A program made the position numbers and the translations under genes. The notes beneath the pieces were generated by a model that was given only the letters and a program-made list of their open reading frames with translations, was not told the DNA's origin and ran no database searches. This document shows, one piece after another, positions 1 through 64,000 of a DNA stretch of 64,000 bases; positions within the stretch are counted from its first letter, which is position 1; each line of letters starts with the position of its first letter. The DNA comes from Chamaelirium japonicum (Eukaryota > Streptophyta > Magnoliopsida > Liliales > Melanthiaceae): assembly GCA_947650365.1 (NCBI GenBank), contig OX393551.1:2004001-2068000 (forward strand). The letters are read 5' to 3'.

Positions 1-139
1 ATCCATTCTAATTCCTTCGTACGATCCATTCTAATTCATTCGTACAATCCATTCTAATTCATTCGCACGATCCATTCTAATTCATTCGTACGATCCATTC
101 TATTTCATTCATACGATCCATTCTAATTCATTCATACGA
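1..139 (-). repeat. C-type block
   Basis: About six monomers; the window opens inside the array. It ends at a GATC-centred fold-back seam (138-141) with near-perfect arms on both sides. Confidence 0.9.
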
Positions 140-1330
140 TCGTATGAATGAAATAGAATGGATCGTACGAGGGAATTAGAATGGATCGTACGAAGGAATT
201 AGAATAGATAGTACGAATGAATTAGAATGGATACCTTCGTGCAAATGAATTAGAATGGATCGTACGAATGAGTAAGAATGGATCGTACGAATGAAATAGA
301 ATGGATCGTATGCATGAATTAGAATGGATCGTGCAAATGAATTAGAATGGATCGTACGAATGAATTAGAATGGATCGTACGAAGGAATTAGAATGGATCG
401 TATGAATGAATTTGAATGGATAGTACGAATGAATTAGAATGGATCGTACGAATGAATTAGAATGGATCGTATGAATGAATTAGAATGGATCGTGCGAATG
501 AATTAGAATGGATCGTGCGAATGAATTAGAATGGATCGTATGAATGAATTAGAATGGATCGTACGAATGAATTAGAATGGGTCGTACGAATGAATTAGAA
601 TGGATCGTACGAATGAGTAAGAATGGATCATACGAATGAGTAAGAATGGATCGTACGAATGAAATAGAATGGATCGTATGAATGAATTAGAATGGATCGT
701 GCGAATAAATTAGAATGGATTGTACGAATGAATTAGAATGGATCGTACGAATGAATTAGAATGGATACATTCGTGCGAATGAATTACAATGGATCATATG
801 AATGAATTAGAATGGATCGTTTGAGTGAATGCGAATGGATCGTGCGAATGAATTAGAATGGATCATACAAATGAATTAGAATAGATTGTGCGAATGAATT
901 AAAATAGATCGTACGAATGAATTAGATTGGATCGTACGAATGAATTAGAATGGATCGTACGAATGAGTAAGAATGGATTGAATTAGAATGAATTAGAATG
1001 GATACATTCATGCAAAAGAATTAGAATGGATCGTACGAATGAAATAGAATGGATCGTACGAATGAATTAGAATGGATCGTACGAATAAATTAGAATGGAT
1101 TGAATTAGAATGGATCGTACGATAAGAATGGATCGTACGAATGAAATAGAATAGATTGTATGAATGAATTAGAATGGATCGTGCGAATGAATTAGAATGG
1201 ATCGTGCGAATGAATTAGAATGGATTGTATGAATGAATTAGAATGGATCGTGCGAATGAATTAGAATGCGAATGAATTAGAATGGATCGTATGAATGAAT
1301 TAGAATGGGTCGTACGAATGAATTAGAATG
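140..1330 (+). repeat. G-type block with T-arm piece
   Basis: The T marker ATACCTTCGTGCAAATG lies near 230. Short 15-bp units (GGATTGAATTAG) occur near 975 and 1100, and a GATAAG short unit near 1123. Confidence 0.9.
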
Positions 1331-1348
1331 GATACACGATCCAGATCC
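1331..1348 (+). repeat. J4 seam, direct
   Basis: G-to-C switch reading GATACACGATCCAGATCC, preceded by a GGGTCGTACG monomer. An identical seam is at 38428 and its reverse complement at 62537. Confidence 0.85.
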
Positions 1349-2479
1349 ATTCTAATTCATTCGTACGATCCATTCTAATTCATTCGCACGATCCATTCTA
1401 ATTCATTAATACGATCCAATCTAATTCATTCATACGATCTATTCTAATTCATTCGCACGAATATATCCTTTCTAATTCATTCGTACGATCCAAATTCATT
1501 TATCCGTACGATCTATTCTATTTCATTCGTACGATCCATTCTTATCGTACGATCCATTCTAATTCAATCCATTCTAATTCATTCGTACGATCCATTCTAA
1601 TTCATTCGTACAATCCATTCTATTTCATTCGTACGATCCATTCTAATTCATTCGCACGATCCATTCTAATTCATTCATACGATCCATTCGTACGACCCAT
1701 TCTAATTCATTCGTAGGATCCATTCTAATTCATTCATACGATCCATTCTATTTCATTCGTACGATCCATTCTTACTCATTCGTACGATCAATTCTAATTC
1801 ATTAGCATGATCCATTCTAATTCATTCGTACGATCTATTCTATTTCATTCGTACAATCCATTCTTACTCAATCATATGATCCATTCTAATTCATTCGCAC
1901 GAATGTATCCATTCCAATTCATTCGTACGATCCATTCTAATTCATTCGCACAATCTATTCTAATTCATTCGTACGATCAATTCTAATTCATTAGCATGAT
2001 CCATTCTAATTCATTCGTACGATCTATTCTATTTCATTCGTACAATCTATTCTTACTCAATCGTATGATCAATTCTAATCCATTCGCACAATCTATTCTA
2101 ATTCATTCGTACGATCCATTCTATTTCATTCGTACGATCCATTCTAATTCATACGATCCATTCTATTTCATTCATACGATCCATTTTACTTCATTCGCAC
2201 GATCCATTCTAATTCATTCGTACTATCCATTCTAATTCCTTCGAACGATCCATTCTAATTCATTCGCACGATCCATTCTAATTCATTCATACGATCCATT
2301 TTAATTCATTCATACGATCCATTCTAATTCATTCGTATGATCCATTCTAATTCATTCGTACGATTCATTCTAATTCAATCCATTCTAATTCATTCGTATG
2401 ATCCATTCTTACTCATTCGTACGATCCATTCTAATTCATTCATACGATCCATTCTAATTCATTCGTACTATCCATTCTA
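1349..2479 (-). repeat. C-type block with S signature
   Basis: It carries a partial S signature near 1826-1890 and a fuller one at 1996-2235, suggesting a local duplication. It ends at the seam CCATTCTAATGGATCG. Confidence 0.9.
1996..2235 (-). repeat. S signature copy (C-type)
   Basis: About ten monomers in a fixed order, with TTACTCAATCG, AATCCATTCGCACAATC and the 19-bp AATTCATACGATCC unit as markers. One frame is open for 79 codons by periodicity alone; it is not a gene. Confidence 0.85.
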
Positions 2480-4107
2480 ATGGATCGTACGAATGAATTA
2501 GAATAGATCGTACGAATGAATTAGAATGGATCATGCTAATGAATTAGAATGGATCGTACGAAGGAATTAGAATGGATCGTACGAATGAATTAGAATGGAT
2601 CGTACGAATGAATTAGAATGGATTGAATTAGAATAAATCGTACGAATGAATTAGAATGAATCATACCGTACGAATGAATTAGAATGGATCATACGAATGA
2701 AATAGAATGGATCGTATGAATGAATTAGAATGGATCGTGCGAATGAATTAGAATGGATCGTACGAATGAATTAGAATAGATCGTACGAATGAATTAGAAT
2801 GGATCATGCTAATGAATTAGAATTGATCGTACGAATGAATTAGAATAGATTGTGCGAAATATTAGAATGGATCGTACGAATGAATTGGAATGGATACATT
2901 CGTGCGAATGAATTAGAATGGATCGTATGAATGAATTAGAGTGGATACATTCGTACAAATGAATTAGGATGGATCGTATGAATGAATTATAGTGGATACA
3001 TTCGTACGAATAAATTAGAATGGATCGTATGAATGAATTAGAATGGATCGTACGAATGAATTAGAATGGATCGTATGAATGAATTAGAATGGATCGTGCG
3101 AATGAATTAGAATGGATCGTACGAATGAAATAGAATGGATCGTATGAATGAATTAGAATGGATCGTGCGAATGAATTAGAATGGATCGTACGAATGAATT
3201 AGAATAGATCGTACGAATGAATTAGAATGGATCATGCTAATGAATTGGAATTGATCGTACGAATGAATTAGAATAGATTGTGCGAATGAATTAGAATGGA
3301 TCGTACGAATGAATTGGAATGGATACATTCGTGCGAATGAATTAGAATGGATCGTATGAATGAATTAGAGTGGATACATTCGTACAAATGAATTAGGATG
3401 GATCGTATGAATGAATTAGAGTGGATACATTCGTACGAATGAATTAGAATAGATTGTGCGAATGAATTAGAATGGATCGTACAAATGAATTAGAATGGAT
3501 CGTACAAAGGAATTAGAATGGAATGGATAGTACGAATGAATTAGAATGGATACCTTCGTGCAAATGAATTAGAATGGATCGCACGAATGAGTAAGAATGG
3601 ATCGTACGAATGAAATAGAATGGATCATATGAATGAATTAGAATGGATCGTACGAATGAATTAGAATGGATACATTCGTGCGAATGAATTAGAATGGATC
3701 ATACGAATGAATTAGAATGGATTCATTCGTGCGAATGAATTAGAATGGATCGTACGAATGAGTAAGAATGGATCGTACGAATGAATTAGAATGGATTGAA
3801 TTAGAATGAATCGTACGAATGAATTAGAATGGATCATACGACGGAATTAGAATGGATCGTACGAATTAATTAGAATGGATCGTGCGAATGAATTAGAATG
3901 GATCGAACGAATGAATTAGAATGGATACATTCGTGCAAAAGAATTAGAATGGATTGTATGAATGAATTAGAATGGATCGTGCGAATGAATTAGAATGGAT
4001 CGTACGAATGAATTAGAATGGATCATACGACGGAATTAGAATGGATCGTACGAATGAATTGGAATGGATCGTATTAATGAATTAGAATGGATCGTGCGAA
4101 TGCATTA
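2480..4107 (+). repeat. G-type block with direct duplication
   Basis: A piece of about 250 bp near 2.76-3.02 kb is repeated at 3.18-3.44 kb, offset about 428 bp; shared rare marks are CATGCTAATG and TTAGGATGG. A T marker lies near 3550. Confidence 0.9.
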
Positions 4108-4388
4108 GATCCATTCTAATTCATTCGTACGACCCATTCTAATTCATTCGCACGATCCATTCTAATTCATTCATACGATCCATTCTATTTCATTCGTATG
4201 ATCCATTCTAATTCATTCGTACGGTATGATTCATTCTAATTCATTCGTTCGATTCATTCTAATTCAATCCATTCTAATTCATTCGTACGATCCATTCTAA
4301 TTCATTCGTACGATCCATTCTAATTCCTTCGTACGATCCATTCTAATTCATTCGTACGATCCATTCTAATTCATTCGCACGATCCATT
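4108..4388 (-). repeat. C-type block
   Basis: It contains the GTACGGTATGATTC mark and a 15-bp short unit (ATTCAATCC), both typical of the T arm in C orientation. Confidence 0.9.
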
Positions 4389-4398
4389 GAATTAGAAT
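4389..4398 (+). repeat. G-type remnant
   Basis: Less than one monomer (AATTAGAATG) before an inverted J1 seam; the smallest block in the window. Confidence 0.75.
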
Positions 4399-4418
4399 GG
4401 ATACATTCGTGCGAATCC
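4399..4418 (-). repeat. J1 seam, inverted
   Basis: GGATACATTCGTGCGAATCC, the exact reverse complement of the direct J1 seam. Confidence 0.85.
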
Positions 4419-4477
4419 ATTTTATTACATTCGTACGATCCATTCTAATTCATTCGCACGATCCATTATAATTCATT
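4419..4477 (-). repeat. C-type short block
   Basis: About two and a half monomers, closed by a TTCGAA-centred fold-back at about 4476-4481. Confidence 0.85.
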
Positions 4478-6081
4478 CGAATGAATTAGAATGGATCGTA
4501 CGAATGAATTAGAATGGATCGTATGAATGAATTAGAATGCATTGTGCAAATGAATTAGAATGGATCGTACGAATGAATTAGAAAGGATACATTCGTGCGA
4601 ATGAATTAGAATGGATCGTATGAGTGTGAATGAATTAGAATGGATCGTACGAATGAATTAGAATGGATCGTACGAATGAATTGGAATGGTTCGTACGAAT
4701 GAAATAGAATGGACCGTATGAATGAATTAGAATGGATCGTACGAATGAAATAGAATGGATTCGCACGAATGAATTAGAATGGATCGTTCGAATGAATTAG
4801 AATAGATTGTGCGAATGAATTAGAATGGATCGTACGAATGAATTAGAAAGGATATATTCGTGCGCATGAATTAGAATAGATCGTATGAATGAATTAGATT
4901 GGATCGTATTAATGAATTAGAATGGATTGTGCGAATGAATTAGAATGGATCGTACGAATGAATTAGAATGGATACATTCATGCGAATGAATTAGAATGGA
5001 TCGTATGAATGAATTAGAATCGATCGTACGAATGAATTAGAATGGATCATGCGAATGAATTAGAATGGATCGTGCGAATGAATTAGAATGGATCGTACGA
5101 ATGAAATAGAATGGATTGTACGAATGAGATAGAATGGATCGTACGAATGAATTAGAATGGATACATTCATGCGAATGAATTAGAATAGATCATACGAATG
5201 AATTAGAATGTATTCATTCGTACGAATGAATTAGAATGGATCGTACGAATGAATTAGAATGGATTGAATTAGAATGAATCGTACGAATGAATTAGAATGG
5301 ATCGTACGAATGAATTAGAATGGATCGTACGAATGAATTAGAATGGATTGAATTAGAATGAATCATACGAATGAATTAGAATGAATCGTATGAATGAATT
5401 AGAATGGATCGTATCAATGAATTAGATTGGATCGTATTAATGAATTAGAATGGATCGTGCGAATGAATTAGAATGGATCGTGCGAATGAATTAGAATGGA
5501 TCGTACGAATGAATTAGATTGGATCGTATTAATGAATTAGAATGGATCGTGCGAATGAATTAGAATGGATCGTACGAATGAATTAGAATGGATCGTACGA
5601 ATGACTTAGAATGGATCGTTCGAATGAATTAGAAGAGATTGTGCGAATGAATTAGAATGGATAGTACGAATGAATTAGAATGGATCCCTTCGTGCAAATG
5701 AATTAGAATGGATCGTACGAATGAGTAAGAATGGATCGTATGAATGAAATAGAATGGATCGTATGAATGAATTAGAATGGATCGTACGAAGGAATAAGAA
5801 TGGATGTACGAATGAATTAGAATGGATACCTTCGTGCAAATGAATTAGAATGGATCGTACGAATGAGTAAGAATGGATCGTACGAATGAAATAGAATGGA
5901 TCGTATGAATGAATTAGAATGGATCGTGCGAATGAATTAGAATGGATCGTACGAATGAATTAGAATAGATTGTGCGAATGAATTAGAATGGATCGTACGA
6001 ATGAATTAGAATGGATCGTATGAATGAATTAGAATGGATCGTGCGAATGAATTAGAATGGATCGTACGAATGAAATAGAAT
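4478..6081 (+). repeat. G-type block
   Basis: Outer T-arm pieces (GAGATAGAATGG with CATTCATGCG) occur near 5125-5175. T markers are near 5681 (variant ATCCCTTCG) and 5826, about 145 bp apart, indicating another small duplication. Confidence 0.9.
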
Positions 6082-6101
6082 GGATTCGCACGAATGTATC
6101 C
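6082..6101 (+). repeat. J1 seam, direct
   Basis: GGATTCGCACGAATGTATCC. The C-type side joins a TCTCATTCGTACAATCC segment instead of the usual S arm. Confidence 0.85.
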
Positions 6102-6370
6102 GTTCTAATTCATTCGTACGATCCATTCTATCTCATTCGTACAATCCATTCTATTTCCTTCGTACGATCAATTCTAATTCATTCATACGATCCATTCTAA
6201 TTTATTCGCACGATCCATTCTAATTCATTCATACGATCCATTCTAATTCATTCATATGATCCATTCTAATTCATTCGCACGATCCATTCTAATTCATTCG
6301 CACGATCCATTCTAATTCATTCGCACGATCCATTCAAATTCATTCACCCAATCCATTCTAATTCATTCGT
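6102..6370 (-). repeat. C-type block
   Basis: About twelve monomers. It ends in a perfect 32-bp palindrome, 6355-6386, centred on CGTACG. Confidence 0.9.
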
Positions 6371-7793
6371 ACGAATGAATTAGAATAGATCGTATCAATG
6401 AATTAGAATGGATATGAATGGATCGTATGAATGAGTAAGAATGGATCGAACGAATGAAATAGAATGGATTGTATGAATGAATTAGAATGGATCATACGAA
6501 TGAATTAGAATGGATTCATTCGTGCGAATGAATTAGAATGGATCGTACGAATGTGTAAGAATGGATCATACGAATGAAATAGAATGGATCGTACGTATCA
6601 ATTAGAATGGATACATTTATGGGAATGAATTAGAATGGATCGTACGAAGGAATTAGAATGGATCTTACGAAGGAATTAGAATGGATCGTACAAAGGAATT
6701 AGAATGGATCGTGCGAATAAATTAGAATGGATCGTATGAATGAATTAGAATGGATCGTACGAATGAAATAGAATGGATTGTACGAATGAGATAGAATGGA
6801 TCGTACGAATGACTTAGAATGGATAATTCAAGCGAATGAATTAGAATGGATCATACGAATGAATTAGAATGGATTCATTCGTGCGAATGAATTAGAATGG
6901 ATCGTACGAATGAGTAAGAATGGATCGTACGAATGAATTAGAATGGATTGAATTAGAATGAATCGTACGAATGAATTAGAATGGATCGTATGAATGAATT
7001 AGAATGGATCGTACGAATGAATTAGAATAGATTGAATTAGAATGAATCATACGAATGAATTAGAATGAATCATACCGTACGAATGAATTAGAATGGATCA
7101 TACAAAGGAATTAGAATGGATCGTACGAATGAATTAGGATGGATCGTACGAATGAATTAGAATGGATCGTACGAAGGAATTAGAATGGATCGTACGAAGG
7201 AATTAGAATGGATAGTACGAATGAATTAGAATGGATACCTTCGTGCAAATGAATTAGAATGGATCATACGAATGAGTAAGAATGGATCGTACGAATAAAA
7301 AAGAATGGATCATTCGGTTCGAATGAATTAGAATAGATTATGCGAATTAATTAGAATGGATCGTACGAATGAATTAGAAAGGATATATTTGTGCGAATGA
7401 ATTAGAATAGATCGTATGAATGAATTAGATTGGATCGTATTAATGAATTAGAATGGATCGTGCGATCGAATTAGAATGGATCGTACGAATGAATTAGAAT
7501 GGATAGATTCGTGCGAATGAATTTGAATGGATCGTACGAAGGAATTAGAATGGATACATTCGTGCTAATGAATTAGGATGGATCGTATGAATGAATTAGA
7601 ATAGATTGTGCAAGTAAGAATGGATCGTACGAATGAATTAGAATGGATTGAATTAGAATGGATCGTACGAATGAATTAGAATGGATCGTATGAATTAGAA
7701 TGGATCGTGCGAATGAATTAGAACGGATTGTACGAATGAATTAGAATGGATTTTATGAATGAATTAGAATGGATCGTACGAATAAATTAGAAT
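6371..7793 (+). repeat. G-type block
   Basis: Holds the ATACCGTACG mark near 7073 and a T marker near 7236. Confidence 0.9.
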
Positions 7794-7813
7794 GGATACA
7801 TTTGTGCGAATCC
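7794..7813 (-). repeat. J1 seam, inverted
   Basis: GGATACATTTGTGCGAATCC, one change (C to T at a CpG) from the other inverted copies. Confidence 0.85.
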
Positions 7814-8459
7814 ATTCTATTTCATTCGTAAGATCCATTCTAATTCATTCGCACGATCCATTCTAAATCATTCATACGATCCATTCTAATTCCTTCGTAC
7901 GATCCATTCTAATTCATTCGTACGATCCATTCTAATTCATGCATACGATCCATTCTAATTCATTCGTACGATCCATTCTAATTCATTCGTACGATCCATT
8001 CTAATTCATTCGTACGATCCATTCTAATTCATTCGCACAATCTATTCTAATTCATTCGTACGATCTATTCTAATTCATTCGCACGATCCATTCTAATTCA
8101 TTCATACGATCCATTCTAATTCATTCATACGATCCATTCTACGATCCATTCTAATTCATTCGTACGTTCCATTCTAATTCATTAGCACGATCAATGCTAA
8201 TTCATTCGTACGATTCATTCTAATTCAATCCATTCTAATTCATTCATACGATCCATTCTAATTCATTCGTACGATCCATTCTAATTCATTCGTACGATCC
8301 ATTCTAATTCATTCGTACGATCCATTCTTATTCATTCGCACAATCCATTCTAATTCATTCGTACGATCCATTCTAATTCATTCGCACGAATGTATCCATT
8401 CTAATTCATTCGTACGATCCATTCTAATTCCTTCGTGCGATCCATTCTAATTCCTTCGT
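7814..8459 (-). repeat. C-type block
   Basis: About 28 monomers, ending at a CGTACG-centred fold-back at 8457-8462. Confidence 0.9.
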
Positions 8460-9864
8460 ACGAATGAATTTGAATGGATACCTTCGTGCGAATGAATTAG
8501 AATGGATCGTATGAATGAAATAGAATGGATCGTACGAATGAATTAGAATGGATCGTGCGAATGAATTAGAATGGATCGTACGAATGAAATAGAATGGATA
8601 CATTCGTGCAAATGAATTAGAATGGATCATATGAATGAATTAAAATGGATCGTTTGAGTGAATGCGAATGGATCGTGCGAATGAATTAGAATGGATCGTA
8701 CGAATGAATTAGAATGGATCATGCGAATGAATTAGAATGGATCGTGCGAATGAATTAGAATGGATCGTATTAATGAATTAGAATGGATCGTGCGAATGAA
8801 TTGGAATGGATCGTACGAATTAGTAAGAATGGATCGTGCGAATGAAATAGAATGGATCGTATGAATGAATTAGAATGGATCGTGCGAATGAATTAGAATG
8901 GATCGTACGAATGAATTAGAATGGATTGAATTAGAATGAATCGTACGACTGAATTAGAATGAATCATACCGTACGAATGAATTAGCATGGATAATACGAA
9001 GGAATTAGAATGGATCGTACGAATGAATTAGAATGGATCGTACGAATGAATTAGAATGGATCGTACGAAGGAATTAGAATGGATCGTACGAATGAATTAG
9101 AATGGATCGTACGAATGAATTAGAATGGATCGTACGAAGGAATTAGAATGGATCGTACGAAGGAATTAGAATGGATAGTACGAATGAATTAGAATGGATA
9201 CCTTCGTGCAAATGAATTAGAATGGATCGCACGAATGTGTAAGAATGGATCATACGAATGAAATAGAATGGATCGTATGAATGAATTAGAATGGATCGTA
9301 CGAATGAATTAGAATAGATATATTCGTGCGAATGAATTAGAATGGATCATACGAATGAATTAGAATGGATTCATTCGTGCGAATGAATTAGAATGGATCG
9401 TACGAATGAGTAAGAATGGATCGTACGAATGAATTAGAATGGATTGAATTAGAATGAATCGTACGAATGAATTAGAATGGATCATACGACGGAATTAGAA
9501 TGGATCGTACGAATGAATTAGAATGGATCGTATTAATGAATTAGAATGGATCGTGCGAATGCATTAGATTGGATCGTGCGAATGAATTAGAATGGATCGT
9601 ATGAATGAATTAGAATGGATCGAACGAATGAATTAGAATGGATACATTCGTGCAAAAGAATTAGAATGGATTGTATGAATGAATTAGAATGGATCGTGCG
9701 AATGAATTAGAATGGATCGTACGAATGAATTAGAATGGATCATACGACGGAATTAGAATGGATCGTACGAATGAATTAGAATGGATCGTATTAATGAATT
9801 AGAATGGATCGTGCGAATGCATTAGATTGGATCGTGCGAATGAATTAGAATGGATCGTACGAAT
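8460..9864 (+). repeat. G-type block
   Basis: Marks seen: the GAGTGAATGCGAATGG unit near 8655, ATACCGTACG near 8965, and T markers near 8477 and 9198. Two copies of GCATTAGATTGG near 9558 and 9816 show a direct duplication of about 258 bp. Confidence 0.9.
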
Positions 9865-9883
9865 GAATTCGAATGTATCCTTT
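9865..9883 (+). repeat. J2 seam, direct
   Basis: GAATTCGAATGTATCCTTT: a G-type end fused to a 28-bp C-type monomer that has lost CACG. Confidence 0.85.
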
Positions 9884-10562
9884 CTAATTCATTCGTACGA
9901 TCCATTCTAATTCATTCGTCCGATCCATTCTAATTCATTCGTACGATCCATTCTAATTCCTTCGTATGATCCATTCTAATTCATTCGTACGGTATGATTC
10001 ATTCTAATTCATTCGTACGATACATTCTAATTCAATCCATTCTAATTCATTCGTACGATCCATTCTAATTCATTCGTACGATCCATTCTAATTCATTCGT
10101 ACGATCCATTCTAATTCATTCGTACGATTCCTTCTAATTCTAATTCATTCGTACGATCCATTCTAATTCCTTCGTACGATCCATTCTAATTCATTCGTAC
10201 GATCCATTCTAATTCATTCGCACGATCTATTCTAATTCATTCGTACGATCCATTCTAATTCATTCGCACGATCCAATCTAATGCATTCGCACGATCCATT
10301 CTAATTCATTAATACGATCCATTCTAATTCATTCGTACGATCCATTCTAATTCCGTCGTATGATCCATTCTAATTCATTCGTACGATCCATTCTAATTCA
10401 TTCGCACGATCCATTCTAATTCATTCATACAATCCATTCTAATTCTTTTGCACGAATGTATCCATTCTAATTCATTCGTTCGATCCATTCTAATTCATTC
10501 GTACGATCCATTCTAATTCATTCGCACGATCTATTCTAATTCATTCGCACGATCCATTCTAA
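9884..10562 (-). repeat. C-type block
   Basis: Contains GTACGGTATGATTC near 9989 and ends at CTAATTAG (10559-10566). Confidence 0.9.
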
Positions 10563-10697
10563 TTAGAATCGATACATTCGTGCAAAAGAATTAGAATGGA
10601 TTGTATGAATGAATTAGAATGGATCGTACGAATGAATTAGAATGGATACATTCGTGCGAAAGAATTAGAATAGATCTTATGAATGAATTAGAATGGA
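10563..10697 (+). repeat. G-type short block
   Basis: About six monomers between a CTAATTAG seam and a GGATCC seam (10695-10700). Confidence 0.88.
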
Positions 10698-10980
10698 TCC
10701 AATCTAATTCATTAGTACGATCGATTCTAATTCATTCATACGATCCATTCTAATTCATTCGCACGAATGTATCCATTCTAATTCATTCGTACGATCCATT
10801 CTAATTCATTCGCACGATCCATTCTAATTCATTCATACGATCCATTCTAATTCATTCATACGATCCATTCTTACTCATTCGTATGATCCATCCTAATTCA
10901 TTTGCACGAAGGTATCCATTCTAATTCATTCGTACGATCCATTCTAATTCATTCGCACGATCCATTCTAATTTATTCGTA
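10698..10980 (-). repeat. C-type block
   Basis: Carries the C-orientation T marker GCACGAAGGTATCC near 10906. Confidence 0.9.
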
Positions 10981-11006
10981 TGTGAGTGGATCGTGTTTTT
11001 TCGTGC
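10981..11006 (+). repeat. J3 spacer, T6 orientation
   Basis: TGTGAGTGGATCGTG, then six T, then CGTGC, between a C-type left arm and a G-type right arm. It is the least monomer-like sequence in the window and would be the loop of a fold-back. Confidence 0.85.
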
Positions 11007-13121
11007 TAATGAATTAGAATGGATCGTACGAATGAATTAGAATGGATACATTCGTGCGAAAGAATTAGAATGGATCATATGAATGAATTAGATTGGATAC
11101 ATTCGTGCAAATGAATTAGAATGGATACATTCATGGGAATGAATTAGACTGGATCGTACAAAGGAATTAGAATGGATCATACGAATGAAATATAATGGGT
11201 CGTACAAAGGAATTAGGATGGATCGTACGAATGAATTAGAATGGATCGTACGAATGAATTAGAATGGATTGAATTAGAATGAATCGTACGATTGAATTAG
11301 AATGAATCGTACGAATGAATTAGAATGGATCGTACGAATGAATTAGAATGGATCGTACGAATGAATTAGAATGGATTGAATTAGAATGAATCGTACGAAT
11401 GAATTAGAATGAATCATACCGTACGAATGAATTAGAATGGATCATACGAAGGAATTAGAATGGATCGTACGAATGAATTAGAATGGATCGTACGAATGAA
11501 TTAGAATGGATCGTACGAAGGAACTAGAATGGATAGTATGAATGAATTAGAATGGATACCTTCGTGCAAATGAATTAGAATGGATCGTACGAATGAGTAA
11601 GAATGGATCGTACGAATGAAATAGAATGGATCGTATGAATGAATTAGAATGGATCGTGCGAATGAATTAGAATGGATCGTACGAATGAATTAGAATAGAT
11701 TGTGCGAATGAATTAGAATGGATCGTATGAATGAATTAGAAAGGATCGTACGAATGAATTAGAATGGATCGTATGAATGAATTAGAATGGATCGTGCGAA
11801 TGAATTAGAATGGATCGAACGAATGAAATAGAATGGATACATTCGTGCAAATGAATTAGAATGGATCATATGAATGAATTAGAATGGATCGTTTGAGTGA
11901 ATGCGAATGGATCGTGCGAATGAATTAGAATGAATTAGAATGGATCGTACGAATGAATTAGAATGGATCGTGCGAATGAATTAGAATGGATCGTGCGAAT
12001 GAATTAGAATGGATCGTATTAATGAAATAGAATGGATCGTGCGAATGAATTAGAATGGATCGTACGAATGAGTAAGAATGGATCGTGCGAATGAAATAGA
12101 ATGGATCGTATGAATGAATTAGAATGGATCGTGCGAATGAATTAGAATGGATCGTACGAATGAATTAGAATGGATTGAATTAGAATGAATCGTACGAATG
12201 AATTAGAATGAATCATACCGTATGAATGAATTAGAATGGATCATACGAAGGAATTAGAATGGATCATACGAATGAATTAGAATGGACCGTACGAATGAAT
12301 TAGAATGGATCGTATGAAGGAATTAGAATGGATCATACGAAGGAATTAGAATGGATAGTACGAATGAATTAGAATGGATACCTTCATGCAAATGAATTAG
12401 AATGGATCGTACGAATGACTAAGAATGGATCGTACGAATGAAATAGAATGGATCGTATGAATGAATTAGAATGGTCGTGCGAATGAATTAGAATGGATCG
12501 TACGAATGAATTAGAATAGATTGTGCGAATGAATTAGAATGGATCGTACGAATGAATTAGAATGGATTGTACGAATGAATTAGAATGGATCGTATGAATG
12601 AATAAGAATGGATCATGCGAATGAATTAGAATGGATCGTACGAATGAAATAGAATGGATTCGCACGAATGTATCCGAATGGATCGTACGAAGGAATTAGA
12701 ATGGATCGTACGAAGGAATTAGAATGGATAGTACGAATGAATTAGAATGGATACCTTCGTGCAAATGAATTAGAATGGATCGTACGAATGAGCAAGAATG
12801 GATCGTACGAATGAAATAGAATGGATCGTATGAATGAATTAGAATGGATCGTGCGAATGAATTAGAATGGATCGTACGAATGAATTAGAATAGATTGTGC
12901 GAATGAATTAGAATGGATCGTACGAATGAATTAGAATGGATCGTATGAATGAATTAAAATGGATCTTATGCATGAATTAGAATGGATCGTGCGAATGAAT
13001 TAGAATGGATCGTACGAATGAATTAGAATGGATCGTACGAAGGAATTAGAATGGATCGTATGAATGAATTAGAATGGATCGTGCGAATGAATTAGAATGG
13101 ATCGTACGAATGAAATAGAAT
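11007..13121 (+). repeat. G-type block with duplicated T arm
   Basis: T markers near 11556, 12378 and 12750. A direct duplication of about 466 bp ends at J1 copies 12656 and 13122. Confidence 0.9.
12656..12675 (+). repeat. J1 seam core without its C-type arm
   Basis: The 20-bp J1 core is present, but G-type sequence (GAATGGATCGTACG) follows at once. A repeat exchange appears to have broken inside the seam. Confidence 0.8.
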
Positions 13122-13141
13122 GGATTCGCACGAATGTATCC
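13122..13141 (+). repeat. J1 seam, direct
   Basis: Usual T arm to the left and S arm to the right (CGCATTCACTCAAACG mark at about 13207). Confidence 0.87.
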
Positions 13142-13402
13142 ATTCTAATTCATTCGTACGATCCATTCTAATTCATTCGTACAATCCATTCTAATTCATT
13201 CGCATGATCCATTCGCATTCACTCAAACGATCCATTCTAATTCATTCATATGATCCATTCTAATTCATTCGCACGAATGTATCCATTCTAATTCATTCGT
13301 ACGATCCATTCTAATTTATTTGTACGAATGTATCCACTCTAATTCATTCATACGATCCATTCTAATTCATTTGTACGAATGTATCCACTCTAATTCGTTC
13401 GT
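13142..13402 (-). repeat. C-type block, start of an S arm
   Basis: The S arm is cut off after about 260 bp at a CGTACG fold-back (13400-13405), before the signature is reached. Confidence 0.88.
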
Positions 13403-13779
13403 ACGAATGAATTAGAATGGATCGTATGAGTGTGAATGAATTAGAATGGATCGTGCGAATGAATTAGAATGGATCGTATTAATGAATTAGAATGGATCGT
13501 ATGAATGGATCGTACGAATGAAATACAATGGATCGTATGAATGAATTAGAATGGATCGTGCGAATGAATTAGAATGGATCGTACGAATGAATTAGAATCA
13601 ATTGTGCGAATGAATTAGAATGGATCGTACGAATGAATTAGAATGGATCGTACGAATGAATTAGAATGGATCGTATGCATGAATTAGAATGGATTGTGCG
13701 ACTGAATTAGAATGGATCGTACGAATGAATTAGAATGGATCGTACGAAGGAATTAGAATGGATCGTACGAATGAATTAG
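13403..13779 (+). repeat. G-type block
   Basis: Its last 260 bp closely match 13949-14193, a local duplication offset about 414 bp. Confidence 0.88.
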
Positions 13780-13798
13780 AAAGGATACATTTGAATTC
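13780..13798 (-). repeat. J2 seam, inverted
   Basis: AAAGGATACATTTGAATTC, reverse complement of J2 with one CpG-type change. Confidence 0.83.
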
Positions 13799-13948
13799 AT
13801 TCGTACGATCCATTCTAATTCCTTCGTACGATCCATATTCTAATTCATTCGCATGATCCATTCTAATTCATTCGCACGATCCATTCTAATTCATTCATAC
13901 GATCCATTCTAATTCATTCACACAATCCATTCTAATTCATTCTAATTT
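13799..13948 (-). repeat. C-type short block
   Basis: Begins with the CCATATTC mark that flanks inverted J2 copies. Confidence 0.87.
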
Positions 13949-14193
13949 GTATGAATGAAATAGAATGGATTGTGCGAATGAATTAGAATGGATCGTACGA
14001 ATGAATTAGAATAGATTGTGCGAATGAATTAGAAAGGATCGTACGAATGAATTAGAATGGATCGTACGAATGAATTAGAATGGATCGTATGCATGAATTA
14101 GAATGGATCGTGCGAATGAATTAGAATGGATCGTACGAATGAATTAGAATGGATCGGACGAATGAATTAGAATGGATCGTACGAATGAATTAG
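13949..14193 (+). repeat. G-type short block
   Basis: Copy of the end of the previous G-type block, including the GTATGCATG monomer. Confidence 0.87.
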
Positions 14194-14212
14194 AAAGGAT
14201 ACATTCGAATTC
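14194..14212 (-). repeat. J2 seam, inverted
   Basis: AAAGGATACATTCGAATTC; exact reverse complement of the direct J2 core. Confidence 0.85.
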
Positions 14213-14330
14213 ATTCGTACGATCCATTCTAATTCCTTCGTACGATCCATATTCTAATTCATTCGCACGATCCATTCTATTTCATTCGCACGATCCATTC
14301 TAATTCATTCGTACGATCCATTCTTACTCA
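14213..14330 (-). repeat. C-type short block
   Basis: Ends at the seam TTCTTACTCATCGTATGCAT, which is seen again at about 24020. Confidence 0.87.
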
Positions 14331-14649
14331 TCGTATGCATGAATTAGAATGGATCGTGCGAATGAATTAGAATGGATCGTACGAATGAATTAGAATGGAT
14401 CGAACGAATGAATTAGAATGGATACATTCGTGCAAAAGAATTAGAATGGATTGTATGAATGAATTTGAATGGATCGTGCGAATGAATTAGAATGGATCGT
14501 ACGAATGAATTAGAATGGATACATTCGTGCGAAAGAATTAGAATAGATCTTATGAATGAATTAGAATGGATCGTATGAATGAAATAGAATGGATCGTACG
14601 AATGAATTAGAATGGATCGTACGATAGAATTAGAATGGATCGTACGAAT
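14331..14649 (+). repeat. G-type short block
   Basis: Shares the GTATGCATG, CGAACG, GTGCAAAAG order with 43566-43800 and 48168-48423. Confidence 0.88.
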
Positions 14650-14668
14650 GAATTCGAATGTATCCTTT
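14650..14668 (+). repeat. J2 seam, direct
   Basis: GAATTCGAATGTATCCTTT, identical to 9865. Confidence 0.85.
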
Positions 14669-14884
14669 CTAATTCATTCATACGATCCATTCTAATTCCT
14701 TCGTATGATCCATTCTAATTCATTCGTACGATCCATTCTAATTCATTCACACGATCCATTCTAATTCATTTGTACGATCCATTCAATTTCATTCATACGA
14801 TCCATTCTGATTCATTCATACGATCTATTCTAATTCTTTCGCACGAATGTATCCATTCTAATTCATTCGTACGATCCATTCTAA
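14669..14884 (-). repeat. C-type short block
   Basis: Ends at CTAATTAG, 14881-14888. Confidence 0.88.
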
Positions 14885-15654
14885 TTAGAATAGATCATAT
14901 GAATGAATTAGAATGGATCGTGCGAATGAATTAGAATGGATCATACGTATGAATTAGAATGGATTCATTCATGCGAATGAATTAGAATGGATCGTACGAA
15001 TGAGTAAGAATGGATCGTACGAATGAATTAGAATATATTGAATTAGAATGAATCGTACGAATGAATTAGAATGGATCGTACAAATGAATTAGAATGGATC
15101 GTAGGAATGAATTAGAATGGATTGAATTAGAATGAATCATACGAATGAATTAGAATGAATCATACCGTACGAATGAATTAGAATGGATCATACGAAGGAA
15201 TTAGAATGGATCGTACGAATGAATTAGAATGGATCGTACGAATGAATTAGAATGGATCGTATGAATGAAATAGAATAGATCGTACGAATGAATTAGAAAG
15301 GATCGTACGAATGAATTAGAATGGATACATTCGTGCGAATGAATTAGAATGGAGAGTACGAATGAATTAGAATGGATACCTTCGTGCAAATGAATTAGAA
15401 TGGATCGTACGAATGAGTAAGAATGGATCGTACGAATGAAATAGAATGGATCATATGAATGAATTAGAATGGATCGTGCGAATGAATTAGAATGAATCGT
15501 ACGAATGAATTAGAGTAGATTGTGCGAATGAATTAGAATGGATCGTACGAATGAATTAGAATGGATCGTACGAATGAATTAGAATGGATCGTACGAATGA
15601 ATTAGAATGGATCGTGCGAATGAATTAGAATGGATCGTACGAATGAAATAGAAT
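14885..15654 (+). repeat. G-type block, T arm
   Basis: Marks in order: two 15-bp units, ATACCGTACG near 15165, T marker near 15376, then J1. Confidence 0.9.
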
Positions 15655-15674
15655 GGATTCGCACGAATGTATCC
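15655..15674 (+). repeat. J1 seam, direct
   Basis: Full T arm on the left, S arm on the right. Confidence 0.87.
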
Positions 15675-16110
15675 ATTCTAATTCATTCGTACGATCCATT
15701 CTAATTCATTCGTACAATCCATTCTAATTCATTCGCACGATCCATTCGCATTCACTCAAACAATCCATTCTAATTCATTCATATGATCCATTCTAATTCA
15801 TTCGCACGAATGTATCCATTCTAATTCATTCGTACGATTCATTCTAATTTATTTGTACGAATGTATCCACTCTAATTCATTCATACGATCCATTCTAATT
15901 CATTCGCACGAATGTATCCATTCCAATTCATTCGTACGAACCATTCTAATTCATTCGCACAATCTATTCTAATTCATTCGTATGATCTATTCTATTTCAT
16001 TCGTACAATCCATTCTTACTCAATCGTATGATCCATTCTAATCCATTCGCACAATCTATTCTAATTCATTCGTACGATCCATTCTATTTCATTCGTACGA
16101 TCCATTCTAA
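15675..16110 (-). repeat. C-type block, truncated S arm
   Basis: CGCATTCACTCAAAC, CCACTC and half of the S signature (from about 15983), cut at CTAATTAG (16107-16114). The same cut is seen at 63034. Confidence 0.9.
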
Positions 16111-18830
16111 TTAGAATGGATAGTACGAATGAATTAGAATGGATACCTTCGTGCAAATGAATTAGAATGGATCGTACAAATGAGTAAGAATGGATCGTAC
16201 GAATGAAATAGAATGGATCGTATGAATGAATTAGAATGGATCGTACAAATGAATTAGAATGGATCGTATGAATGAAATAAAATAGATCGTACGAATGAAT
16301 TAGAATGGATCGTATGAATGAATTAGAATGGATCGTATGAATGCATTAGAGTGGATACATTCGTACAATTGAATTAGAATGGATCGTACGAATGAAATAG
16401 AATGGATCGAACGAATGAATTAGAGTGGATACATTCGTACAAATGAATTAGAATGGATCGTACGAATTAATTAGAATGGATACATTCATGCAAATGAATT
16501 AGAATTGATCGTACGAATGAAATAGAATGGATCGTACGAATGAATTAGAATGGATACATTCATACGAATGAATTAGAATGGATCGTATGAATGAATTAGA
16601 ATGGATCGTATGAGTGAATTAGAATGGATTCGAAGAAATTAGAATGGATCGTACGAAGGAATTAGAATGGAGAATGGATCGTGCGAATGAATTAGAATGG
16701 ATCGTGCGATAAGAAAGGATCGTACGAATGAAATAGAATAGATCGTACGGATAAATGAATTTGGATCGTGCTAATGAATTAGAATGGATCGTACGAATGA
16801 ATTAGAATGGATCGTACTAATGAATTACAATAGATTGTGCGAATGAATTAGAATGGATCGTACGAATGAATTAGAAAGGATACATTCGTGCGAATGAATT
16901 AGAATAGATCGTATGAATGAATTAGATTGGATCGTATTAATGAATTAGAATGGATCGTGTGAATGAATTAGAATAGATCGTACGAATGAATTAGAATGGA
17001 TAGATTCGTGCGAATGAATTTGAATGGATCGTACGAAGGAATTAGAATGGATCGTACGAAGGAATTAGAATAGATCATACGAAGAAATTAAAATGGATCG
17101 TACGAATGAATTAGAATGGATCGTGCGATAAGAATGGATCGTACGAATGAAATAGAATAGATCGTACGGATAAATGAATTTGGATCATGCTAATAAATTA
17201 GAATGGGTCGTACGAATGAATTAGAATTAGAATGGATCGTACGAAGGAATTAGAATGGATCGTATGAATGAATTAGAGTGGATACATTCGTGCGAATGAA
17301 TTCGAATAGATCGTGCGAATGAATTAGAATGGATTGTACGAATGAATTAGAATAGATCGTGCAAATGAATTAGAATGGATCTTGCTAATGAATTAGAATT
17401 GATCGTACGAATGAATTAGAATAGATTGTGCGAATGAATTAGAATGGATCGTACGAATGAATTAGAATGGATCATACGAATGAAATAGAATGGATCGTAT
17501 GAATGAATTAGAATGGATCGTACGAAGGAATTAGAATGGATCGTACGAATGAATTAGAATGGATACCTTCGTGCAAATGAATTAGAATGGATCGTACGAA
17601 TGAGTAAGAATGGATCGTACGAATGAAATAGAATGGATCGTATGAATAAATTAGAATGGATTAGAATGGATCGTATGCATGAATTAGAATCGATCGTACG
17701 AATGAATTAGAATAGATTGTCCGAATGAATTAGAATGGATCGTACGAATGAATTGGAATAGATACATTCGTGCGAATTCATTAGAATGGATCGTACGAAT
17801 GAGTAAGAATGGATCGTGCGAATGAATTAGAATGGATCGTGCGAATGAATTAGAATGGATTGTACGAATGAATTAGAATGGATCGTATGAATGAATTAGA
17901 AATGATCGTGCGAATGAATTAGAATGGATCGTGCGAATGAATTAGAATGGATCGTACGAATGAATTAGAATGGATCGTATGAATGAATTAGATTGGATAG
18001 TATTAATGAATTAGAATGGATCGTACAAATGAATTAGAATAGATCGTACGAATGAATTAGAATGGATACGAATGGATCGTACGAATGAATTAGAATGGAT
18101 CGTTCGAATGAATTAGAATAGATTGTGCGAATGAATTAGAATGGATCGTACGAATGAATTAGAAAGGATACATTTGTGCGAATGAATTAGAATGGATCGT
18201 ATGAGTGTGAATGAATTAGAATGGATCGTGCGAATGAATTAGAATGGATCGTATTAATGAATTAGAATGGATCGTGCGAATGAATTAGAATGGATCGTAC
18301 GAAAGAGTAAGAATGGATCGTGCGAATGAATTAGAATGGATCATATGAATGAATTAGAATGGATCGTATGAATGAATTAGAATGGATCGTGCGAATAAAT
18401 TAGAATGGATCGTATGAATGAATTAGAATAGATTGTGCGAATGAATTAGAATGGATCGTACGAATGAATTAGAATGGATACATTCGTGCGAATGAATTAG
18501 AATGGATCGTATGAAAGAATTAGAATCGATCGTACGAATGAATTAGAATGGATCATGCGAATAAATTAGAATGGATCGTGCGAATGAATTAGAATGGATC
18601 GTACGAATGAAATAGAATGGATTGTACGAATGAGATAGAATGGATCGTGCGAATGAATTAGAATGGATCGTGCGAAAGAATTAGAATGGATCGTACGAAT
18701 GAATTAGAATGGATCATATGAATGAATTAGAATGGATCATACGAATGAATTAGAATGGATACATTCGTGCGAATGAATTAGAATGGATCGTGCGAATGAA
18801 TTAGAATGGATCGTACGAATGAATTAGAAT
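16111..18830 (+). repeat. G-type block, longest G run
   Basis: About 2.7 kb without a switch. T markers near 16141 and 17568; GCGATAAG / GGATAAATGAATTTGG pairs near 16706 and 17127, offset about 420 bp. Confidence 0.9.
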
Positions 18831-18850
18831 GGATACATTCGTGCGAATCC
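18831..18850 (-). repeat. J1 seam, inverted
   Basis: GGATACATTCGTGCGAATCC followed by a TATTTC monomer as in the other inverted copies. Confidence 0.87.
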
Positions 18851-19334
18851 ATTCTATTTCATTCGTACGATCCATTCTAATTCATTCGCACGATCCATTC
18901 TAATTCATTCATACGATCCATTCTAATTCATTCATACGATCCATTCTAATTCATTCGTACGATCCATTCTAATTTCTTTGTATGATCTATTCTAATTCCT
19001 TCGTACGATCCATTCTAATTCTTTCGTACGATCCATTCAAATTCATTCGCACGAATCTATCCATTCTAATTCATTCGTACGATCCATTCTAATTCATTCG
19101 CACGATCCATTCTAATTCATTCATACGATCCATTCTAATTCATTCGTACGATCCATTCTAATTCATTCGTACGATCCATTCTAATTCATTCGCGCAATCT
19201 ATTCTAATTCATTCGCACGATCCATTCTAATTCATTCGCACGATCCATTCTAATTCATTCATACGATCCATTCTATTCCATTCTAATTCCTTCGTACAAT
19301 CCATATTCTAATTCATTCGTACGATCCATTCGCA
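18851..19334 (-). repeat. C-type block
   Basis: Ends in a fold-back CCATTCGCACGAATGG at about 19327-19342. Confidence 0.88.
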
Positions 19335-19969
19335 CGAATGGATTGTACGAATGAAATAGAATAGATCGTACGAATGAATTAGAATGGATCATGCTAATCG
19401 ATTAGAATTGATCGTACGAATGAATTAGAATAGATTGTGCGAATGAATTAGAATGGATCGTACGAATGAATTGGAATGGATACATTCGTGCGAATGAATT
19501 AGAATGGATCGTATGAATGAATTAGAGTGGATACATTCGTACGAATGAATTAGAATGGATCGTACGAATGAATTAGAATGGATACATTCGTGCGAATGAA
19601 TTAGAATGGATCATATGAATGAATTAGAATGGATCGTTTGAGTGAATGCGAATGGATCGTGCGAATGAATTAAAATGGATTGTACAAATGAATTAGAATA
19701 GATCGTACGAATGAATTAGAATGGATCATATGAATGAATTAGAATGGATCGTGCGAATGAATTAGAATGAATCCTACGAATGAAATAGAATGGATCGTAT
19801 GAATGAATTAGAGTGGATACATTCGTACAAATGAATTAGAATGGATTGAATTAGAATGAATCGTACGAATGAATTAGAATGGATCGTGTGAATGAATTAG
19901 AATGGATCGTACGAATGAATTAGAGTGGATCGTACGAAGGAATTAGAATGGATCGTACGAATGAATTAG
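19335..19969 (+). repeat. G-type block with S-arm fragment
   Basis: Opens with the last part of an S signature (about 19343-19425), then the GAGTGGATACATTCG and GAGTGAATGCGAATGG units that normally lie between signature and J1. Confidence 0.88.
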
Positions 19970-19988
19970 AAAGGATACATTCGAATTC
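19970..19988 (-). repeat. J2 seam, inverted
   Basis: AAAGGATACATTCGAATTC. Confidence 0.85.
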
Positions 19989-20134
19989 ATTCGTACGATT
20001 CATTCTAATTCCTTCATACGATCCATATTCTAATTCATTCGCACGATCCATTCTAATTCATTCGCACGATCCATTCTAATTCATTCATATGATCCATTCT
20101 AATTCATTCACACAATCCATTCTAATTCATTCGT
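19989..20134 (-). repeat. C-type short block
   Basis: Six to seven monomers closed by a perfect 40-bp palindrome, 20115-20154, centred on CGTACG. Confidence 0.88.
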
Positions 20135-20887
20135 ACGAATGAATTAGAATGGATCGTACGAATGAATTAGAATGGATCGTACGAATGAATTAGAATGGAT
20201 CGTGCGAATGAATTAGAATATGGATCGTACGAATGAATTAGAATGGATCGTACGAATGAATTAGAATGGATACATTCATGCGAATGAATTAGAATGGATC
20301 ATACGAAGGAATTAGAATGGATAGTACGAATGAATTAGAATGGATCGTACGAATGAATTAGAATGGATCGTACGAATGAATTACAATGGATACATTCGTG
20401 CGAATGAATTAGAATGGATCATACGAATGAATTATAGTGGATACATTCGTACAAATGAATTAGAATGGATCGTACGAATGAATTAGAATGGATACATTCG
20501 TGCGAATGAATTAGAATGGATCGTACGAATGAATTAGAATGGATCGCATGAATGAATTATAATGGATCGTGCGAATGAATTAGAATGAATCGTACGAATG
20601 AATTAGAATGGATCGTACGAATGAATTAGAATGGATCGTACGAATGAATTAGAATGGATTGAATTAGAATGAATCGTACGAATGAATTAGAATGAATCAT
20701 ACCGTACGAATGAATTAGAATGAATCATACCGTACGAATGAATTAGAATGGATCGTGCGAATGAATTAGAATGGATCGTGCGAATGAATTAGAATGGATC
20801 GTACGAATGAATTAGAATGGATCGTATGAATGAATTAGAATGGATCGTGCGAATGAATTAGAATGGATCGTACGAATGAAATAGAAT
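20135..20887 (+). repeat. G-type block
   Basis: Two ATACCGTACG units in a row near 20701 and 20730, a small local duplication. Confidence 0.9.
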
Positions 20888-20907
20888 GGATTCGCACGAA
20901 TGTATCA
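20888..20907 (+). repeat. J1 seam, direct, one change
   Basis: Ends GTATCA instead of GTATCC. Confidence 0.82.
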
Positions 20908-20936
20908 ATTCTAATTCATTCGTACGATCCATTCGT
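20908..20936 (-). repeat. C-type remnant
   Basis: Little more than one monomer of the S arm remains before the array returns to G-type. Confidence 0.8.
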
Positions 20937-21341
20937 ACAAATTAATTAGAATGGATCGTACGAATGAATTAGAATGGATACATTCGTGCGAATGAATTGG
21001 AATGGATGATATGAATGAATTAGAATGGATCGTTTGAGTGATGCGAATGGATCGTACGAATGAATTAGAATGGATCGTACGAATGAATTAGAATGGATCA
21101 TACGAATGAATTAGAATGGATCGTGTGAATGAATTAGAATGAATCGTACGAATGAAATAGAATGGATCATATGAATGAATTAGCGTGGATACATTCGTAC
21201 AAATGAATTAGAATGGATTGAATTAGAATGAATCGTACGAATGAATTAGAATGGATCGTGCGAATGAATTAGAATGGATCGTACGAATGAATTAGAATGG
21301 ATCGTACGAAGGAATTAGAATGGATCGTACGAATGAATTAG
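20937..21341 (+). repeat. G-type block
   Basis: Similar to 19560-19969 in marker order (GAGTGATGCGAATGG, then a 15-bp unit), about 1.4 kb away and also followed by inverted J2. Confidence 0.88.
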
Positions 21342-21360
21342 AAAGGATACATTCGAATTC
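21342..21360 (-). repeat. J2 seam, inverted
   Basis: AAAGGATACATTCGAATTC; flanks match 19970. Confidence 0.85.
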
Positions 21361-21517
21361 ATTCGCACGATCCATTCTAATTCCTTCGTACGATCCATAT
21401 TCTAATTCATTCGCACGATCCATTCTAATTCATTCGCACGATCCATTCTAATTCATTCATACGATCCATTCTAATTCATTCACACAATCCATTCTAATTC
21501 ATTCTAATTTATTCGTA
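21361..21517 (-). repeat. C-type short block
   Basis: Links an inverted J2 to a J3 spacer; CCATATTC mark near 21386. Confidence 0.87.
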
Positions 21518-21543
21518 TGTGAGTGGATCGTGTTTTTTCGTGC
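21518..21543 (+). repeat. J3 spacer, T6 orientation
   Basis: Identical to the copy at 10981. Confidence 0.87.
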
Positions 21544-23396
21544 TAATGAATTAGAATGGATCGTACGAATGAATTAGAATGGATACATTTGTGCGAAAGA
21601 ATTAGAATGGATCGTATGAATGAATTAGATTGGATCGTATAAATGAATTAGAATGCATCGTACGAATGAATTAGAATGGATCGTGCTAATGAATTAGAAT
21701 GGATCCTGCTAATGAATTAGAATGGATCGTGCGAACGAATTAGAATGGATCGTGCGAATGAATTAGAATGGATCGTACGAATGAATTAGAATGGATCGTG
21801 CGAATGAATTAGAATGGATCGTGCGAATGAATTAGAATGGATCGTACGAATGAATTAGAATGGATCGTGCGAATGAATTAGAATGGATCGTGCGAATGAA
21901 TTAGAATGGATCGTGCGAATGAATTAGAATGGATCGTGCGAATGAATTAGAATGGATCGTACGAATGAATTAGAATGGATCGTACGAATGAATTAGAATG
22001 GATCGTATGAATGAATTAGATTGGATCGTATTAATGAATTAGAATGGATCGTACGAATGAATTAGAATAGATCGTACGAATGAATTAGAATGGATACGAA
22101 AGGATCGTACGAATGAGTAAGAATGGATCGTACGAATGAAATAGAATGAATTGTACGAATGAATTAGAATGGATACATTCGTGCAAATGAATTAGGATGG
22201 ATCGTATGAATGAATTAGAATAGATTGTGCGAATGAATTAGAATGGATCGTACGAATGAATTAGAATGGATACATTCATGTGAATGAATTAGAATAGATC
22301 GTATGAATGAATTAGAATGGATCGTATGAGTGAATTAGAATGGATACGAAGGAATTAGAATGGATCGTACGAAGGAATTAGAATGGAGAATGGATCGTGC
22401 GAATGAATTAGAATGGATCGTGCGATAAGAATGGATCGTATGAATGAAATAGAATAGATCGTACGGATAAATGAATTTGGATCGTGCTAATGAATTAGAA
22501 TGGATCGTACGAATGAATTAGAATGGATCATACTAATTAATTAGAATAGATTGTGGGAATGAATTAGAATGGATCGTACGAATGAATTAGAAAGGATATA
22601 TTCGTGCGAATGAATTAGAATAGATCGTATGAATGAATTAGATTGGATCGTATTAATGAATTAGAATGGATCGTGCGAATGAATTAGAATGGATCGTACG
22701 AATGAATTAGAATAGATAGATTCGTGCGAATGAATTTGAATGGATCGTACGAAGGAATTAGAATGGATCGTACGAAGGAATTAGAATAGATCATACGAAT
22801 AAATTAGAATGGATCGTACGAATGAATTAGAATGGATCGTATGAATGAATTAGAATGGATCGTGCGAATGAATTAAAATGGATCGTATGAATGAAATAGA
22901 ATGGATCGTATGAATTAGAATGGATCGTACGAATGAAATAGAATGGATCGTACGAATGAATTAGAATAGATTGTGCGAATGGATTAGAATGGATCATACG
23001 ATTGAGTAAGAATGGATTGTACGAATGAAATAGAATAGATCGTACGAATGAATTAAGATGGATCATGCTAATGAATTAGAATTGATCGTACGAATGAATT
23101 AGAATAGATTGTGCGAATGAATTAGAATGGATCGTACGAATGAATTGGAATGGATACATTCGTGCGAATGAATTAGAATGGATCGTATGAATGAATTAGA
23201 GTGGATACATTCGTACAAATGAATTAGAATGGATCGTACGAATGAATTAGAATGGATACATTCGTACGAATGAATTAGAATGGATCATATGAATGAATTA
23301 GAATGGATCGTTTGAGTGAATGCGAATGGATCGTGCGAATGAATTAGAATGGATTGTACGAATGAATTAGAATGGATCGTACGAATGAATTAGAAT
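21544..23396 (+). repeat. G-type block with full S arm
   Basis: GCGATAAG / GGATAAATGAATTTGG near 22430, S signature 22827-23066, then the GAGTGAATGCG unit and inverted J1. Confidence 0.92.
22827..23066 (+). repeat. S signature copy (G-type)
   Basis: Same monomer order as 1996-2235, read on the other strand. Confidence 0.88.
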
Positions 23397-23416
23397 GGAT
23401 ACATTCGTGCGAATCC
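23397..23416 (-). repeat. J1 seam, inverted
   Basis: S arm in G orientation on the left, T arm in C orientation on the right: a whole composite unit turned round. Confidence 0.88.
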
Positions 23417-24020
23417 ATTCTATTTCATTAGTACGATCCATTCTAATTCATTCGCACGATCCATTCTAATTCATTCGTACGATCCATTCTAATTCATTCG
23501 TACGATCCATTCTAATTCATTCGTACGATCCATTCTAATTCATTCGCACAATCTATTCTAATTCATTCGTACGATCCATTCTAATTCATTCGCACGATCC
23601 ATTCTAATTCATTCATACGATCCATTCTATTTCATTCGTACGATCCATTCTTACTCATTCGTACGATCCATTCTAATTCATTTGCACGAAGGTATCCATT
23701 CTAATTCATTCGTACTATCCATTCTAATTCCTTCGTACGATCCTTTCTAATTCCTTCGTACGATCCATTCTAATTCATTCGTACGATCCATTCTAATTCA
23801 TTCGTACGATCCATTCTAATTCCTTTGTATGATCCATTCTAATTCATTCGTACGGTATGATTCATTCTAATTCATTCGTACGATTCATTCTAATTCAATC
23901 CATTCTAATTCATTCGTACGATCCATTCTAATTCATTCGTACAATCCATTCTAATTCATTCGTATGATTCATTCTAATTCAATCCATTCTAATTCATTCG
24001 TATGATCCATTCTTACTCAT
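23417..24020 (-). repeat. C-type block, T arm
   Basis: T marker near 23688, then GTACGGTATGATTC near 23851 and two 15-bp units; ends at TTACTCATCGTATGCATG. Confidence 0.9.
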
Positions 24021-24387
24021 CGTATGCATGAATTAGAATGGGTCGTGCGAATGAATTAGAATGGATCGTACGAATGAAATAGAATGGATCGCACGAATGA
24101 ATTAGAATGGATACATTCGTGCGAATGAATTAGAATGGATCATACGAATGAGTAAGAATGGATCGTACGAATGAAATAGAATGGATTGTACGAATGAATT
24201 AGAATGGATCGTACGAATGAATTAGCATTGATCGTGCTAATGAATTAGAATGGAACGTACGAATGAATTAGAATGGATCGTAGAATGGATCGTATGAATG
24301 AATTAAATTGGATCGTACGAATGAGTAAGAATGGATCATACGAATGAATTAGAATAGATCGTACGAATGAATTAGAATGGATACATT
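24021..24387 (+). repeat. G-type block
   Basis: Opens as 14331 does. Contains a rare GTACTTATG-like region downstream (24531) and a truncated unit near 24285. Confidence 0.86.
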
Positions 24388-24458
24388 TCGTATGATCCAT
24401 TCTAATTCATTCGTACGATCTATTCTAATTCATTCATGCAATCCATTCTAATTCATTC
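24388..24458 (-). repeat. C-type short block
   Basis: Three monomers closed by a TTCGAA fold-back at 24456-24461. Confidence 0.85.
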
Positions 24459-26707
24459 GAACGAAGGAATTAGAAAGGATCGTATGAATGAATTAGAATG
24501 GATCGTACGAATGAAATAGAATGGATCGTACTTATGAATTAGAATGGATCGTACGAATGAATTAGAATGGATCGTACGAATGAATTAGAATAGATTGTGC
24601 GAATGAATTAGAATGGATCGTACGAATGAATTAGAATGGATAAATTCGTGCAAATGAATTAGAATGGATTGTATGAATGAATTAGATTGGATCGTATAAA
24701 TGAATTAGAATGGATCGTACGAATGAATTAGAATAGATCGTACGAATGAATTAGAATGGATACGAATGGATCGTACGAATGAGTAAGATCGGATCGTACG
24801 AATGAAATAGAATGGATTGTACGAATAATTAGAATGGATACATTCGTGCGAATGAATTAGGATGGATCGTATTAATGAATTAGAATAGATTGTGCGAATG
24901 AATTAGAATGGATCAAACAAATGAATTAGAATTGATAGATTCGTGCGAATAAATTTGAATGGATCGTACGAATGAGTAAGAATGGATTGAATTAGAATGA
25001 ATTAGAATGGATCGTACGAATGAATTAGAATGGATCGCATGAATGAATTAGAATGGATCGTGCGAATGAATTAGAATGGATCGTGCGAATGAATTAGAAT
25101 GGATCGTACGAATGAATTAGAATGGATCGTATGAATGAATTAGATTGGATCGTATTAATGAATTAGAATGGATCGTACGAATGAATTAGAATAGATCGTA
25201 CGAATGAATTAGAATGGATACGAATGGATCGTACGAATGAGTAAGAATGGATCGTACGAATGAAATAGAATGGATTGTACGAATGAATTAGAATGGATAC
25301 ATTCGTGCGAATGAATTAGGATGGATCGTATGAATGAATTAGAATAGATTATGCGAATGAATTATAATGGATCGTACGAATGAATTAGAATGGATACATT
25401 CATGCGAATGAATTAGAATGGATCGTATGAATGAATTAGAATGGATCGTATGAGTGAATTAGAATGGATACGAAGGAATTAGAATGGATCGTACGAAGGA
25501 ATTAGAATGGAGAATGGATCGTGCGAATGAATTAGAATGGATCGTGCGATAAGAATGGATCGTACGAATGAAATAGAAAAGATCGTACGGATAAATGAAT
25601 TTGTATCGTGCTAATGAATTAGAATGGATCGTACGAAAGAATTAGAATGGATCGTACTAATGAATTAGAATAGATTGTGCGAATGAATTAGAATGGATCA
25701 TACGAATGAATAAGAAAGGATATATTCGTGCGAATGAATTAGAATAGATCGTATGAATGAATTAGATTGGATCGTATTAATGAATTAGAATGGATCGTGC
25801 GAATGAATTAGAATGGATCGTATGAATGAATTAGAATGGATCGTGCGAATGAATTAGAATGGATCGTACGAATGAATTAGAATCGATTGTATGAATGAAT
25901 TAGAATGGATCATGCGAATGAATTAGAATGGATCGTGCGAATGAATTAGAATGGATCGTACGAATGAAATAGAATGGATTGTACGAATGAGATAGAATGG
26001 ATCGTACTAATGAATTAGAATGGATACATTCATGCGAATGAATTAGAATGGATCATACGAATGAATTAGAATGGATTCATTCGTGCGAATGAATTAGAAT
26101 GGATCGTACGAATGAGTAAAAATGGATCGTACGAATGAATTAGAATGGAATGAATTAGAATGGATCGTACGAATAAATTAGAATGGATCGTACGAATGAA
26201 TTAGAATGGATTGAATTAGAATGAATCGTACGAATGAATTAGAATGAATCATACCGTACGAATGAATTAGAATGGATCATACGAATGAATTAGAATGGAT
26301 CGTACGAATGAATTAGAATGGATCGTACAAATGAATTAGAATGGATCGTACGAAGGAATTAGAATGGATCGTACGAAGGAATTAGAATGGATAGTACGAA
26401 TGAATTAGAATGGATACCTTCGTGCAAATGAATTAGAATGGATCGTACGAATGAGTAAGAATGGATCATACGAATGAAATAGAATGGATCGTATGAATGA
26501 ATTAGAATGGATCGTGTGAATGAATTAGAATGGATCGTATGAATGAATTAGAATAGATTGTGCGAATGAATTAGAATGGATCGTACGAATGAATTAGAAT
26601 AGATCGTACGAACGACTTAGAATGGATCGTAAGAATGAATTAGAATGGATCGTACGAATGAATTAGAATATGGATCGTACGAAGGAATTAGAATGGATCG
26701 TAAGAAT
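24459..26707 (+). repeat. G-type block
   Basis: A piece with GGATACGAATGGATCG near 24760 repeats near 25220 (offset about 455 bp). GCGATAAG units lie near 25547 and a T arm at about 26210-26560 without J1. Confidence 0.9.
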
Positions 26708-26726
26708 AAATTCGAATGTATCCTTT
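26708..26726 (+). repeat. J2 seam, direct, one change
   Basis: AAATTCGAATGTATCCTTT. Confidence 0.82.
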
Positions 26727-28175
26727 CTAATTCATTCGTACGATCTATTCTAATTCCTTCGTACGATCCATTCTAATTCATTCGTACGATCCATTCTAAT
26801 TCATTCGCACGATCCATTCTAATTCATTCGTACGATCCATTCTATTTCATTCATACGATCCATTCTAATTCATTCATACGATCTATTCTAATTCTTTCGC
26901 ACGAATGTATCCATTCTAATTCATTCGTACGATCCATTCTAATTCATTCGCACGATCCATTCTAATTCATTCATACAATCCATTCTAATTCTTTTGCACG
27001 AATATATCCATTCTAATTCATTCGTTCGATCCATTCTAATTCATTCGTACGATCCATTCTAATTCATTCGCACGATCCATTCGTATTCACTCAAACGATC
27101 CATTCTAATTCATTCATATGATCCATTCTAATTCATTCGCACGAATGTATCCATTCTAATTCATTCGTACGATCCATTCTAATTCATTTGTACGAATGTA
27201 TCCACTCTAATTCATTCATATGATCCATTCTAATTCATTCGCACGAATGTATCCATTCCAATTCATTCGTACGATCCATTCTAATTCATTCGCACAATCT
27301 ATTCTAATTCATTCGTACGATCAATTCTAATTCATTAGCATGATCCATTCTAATTCATTCGTACGATCTATTCTATTTCATTCGTACAATCCATTGTTAC
27401 TCAATCGTATGATCCATTCGAATCCATTCACACAATCTATTCTAATTCATTCGTACGATCCATTCTATTTCATTCGTACGATACATTCTAATTCATACGA
27501 TCCATTCTATTTCATTCATACGATCCATTTTAATTCATTCGCACGATCCATTCTAATTCATTCGTACGATCCATTCTATTTCATTCGTACGATCCATTCT
27601 AATTCATACGATCCATTCTATTTCATTCATACGATCCATTTTAATTCATTCGCACGATCCATTCTAATTCATTCATACGATCCATTCTAATTCATTCGTA
27701 CGATCCATTCTAATTTCGTCGTTTGATCTATTCTAATTCCTTCGTACGATCCATTCTAATTCCTTCGTACGATCCATTCAAATTCATTCGCACGAATCTA
27801 TCCATTCTAATTTATTCGTACGATCCATTCTAATTCATTCGCACGATCCATTCTAATTCATTAATACGATCCAACCTAATTCATTCATACGATCTATTCT
27901 AATTCATTCGCACGAATATATCCTTTCTAATTCATTCGTACGATCCATTCTAATTCATTCGCACAATCTATTCTAATTAATTAGTACGATCCATTCTAAT
28001 TCACTCGTACGATCCATTCTAATTCATTAGCACGATCCAAATTCATTTATCTGTACGATCTATTCTATTTCATTCGTACGATCCTTTCTTATCGCACGAT
28101 CCATTCTAATTCATTCGCACGATCCATTCTCCATTCTAATTCCTTCGTACAATCCATTCTAATTCCTTCGTATGC
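26727..28175 (-). repeat. C-type block with S arm
   Basis: CGTATTCACTCAAACG near 27071, S signature from 27340, GGATAAATG complement near 28040, and the GCGATAAG complement near 28090. Ends at an ATGCAT-centred seam. Confidence 0.92.
27340..27690 (-). repeat. S signature with internal duplication
   Basis: The part holding the 19-bp unit AATTCATACGATCC occurs twice in tandem (about 111 bp, at about 27443 and 27554), extending the open frame to 116 codons. Only this copy shows the duplication. Confidence 0.87.
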
Positions 28176-28724
28176 ATTTCGTACGAATGAATTAGAATGG
28201 ATCGTACGAAGGAATTAGAATGGATCGTACGAAGGAATTAGAATGGATAGTACGAATGAATTAGAATGGATACGTTCGTGCAAATGAATTAGAATGGATC
28301 GTACGAATGAGTAAGAATGGATCGTACGAATGAAATAGAATGGATCGTATGAATGAATTAGAATGGATCGTGCGAATGAATTAGAATGGATCGTACGAAT
28401 GAATTAGAATAGATTGTGCGAATGAATTAGAATGGATCGTACGAATGAACTAGAATGGATCGTACGAATGAATTGGAATGGATACATTCGTGCGAATGAA
28501 TTAGAATGGATCGTATAAATGAATTAAAGTGGATACATTCGTACAAATGAATTAGAATGGATCGTACGAATGAATTAGAATGGATACATTCGTGCGAATG
28601 AATTAGAATGGATCATATGAATGAATTAGAATGGATCGTTTGAGTGAATGCGAATGGATCGTGTGAATGAATTAGAATGGATTGTACGAATGAATTAGAA
28701 TGGATCGTACGAATGAATTAGAAT
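28176..28724 (+). repeat. G-type block
   Basis: T arm (variant marker ATACGTTCG near 28268) runs straight into the J1-proximal part of an S arm (GAGTGAATGCGAATGG near 28637). Confidence 0.9.
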
Positions 28725-28744
28725 GGATACATTCGTGCGAATCC
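28725..28744 (-). repeat. J1 seam, inverted
   Basis: First copy in a cassette duplicated 1,047 bp downstream. Confidence 0.88.
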
Positions 28745-29011
28745 ATTCTATTTCGTTCGTACGATCCATTCTAATTCATTCGCACGATCCATTCTAATTC
28801 ATTCATACGATCCATTCTAATTAATTCGTACGATCCATTCTAATTCATTCGTACGATCCATTCTAATTCATTCGCATAATCTATTCTAATTCATTCGTGC
28901 GATCCATTCTAATTCATTCGCACGATCCATTCTAATTCATTCATACGATCCATTCTATTTCATTCATATGATCCATTCTAATTCATTCGCACGATTCATT
29001 CTAATTCATTA
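28745..29011 (-). repeat. C-type short block
   Basis: Joins inverted J1 to inverted J3; matches 29792-30058. Confidence 0.9.
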
Positions 29012-29037
29012 GCATGAAAAAACACGATCCACTCACA
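29012..29037 (-). repeat. J3 spacer, A6 orientation
   Basis: Reverse complement of 10981 with GCATG for GCACG. Confidence 0.86.
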
Positions 29038-29771
29038 TACGAATAAATTAGAATGAATTAGAATGGATAGTACGAATGAATTAGAATGGATTGAATTAGA
29101 ATTGATCGTGCGAATGAATTAGAATGGATCATACGAATGAATTAGATTGGATCGTATGAATGAATTAGAATGGATCATGTGAATGAATTAGAATGGATCG
29201 TACGAATGAATTAGAATGGATCGTTTGAATGAATTAGAATGGATCGTACTTATGAATTAGAATGGGTCGTTTGAGTGAATGCGAATGGATCGTGCAAATG
29301 AATTAGAATGGATTGTACGAATGAATTAGAATGGATTGTACGAATGAATTAGAATGGATCGTGCGAATGAATTAGAATGGATCGTACGAATGAATTAGAA
29401 TGGATCGTTTGAATGAATTAGAATGGATCGTACTTATGAATTAGAATGGGTCGTTTGAGTGAATGCGAATGGATCGTGCGAATGAATTAGAATGGATTGT
29501 ACGAATGAAATAGAATGGATCGTACGAAGGAATTAGAATGGATTGTACGAATGAATTAGAATGGATCGTACGAATGAATTAGAATGGATCATTTGAATTA
29601 GAATGGATTGTACGAATGAATTAGAATAGATTGTACGAATGAATTAGAATTAGAATGGATCGTACGAATGAATTAGAATGGATCATATGAATGAATTAGA
29701 ATGGATCATTTGAGTGAATGCGAATGGATCGTGTTAATGAATTAGAATGGATCGTACGAATGAATTAGAAT
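29038..29771 (+). repeat. G-type block
   Basis: A rare pair, GTACTTATG and GGGTCGTTTGAGTG, occurs near 29246 and again 184 bp later (eight monomers). Confidence 0.9.
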
Positions 29772-29791
29772 GGATACATTCGTGCGAATCC
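29772..29791 (-). repeat. J1 seam, inverted
   Basis: Second cassette copy, 1,047 bp after 28725. Confidence 0.88.
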
Positions 29792-30058
29792 ATTCTATTT
29801 CATTCGTACGATCCATTCTAATTCATTCGCATGATCCATTCTAATTCATTCATACGATCCATTCTAATTCATTCGTACGATCCATTCTAATTCAATCGTA
29901 CAATCCATTCTAATTCATTCGCATAATCTTTTCTAATTCATTCGTGCGATCCATTCTAATTCATTCGCACGATCCATTCTAATTCATTCATACGATCCAT
30001 TCTATTGCATTCATATGATCCATTCTAATTCATTCGCACGATCCATTCTAATTCATTA
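29792..30058 (-). repeat. C-type short block
   Basis: Second copy of 28745-29011, same length. Confidence 0.9.
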
Positions 30059-30084
30059 GCATGAAAAAACACGATCCACTCACA
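30059..30084 (-). repeat. J3 spacer, A6 orientation
   Basis: Shares the GCATG change with 29012, supporting duplication of the cassette after that change. Confidence 0.87.
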
Positions 30085-31076
30085 TACGAATAAATTAGAA
30101 TGAATTAGAATGGATAGTACGAATGAATTAGAATGGATTGAATTAGAATGGATCGTGCGAATGAATTAGAATGGATCGTACGAATGAATTAGATTGGATC
30201 GTATGAATGAATTAGAATGGATCATGCGAATGAATTAGAATAGATCGTACGAATGAATTAGAATGGATCGTTTGAATGAATTAGAATGGATCGTACTTAT
30301 GAATTAGAATGGGTCGTTTGAGTGAATGCGAATGGATCGTGCGAATGAATTAGAATGGATTGTACGAATGAAATAGAATGGATCGTACGAAGGAATTAGA
30401 ATGGATACCTTCGTGCAAATGAATTAGAATGGATTGAATTAGAATGAATCATACGAATGAATTAGAATGAATTATACCGTACGAATGAATTAGAATGGAT
30501 CATACGAAGGAATTAGAATGGATCGTACGAATGAATTAGAATGGATCGTACGAATGAAATAGAATGGATCGTATGAATGAATTAGAATGGATTGAATTAG
30601 AATGAATCGTACGAATGAATTAGAATGAATCATACCGTACGAAGGAATTAGAATGGATCATACGAAGGAATTAGAATGGATCGTACGAATGAATTAGAAT
30701 GGATCGTACGAATGGATTAGAATGGATCGTACAAAGGAATTAGAATGGATCGTACGAAGGAATTAGAATGGATAGTACGAATGAATTAGAATGGATACCT
30801 TCGTGCAAACGAATTAGAATGGATCGTACGAATGAGTAAGAATGGATCGTACAAATGAAATAGAATGGATCGTATAAATGAATTAGAATGGATCGTGCGA
30901 ATGAATTAGAATGGATCGTACGAATGAATTAGAATAGATTGTGTGAATGAATTAGAATGGATCGTACGAATGAATTAGAATGGATCGTACGAATGAATTA
31001 GAATGGGTCGTATGAATGAATTAGAATGGATCGTGCGAATGAATTAGAATGGATCGTACGAATGAAATAGATTGGA
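30085..31076 (+). repeat. G-type block
   Basis: Begins as the second copy of 29038 onward, then passes into T-arm pieces (T markers near 30404 and 30796; ATACCGTACG near 30475 and 30630). Ends at GGATCC, 31074-31079. Confidence 0.9.
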
Positions 31077-31672
31077 TCCATTCTAATTCATTCGTATGAT
31101 CCATTCTAATTCATTCGCACGAATATATCCAATCTAATTCATTCGTATGATCCATTCTAATTCATTCGCACGAATGTATCCATTCTAATTCATTCGTACG
31201 ATCCATTCTAATTCATTCGTACGATCCATTATAATTCATTCGTACGATCCATTCTAATTCCTTCGTATGATCCATTCTAATTCATTCGCACGAATGTATC
31301 CATTCTAATTCATTCATACGATCCATTCTAATTCATTCGTACGATCCATTCTAATTCTTTCGTATGATCCATTCTAATTCATTCGCACGAATGTATCCAT
31401 TCTAATTCATTCGTACGATCCATTCTAATTCATTCGTACGATCCATTCTAAATCCTTCGTATGATCCATTCTAATTCATTCGTACGATCAATTCTAATTC
31501 ATACGATCCATTCTAATTCATTCGCACAATCTATTCTAATTCATTCGTACGATCCATTCTAAATCATTCGCACGAATGTATCCATTCTAATTAATTCGTA
31601 CGATCCATTCTAATTCATTTATACGATCTAATCTAATTCATTCATACAATCCATTCTAATTCATTCATACGA
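31077..31672 (-). repeat. C-type block
   Basis: Four near-identical steps of CGCACGAATGTATCC plus CCTTCGTATG-like monomers, repeating about every 115-120 bp from 31150 to 31460. Confidence 0.9.
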
Positions 31673-32890
31673 TCGTACAAATGAAATAGAATGGATCGTA
31701 CGAATGAATTAGAATAGATTGTGCGAATGGATTAGAAGGGATCGTATGAATGAATTAGAATGGATCGTGCGAATGAATTAGAATGGATCGTGCGAATGAA
31801 TTAGAATGGATCGTACGAATGAATTAGAATGGATCGTATGAATGAATTAGATTGGATCGTATTAATGAATTGGAATGGATCGTATTAATGAATTAGAATG
31901 GATACATTCGTGCGAATGAATTAGGATGGATCGTATAAATGAATTAGAATAGATTGTGCGAATGAATTAGAATGGATCGTACGAATGAATTAGAATGGAT
32001 ACATTCATGCGAATGAATTAGAATGGATCGTATGAATGAATTAGAATGGATCGTATGAGTGAATTAGAATGGATACGAAGGAATTAGAATGGATCGTACG
32101 AAGGAATTAGAATGGAGAATGGATCGTGCGAATGAATTAGAATGGATCGTGCGATAAGAATGGATCGTACGAATGAAATAGAATAGATCGTACGGATAAA
32201 TGAATTTGGATCGTGCTAATGAATTAGAATGGATCGTACGAATGAATTAGAATGGATCATACTAATGAATTAGAATAGATTGTGCGAATGAATTAGAATG
32301 GATCATACGAATGAATTAGAATGGATATATTCGTGCGAATGAATTAGAATAGATCGTATGAATGAATTAGATTGGATCGTATTAATGAATTAGAATGGAT
32401 CGTGCGAATGAATTAGAATGGATCGTACGAATGAATTAGAATGGATAGATTCGTGCGAATGAATTTGAATGGATCGTATGAGTGTGAATGAATTAGAATG
32501 GATCGTGCGAATGAATTAGAATGGATTGTATGAATGAATTAGAATGGATCATGCGAATGAATTAGAATGGATCGTACGAATGAATTAGAATAGATTGTGC
32601 GAATGAATTAGAATGGATCGTACGAATGAATTAGAATGGATCGTACGAATGAATTAGAATGGATCGTACGAATGAATTAGAATGGATCGTGCGAATGAAT
32701 TAGAATGGATCGTACGAATGAATTAGAATAGATCGTACGAATGAATTAGAATAGATTGTGCGAATGAATTAGAATGGATCGTACGAATGAATTAGAATGG
32801 ATCGTACGAATGAATTAGAATGGATCGTATGAATGAATTAGAATGGATCGTGCGAATGAATTAGAATGGATCGTACGAATGAAATAGAAT
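31673..32890 (+). repeat. G-type block
   Basis: Starts at a GATC fold-back (31671-31674). Holds GCGATAAG / GGATAAATGAATTTGG near 32153. Confidence 0.9.
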
Positions 32891-32910
32891 GGATTCGCAC
32901 GAATGTATCC
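32891..32910 (+). repeat. J1 seam, direct
   Basis: GGATTCGCACGAATGTATCC with a standard S arm beginning. Confidence 0.87.
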
Positions 32911-33460
32911 ATTCTAATTCATTCGTACGATCCATTCTAATTCATTCGTACAATCCATTCTAATTCATTCGCACGATCCATTCGCATTCACTCAAACGAT
33001 CCATTCTAATTCATTCATATGATCCATTCTAATTCATTCGCACGAATGTATCCATTCTAATTCATTCGTACGATCCATTCTAATTCATTTGTACGAATGT
33101 ATCCACTCTAATTCATTCATACGATCCATTCTAATTCATTCGTACGATCCATTCTAATTCATTTGCACGAAGGTATCCATTCTATTTCATTCGTACGATC
33201 CATTCTAATTCATTCGTATGATCCATTCTAATTCATTCGCATGAATGTATCCATTCTAATTCATTCGTACGATCCATTCTATCTCATTCGTACAATCCAT
33301 TCTATTTCATTCGTACGATCCATTCTATCTCATTCGTACGATCCATTCTAATTCGTTTGTACGACCCATTCTAATTCATTCGCACGATCCATTCTAATTC
33401 ATTCGCACAATCTATTCTAATTCATTCGCACGAATGTATCTATTCTAATTCATTCGCACA
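32911..33460 (-). repeat. C-type block
   Basis: S-arm start for about 230 bp, then a T-like GCACGAAGGTATCC near 33168 and TCTCATTCG units; the seam ACATGT ends it. Confidence 0.88.
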
Positions 33461-35134
33461 TGTATGAATGAATTAGAATGGATCGTACGAATGAATTAGA
33501 GTTGATACATTCGTGCGAATGAATTAGAATGGATCGTACGAATGAATTAGATTGGATCGTATGAATGAATTATAATGGATCATGCGAATGAATTAGAATA
33601 GATCATACGAATGAATTAGAATGGATCGTAAGAATGAATTAGAATGGATACATACGAATGAATTAGAAAGGATACATTCGTGCGAATGAATTAGAATGGA
33701 TCGTATGAGTGTGAATGAATTAGAATGGATCGTGCGAATGAATTAGAATGGATCGTACGAATGAATTAGAATGGATACATTCGTACGAATGAAATAGAAT
33801 GGATCATACGAATGAATTAGAATGGATCGTATGAATGAATTAGAGTGGATACATTCGTACGAATGAATTAGAATGGATACATTTGTGCGAATGAATTAGA
33901 ATGGATCATATGAAGGAATTAGAATGGATCGTTTGAGTGAATGCGAATGGATCGTGCGAATGAATTAGAATGGATTGTACGAATGAATTAGAATGGATCG
34001 TACGAATGAATTAGAATGGATCGTACGAATGAATTAGAATGAATCGTACGAATGAATTAGAATGAATCATACCGTACTAATGAATTAGAATGGATCATAC
34101 GAAGGAATAAGAATGGATCGTACGAATGACTTAGAATGGATCGTACGAATAAATTAGAATGGATTATACGAAGAAATTAGAATGGATCGTACGAATGAAT
34201 TAGAATGGATCGTATGAATGAATTAGAATGGATCGTGCGAATGAATTAAAATGGATCGTATGAATGAAATAGAATGGATCGTATGAATTAGAATGGATCG
34301 TACGATTGAAATAGAATGGATCGTACGAATGAATTAGAATAGATTGTGCGAATGGATTAGAATGGATCATACGATTGAGTAAGAATGGATTGTACGAATG
34401 AAATAGAATAGATCGTACGAATGAATTAGAATGGATCATGCAAATGAATTAGAATTGATCGTATGAATGAATTAGAATAGATTGTGCGAATGAATTAGAA
34501 TGGATCGTACGAATGAATTGGAATGGATACATTCGTGCGAATGAATTAGAATGGATCGTATGAATAAGTTAGAGTGGATACATTCGTACAAATGAATTAG
34601 AATGGATCGTACGAATGAATTAGAATGGATACATTCGTGCGAAAGAATTAGAATAGATCGTATGAATGAATTAGAATGGATCGTATGAATGAAATAGAAT
34701 GGATCGTACGAATGAATTAGAATGGATCGTGCGAATGAATTAGAATGGATCGTACGAATGAATATCGTACGAATGAATTAGAATAGATCGTACGAATGAA
34801 TTAGAATGGATCGTACGAAGGAATTAGAATGGATAGTACGAATGAATTAGAATGGATACCTTCGTGCAAATGAATTAGAATGGATCGTACGAATGAGTAA
34901 GAATGGATCGTACGAATGATATAGAATGGAACGTATGAATGAATTAGAATGGATCGTGCGAATGAATTAGAATAGATTGTGCGAATGAATTAGAATGGAT
35001 CGTACGAATGAATTAGAATGGATCGTACGAATGAAATAGAATGGATCGTACGAATGAATTAGAATGGATCGTATGAATGAATTAGAATGGATCGTATGAA
35101 TGAATTAGAATGGAACGTACGAATGAAATAGAAT
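33461..35134 (+). repeat. G-type block with S signature and T arm
   Basis: After the ACATGT seam comes a GAGTTGATACATTCG monomer shared with 49075 and 61620. S signature 34200-34439; odd fused unit GAATGAATATCGTACG near 34757; T marker near 34856. Confidence 0.9.
34200..34439 (+). repeat. S signature copy (G-type)
   Basis: Full-length; differs from 22827 at a few bases such as CGATTGAAATAG. Confidence 0.87.
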
Positions 35135-35154
35135 GGATTCGCACGAATGTATCC
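35135..35154 (+). repeat. J1 seam, direct
   Basis: T arm left, full S arm right. Confidence 0.88.
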
Positions 35155-36778
35155 ATTCTAATTCATTCGTACGATCCAGTCTAATTCATTCGTACAATCC
35201 ATTCAAATTCATTCGCACGATCCATTCACATTCACTCAAACGATCCATTCTAATTCATTCATATGATCCATTCTAATTCATTCGCAAGAATGTATCCATT
35301 CTAATTCATCCGTACGATCCATTCTAATTCATTTGTACGAATTTATCCACTCTAATTCATTCATACGATTCATTCTAATTCATTCGCACGAATGTATCCA
35401 TTCCAATTCATTCGTACGATCCATTCTAATTCATTTGCACAATCTATTCTAATTCATTCGTACGATCAATTCTAATTCATTAGCATGATCCATTCTAATT
35501 CATTCGTACGATCTATTCTATTTTATTCGTACAATCCATTCTTACTCAATCGTATGATCCATTCTAATCCATTCGCACAATCTATTCTAATTCATTCGTA
35601 CGATCCATTCTATTTCATTCGTACGATCCATTCTAATTCGTACGATCCATTCTATTTCATTCATACGATCCATTTTAATTCATTCGCATGATCCATTCTA
35701 ATTCATTCATACGATCCATTCTAATTTATTCGTACGATCCATTCTAATTTCTTCGTATGATCTATTCTAATTCCTTCATACGATCCATTCTAATTCCTTC
35801 GTACGATCCATTCTAATTCATTCGCACGAATCTATCCTTTCTAATTCATTCGTACGATCCATTCTAATTCATTCGCACGATCCATTCTAATTCATTAATA
35901 CGATCCAATCTAATTCATTCATACGATCTATTCTAATTCATTCGCACGAATATATCCTTTCTAATTCATTCGTACGATCCATTCTAATTCATTCGCACAA
36001 TTTATTCTAATTCATTAGTACGATCCATTCTAATTCATTCGTACGATCCATTCTAATTCATTAGCACGATCCAAATTCATTTATCCGTACGTTCTATTCT
36101 ATTTCATTCGTACGATCCATTCTTATCGCACGATCCATTCTAATTCATTCGCACGATCCATTCTCCATTCTAATTCCTTCGTACGATCCATTCTAATTCC
36201 TTTGTATCCATTCTAATTCACTCATACGATCCATTCTAATTCATTCATACGATCCATTCTAATTCATTCGCATGAATGTATCCATTCTAATTCATTCGTA
36301 CGATCCATTCTAATTCATTCGCACAATCTATTCTAATTCATTCATACGATCCATCCTAATTCATTCCCACGAATGTATGCATTCTAATTCATTCGTACAA
36401 TCCATTTTATTTCATTCGTACGATCCATTCTTACTCATTCATACGATCCATTCGTATCCATTCTAGTTCATTCGTACGATCTATTCTAATTCATTCGTAC
36501 GATCCATTCTAATTCATTAATACGATCCAATCTAATTCATTCGTACGATCCATTCTAATTCATTCGTATGATCCATTCTAATTCATTCGTACGATCCATT
36601 CTAATTCATTCGCACGATCCATTCTAATTCATTCGTACGATCCATTCTAATTCATTCGCACGATCCATTCTAATTCATTCGCACGATCCATTCTAATTCA
36701 TTCATACGATCCATTCTAATCCATTCGCACAATCTATTCTAATTCATTCGTACAATCCATTCTATTTCATTCGTACGA
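35155..36778 (-). repeat. C-type block, full S arm
   Basis: Ordered marks: CACATTCACTCAAACG, CCACTC, signature 35485, GGATAAATG complement near 36075, ATTCTTATCGCACG near 36119, TTCTCCATTC near 36163. Ends at a GATC seam (36777-36780). Confidence 0.92.
35485..35691 (-). repeat. S signature copy (C-type)
   Basis: Matches 45461 and 51842; the frame closes early at 68 codons because of a late base change. Confidence 0.86.
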
Positions 36779-38427
36779 TCGTAAGAATGAATTTGAATGG
36801 ATTGTATGAATGAATTAGATTAGATCGTATAAATGAATTAGAATAGATCGTACGAATGAATTAGAATGGATACGAATGGATCGTACGAATGAGTAAGAAT
36901 GGATCGTACGAATGAAATAGAATGGATTGTACGAATGAATTAGAATGGATACATTCGTGCGAATAAATTAGGATAGATCGTATGAATGAATTAGAATAGA
37001 TTATGCGAATGAATTAGAATGGATCGTACGAATGAATTAGAATGGATACATTCATGTGAATGAATTAAAATGGATCGTACGAATGAGTAAGAATGGATCG
37101 TACGAATGAATTAGAATCGATCGTACGAATGAATTAGAATTAGAATGAATTGGAATGGATCGTACGAATGAATTAGAGTGGATCGTATGAATGAATTAGA
37201 ATGGATTCATTCGTGCCAATGAATTAGAATGGATCTTACGAATGAGTAAGAATGGATCGTACGAATGAAATAGAATGGATTGTACGAATGAATTGGAATG
37301 GATTCATTCATGCGAAAGAATTAGAATGGATCGTACAAATGAATTAGAATGGATCGTACGAATAAATTAGAATGGATCGTGTGAAAGAATTAGAATGGAT
37401 TGTATGAATGAATTAGAATGGATCGTATGAATGAATTAGAATGGATCGGACGAATGAATTAGAATGGATCATACGAATAAATTAAAATGGATCGTACGAA
37501 TGAATTAGAATGGATACATTCGTGCGAATGAATTAGAATGGATCATACGAATGAGTAAGAATGGATCGTACGAATGAAATAGAATGGATCGTATGAATGA
37601 ATTAGAATGGATCGTGCGAATGAATTAAAATGGATCGTATGAATGAAATAGAATGGATCGTATGAATTAGAATGGATCGTACGAATGAAATAGAATGGAT
37701 CGTACGAATGAATTAGAATAGATTGTGCGAATGGATTAGAATGGATCATACGATTGAGTAAGAATGGATTGTACGAATGAAATAGAATAGATCGTACGAA
37801 TGAATTAGAATGGATCATGCTAATGAATTAGAATTGATCGTACGAATGAATTAGAATAGATTGTGTGAATGAATTAGAATGGATCGTACGAATGAATTGG
37901 AAAGGATACATTCGTTCGAATGAATTAGAATGGATCGTATGAATGAATTAGAGTGGATACATTCGTACAAATGAATTAGAATGGATCGTACGAAGGAATT
38001 AGAATGGATACATTCGTGCGAATGAATTAGAATGGATCGTATGAATGAATTAGAATCGATCGTACGAATGAATTAGAATGGATCATGCGAATGAATTAGA
38101 ATGGATCGTGCGAATGAATTAGAATGGATCGTATGAATGAAATAGAATGGATTGTACGAATGAGATAGAATGGATCGTACGAATGAATTAGAATGGATAC
38201 ATTCATGCGAATGAATTAGAATGGATCATACGAATGAATAAGAATGGATTCATTCGTGCGAATGAATTAGAATGGATCGTACGAATGAGTAAGAATGGAT
38301 CGTACGAATGAATTAGAATGGATTGAATTAGAATGAATCGTACGAATGAATTAGAATGGATCGTACGAATGAATTAGAATGGATCGTGCGAATGAATTAG
38401 AATGGGTCGTACGAATGAATTAGAATG
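36779..38427 (+). repeat. G-type block with S signature
   Basis: Signature 37543-37818, S-arm units to about 38030, then outer T-arm marks (GAGATAGAATGG near 38162). Confidence 0.9.
37543..37818 (+). repeat. S signature copy (G-type)
   Basis: Full order present, with open frame extended upstream to 91 codons by neighbouring monomers. Confidence 0.86.
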
Positions 38428-38445
38428 GATACACGATCCAGATCC
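38428..38445 (+). repeat. J4 seam, direct
   Basis: GATACACGATCCAGATCC, identical to 1331 including the upstream GGGTCGTACG monomer. Confidence 0.86.
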
Positions 38446-39434
38446 ATTCTAATTCATTTGCACAATCTATTCTAATTCATTCGTAGGATTCATTCTAATT
38501 CATTACTACGATCCATTCTAATTCATTCATACGATCCATTCTAATTCATTCGTACGGTCCATTCTAATTCATTCGGACGATCCATTCTAATTCATTCATA
38601 CGATCCATTCTTATTCATTCGTATGTATCCATTCTAATTCATTCATACGATCCATTCTAATTCTACAATCCATTCTTACTCATTCGTATTATCCATTTTA
38701 ATTCATTCACACGAATGTATCAACTCTAATTCATTCGTATGATCCATTCTAATTCATTCGCACGAATGTATCCATTCTAATTCATTCGTACGATCCATTC
38801 TAATTCATTCGTACGATCCATTCTAATTCATTCGTACAATCTATTCTAATTCATTCGTACGATCCATTCTAATTTATTCGTACAATCCATTCTAATTCAT
38901 TCATACGATCCATTCTAATTCATTCGCACGAATGTATCCATTCTAATTCATTCGTACGATCCATTCTAATTAATTCATACAATCCATTCTAATTCATTCG
39001 CACGATCCATTCGTATTCACTCAAACGATCCATTCTAATTCATTTATATGATCCATTCTAATTCATTCGCACGAATGTATCCATTCTAATTCATTTGTAC
39101 GAATGTATCCACTCTAATTCATTCATACGATCCATTCTAATTCATTCGCACGAATGTATCCATTCCAATTCATTCGTACGATCCATTCTAATTCATTCGC
39201 ACAATCTATTCTAATTCATTCGTACGATGAATTCTAATTCATTAGCATAATCCATTCTAATTCATTCGTACTATCCATTCTAATTCCTTCGTACGATCCA
39301 TTCTAATTCCTTCGTACGATCCATTCTAATTCATTCGTACGATCCATTCTAATTCTTTCGTATGATCCATTCTAATTCATTCGTACGGTATGATTCATTC
39401 TAATTCATTCGTACGATTCATTCAAATTTCTTCG
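38446..39434 (-). repeat. C-type block
   Basis: S-arm start (CGTATTCACTCAAACG near 39011; CCACTC near 39110) stops at the first unit of the signature (about 39247) and passes into T-arm units (GTACTATCC, GTACGGTATG). Confidence 0.88.
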
Positions 39435-39847
39435 TATGAATGAATTAGAATGGATCGTTTGAGTAAATTAGAATGGATCGTACGAATGAATTAGAATGGA
39501 TCGTACGAAGGAATTAGAATGGATCGTACGAAGGAATTAGAATGGATAGTACGAATGAATTAGAATGGATACCTTCGTGCAAATGAATTAGAATGGATCG
39601 TACGAATGAGTAAGAATGGATCGTACGAATGAAATAGAATGGATCGTATGAATGAATTAGAATGGATCGTGCGAATGAATTAGAATGGATCGTACGAATG
39701 AATTAGAATAGATTGTGCGAACGAATTAGAATGGATCGTACGAATGAATTAGAATGGAACGTACGAATGAATTAGAATGGATCGTATGAATGAATTAGAA
39801 TGGATTGTGCGAATGAATTAGAATGGATCGTACGAATCAAATATAAT
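39435..39847 (+). repeat. G-type block, T arm
   Basis: T marker near 39568, directly joined to J1. Confidence 0.9.
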
Positions 39848-39867
39848 GGATTCGCACCAATGTATCC
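39848..39867 (+). repeat. J1 seam, direct, one change
   Basis: CACCAATG for CACGAATG. Confidence 0.84.
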
Positions 39868-40055
39868 ATTCTAATTCATTCGTACGATCCATTCTAATTC
39901 ATTCGTACAATCCATTCTAATTCATTCGCACGATCCATTCGCATTCATTCATAAGATCCATTCTAATTCATTCGCACGATCCATTCGCATTCATTCATAA
40001 GATCCATTCTAATTCATTCGCACGATCCATTCTAATTCATTCTAATTTATTCGTA
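39868..40055 (-). repeat. C-type short block
   Basis: The S-arm CGCATTCATTCATAAG unit is doubled (offset about 46 bp, near 39949 and 39995) before J3. Confidence 0.87.
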
Positions 40056-40081
40056 TGTGAGTGGATCGTGTTTTTTCGTGC
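40056..40081 (+). repeat. J3 spacer, T6 orientation
   Basis: Identical to 10981 and 21518. Confidence 0.87.
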
Positions 40082-40483
40082 TAATGAATTAGAATGGATT
40101 GTACGAATGAATTAGAATGGATACATTCGTGCGAAAGAATTAGAATGGATCGTATGAATGAATTAGATTGGATCGTATAAATGAATTAGAATGGATCGTA
40201 CGAATGAATTAGAATGGATCGTGCTAATGAATTAGAATGGATCGTGCGAATGAATTAGAATGGATCGTACGAATGAATAAGAATGGATCGTACGAATGAA
40301 TTAGAATGAATCATTCGAATGAATTAGAATAGATTGTGTAAATGAATTAGAATGGATCTTACGAATGAATTAGAATGGATCGTGCGAATAAATTAGAATG
40401 GATCGTATGAATGAATTAGAATGGATCGTGCGAATGAATTAGAATATGGATCGTACGAAGGAATTAGAATGGATCGTACGAAT
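40082..40483 (+). repeat. G-type short block
   Basis: Start matches 21544 and 11007 for about 150 bp; ends with GAATATGG before J2. Confidence 0.88.
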
Positions 40484-40502
40484 GAATTCGAATGTATCCT
40501 TT
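40484..40502 (+). repeat. J2 seam, direct
   Basis: GAATTCGAATGTATCCTTT. Confidence 0.86.
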
Positions 40503-43500
40503 CTAATTCATTCGTACGATCCATTCTAATTCCTTCGTTCGATCCATTCTAATTCATTCGCACGATCCATTCTAATTCATTCGTACGATCCAATCTAATT
40601 CATTCGTACGATCCATTCTAATTTATTCGCACAATCTATTCTAATTCATTCGTACGATCCATTCTAATTCATTCGCACGATCCATTCTAATTCATTCATA
40701 CGATCCATTCTATTTCATTCGTACGATCCATTCTTACTCATTCGTACGATCCATTCTAATTCATTTGCACGAAGGTATCCATTCTAATTCATTTGTACTA
40801 TCCATTCTAATTCCTTCGTATGATCCATTCTAATTCATTCGTACGATCCATTCTAATTCATTCGTACGATCCATTCTAATTACTTCGTATGATCCATTCT
40901 AATTCATTCATACGGTATGATTCATTCTAATTCATTCGTACGATTCATTCTAATTCAATCCATTCTAATTTATTCGTACGATCCATTCTAATTCATTCGT
41001 ACGATCTATTCTAATTCATTCGTACGATTCATTCTAATTCAATCCATTCTAATTCATTCGTACGATCCATTCTTACTCATTCGTATGATCCATTCTAATT
41101 CATTCGCACGAATGAATCCATTCAAATTCATTCGTATGATCCATTCTAATTCATTCGCATGAATGTATCCATTCTAATTCATTCGTACGATCCATTCTAT
41201 CTTATTCGTACAATCCATTCTATTTCATTCGTACGATCCATTATTCATTCGCACGATCCATTCTAATTCATTCGCTTGATCCATTCTAATTCATTCATAC
41301 GATCGATTCTAATTCATTCATACGATCCATTCTAATTCATTCGTACGAATGTATCCATTCTAATTCATTCGTACGATCCATTCTAATTCATTCGCACAAT
41401 CTACTCTAATTCATTCATACGATCCATTCTAATTTATTCGCACGATCCATTCTAATTCCTTCGTATGATCCATTCTAATTCATTCGTACGGTATGATTCA
41501 TTCTAATTCATTCGTACGATTCATTCTAATTCAATCCATTCTAATTCATTCGTACGATCCATTCTAATTCATTCGTACGATTCATTCTAATTCAATCCAT
41601 TCTAATTCATTCGTACGATCCATTCTTACTCATTCGTACGATCCATTCTAATTCATTCGCACGAATGAATCCATTCTAATTCATTCGTATGATCCATTCT
41701 AATTCATTCGCATGAATGTATCCATTCTAATTCATTCGTACGATCCATTCTATCTCATTCGTACAATCCATTCTATTTCATTCGTACGATCCATTCTAAT
41801 TCATTCGCACGATCCATTCTAATTCATTCGGATGATCCATTCTAATTCATTCGCATGAATGTATCCATTCTAATTCATTCGTACGATCCATTCTATCTCA
41901 TTCGTACAATCCATTCTATTTCATTCGTACGATCCATTCTAATTCATTCGTATGATCCATTCTAATTCATTCGCATGAATGTATCCATTCTAATTCATTC
42001 GTACGATCCATTCTATCTCATTCGTACGATCTATTCTAATTCATTCGCACGAATATATCGTTTCTAATTCATTCGTACGATCCATTCTAATTCATTCGCA
42101 CAATCTATTCTAATTCATTAGTACGATCCATTCTAATTCATTCGTACGATCCATTCTAATTCATTAGCACGATCCAAATTCATTTATCCGTACGATCTAT
42201 TCTATTTCATTCGTACGATCCATTCTTATCGTACAATCCATTCTAATTCATTCGTACGATCCATTATAATTCATTCGTACGATCCATTCTAATTCATTCG
42301 TACGATTCATTCTAATTCAATCCATTCTAATTCATTCGTACGATCCATTCTTACTCATTCGTACGATCCATTCTAATTCATTCGCACGAATGAATCCATT
42401 CTAATTCATTCGTATGATCCATTCTAATTCATTCGCATGAATGTATCCATTCTAATTCATTCGTACGATCCATTCAATCTCATTCGTACAATCCATTCTA
42501 TTTCATTCGTACGAATGTATCCATTCTAATTCATTCGTACGATCCATTCTAATTCCTTCGTACGATCTATTCTAATTCCTTCGTACGATCCATTCTAATT
42601 CATTCCCAGGAATGTATCCATTCTAATTCATTCGCACGATCCATTCTAATTCATTCACACTCATATGATCCATTCTAATTCATTCGCACGAATGTATCCT
42701 TTCTAACTCATTCGTATAATCCATTCTAATTCATTCGCACAATCTATTCTAATTCATTCGAACGATCCATTCTAATTCATTAGCATGATCTATTCTAATT
42801 CATTCGTACGATCTATTCCATTTCATTCGTACAATCCATTCTTACTCAATCGTTTGATCCATTCTAATCCATTCGCACAATCTATTCTAATTCATTCGTA
42901 CGATCCATTCTATTTCATTCGTACGATCGATTCTAATTCATACGATCCATTCTATTTCATTCGCACGATCCATTCTAATTCATTCATACGATCCTTTCTA
43001 ATTCATTCGCACGATCCATTCTCCATTCTAATTCCTTCGTACGATCCATTCTATTTCATTCATACGACCCATTCTAATTCATTCATACGATCTATTCTAA
43101 TTCTTTTGCACGAATGTATCCATTCTAATTCATTCGTACGATCCATTCTATTTCATTCGCACGATCCATTCTAATTCATTAATACGATCCATTCTAATTC
43201 ATTCGCACGATCCATTCTAATTCATTCATACGATCCATTCTAATTTATTCGCACGATCCATTCTAATTCATTCATATGATCTATTCTAATTCATTCGCAC
43301 GATCCATTCTTACTCATTCGTACGATCCATTCTAATTCATTCGCACAATCCATTCTAATTCTTTTGCATGAACGTATCCATTCTAATTCATTTGTACGAT
43401 CCATTCTAATTCATTCGTATGATCTATTCTAATTCATTCGCATGATCCATTATAATTCATTCATACGATCCAATCTAATTCATTCGTACGATCTATTCTA

Positions 43501-43565
43501 ATTCATTCGCAGGAATGTATCAACTCTAATTCATTCGTACGATCCATTCTAATTCATTCATACAT
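40503..43565 (-). repeat. C-type block, longest C run
   Basis: About 3.06 kb. T marker near 40768; GTACGGTATGATTC-like marks at 40911 and 41488 (offset 577 bp). The TCTCATTCG unit recurs near 41751, 41895, 42012 and 42478. A diverged S signature starts at 42785. Confidence 0.92.
42785..43174 (-). repeat. Diverged S signature plus mixed monomers
   Basis: The first 170 bp follow the signature; the rest does not. The 129-codon open frame, the longest in the window, is a chance extension of the periodic frame and shows no recognisable domain. Confidence 0.82.
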
Positions 43566-45110
43566 ATACGAATGAATTAGAATGCATACATTCGTGCGAA
43601 TGAATTAGAATGGATCGTATGAATGAATTAGATTGGATCGTATGCATGAATTAGAATGGATCGTGCGAATGAATTAGAATGGATCGTACGAATGAATTAG
43701 AATGGATCGAACGAATGAATTAGAATGGATACATTCGTGCAAAAGAATTAGAATGGATTGTATGAATGAATTAGAATGGATCGTGCGAATGAATTAGAAT
43801 GGATCGTACAATGAATTAGAATGGATACATTCGTGCGAAAGAATTAGAATAGATCGTATGAATGAATTAGAATGGATCGTATGAATGAAATAGAATGGAT
43901 CGTCCGAAGGAATTAGAATGGAGAATGGATCGTGCGAATGAATTAGAATGGATCGTATGAATGAATTGGAATGGATCGTGCGAATGAATTAAAATGGATC
44001 GTATGAATGAAATAGAATGGATCGTATGAATTAGAATGGATCGTACGAATGAAATAGAATGGATCGTACGAATGAATTAGAATAGATTGTGCGAATGGAT
44101 TAGAATGGATCATACGATTGAGTAAGAATGGATTGTACGAATGAAATAGAATAGATCGTACGAATGAATTATAATGGATCATGCTAATGAATTAGAATGG
44201 ATCGTTCGAATGAATTAGAATAGATTGTACGAATGAATTAGAATGGATCGTACGAATGAATTAGAAAGGATACATTCGTGCGAATGAATTAGAATGCATC
44301 GTATGAGTGTGAATGAATTAGAATGGATCATGCGAATGAATTAGAATGGATCGTGCGAATGAATTAGAATGGATCGTACGAATGAAATCAAATGGATTGT
44401 ACGAATGAGATAGAATGGATCGTACGAATGAATTAGAATGGATACATTCATGCGAATGAATTAGAATGGATCATACGAATGAATTAGAATGGATTCATTC
44501 GTGCGAATGAATTAGAATGGATCGTACGAAGGAGTAAGAATGGATCATACGAATGAATTAGAATGGATTGAATTAGAATGAATCGTACGAATGAATTAGA
44601 ATGGATCGTACGAATGAATTAGAATGGATTGAATTAGAATGAATCGTACGAATGAATTAGAATGAATCATACCGTACGAATGAATTAGAATGGATCATAC
44701 GAAGGAATTAGAATGGATCGTACGAAGGAATTAGAATGGATCGTACGAATGAATTAGAATGGATCGTACGAAGGAATTAGAATGGATCGTACGAAGGAAT
44801 TAGAATGGATAGTACGAATGAATTAGAATGGATACCTTCGTGCAAATGAATTAGAATGGATCGTACGAATGAGTAAGAATGGATCGTACGAATGAATTAG
44901 AATGGATCGTATGAATGAATTAGAATGGATCGTGCGAATGAATTAGAATGGATCGTACGAATGAATTAGAATAGATTGTGCGAATGAATTAGAATGGATC
45001 GTACGAATGAATTAGAATGGATCGTACGAATGAATTAGAATGGATCGTACGAATGAATTAGAATGGATCGTGCGAATGAATTAGAATGGATCGTACGAAT
45101 GAAATAGAAT
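43566..45110 (+). repeat. G-type block with S signature and T arm
   Basis: First 245 bp match 48168-48423. Signature 43943-44182, outer T arm near 44390, ATACCGTACG near 44672, T marker near 44833, then J1. Confidence 0.92.
43943..44182 (+). repeat. S signature copy (G-type)
   Basis: Full copy, with GAATTGGAATGG and ATTATAATGG as private changes. Confidence 0.87.
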
Positions 45111-45130
45111 GGATTCGCACGAATGTATCC
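45111..45130 (+). repeat. J1 seam, direct
   Basis: GGATTCGCACGAATGTATCC. Confidence 0.88.
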
Positions 45131-45460
45131 ATTCTAATTCATTCGTACGATCCATTCTGATTCATTCGTACAATCCATTCTAATTCATTCGTATGATCCA
45201 TTCGCATTCACTCAAACGATCCATTCTAATTCATTCATATGATCCATTCTAATTCATTCGCACGAATGTATCCATTCTAATTCATTCGTACGATCTATTC
45301 TAATTCATTTGTACGAATGTATCCACTCTAATTCATTCATACGAACCATTCTAATTCATTCGCACGAATGTATCCATTCCAATTCATTCGTACGATCCAT
45401 TCTAATTCATTCGCACAATCTATTCTAATTCATTCGTACGATCAATTCTAATTCATTAGC

Positions 45461-45700
45461 ATGATCCATTCTAATTCATTCGTACGATCTATTCAATTTT
45501 ATTCGTACAATCCATTCTTACTCAGTCGTATGATCCATTCTAATCCAATCGCACAATCTATTCTAATTCATTCGTACGATCCATTCTATTTCATTCGTAC
45601 GATCTATTCTAATTCATACGATCCATTCTATTTCATTCATACGATCCATTTTAATTCATTCGCACGATCCATTCTAATTCATTCATACGATCCATTCTAA
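45461..45700 (-). repeat. S signature copy (C-type)
   Basis: Full copy; shares the TTTTATTCGTACAATCC change with 35485. Confidence 0.87.
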
Positions 45701-46959
45701 TTCATTCGTATGATCCATTCTAATTTCTTCGTATGATCTATTCTAATTCCTTCGTACGATCCATTCTAATTCCTTCGTACGATCCATTCAAATTCATTCG
45801 CACGAATCTGTCCATTCTAATTCATTCGTACGATCCATTCTAATTCATTCGCACGATCCATTCTAATTCATTAATACTATCCAATCTAATTCATTCATAC
45901 GATCTATTCTAATTCATTTGCATGAATATATCCTTTCTAATTCATTCGTACGATCCATTCTAATTCATTGGCACGATCCAAATTCATTTATCCGTATGAT
46001 CTATTCTATTTCATTCGTACAATCCATTCTTATCGCACGATCCATTCTAATTCATTCGCACGATCCATTCTCCATTCTAATTCCTTCGTACGATCCATTC
46101 TAATTCCTTCGTATCCATTCTAATTCACTCATACGATCCATTCTAATTCATTCATACGATCCATTCTAATTCATTTGCATGAATGTATCCATTCTAATTC
46201 ATTCGTACGATCCATTTTAATTCATTCGCACAATCTATTCTAATTCATTCATACAATCCATCCTAATTCATTCGCACGAATGTATCCATTCTAATTCATT
46301 CGTACAATCCATTCTATTTCATTCGTACGATCCATTCTTACTCATTCGTACGATCCATTCGTATCCATTCTAATTCATTCGTACGATCTATTCTAATTCA
46401 TTCGTACGATCCATTCTAATTCATTAATACGATCCAATCTAATTCATTCATACGATCCATTCTAATTCATTCGTACGATCCATTCTAATTCATTCGCACG
46501 ATCCATTCTAATTCATTCGCACGATCCATTCTAATTCATTCATACGATCCATTCTAATTCATTCGCACGATCCAATCTAATTCATTCATACGATCCATTC
46601 TAATTCATTCGTACGATCCATTCTAATTCATTCGCACGATCCATTCTAATTCATTCGCACGATCCATTCTAATTCATTCGTACGATCCATTCTAATTCAT
46701 TCGTACGATTCATTCTAATTCAATCCATTCTAATTCATTCGCACGATCCATTCTAATTCATTCGTTCGATCCATTCTAATTCATTCGTACGATCCATTCT
46801 AATTCATTTGTACGAATGTATCCACTCTAATTCATTCATACGATCCATTCTAATTCATTCGCACGAATGTATCCATTCCAATTCATTCGTACGATCCATT
46901 CTAATTCATTCGCACAATCTATTCTAATTCATTCGTACGATCAATTCTAATTCATTAGC

Positions 46960-47199
46960 ATGATCCATTTTTATTCATTCGTACGATCTATTCTATTTCA
47001 TTCGTACAATCCATTCTAACTCAATCGTATGATCCATTCTAATCCATTCGCACAATCTATTCTAATTCATTCGTACGATCCATTCTATTTCATTCGTACG
47101 ATCCATTCTAATTCATACGATCCATTCTATTTCATTCATACGATCCATTTTAATTCATTCGCACGATCCATTCTAATTCATTCATACGATCCATTCTAA
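46960..47199 (-). repeat. S signature copy (C-type)
   Basis: Full order present, but TAACTCAATCG closes the frame seen in other copies, showing that no coding constraint acts on the signature. Confidence 0.85.
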
Positions 47200-48167
47200 T
47201 TCATTCGTACGATCCATTCTAATTTCTTCATATGATCTATTCTAATTCCTTCGTACGATCCATTCTAATTCTTTCGTACGATCCATTCAAATTCATTCGC
47301 ACGAATCTATCCATTCTAATTCATTCGTACGATCCATTCTAATTCATTCGCACGATCCATTCTAATTCATTAATACGATCCAATCTAATTCATTCATACG
47401 ATCTATTCTAATTCATTCGCACGAATATATCCTTTCTAATTCATTCGTACGATCCATTCTAATTCATTCGCACAATCTATTCTAATTCATTAGTACGATC
47501 CATTCTAATTCATTCGTATGATCCATTCTAGTTCATTAGCACGATCCAAATTCATTTATCCGTACGATCTATTCTATTTCATTCGTACGATCCATTCTTA
47601 TCGCACGATCCATTCTAATTCCTTCGCACGATCATTCTCCATTCTAATTCCTTCGTACGAATGTATCCATTCTAATTCATTCGTACAATCCATTCTATTT
47701 CATTCGTACGATCCATTCTTACTCATTCGTACGATCCATTCGTATCCATTCTAATTCATTCGTACGATCTATTCTAATTCATTCGTACGATCCATTCTAA
47801 TTCATTAATACGATCCAATCTAATTCATTCATACGATCTATTCTAATTCATTCGTACGATCCATTCTAATTCATTCGCACGATCCATTCTAATTCATTCG
47901 CACGATCCATTCTAATTTATTTATACAATCCATTCTAATTCATTCATACAATCCATTCTAATTCTTTTGCACGAATGTATCCATTCTAATTCATTCGTAC
48001 GATCCATTCTAATTCATTCGTATGATCTATTCTAATTCATTCGTATGATCCATTATAATTCATTCATACGATCCAATCTAATTCATTCGTACGATCCATT
48101 CTAATTCATTCGCACGAATGTATCAATTCTAATTCATTCGTACGATCCATTCTAATTTATTCATACC

Positions 48168-48423
48168 TGTACGAATGAATTAGAATGGATACATTCGTGC
48201 GAATGAATTAGAATGGATCGTATGAATGAATTAGATTGGATCGTATGCATGAATTAGAATGGATCGTGCGAATGAATTAGAATGGATCGTACGAATGAAT
48301 TAGAATGGATCGAACGAATGAATTAGAATAGATACATTCGTGCAAAAGAATTAGAATGGATTGTATGAATGAATTAGAATGGATCGTGCGAATGAATTAG
48401 AATGGATCGTACGAATGAATTAG
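48168..48423 (+). repeat. G-type short block
   Basis: Copy of 43566-43820, reached through a similar CATACCTGTACG seam. Confidence 0.88.
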
Positions 48424-48442
48424 AATGGATACATTCGAATTC
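48424..48442 (-). repeat. J2 seam, inverted, one change
   Basis: AATGGATACATTCGAATTC. Confidence 0.83.
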
Positions 48443-49043
48443 ATTCGTACGATCCATTCTAATTCCTTCGTACGATCCATATTCTAATTCATTCGCACGA
48501 TCCATTCTAATTCGTTTGTACGATCCATTCTAATTCATTCGCACAATCTATTCTAATTCATTCGTACGATCCATTCTAATTCATTCGCACGATCCATTCT
48601 AATTCATTCATACGATTCATTCTATTTCATTCGTACGATCCATTCTTACTCATTCGTACGATCCATTCTAATTCATTTGCACGAAGGTATCCATTCTAAT
48701 TCATTCGTACTATCCATTCTAATTCCTTCGTACGATCCATTCTAATTCCTTCGTACGATCCATTCTAATTCATTCGTACGATCCATTCTAATTCATTCGT
48801 ACGATCCATTCTAATTCCTTCGTATGATCCATTCTAATTCATTCATACAATCCATTCTAATTCTTTTGCACGAATGTATCCATTCTAATTCATTCGTTCG
48901 ATCCATTCTAATTCATTCGTACGATCCATTCTAATTCATTCGCACGATCCATTCTAATTCATGCATACGATCCAATCTAATTCATTCATACGATCCATTC
49001 TAATTCATTCGCACGAATGTATCCATTCTAATTCATTCGTACA
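48443..49043 (-). repeat. C-type block, T arm
   Basis: T marker near 48676. Ends at the ACATGT seam, 49041-49046. Confidence 0.9.
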
Positions 49044-51492
49044 TGTATGAATGAATTAGAATGGATCGTACGAATGAATTAGAGTTGATACATTCGTGCG
49101 AATGAATTAGAATGGATCGTATGAATGAATTAGATTGGATCGTATGCATGAATTAGAATGGATCGTGCGAATGAATTAGAATGGATCGTGCGAATGAATT
49201 AGAATGGATCGTACGAATGAATTAGAATGGATCGTATGAATGAATTAGATTGGATCGTATTAATGAATTAGAATGGATCATACGAATGAATTAGAATAGA
49301 TCGTACGAATGAATTAGAATGGATACGAATGGATTGTACGAATGAGTAAGAATGGATCGTACGAATGAAATAGAATGGATTGTACGAATGAATTAGAATG
49401 GATACATTCGTGATAATGAATTAGGATGGATCATATGAATGAATTAGAATAGATTGTGCGAATGAGTTAGAATGGATCGTACGAAGGAATTAGAATGGAT
49501 TGTATTAATGAATTAGAATAGATCGTATGAATGAATTAGAATGGATCGTGCGAATGAATTAGAATGGATCGTATGAATGAAATAGAATGGATCGTATGAA
49601 TTAGAATGGATTGTACGAATGAATTAGAATGGATCATGCGTCATACGAATGAATTAGAATGGATCATATTAATGAATTAGAATGGATCGTATGAATGAAT
49701 TAGAATGGATCGTGCGAATGAATTAAAATGGTTCGTATAAATGAAATAGAATGGATCGTATGAATTAGAATGGATCGTACGAATGAAATAGAATGGATCG
49801 TACGAATGAATTAGAATAGATTGTGCGAATGGATTAGAATGGATCATACGATTGAGTAAGAATGGATTGTACGAATGAAATAGAATAGATCGTACGAATG
49901 AATTAGAATGGATCGTATGAATGAATTAGAATAGATCGTACGAATGAATTAAAATGGATCGTATAAATGAATTAGAATGGATCGTACGAATGAGTAAGAA
50001 TGGATCGTACGAATGAAATATAATGGATCGTATGAATGAATTAGAATGGATCGTGCGAATGAATTAGAATGGATCATACGAATGAATTAGAATAGATTGT
50101 GCGAATGAATTAGAATGGATCGTACGAATGAATTAGAATTGATCGTACGAATAAATTAGAATGGATCAGGCGAATGAATTAGAATGGATCGTACGAATGA
50201 ATTAGAATGGATCGTACGAATGAATTAGAATGGATCGTTCGAATGAATTAGAATAGATTGTGCGAATGAATTAGAATGGATCGTACGAATGAATTAGAAA
50301 GGATACATTCGTGCGAATGATTAGAATGGATCGTATGAGTGTGAATGAATTAGAATGGATCGTGCGAATGAATTAGAATGGATCGTATTAATAAATTAGA
50401 ATGGATCGTGCGAATGAATTAGAAGGGATCGTACGAATGAGTACGAATGGATCGAGCGAATGAATAAGAATGGATCATATGAATGAATTAGAATGGATCG
50501 TATGAATGAATTAGAATGGATCGTGCGAATAAATTAGAATGGATCGTACGAATGAATTAGAATAGATTGTGCGAATGAATTAGAATGGATCGTACAAATG
50601 AATTAGAATGGATACATTCGTGCGAATGAATTAGAATGGATCGTATGAATAAATTAGAATCGATCGTACGAATGAATTAGAATGGATCATGCTAATGAAT
50701 TAGAATGGATCGTGCGAATGAATTAGAATGGATCGTACGAATGAAATAGAATGGATTGTACGAATGAGATAGAATGGATCGTACGAATGAATTAGAATGG
50801 ATACATTCATGCGAATGAATTAGAATGGATCATACGAATGAATTAGAATGGCTTCATTCGTGCGAATGAATTAGAATGGATCGTACGAATGAGTAAGAAT
50901 GGATCGTACGAATGAATTAGAATGGATTGAATTAGAATGAATCGTACGAATGAATTAGAATGGATCGTACGAATGAATTAGAATGGATCGTACGAATGAA
51001 TTAGAATGGATTGAATTAGAATGAATCATACGAAGGAATTAGAATGAATCATACCGTACGAATGAATTAGAATGGATCATACGAAGGAATTAGAATGGAT
51101 CGTACGAATGAATTAGAATGGATCGTACGAATAAATTAGAACGGATCGTACGAAGGAATTAGAATGGATCGTACGAAGGAATTAGAATGGATAGTACAAA
51201 TGAATTAGAATGGATACCATCGTGCAAATAAATTAGAATGGATCGTACGAATGAGTAAGAATGGATCGTACGAATAAAATAGAATGGATCGTATGAATGA
51301 ATTAGAATGAATCGTGCGAATGAATTAGAATGGATCGTACGAATGAATTAGAATAGATTGGGTGAATGAATTAGAATGGATCGTACGAATGAATTAGAAT
51401 GGATCGTACGAATGAATTAGAATGGATCATATGAATGAATTAGAATGGATCGTGCGAATGAATTAGAATGGATCGTACGAATGAAATAGAAT
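49044..51492 (+). repeat. G-type block
   Basis: GAGTTGATACATTCG near 49081, S signature near 49680-49911, outer T arm from about 50690, ATACCGTACG near 51052, T-marker variant ATACCATCG near 51213. Confidence 0.92.
49680..49911 (+). repeat. S signature copy (G-type), 3' end replaced
   Basis: The order matches 53980 until the last unit, where CATGCTAATG is replaced by GTATGAATG. Confidence 0.82.
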
Positions 51493-51512
51493 GGATTCGC
51501 ACGAAAGTATCC
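51493..51512 (+). repeat. J1 seam, direct, one change
   Basis: CACGAAAGTATCC for CACGAATGTATCC. Confidence 0.86.
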
Positions 51513-53252
51513 ATTCTAATTCATTCGTATGATCCATTCTAATTCTTCGTACAATCCATTCTAATTCATTCGCACGATCCATTCACATTCACTCAAACGA
51601 TACATTCTAATTCATTCATATGATCCATTCTAATTCATTCGCACGAATGTATCCATTCTAATTCATTCGTACGATCCATTCTAATTCATTTGTACGAATG
51701 TATCCACTCTAATTCATTCATACGATCCATTCTAATTCATTCGCACAAATGTATCCATTCCAATTCATTCGTACGATCCATTCTAATTCATTCGCACAAT
51801 CTATTCTAATTCATTCGTACGATCAAATCTAATTCATTAGCATGATCCATTCTAATTCATTCGTACGATCTATTCTATTTCATTCGTACAATCCATTCTT
51901 ACTCAATCGTATGATCCATTCTAATCCATTCGCACAATCTATTCTAATTCACTCGTACGATCCATTCTATTTCATTCGTACGATCCATTCTAATTCCTAT
52001 GATCCATTCTATTTCATTCATACGATCCATTTTAATTCATTCGCACGATCCATTCTAATTCATTCATACGATCCATTCTAATTCATTCGTACGATCATTC
52101 TAATTTCTTCGTAGATCCATTCTAATTTCTTCGTACGATCCATTCAAATTCATTCGCATGAATCTATCCATTCTAATTCATTCGTACGATCCATTCTAAT
52201 TCATTCGCACGATCCATTCTAATTCATTAATACGATCCAATCTAATTCATTCATACGATCTATTCTAATTCATTCGCACGAATATATCCTTTCTAATTCA
52301 TTCGTACGATCCATTCTAATTCATTCGCACAATCTATTCTAATTCATTAGTACGATCCATTCTAATTCATTCGTACGATCCATTCTAATTCATTAGCACG
52401 ATCCAAATTCATTTATCCGTACGATCTGTTCTATTTCATTCGTACGATCCATTCTTATCGCACGATCCATTCTAATTCATTCGCACGATCCATTCTCCAT
52501 TCTAATTCCTTCGTACGATCCATTCTAATTCCTTTGTATCCATTCAAATTCACTCATACGATCCATTCTAATTCATTCATACGATCCATTCTAATTCATT
52601 CGCATGAATGTATCCATTCTAATTCATTCGTACGATCCATTCTAATTCATTCACACAATCTATTCTAATTCATTCATACGATCCATCCTAATTCATTCGC
52701 ACGAATGTATCCATTCTAATTCATTCGTACAATCCATTCTTACTCATTCGTACGATCCATTCGTATCCATTCTAATTCATTCGTACGATCTATTCTAATT
52801 CATTCGTACGATCCATTCTAATTAATTAATACGATCCAATCTAATTCATTCATACGATCCATTCTAATTCATTCGTACGATCCATTCTAATTCATTCGCA
52901 CGATCCATTCTAATTCATTCGCACGATCCATTCTAATTCATTCGTACGATCCATTCTAATTCATTCGTACGATCCATTCTATTTCATTCGTAAGATCCAA
53001 TCTAATCCATTCAAACGATCCATTCTAATTCTTTCGCACGAATGTATCCATTCTAATTCATTCGTACGATCCATTCTAATTCATTCGCACGATCCATTCT
53101 AATTCATTCGCACGATCCATTCTAATTCATTCGTACGATCCATTCTAATTCATTCGTAAGATCCAATCTAATTCATTCATACGATCCATTCTAATTCTTT
53201 CGCATGAATGTATCCATTCTAATTCATTCGTACGATCCATTCTAATTCATTA
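51513..53252 (-). repeat. C-type block, full S arm
   Basis: CACATTCACTCAAACG near 51582, signature 51842-52081, GGATAAATG complement near 52409, TTCTCCATTC near 52493, then about 600 bp of other C-type monomers to J3. Confidence 0.92.
51842..52081 (-). repeat. S signature copy (C-type)
   Basis: Full copy; its 79-codon frame translates to the same peptide as the opposite-strand copy at 53980. Confidence 0.88.
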
Positions 53253-53278
53253 GCACGAAAAAACACGATCCACTCACA
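53253..53278 (-). repeat. J3 spacer, A6 orientation
   Basis: Exact reverse complement of 10981. Confidence 0.87.
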
Positions 53279-54549
53279 TACGAATAAATTAGAATGAATT
53301 AGAATGGATTGTGTGAATGAAATTGATCGTACGAATGAATTAGAATAGATTGTGCGAATGAATTAGAATGGATCGTACGAATGAATTGGAATGGATCATA
53401 CGAATGAATTAGAATGGATCGTACGAATGAATTAGAATGGTTACATTCATGCGAATGAATTAGAATGGATCGTATGAATGAATTAGAATGGATCGTATGT
53501 GTGAATTAGAATGGATACGAAGGAATTAGAATGGATCGTACGAAGGAATTAGAATGGAGAATGGATCGTGCGAATGAATTAGAATGGATCGTACGAATGA
53601 AATAGAATAGATCGTACGGATAAATGAATTTGGATCGTACTAATGAATTAGAATGGATCGTATGAATGAAATAGAATGGATCATACTAATGAATTAGAAT
53701 AGATTGTTCGAATGAATTAGAATGGATCTTACGAATGAATTAGAAAGGATATATTCGTGCGAATGAATTAGAATAGATCGTATGAATGAATTAGATTGGA
53801 TCGTATTAATGAATTAGAATGGATCGTGCGAATGAATTAGAATGGATCGTACGAATGAATTAGAATGGATAGATTCGTGCGAATGAATTTGAATGGATCG
53901 TATGAAGGAATTAGAATGGATCGTACGAAGGAATTAGAATAGATCATACGAAGAAATTAGAATGGATCGTACGAATGAATTAGAATGGATCGTATGAATG
54001 AATTAGAATGGATCGTGCGAATGAATTAAAATGGATCGTATGAATGAAATAAAATGGATCGTATGAATTAGAATGGATCGTACGAATGAAATAGAATGGA
54101 TCGTACGAATGAATTAGAATAGATTGTGCGAATGGATTAGAATGGATCATACGATTGAGTAAGAATGGATTGTACGAATGAAATAGAATAGATCGTACGA
54201 ATGAATTAGAATGGATCATGCTAATGAATTAGAATTGATCGTACGAATGAATTAGAATAGATTGTGCGAATGAATTAGAATGGATCGTACGAATGAATTG
54301 GAATGGATACATTCGTGCGAATGAATTAGAATGGATCGTATGAATGAATTAGAGTGGATACATTCGTACAAATGAATTAGAATGGATCGTACGATTGAAT
54401 TAGAATGGATACATTCGTGCGAATGAATTAGAATGGATCATATGAATAAATTAGAATGGATCGTTTAAGTGAATGCGAATGGATCGTGCGAGTGAATTAG
54501 AATGGATTGTACGAATGAATTAGAATGGATCGTACGAATGAATTAGAAT
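53279..54549 (+). repeat. G-type block, full S arm
   Basis: Right-hand partner of 51513-52620, with signature 53980-54219 and GTTTAAGTGAATGCG before inverted J1. Confidence 0.92.
53980..54219 (+). repeat. S signature copy (G-type)
   Basis: Full copy, mirrored with 51842. Confidence 0.88.
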
Positions 54550-54569
54550 GGATACATTCGTGCGAATCC
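54550..54569 (-). repeat. J1 seam, inverted
   Basis: GGATACATTCGTGCGAATCC. Confidence 0.88.
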
Positions 54570-55461
54570 ATTCTATTTCATTCGTACGGTCCATTCTAAT
54601 TCACTCGCACGATCCATTCTAATTCATTCATACGATCCATTCTAATTCATTCGTATGATCCATTCTAATTCATTCGTACGATCCCTTCTAATTCATTCGC
54701 ACAATCTATTCTAATTCATTCGCACGATCCATTCTAATTTATTCGCACGATCCATTCTAATTCATTCATATGATCCATTCTATTTCATTCGTACGATCCA
54801 TTCTTACTCATTCGTACGATCCATTCTAATTCATTTGCACGAAGGTATCCATTCTAATTCATTCGTACTATCCATTCTAATTCCTTCGTACGATACATTC
54901 TAATTCCTTCGTACGATCCATTCTAATTCATTCGTACGATCCATTCTAATTCATTCGTACGATCCATTCTAATTCCTTCGTATGATCCATTCTAATTTAT
55001 TCGTACGGTATGATTCATTCTAATTCATTCGTACGATTCATTCTAATTCAATCCATTCTAATTCATTCGTACGATCCATTCTAATTCATTCGTACGATTC
55101 ATTCTAATTCAATCCATTCTAATTCATTCGTACGATCCATTCTTACTCATTCGTACGATCCATTCTAATTCATTCGAACGAATGAATCCATTCTAATTCA
55201 TTCGTATGATCCATTCTAATTCATTCGCATGAATGTATCCATTCTAATTCATTCGTACGATCCATTCTATCTCATTCGTACAATCCATTCTATTTCATTC
55301 GTACGATCCATTCTAATTCATTCGCATGATCCATTCTAATTCATTCGCATGATCCATTCTAATTTATTCGCACGATCCATTCTAATTCATTCATACGATC
55401 CATTCTAATTCATTTATATGATCCATTCTAATTCATTCGTACGATCCATTCTAATTCATTA
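54570..55461 (-). repeat. C-type block, T arm
   Basis: T marker near 54837, GTACGGTATGATTC near 55003, TCTCATTCGTACAATCC near 55270. Confidence 0.92.
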
Positions 55462-55487
55462 GCACGAAAAAACACGATCCACTCACA
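55462..55487 (-). repeat. J3 spacer, A6 orientation
   Basis: Exact reverse complement of 10981; flanks match 53253 for only a short distance on the left. Confidence 0.87.
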
Positions 55488-55644
55488 TACGAATAAATTA
55501 GAATGAATTAGAATAGATTGTGTGAATGAATTAGAATGGATCGTATGAATGAATTAGAATGGATCGTGCAAATGAATTAGAATGGATCGTGCGAATGAAT
55601 TAGAATATGGATCGTACGAAGGAATTAGAATGGATCGTACGAAT
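55488..55644 (+). repeat. G-type short block
   Basis: Links J3 to J2 in 157 bp, with the GAATATGG mark. Confidence 0.88.
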
Positions 55645-55663
55645 GAATTCGAATGTATCCTTT
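55645..55663 (+). repeat. J2 seam, direct
   Basis: GAATTCGAATGTATCCTTT; flanks match 61119. Confidence 0.86.
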
Positions 55664-55883
55664 CTAATTCATTCGTACGATCCATTCTAATTCCTTCGTA
55701 CGATCCATTCTAATTCATTCGTACGGTCCATTCTAATTCATTCGCACGATCCATTCTAATTCATTCGTACGATCCATTCTATTTCATTCATACGATCCAT
55801 TCTAATTCATTCATACGATCCATTCTAATTCCTTCGTAAGATCCATTTTAATTCATTCGTACGATCCATTCTTACTCAATTGT
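55664..55883 (-). repeat. C-type short block
   Basis: Nine to ten monomers ending TTACTCAATTGTACG. Confidence 0.87.
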
Positions 55884-57624
55884 ACGTATGAATGAATTAG
55901 AATGGATCGTGCGAATGAATTAGAATGGATTATATGAATGAAATAGAATGGATCATACGAATGAAATAGAATGGATCGTACGAAGGAATTAGAATGGATC
56001 GTATGAATGAATTAGAGTGGATACATTCGTGCGAATGAATTCGAATAGATCGTGCGAATGAATTTGAATTGATTGTACGAATGAATTAGAATGGATCGTA
56101 CGAATGAAATAGAATGGATCGTACGAATGAATTAGAATGGATACATTCGTGCAAAAGAAATAGAATGGATTGTATGAATGAATTAGAATGGATCGTGTGA
56201 ATGAATTAGAATGGATCATACGAATGAATTAGAATGGATACATTCGTGCGAATGAATTAGAATGGATCGTGCGAATGAATTAGAATGGATCGTACGAATG
56301 AATTAGAATGGATCGTACGAATGAATTAGAATGGATCGTATGAATGAATTAGAATGGATCGTGCGAATGAATTAGAATGGATCGTGCGAATGAATTAGAA
56401 TGGATCGTAAGAATGAATTAGAATGGATCGTATGAATGAATTAGATTGGATCGTATTAATGAATTAGAATGGATCGTACGAATGAATTAGAATAGATCGT
56501 ACGAATGAATTAGAATGGATCGTACGAATGAATTAGAATGGATCGTATGAATGAATTAGATTGGATCGTATTAATGAATTAGAATGGATCGTACGAATGA
56601 ATTAGAATAGATCGTACGAATGAATTAGAATGGATCGTGTGAATGAATTAGAATGGATCATACGAATGAATTAGAATGGATACATTCGTGCGAATGAATT
56701 AGAATGGATCGTGCGAATGAATTAGAATGGATCGTACGAATGAATTAGAATGGATCGTATGAATGAATTAGATTGGATCGTATTAATGAATTAGAATGGA
56801 TCGTACGAATGAATTAGAATAGATCGTACGAATGAATTAGAATGGATACGAATGGATTGTACGAATGAAATATAATAGATCGTACGAATGAATTAGAATG
56901 GATCATGCTAATGAATTAGAATTGATCGTATGAATGAATTAGAATAGATTGTGCGAATGAATTAGAATGGATCGTACGAATGAATTAGAATGGATACATT
57001 CGTGCGAATGAATTAGAATGGATCGTATGAATGAATTAGAGTGGATACATTCGTACAAATGAATTAGAATGGATCGTACGAAGGAATTAGAATGGATCGT
57101 ACGAAGGAATTAGAATGGATAGTACAAATGAATTAGAATGGATACCTTCGTGCAAATGAATTAGAATGGATCGTACGAATGAGTAAGATTGGATCGTACG
57201 AATGAAATAGAATGGATCGTATGAATGAATTAGAATGGATCATGCGAATGAATTAGAATGGATCGTACGAATGAATTAGAATAGATTGTGCGAATGAATT
57301 AGAAATGATCGTACGAATAAATTAGAATGGACCGTACGAATGAATTATGAATGAATTAGAATGGATCGTACGAATGAAATAGAATAGATTGTACGAATGA
57401 ATTAGAATGGATCGTACGAATGAATTTGAAAGGATAGATTGTGCGAATGAATTAGAATGGATCGTACGAATGAATTGGAATGGATACATTCGTGCGAATG
57501 AATTAGAATGGATCGTACGAATGAATTAGAATGGATCGTACGAATGAATTAGAATGGATCGTATGAATGAATTAGAATGGATCGTGCGAATGAATTAGAA
57601 TGGATCGTACGAATGAAATAGAAT
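55884..57624 (+). repeat. G-type block
   Basis: ATTGGATCGTATTAATG units recur near 56446, 56562 and 56768, indicating a 116-bp duplication plus a later copy. S-signature tail near 56850-56930; T marker near 57143. Confidence 0.9.
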
Positions 57625-57644
57625 GGATTCGCACGAATGTATCC
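57625..57644 (+). repeat. J1 seam, direct
   Basis: GGATTCGCACGAATGTATCC. Confidence 0.87.
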
Positions 57645-57816
57645 ATTATAATTCATTCGTACGATCCATTCTAATTCATTCGTACAATCCATTCTAATTC
57701 ATTCGCACGATCCATTCGCATTCACTCAAACGATCCATTCTAATTCATTCATATGAGCCATTCTAATTCATTCGCACGATCCATTCTAATTCATTCATAC
57801 GATCCATTCTAATTCA
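57645..57816 (-). repeat. C-type short block, S-arm start
   Basis: CGCATTCACTCAAACG near 57716; cut at the seam CTAATTCATTAGAATGG, also seen at about 61021. Confidence 0.87.
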
Positions 57817-57905
57817 TTAGAATGGATCGTGCGAATGAATTAGAATATGGATCGTACGAAGGAATTAGAATGGATCGTATGAATGAATTAGAATGGATCG
57901 TAGAA
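57817..57905 (+). repeat. G-type short block
   Basis: About four monomers with GAATATGG; same start as 61029. Confidence 0.86.
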
Positions 57906-58804
57906 TTCATTCGTACGAATCTATCCATTCAATTCGTACAATCCATTCTTACTCAAACGTATGATCCATTCTAATCCATTCGCACAATCTATTCTAATTC
58001 ATTCGTACGATCCATTCTATTTCATTCGTACGATCCATTCTAATTCATCCGATCCATTATATTTCATTCATACGATCCATTTTACATCATTCGCACGATC
58101 CATTCTAATTCATTCATACGATCCATTCTAATTCATTCGTACGATCCATTCTAATTTCTTCGTATGATCTATTCTAATTCCTTCGTACGATCCATTCTAA
58201 TTCCTTCGTACGATCCATTCAAATTCATTCGCACGAATCTATCCATTCTAATTCATTCGTACGATCCATTCTAATTCATTCGCACGATCCATTCTAATTC
58301 ATTAATACGATCCAATCTAATTCATTCATATGATCCATTCTAATTCATTCGTACGATCCATTCTAATTCATTCGCACGATCCATTCTAATTCATTCGCAC
58401 AATCTATTCTAATACATTCGTACGATCCATTCTAATTCATTCGTACGATCCATTCTATTTCATTCATACGATCCATTCTAATTCATTCATACGATCTATT
58501 CTAATTCTTTCGCACGAATGTATCCATTCTAATTTATTCGTACGATCCATTCTAATTCATTCGTACGATCCATTCTAATTCATTCGTACGATCCATTCTA
58601 ATTCATTCGTACAATCTATTCTAATTCATTCGCACGATCCATTCTAATTCATGCATACGATCCAATCTAATTCATTCGCACGAATGTATCCATTCTAATT
58701 CATTCGCACAATCTAATTCATTCATATGATCCATTCTAATTCATTCGTACGATCTATTCTAATTCATTCATACGATCAATTCTAATTCATACAATCTATT
58801 CTAA
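57906..58804 (-). repeat. C-type block with partial S signature
   Basis: Starts at GAATTC (57903-57908). Signature remnant about 57935-58150, with TCATCCGATCC in place of the usual 19-bp unit. Ends at CTAATTAG, 58801-58808. Confidence 0.9.
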
Positions 58805-60200
58805 TTAGAATGGATCGTACTAATGAATTTGAATAGATTGTGCGAATGAATTAGAATGGATCGTACGAATGAATTAGAAAGGATATATTCGTGCGAATGA
58901 ATTAGAATAGATCGTATGAATGAATTAGATTGGATCGTATTAATGAATTAGAATGGATCGTGCGAATGAATTAGAATGGATCGTACGAATGAATTAGAAT
59001 GGATAGATTCGTGCGAATGAATTTGAATGGATCGTACGAAGGAATTAGAATGAATCGTACGAAGGAATTAGAATAGATCATACGAAGAAATTAGGACTGA
59101 TCGTACGAATGAATTAGAATGGATCGTAGAATGAATTAGAATGGATCGTGCGAATGATGTAAAATGGATCGTATGAATGAAATATAATGGATCGGATGAA
59201 TTAGAATGGATCGTACGAATGAAATAGAATGGATCGTACGAATGAATTAGAATAGATTGTGCGAATGGATTAGAATGGATCATACGTTTGAGTAAGAATG
59301 GATTGTACGAATGAAATAGAATAGATCGTACGAATGAATTAGAATGGATCATGCTAATGAATTAGAATTGATCATACGAATGAATTAGAATAGATTGTGC
59401 GAATGAATTAGAATGGATCGTACGAATGAATTGGAATGGATACATTCGTGCGAATGAATTAGAATGGATCGTATGAATGAATTAGAGTGGATACATTCGT
59501 ACAAATGAATTAGAATGGATCGTACGAATGAATTAGAATGGATACATTCGTGCGAAAGAATTAGAATAGATCGTATGAATGAATTAGAATGGATCCTATG
59601 AATGAAATAGAATGGATCGTACGAATGAATTAGAATGGATACATTCAAGCGAATAAATTAGAATGGATCGTATGAATGAATTAGATTGGATCGTATAAAT
59701 GAATTAGAATGGATCGTACGAATAAATTAGAATGGATCGTATGAATGAATTAGAGTGGATACATTCGTACAAATGAATTAGAATGGATCGTACGAATGAA
59801 TTAGAATGGATACATTCGTGCGAAAGAATTAGAATAGATCGTATGAATGAATTAGAATGGATCCTATGAATGAAATAGAATGGATCGTACGAATGAATTA
59901 GAATGGATCGTGCGAATGAATTAGAATGGATCGTACGAATGAATATCGTACGAATGAATTAGAATAGATCGTACGAATGAATTAGAATGGATCGTACGAA
60001 GGAATTAGAATGGATAGTACGAATGAATTAGAATGGATACCTTCGTGCAAATGAATTAGAATGGATCGTACGAATGAGTAAGAATGGATCGTATGAATGA
60101 AATAGAATATGAATGAATTAGAGTGGATCGTGCGAATGAATTAGAATGGATCGTACGAATGAATTAGAATGGATCGTATGAATGAATTAGAATGGATCAT
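58805..60200 (+). repeat. G-type block with S signature
   Basis: Signature 59068-59352, then a 268-bp direct duplication (59485 and 59753), the fused GAATATCGTACG near 59941, and a T marker near 60035. Confidence 0.92.
59068..59352 (+). repeat. S signature copy (G-type), diverged
   Basis: Order conserved but with several private changes (GATGTAAAATGG, GGATGAATTAG, CGTTTGAG). Confidence 0.85.
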
Positions 60201-61028
60201 ATGATCCATTCTAATTCATTCGTACGATCCATTCTAATTCATTCGTACGATCCATTCTAATTCATTCGCACAATCTATTCTAATTCATTCGTACGATCCA
60301 TTCTAATTCACTCGCACGATCCATTCTAATTCATTCATACGATCTATTCTATTTCATTCGTACGATCCATTCTTACTCATTCGTAAGATCCATTCTAATT
60401 CATTTGCACGAAGGTATCCATTCTAATTCATTCGTACTATCCATTCTAATTCCTTCATACGATCCATTCTAATTCCTTCGTACGATCCATTCTAATTCAT
60501 TCGTACGATCCATTCTAATTCATTTGTACGATCCATTCTAATTCCTTCGTATGATCCATTCTAATTCATTCGTACGGTATGATTAATTCTAATTCATTCG
60601 TATGATTCATTCTAATTCAATCCATTCTAATTCATTCGTACGATCCATTCTCATTCATTCGTACGATTTATTCTAATTCAATCCATTCTAATTCATTCGT
60701 ACGATCCATTCTAACTCATTCGTACGATCCATTCTAATTCATTCGCACGAATGAATCCATTCTAATTCATTCGTATGATCCATTCTAATTCATTCGCAAG
60801 AATGTATCCATTCTAATTCATTCGTACGATCCATTCTATCTCATTCGTACAATCCATTCTCTTTCATTCGTACGATCTATTCTAATTCATTCGCACGATC
60901 CATTCTAATTCATTCGCATGATCCATTCTAATTTATTCGCACGATCCATTCTAATTCATTCATACAATCCATTCTAATTCATTCATATGATCCATTCTAA
61001 TTCATTCGTACGATCCATTCTAATTCAT
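60201..61028 (-). repeat. C-type block, T arm
   Basis: Starts in a perfect 42-bp palindrome (60180-60221, centre CATATG). T marker near 60406, GTACGGTATG near 60574. Confidence 0.9.
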
Positions 61029-61118
61029 TAGAATGGATCGTGCGAATGAATTAGAATGGATCGTGCGAATGAATTAGAATATGGATCGTACGAAGGAATT
61101 AGAATGGATCGTACGAAT
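61029..61118 (+). repeat. G-type short block
   Basis: Four monomers with GAATATGG. Confidence 0.87.
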
Positions 61119-61137
61119 GAATTCGAATGTATCCTTT
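61119..61137 (+). repeat. J2 seam, direct
   Basis: GAATTCGAATGTATCCTTT. Confidence 0.86.
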
Positions 61138-61582
61138 CTAATTCATTCGTACGATCCATTCTAATTCCTTCGTACGATCCATTCTAATTCATTCGTACGG
61201 TCCATTCTAATTCATTCGCACGATCCATTCTAATTCATTCGTACGATCCATTCTATTTCATTCATACGATCCATTCTAATTCATTCATACGATCTATTCT
61301 AATTCTTTCGCACGAATGTATCCATTCTAATTCATTCGTACGATCCATTCTAATTCATTCGCACGATCCATTCTAATTCATTCATACAATCCATTCTAAT
61401 TATTTTGCATGAATGTATCCATTCTAATTAATTCGTTCGATCCATTCTAATTCATTCGTACGATCCATTCTAATTCATTCGCACGATCCATTCTAATTCA
61501 TGCATACGATCCAATCTAATTCATTCATACGATCCATTCTAATTCATTCGCACGAATGTATCCATTCTAATTCATTCGTACA
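61138..61582 (-). repeat. C-type block
   Basis: Ends in ATGCATACGATCCAATC units and the ACATGT seam (61580-61585), matching 48950-49046. Confidence 0.9.
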
Positions 61583-62536
61583 TGTATGAATGAATTAGAA
61601 TGGATCGTACGAATGAATTAGAGTTGATACATTCGTGCGAATGAATTAGAATGGATCGTACGAATGAATTAGATTGGATCGTATAAATAAATTATAATGG
61701 ATCATGCGAATGAATTAGAATAGATCATACGAATGAATTAGAATGGATCGTACGAATGATTTAAAATGGATACATTCGTGCAAAAGAATTAGAATGGCTT
61801 GTATGAATGAATTAGAATGGATCGTGCGAATGAATTAGAATGGATACATTCGTGCGAATGAATTAGAATGGATCGTATGAATGAATTAGATTGGATCGTA
61901 TGAATGAATTAGAATGGATCGTACGAATGAATTAGAATGGATCATACGAATGAATTAGAATGGATCGTATGAATGAATTAGAATGGATTGTACGAATGAA
62001 TTAGAATGGATCATTTGAATGAATTAGAATGGATCGTACTTATGAATTAGAATGGGTCATACGAATGAAATAGAATGGATCGTACGAAGGAATTAGAAAG
62101 GATCGTACAGACGAATTAGAATGGATCGTATGAATGAAATAGAATAGATCGTACGAATGAATTAGAATGGATCGTATGAATGAATTAGATTGGATCGTAT
62201 GAATGAATTAGAATGGATTGTACGAATGAAATAGAATAGATCGTACGAATGAAATAGAATGGATCGTACGAATGAATTAGAATAGATTGTGCGAATGGAT
62301 TAGAATGGATCATACGATTGAGTAAGAATGGATTGTTCGAATGAAATAGAATAGATCGTACGAATGAATTAGAATGGATCGTATGAATGAATTAGAATGG
62401 ATCGTGCGAATGAATTAGAATGGATCGTATGAATGAATTAGAATGGATCGTATGAATGAATTAGAATGGATCGTAGTAATGAATTAGAATGGATCCTACG
62501 AATGAATTAGAATAGATTGTGCGAATGAATTAGAAT
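61583..62536 (+). repeat. G-type block
   Basis: GAGTTGATACATTCG near 61620; rare GTACTTATG near 62036; partial S signature about 62239-62372. Confidence 0.9.
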
Positions 62537-62554
62537 GGATCTGGATCGTGTATC
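62537..62554 (-). repeat. J4 seam, inverted
   Basis: GGATCTGGATCGTGTATC, reverse complement of 1331, followed by the complement of the GGGTCGTACG monomer. Confidence 0.86.
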
Positions 62555-63037
62555 CATTCTAATTCATTCGTACGACCCATTCTAATTCATTCGCACGATC
62601 CATTCTAATTCATTCGTACGATCTATTCTATTTCATTCGTACAATCCATTCTAATTCATTCATACGATCCAATCTAATTCATTCGCACGAATGTATCCAT
62701 TCTAATTCATTCGTACGATCCATTCTAATTCATTTGTACGAATGTATCCACTCTAATTCATTCATACGATCCATTCTAATTCATTCGCACGAATGTATCC
62801 ATTCCAATTCATTCGTACGATCCATTCTAATTCATTCGCACAATCTATTCTAATTCATTCGTACGATCAATTCTAATTCATTAGCATGATCCATTCTAAT
62901 TCATTCGTACGATTTATTCTATTTCATTCGTACAATCCATTCTTACTCAATCGTATGATCCATTCTAATCCATTCGCACAATCTATTCTAATTCATTCGT
63001 ACGATCCATTATATTTCATTCGTACGATCCATTCTAA
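62555..63037 (-). repeat. C-type block, truncated S arm
   Basis: CCACTC near 62750, signature from 62886, cut at CTAATTAG (63034-63041) as at 16107. Confidence 0.9.
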
Positions 63038-63325
63038 TTAGAATGGATAGTACGAATGAATTAGAATGGATACCTTCGTGCAAATGAATTAGAATGGATC
63101 GTACGAATGAGTAAGAATGGATCGTAAGAATAAAATAGAATGGATCGTATGAATAAATTAGAATGGATCGTGCGAATGAATTAGAATGGATCGTACGAAT
63201 GAATTAGAATAGATTGTGCGAATGAATTAGAATGGATCGTACGAATGAATTAGAATGGATCGTACGAATGAATTAGAATGGATCGTGCAAATGAATTAAA
63301 ATGGATCGTACGAATGAAATAGAAT
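63038..63325 (+). repeat. G-type short block, T arm
   Basis: Starts GGATAGTACG, T marker near 63070, then J1 after about 290 bp. Confidence 0.9.
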
Positions 63326-63345
63326 GGATTCGCACGAATGTATCC
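63326..63345 (+). repeat. J1 seam, direct
   Basis: GGATTCGCACGAATGTATCC. Confidence 0.88.
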
Positions 63346-64000
63346 ATTCTAATTCATTCGTACGATCCATTCTAATTTATTCGTACAATCCATTCTAATT
63401 CATTCACACGATCCATTCGCATTCACTCAAACGATCCATTTTAATTCATTCATATGATCCATTCTAATTCATTCGCACGAATGTATCCATTCTAATTCAT
63501 TCGTACGATCCATTCTAATTCATTTATATGAATGTATCCACTCTAATTCATTCATACAATCCATTCTAATTCATTCGCACGAATGTATCCATTCCAATTC
63601 ATTCGTACGATCCATTCTAATTCATTCGCACAATCTATTCTAATTCATTCGTACGATCAATTCTAATTCATTAGCATGATCCATTCTAATTCATTTGTAT
63701 GATCTATTCTATTTCATTCGTACAATCCATTCTTACTCAATCGTATGATCCATTCTAATCCATTCGCACAATCTATTCTAATTCATTCGTACAATCCATT
63801 CTATTTCATTCGTACGATCCATTCTAATTCATACGATCCATTCTATTTCATTCATACGATCCATTTTAATTCATTCGCACGATCCATTCTAATTCATTCA
63901 TACAATCCATTCTAATTCATTCGTACGATCCATTCTAATTTCTTCGTATGATCTATTCTAATTCCTTCGTACGATCCATTCTAATTCCTTCGTACGATCC
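63346..64000 (-). repeat. C-type block, S arm running off the window
   Basis: CGCATTCACTCAAACG near 63417, signature 63676-63915, then the AATTTCTTCG unit; the window ends inside the arm. Confidence 0.92.
63676..63915 (-). repeat. S signature copy (C-type)
   Basis: Full order; starts about 790 bp after the truncated copy at 62886. Confidence 0.86.

Follow-up and report, generated by a model that had tools for sequence, protein, structure and literature searches.

Chio1, a 23-bp satellite, is the most abundant repeat of Chionographis japonica (16.11%), and its companion Chio2, of 28 bp, differs from it by 5 bp and one substitution (PMC10264360). Arrays of these satellites mix forward and reverse runs and contain dyad symmetries (Kuo et al., 2023, PMC10264360); a 2025 paper describes their "frequently alternating orientation" (PMC12722358), and CENH3 ChIP and FISH demonstrate that CENH3 chromatin, hence the kinetochore, assembles on them (PMC10264360).

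Other described satellites resemble Chio in part. Chama, the satellite of the macro-monocentromeres of Chamaelirium luteum (sister genus), is likewise centromeric and dyad-rich and has the 9-mer TTCGTACGA in common with Chio, but its monomer is of 60 bp, and its arrays are consistently oriented and form long higher-order repeats (PMC12722358). TmSat1 and TmSat2, which form the macro-dyads of Tribolium madens, are, like Chio, two related satellites intermingled, with strand changes at a few conserved types of inversion sites; on the other hand, they come from a beetle, are unrelated in sequence, derive from units of approximately 110 bp, and their arrays mostly consist of two sub-arrays several kb in length, compared to one to two flips per kb in Chio (PMC13081366). 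CUS-TR24 of Cuscuta europaea is, as Chio, a heterochromatin satellite abundant in a holocentric plant, with arrays of opposite orientation nearby, but it has a 389-bp monomer and is interspersed with LINEs and simple repeats (PMC8091179). Considered at first as a 24-bp satellite, it was rejected given the actual monomer length (PMC8091179).

Identity and extent of the satellite

The window, i.e., the whole analyzed stretch of 64,000 bp, is covered wall to wall by 23-bp-based arrays, as identified by TRF from base 1 to base 64000. The monomer GATCGTACGAATGAATTAGAATG has 92.5% identity across the window in a two-strand cyclic Viterbi decoder; the identity is nowhere lower than 79% over 100 bp and 66% over 50 bp. 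As even the weakest 100-bp stretch is 79% monomer-like, the window is free of foreign inserts of at least 100 bp, and the earlier note, which had described a 64-kb satellite of a 23-bp monomer with no other sequence between the runs, was right on both points.

1–64000, no strand: Chio1/Chio2 satellite, very probably from inside a single centromere unit (C3), in 75 runs whose strand alternates (TRF and decoder)
11000–11154, + strand: tandem 28-bp unit (Chio2-like), 5.9 copies, local (TRF)

A 28-bp variant, GGATACATTCGTGCGAATGAATTAGAAT, differing from the 23-bp unit by 5 bp and one substitution, has 262 matches in the window vs. 2,091 for the 23-bp unit (each with at most three substitutions). 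The extra ACATT of Chio2 yields CATTCG-TG-CGAATG, that is, the neighboring CGAATG copied inverted. The 9-mer TTCGTACGA is also found in the window satellite. Genome-wide, 10,472,701 matches of the 23-mer (at most three mismatches) amount to 240.9 Mb, or at least 15.9% of the assembly used for all such counts (3,253 contigs with a total of 1,518,659,071 bp; the primary assembly as published has 3,786 contigs and 1,526,137,861 bp). Rescaling by the density in the window itself yields 21% (23-mer) or 29% (exact 39-mer), therefore the genome share is approximate. Contigs with COX1, rbcL and matK mark the source of this assembly as a plant; its Rubisco is closest, among solved chains, to 1wdd and 5wsk, those of rice and wheat.

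The window satellite is the holocentromere satellite Chio1 mixed with Chio2, the match resting on the source genome, the 23/28-bp pair, the share and the 9-mer rather than on the full consensus letters; the mixture of forward and reverse runs is present as well. The unit lengths, the share of approximately 16%, the mixed runs and the dyad symmetries are common to the window and to published Chio1/Chio2, and nothing in the available text of that description speaks against membership (PMC10264360). The earlier note was wrong in taking the family for undescribed, and such a reading has next to no chance: six 14–16-letter pieces of the monomer are absent from the searched literature text, and a monomer 24-mer has no matches in viral contigs or in a prokaryote genome collection, but the share, the pair of unit lengths and the common 9-mer all fit Chio1/Chio2, a family with the same inverted organization in print (PMC10264360, PMC12722358). 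As Chio and the alternation of its strands are both already in print, the observation of the earlier note rediscovers a known feature, and only the build of the direction changes looks new; junction classes, spacer lengths and copy-orientation counts were not found in the available text of the searched literature on Chio arrays.

The array extends past the window. Out of twenty 10-kb samples of C3, nine contain the satellite (at 1.50, 1.70, 1.85, 1.95, 1.99, 2.07, 2.12, 2.30, and 2.50 Mb), so that it spans the samples from 1.50 to 2.51 Mb, broken at 2.20 Mb, where the sample is 5% satellite and the remainder largely a retrotransposon; the satellite cover of the remaining ten samples is 0.00. 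We assign a probability of approximately 0.9 to the joint explanation that the window lies inside one Mb-scale Chio1/Chio2 centromere unit of the holocentric C. japonica, with flips that, as we infer, arose by fold-back and block copying.

Strand switches and their junctions

The strand-aware decoder yields 74 orientation switches in the window at the switch penalty of 20 and 76 at 14, while the permissive penalty of 8 gives 480 switches with a median run of 47 bp. In control runs, shuffling the bases of the window lowers the score per base from +0.70 to –0.37, and a simulated one-way array with approximately 7.5% errors produces no switches in 64 kb. The run lengths vary from 25 to 3063 bp, with the median of 611 bp and the mean of 853 bp. 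Hence the count of about 75 switches, given in the earlier note, and its estimate of one strand change of the same monomer per approximately 0.8 kb hold; the sign of the GC skew agrees with the decoded strand in 75 of 75 runs, as expected there from the 6 G and 2 C that the monomer indeed contains. The structural reading, of one monomer with frequent flips of strand and skew and nothing between, is correct.

Switch density is alike in the window, in the nine C3 satellite samples (131 switches in 90 kb) and in one C1 sample, L037 (10 flips in 8 kb). The switch statistics left out the ten satellite-free C3 samples and sample L026; sample L001, partly non-satellite, was decoded but stands outside the junction set, and the overlapping L002–L008 were not used. 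A 36-kb one-way stretch on C1 was rejected, as the C1 sequence L037 itself flips ten times in 8 kb, and a single orientation of junction A on C2, seen among the matches listed, was dropped; both impressions were abandoned because the matches listed for very common patterns are partial.

A few junction sequences are used again and again at the switches: 214 junctions form 38 classes, compared to 92–113 for random splices, both at the cut of three edits, the only one for which the null was computed. The clustering is single-linkage and depends on the cut, with 64 classes at two edits, 13 at four and three at five. Junctions had to lie at least 30, 60 or 25 bp from the ends of a sample, which left sets of 214, 212, and 215, respectively, and all junction counts are counts of copies, not of independent events.

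15655–15690, no strand: convergent junction class A, Chio1 half and Chio2 half with a 12-nt spacer, example (decoder)
6099, 7798, 13139, 18835, 23401, 28729, 29776, 32908, 35152, 45128, 51510, 54554, 57642, 63343: class A, further examples
14649–14684, no strand: convergent junction class B, example (decoder)
9881, 13787, 14201, 14666, 19977, 21349, 26724, 40500, 48431, 55661, 61135: class B sites
29010–29060, no strand: divergent junction class C, with AAAAAA, example (decoder)
10980, 21517, 29034, 30081, 40055, 53275, 55484: class C sites
127–148, no strand: divergent spacer-free palindrome, GATC center; consensus form matched exactly at 4,339 sites of the genome
20120–20141, no strand: divergent spacer-free palindrome, CGTACG center; consensus form matched exactly at 4,823 sites of the genome
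16098–16119, no strand: divergent spacer-free palindrome, AATT center

Class A accounts for 18 of the 37 convergent switches in the window and has 12,282 exact copies genome-wide, class B accounts for 11 of the 37 and has 4,070 copies, while the seven copies of class C are confined to the window among the 12 decoded stretches. Recurring inversion-site sequences of the Tribolium type are thus present (38 classes in 214 junctions; thousands of exact copies of A and B), whereas two sub-arrays of several kb are not, the 64 kb being divided into 75 short runs.

The monomer contains three self-complementary cores, GATC, TCGTACGA, and AATT. Spacer-free palindromes are observed at 28 of 107 divergent switches vs. 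39 of 1000 random splices. Convergent switches have no preference for them, with loop 0 at 6 of 105 (random, 37 of 1000) and loop of at most 1 nt also at 6 of 105 (random, 101 of 1000), which is evidence against seeding at the cores; a spacer of 11–12 nt, found at 57 of the 105, corresponds to none of these cores. The link of junctions to Chio2 fails in the small C1 sample (one of five convergent and three of five divergent junctions).

Duplicated blocks and the origin of the flips

Duplicated blocks occur in direct and inverted orientation at a ratio of approximately 1:1. Among block pairs of at least 400 bp and at least 95% identity, 114 are direct and 134 inverted, and 44 carry a switch; copies inside single stretches, counted without overlapping self-matches and matches shorter than 200 bp, are 739 direct vs. 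748 inverted. Some of the distance bins are uneven, e.g., 79 direct and 133 inverted at 2–5 kb, 175 and 141 at 10–20 kb.

21771–23854, + strand: 2084-bp block with a switch; inverted copy at 34705–36780, 96.4% identity
22428–23958, + strand: 1531-bp block with a switch; direct copy at 53581–55111, 97.8% identity

The reuse of junctions, the palindromes and the balanced copies suggest fold-back template switching followed by orientation-blind copying. At the cores one strand could pass seamlessly into the other, and an inverted join would result when, in the course of replication or of the repair of a break, a nascent strand turned back on itself or jumped to the opposite template. Blocks bearing such joins, some hundreds of bp up to 2 kb long, would then be copied elsewhere with either orientation about equally likely, which would multiply a few founder joins and hold the switch density at one to two per kb; Chio2 itself looks like a very small outcome of such a fold-back. 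In its full form the proposal is tentative and falls short of even odds: orientation-blind copying seeded at self-complementary cores would build the Chio arrays, with a few founder junctions (on C3 mostly Chio1 half to Chio2 half) multiplied to thousands across chromosomes as conserved inversion sites, convergent with Tribolium and absent from the sister species.

Alternatively, the duplication itself could be direct, and the flips could come from repeated inversion within the array by crossing over between inverted copies, a possible course that likewise stays below an even chance. It would equally yield the 1:1 ratio with the junction sequences kept, and inverted blocks are abundant; but direct copying predicts an excess of direct copies among near or similar ones, therefore the balance both within 1 kb (50 direct, 49 inverted) and at identity of at least 98% (10 direct, 13 inverted), although based on small counts, speaks against it.

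Selection for alternation, with long inverted runs or junction hairpins aiding CENH3 loading, as has been proposed for the Tribolium macro-dyads, seems unlikely. Conserved inversion sites do exist in the Tribolium satellites (PMC13081366), but the centromeric Chama arrays of the sister species are consistently oriented (PMC12722358). The similar switch density in the window, the nine C3 satellite samples and the one C1 sample would be in line with such selection.

Artefacts of assembly or of fold-back reads are a very improbable source of the switches, as many arms are diverged and not exact mirror images, and the junction sequences recur genome-wide. The median run is far below the length of HiFi reads. 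Moreover, the published assembly is based on 58.5x HiFi and Hi-C data, and mixed orientation is reported by its authors (PMC10264360).

Fold-back with orientation-blind copying would provide a testable account of satellite growth without a fixed orientation. Unequal crossing over produces head-to-tail arrays; unlike this expectation, inverted and direct block copies are equally frequent in Chio, and divergent joins gather at palindromic cores. If the account is true, conserved inversion sites exist in a functional plant holocentromere. The one-way Chama and the flipping Chio offer a natural contrast in which to ask whether the spread of centromeres is driven by dyads or merely accompanied by them.

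Identity and genomic abundance of the satellite

The 23-bp monomer GATCGTACGAATGAATTAGAATG fills the entire 64-kb window, which spans C3:2004001-2068000, as a satellite, with 92.5% identity across it as decoded by a Viterbi algorithm (23 phases per strand, the monomer as reference) and at least 79% in any 100-bp stretch. The decoder places 74 strand switches at penalty 20 and 76 at penalty 14, in line with the approximately 75 estimated in an earlier note from the sequence alone; a permissive penalty of 8 yields 480 switches with a median run of 47 bp, and a simulated one-way array, none. The sign of GC skew follows the strand in 75 of 75 runs, as that note had also proposed.

The window also contains a 28-bp variant, GGAT-ACATT-CGTGCGAATGAATTAGAAT, which is separated from the 23-bp unit by 5 bp and one substitution. 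The same difference is given for Chio2 (28 bp) and Chio1 (23 bp), the variants of a satellite cluster constituting 16.11% in Chionographis japonica (PMC10264360). The monomer also includes the 9-mer TTCGTACGA, listed in a 2025 paper as common to Chio and Chama, the centromere satellite of the sister species Chamaelirium luteum (PMC12722358). On unit lengths, the variant difference, the shared 9-mer and the assembly figures, we consider the identity of the window satellite as Chio1/Chio2 settled. The mixture of forward and reverse Chio arrays is in print (PMC10264360), and the 2025 paper describes Chio as having “frequently alternating orientation”, as opposed to Chama arrays all running one way (PMC12722358). 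Both the family and its flips were thus known already; the observation is confirmed, while the suggestion of an undescribed 23-bp family has to be withdrawn.

Plastid and mitochondrial genes mark the analysed assembly as that of a plant. It comprises 1,518,659,071 bp (1.519 Gb) in 3,253 contigs, of which the longest twelve total 1,090.67 Mb (N50 contig of the whole assembly, C8, 81,106,678 bp; C13 has merely 3.9 Mb). The published figures are 1090.73 Mb in 12 chromosome scaffolds, N50 of 81.11 Mb and a primary assembly of 1,526,137,861 bp (PMC10264360), so that the analysed assembly is 7.5 Mb shorter. Monomer matches with at most three mismatches number 10,472,701 (5,201,152 forward and 5,271,549 reverse; reversed-pattern controls, 0 and 1), equivalent to 240.9 Mb (15.9% of the assembly); this share is approximate, since scaling by the match density of the window gives 21%, and by the exact 39-mer (535,170 forward, 542,462 reverse), 29%. 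The strands are nearly balanced across the genome, versus a forward share of 60% in the window. On C1, satellite junctions cluster, among the matches listed, at 1.4–3.3, 10.3–10.7, 17.1–18.4, 27.4–31.0, 40.4–42.7, 49.0–52.0, 65.0–67.3 and 75.0–76.4 Mb, a spacing in keeping with the published mean interval of 9.97 Mb (PMC10264360).

The first 10 kb of C3 are CCCTAAA telomere repeat (9,996 of 10,000 bases). A further element lies within a centromere unit of this contig:

C3:2200001-2210000 (sample L026), 1164-4544 and 4611-5828, minus strand, LTR-retrotransposon-like element (long open frames, Pfam)

It has a gag-like frame of 405 aa and a protease-RT-RNaseH-integrase frame of 1126 aa, in the domain order of Ty3/gypsy elements; the satellite returns approximately 9.3 kb into the sample. 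By eye, the first ~400 bases of C1:1366258-1369296 (L001) are a GC-rich short tandem repeat, GAGCGAGCTAGGCGAGCTCCTG-like, differing from the satellite and adjoining the C1 satellite array. Plastid DNA constitutes many small contigs; same-strand rbcL repeats spaced by 154.6–154.8 kb on C265, C337, C340 and C367 point to a plastome of roughly this size that many contigs carry.

Anatomy of the switch junctions

Across the decoded stretches switch density is 1.0–1.9 per kb (74 switches in the window, 131 in nine C3 samples totaling 90 kb, and 10 in an 8-kb C1 sample). The 214 junctions with sufficient flank form 38 classes (at most three edits over 36 bases, single linkage), the top six covering 152 junctions and 20 being singletons. 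For comparison, randomly spliced junctions from this DNA, drawn in three sets of 214, yield 92–113 classes, 84–97 singletons and 88–126 junctions in the top six; because linkage is single, big clusters arise by chance too. In the window, 29 of 37 convergent switches belong to two classes. Convergent junction A, AGAATGGAT-TCGCACGAATGT-ATCCATTCT, has 12,282 exact copies of its 28-base core genome-wide (6,125 forward, 6,157 reverse), and convergent junction B, 4,070 (2,003 and 2,067 by strand), with zero in both controls. The C1 sample contains neither exact A nor exact B, and exact B occurs beyond the window once in the decoded stretches, in sample L025. Divergent class C, confined to the window among 12 stretches, carries an AAAAAA run (29010-29060 and six other sites); nowhere else in the window is resemblance to the monomer as low as at class C, with 50% identity across 30 bp.

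A spacer of 11–12 nt is present in 57 of 105 convergent switches, compared to 78 of 1000 random splices, while only 6 of 105 are spacer-free (random, 37/1000). Among divergent switches 28 of 107 are spacer-free (random, 39/1000), these being palindromes centered at CGTACG, GATC, AATT or a variant core. Thus the core-palindrome signal sits in divergent switches, and convergent ones mostly have a fixed spacer in its place. In raw counts, exact consensus palindromes occur genome-wide at 2,387 (GGATCC) and 5,655 (CGTACG) convergent and 4,823 (CGTACG) and 4,339 (GATC) divergent sites.

Of 107 convergent switches, 64 have a Chio2-type half no more than 20 bp away, as do 8 of 108 divergent switches and 619 of 5,500 random points; none of the convergent ones has it in both directions. 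The C1 sample departs from this pattern, with such a half near one of its five convergent switches and three of its five divergent ones. As merely 64 of 545 such halves are near a convergent switch, Chio2 is not switch-specific. Since the junctions are copies of one another, these figures are descriptions, not tests on independent events.

Block copies and proposed origin of the alternation

Comparison of the decoded stretches reveals 248 block pairs of at least 400 bp and at least 95% identity; 114 of them are in direct and 134 in inverted orientation, and 44 contain a switch. Wider criteria (at least 200 bp, at least 93% identity, both copies in one stretch) give 739 direct and 748 inverted pairs; at gaps below 1 kb the numbers are 50 and 49, and at 98% identity or more, 10 and 13. 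Some distance bins are uneven (2–5 kb, 79 direct vs. 133 inverted; 10–20 kb, 175 vs. 141). The similar counts indicate that copies were placed, or turned afterwards, with little regard to orientation.

The reading we favour is that self-complementary cores would be sites of fold-back or template switching, blocks then being copied in either sense. The sequence shows that the ACATT insert of Chio2 creates CATTCG-TG-CGAATG, which may be the outcome of the same kind of event on a scale of 6 bp. The main rival, also possible on these data, is frequent inversion via crossing over between inverted copies.

The closest analogue found outside this plant comes from the (peri)centromeric satellites of Tribolium madens. 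In these, too, the strand changes at a small number of conserved types of inversion site, though mostly with two sub-arrays per array; such macro-dyads are said in that paper to be documented in Tribolium alone, and the name Chionographis is absent from it (PMC13081366). The published Chio descriptions, in the parts accessible (PMC10264360, PMC12722358), yielded no account of switch junctions, whose anatomy is a modest addition to a known satellite. The consistent orientation of the 60-bp Chama arrays, unlike Chio (PMC12722358), argues that alternation is dispensable for centromere function.
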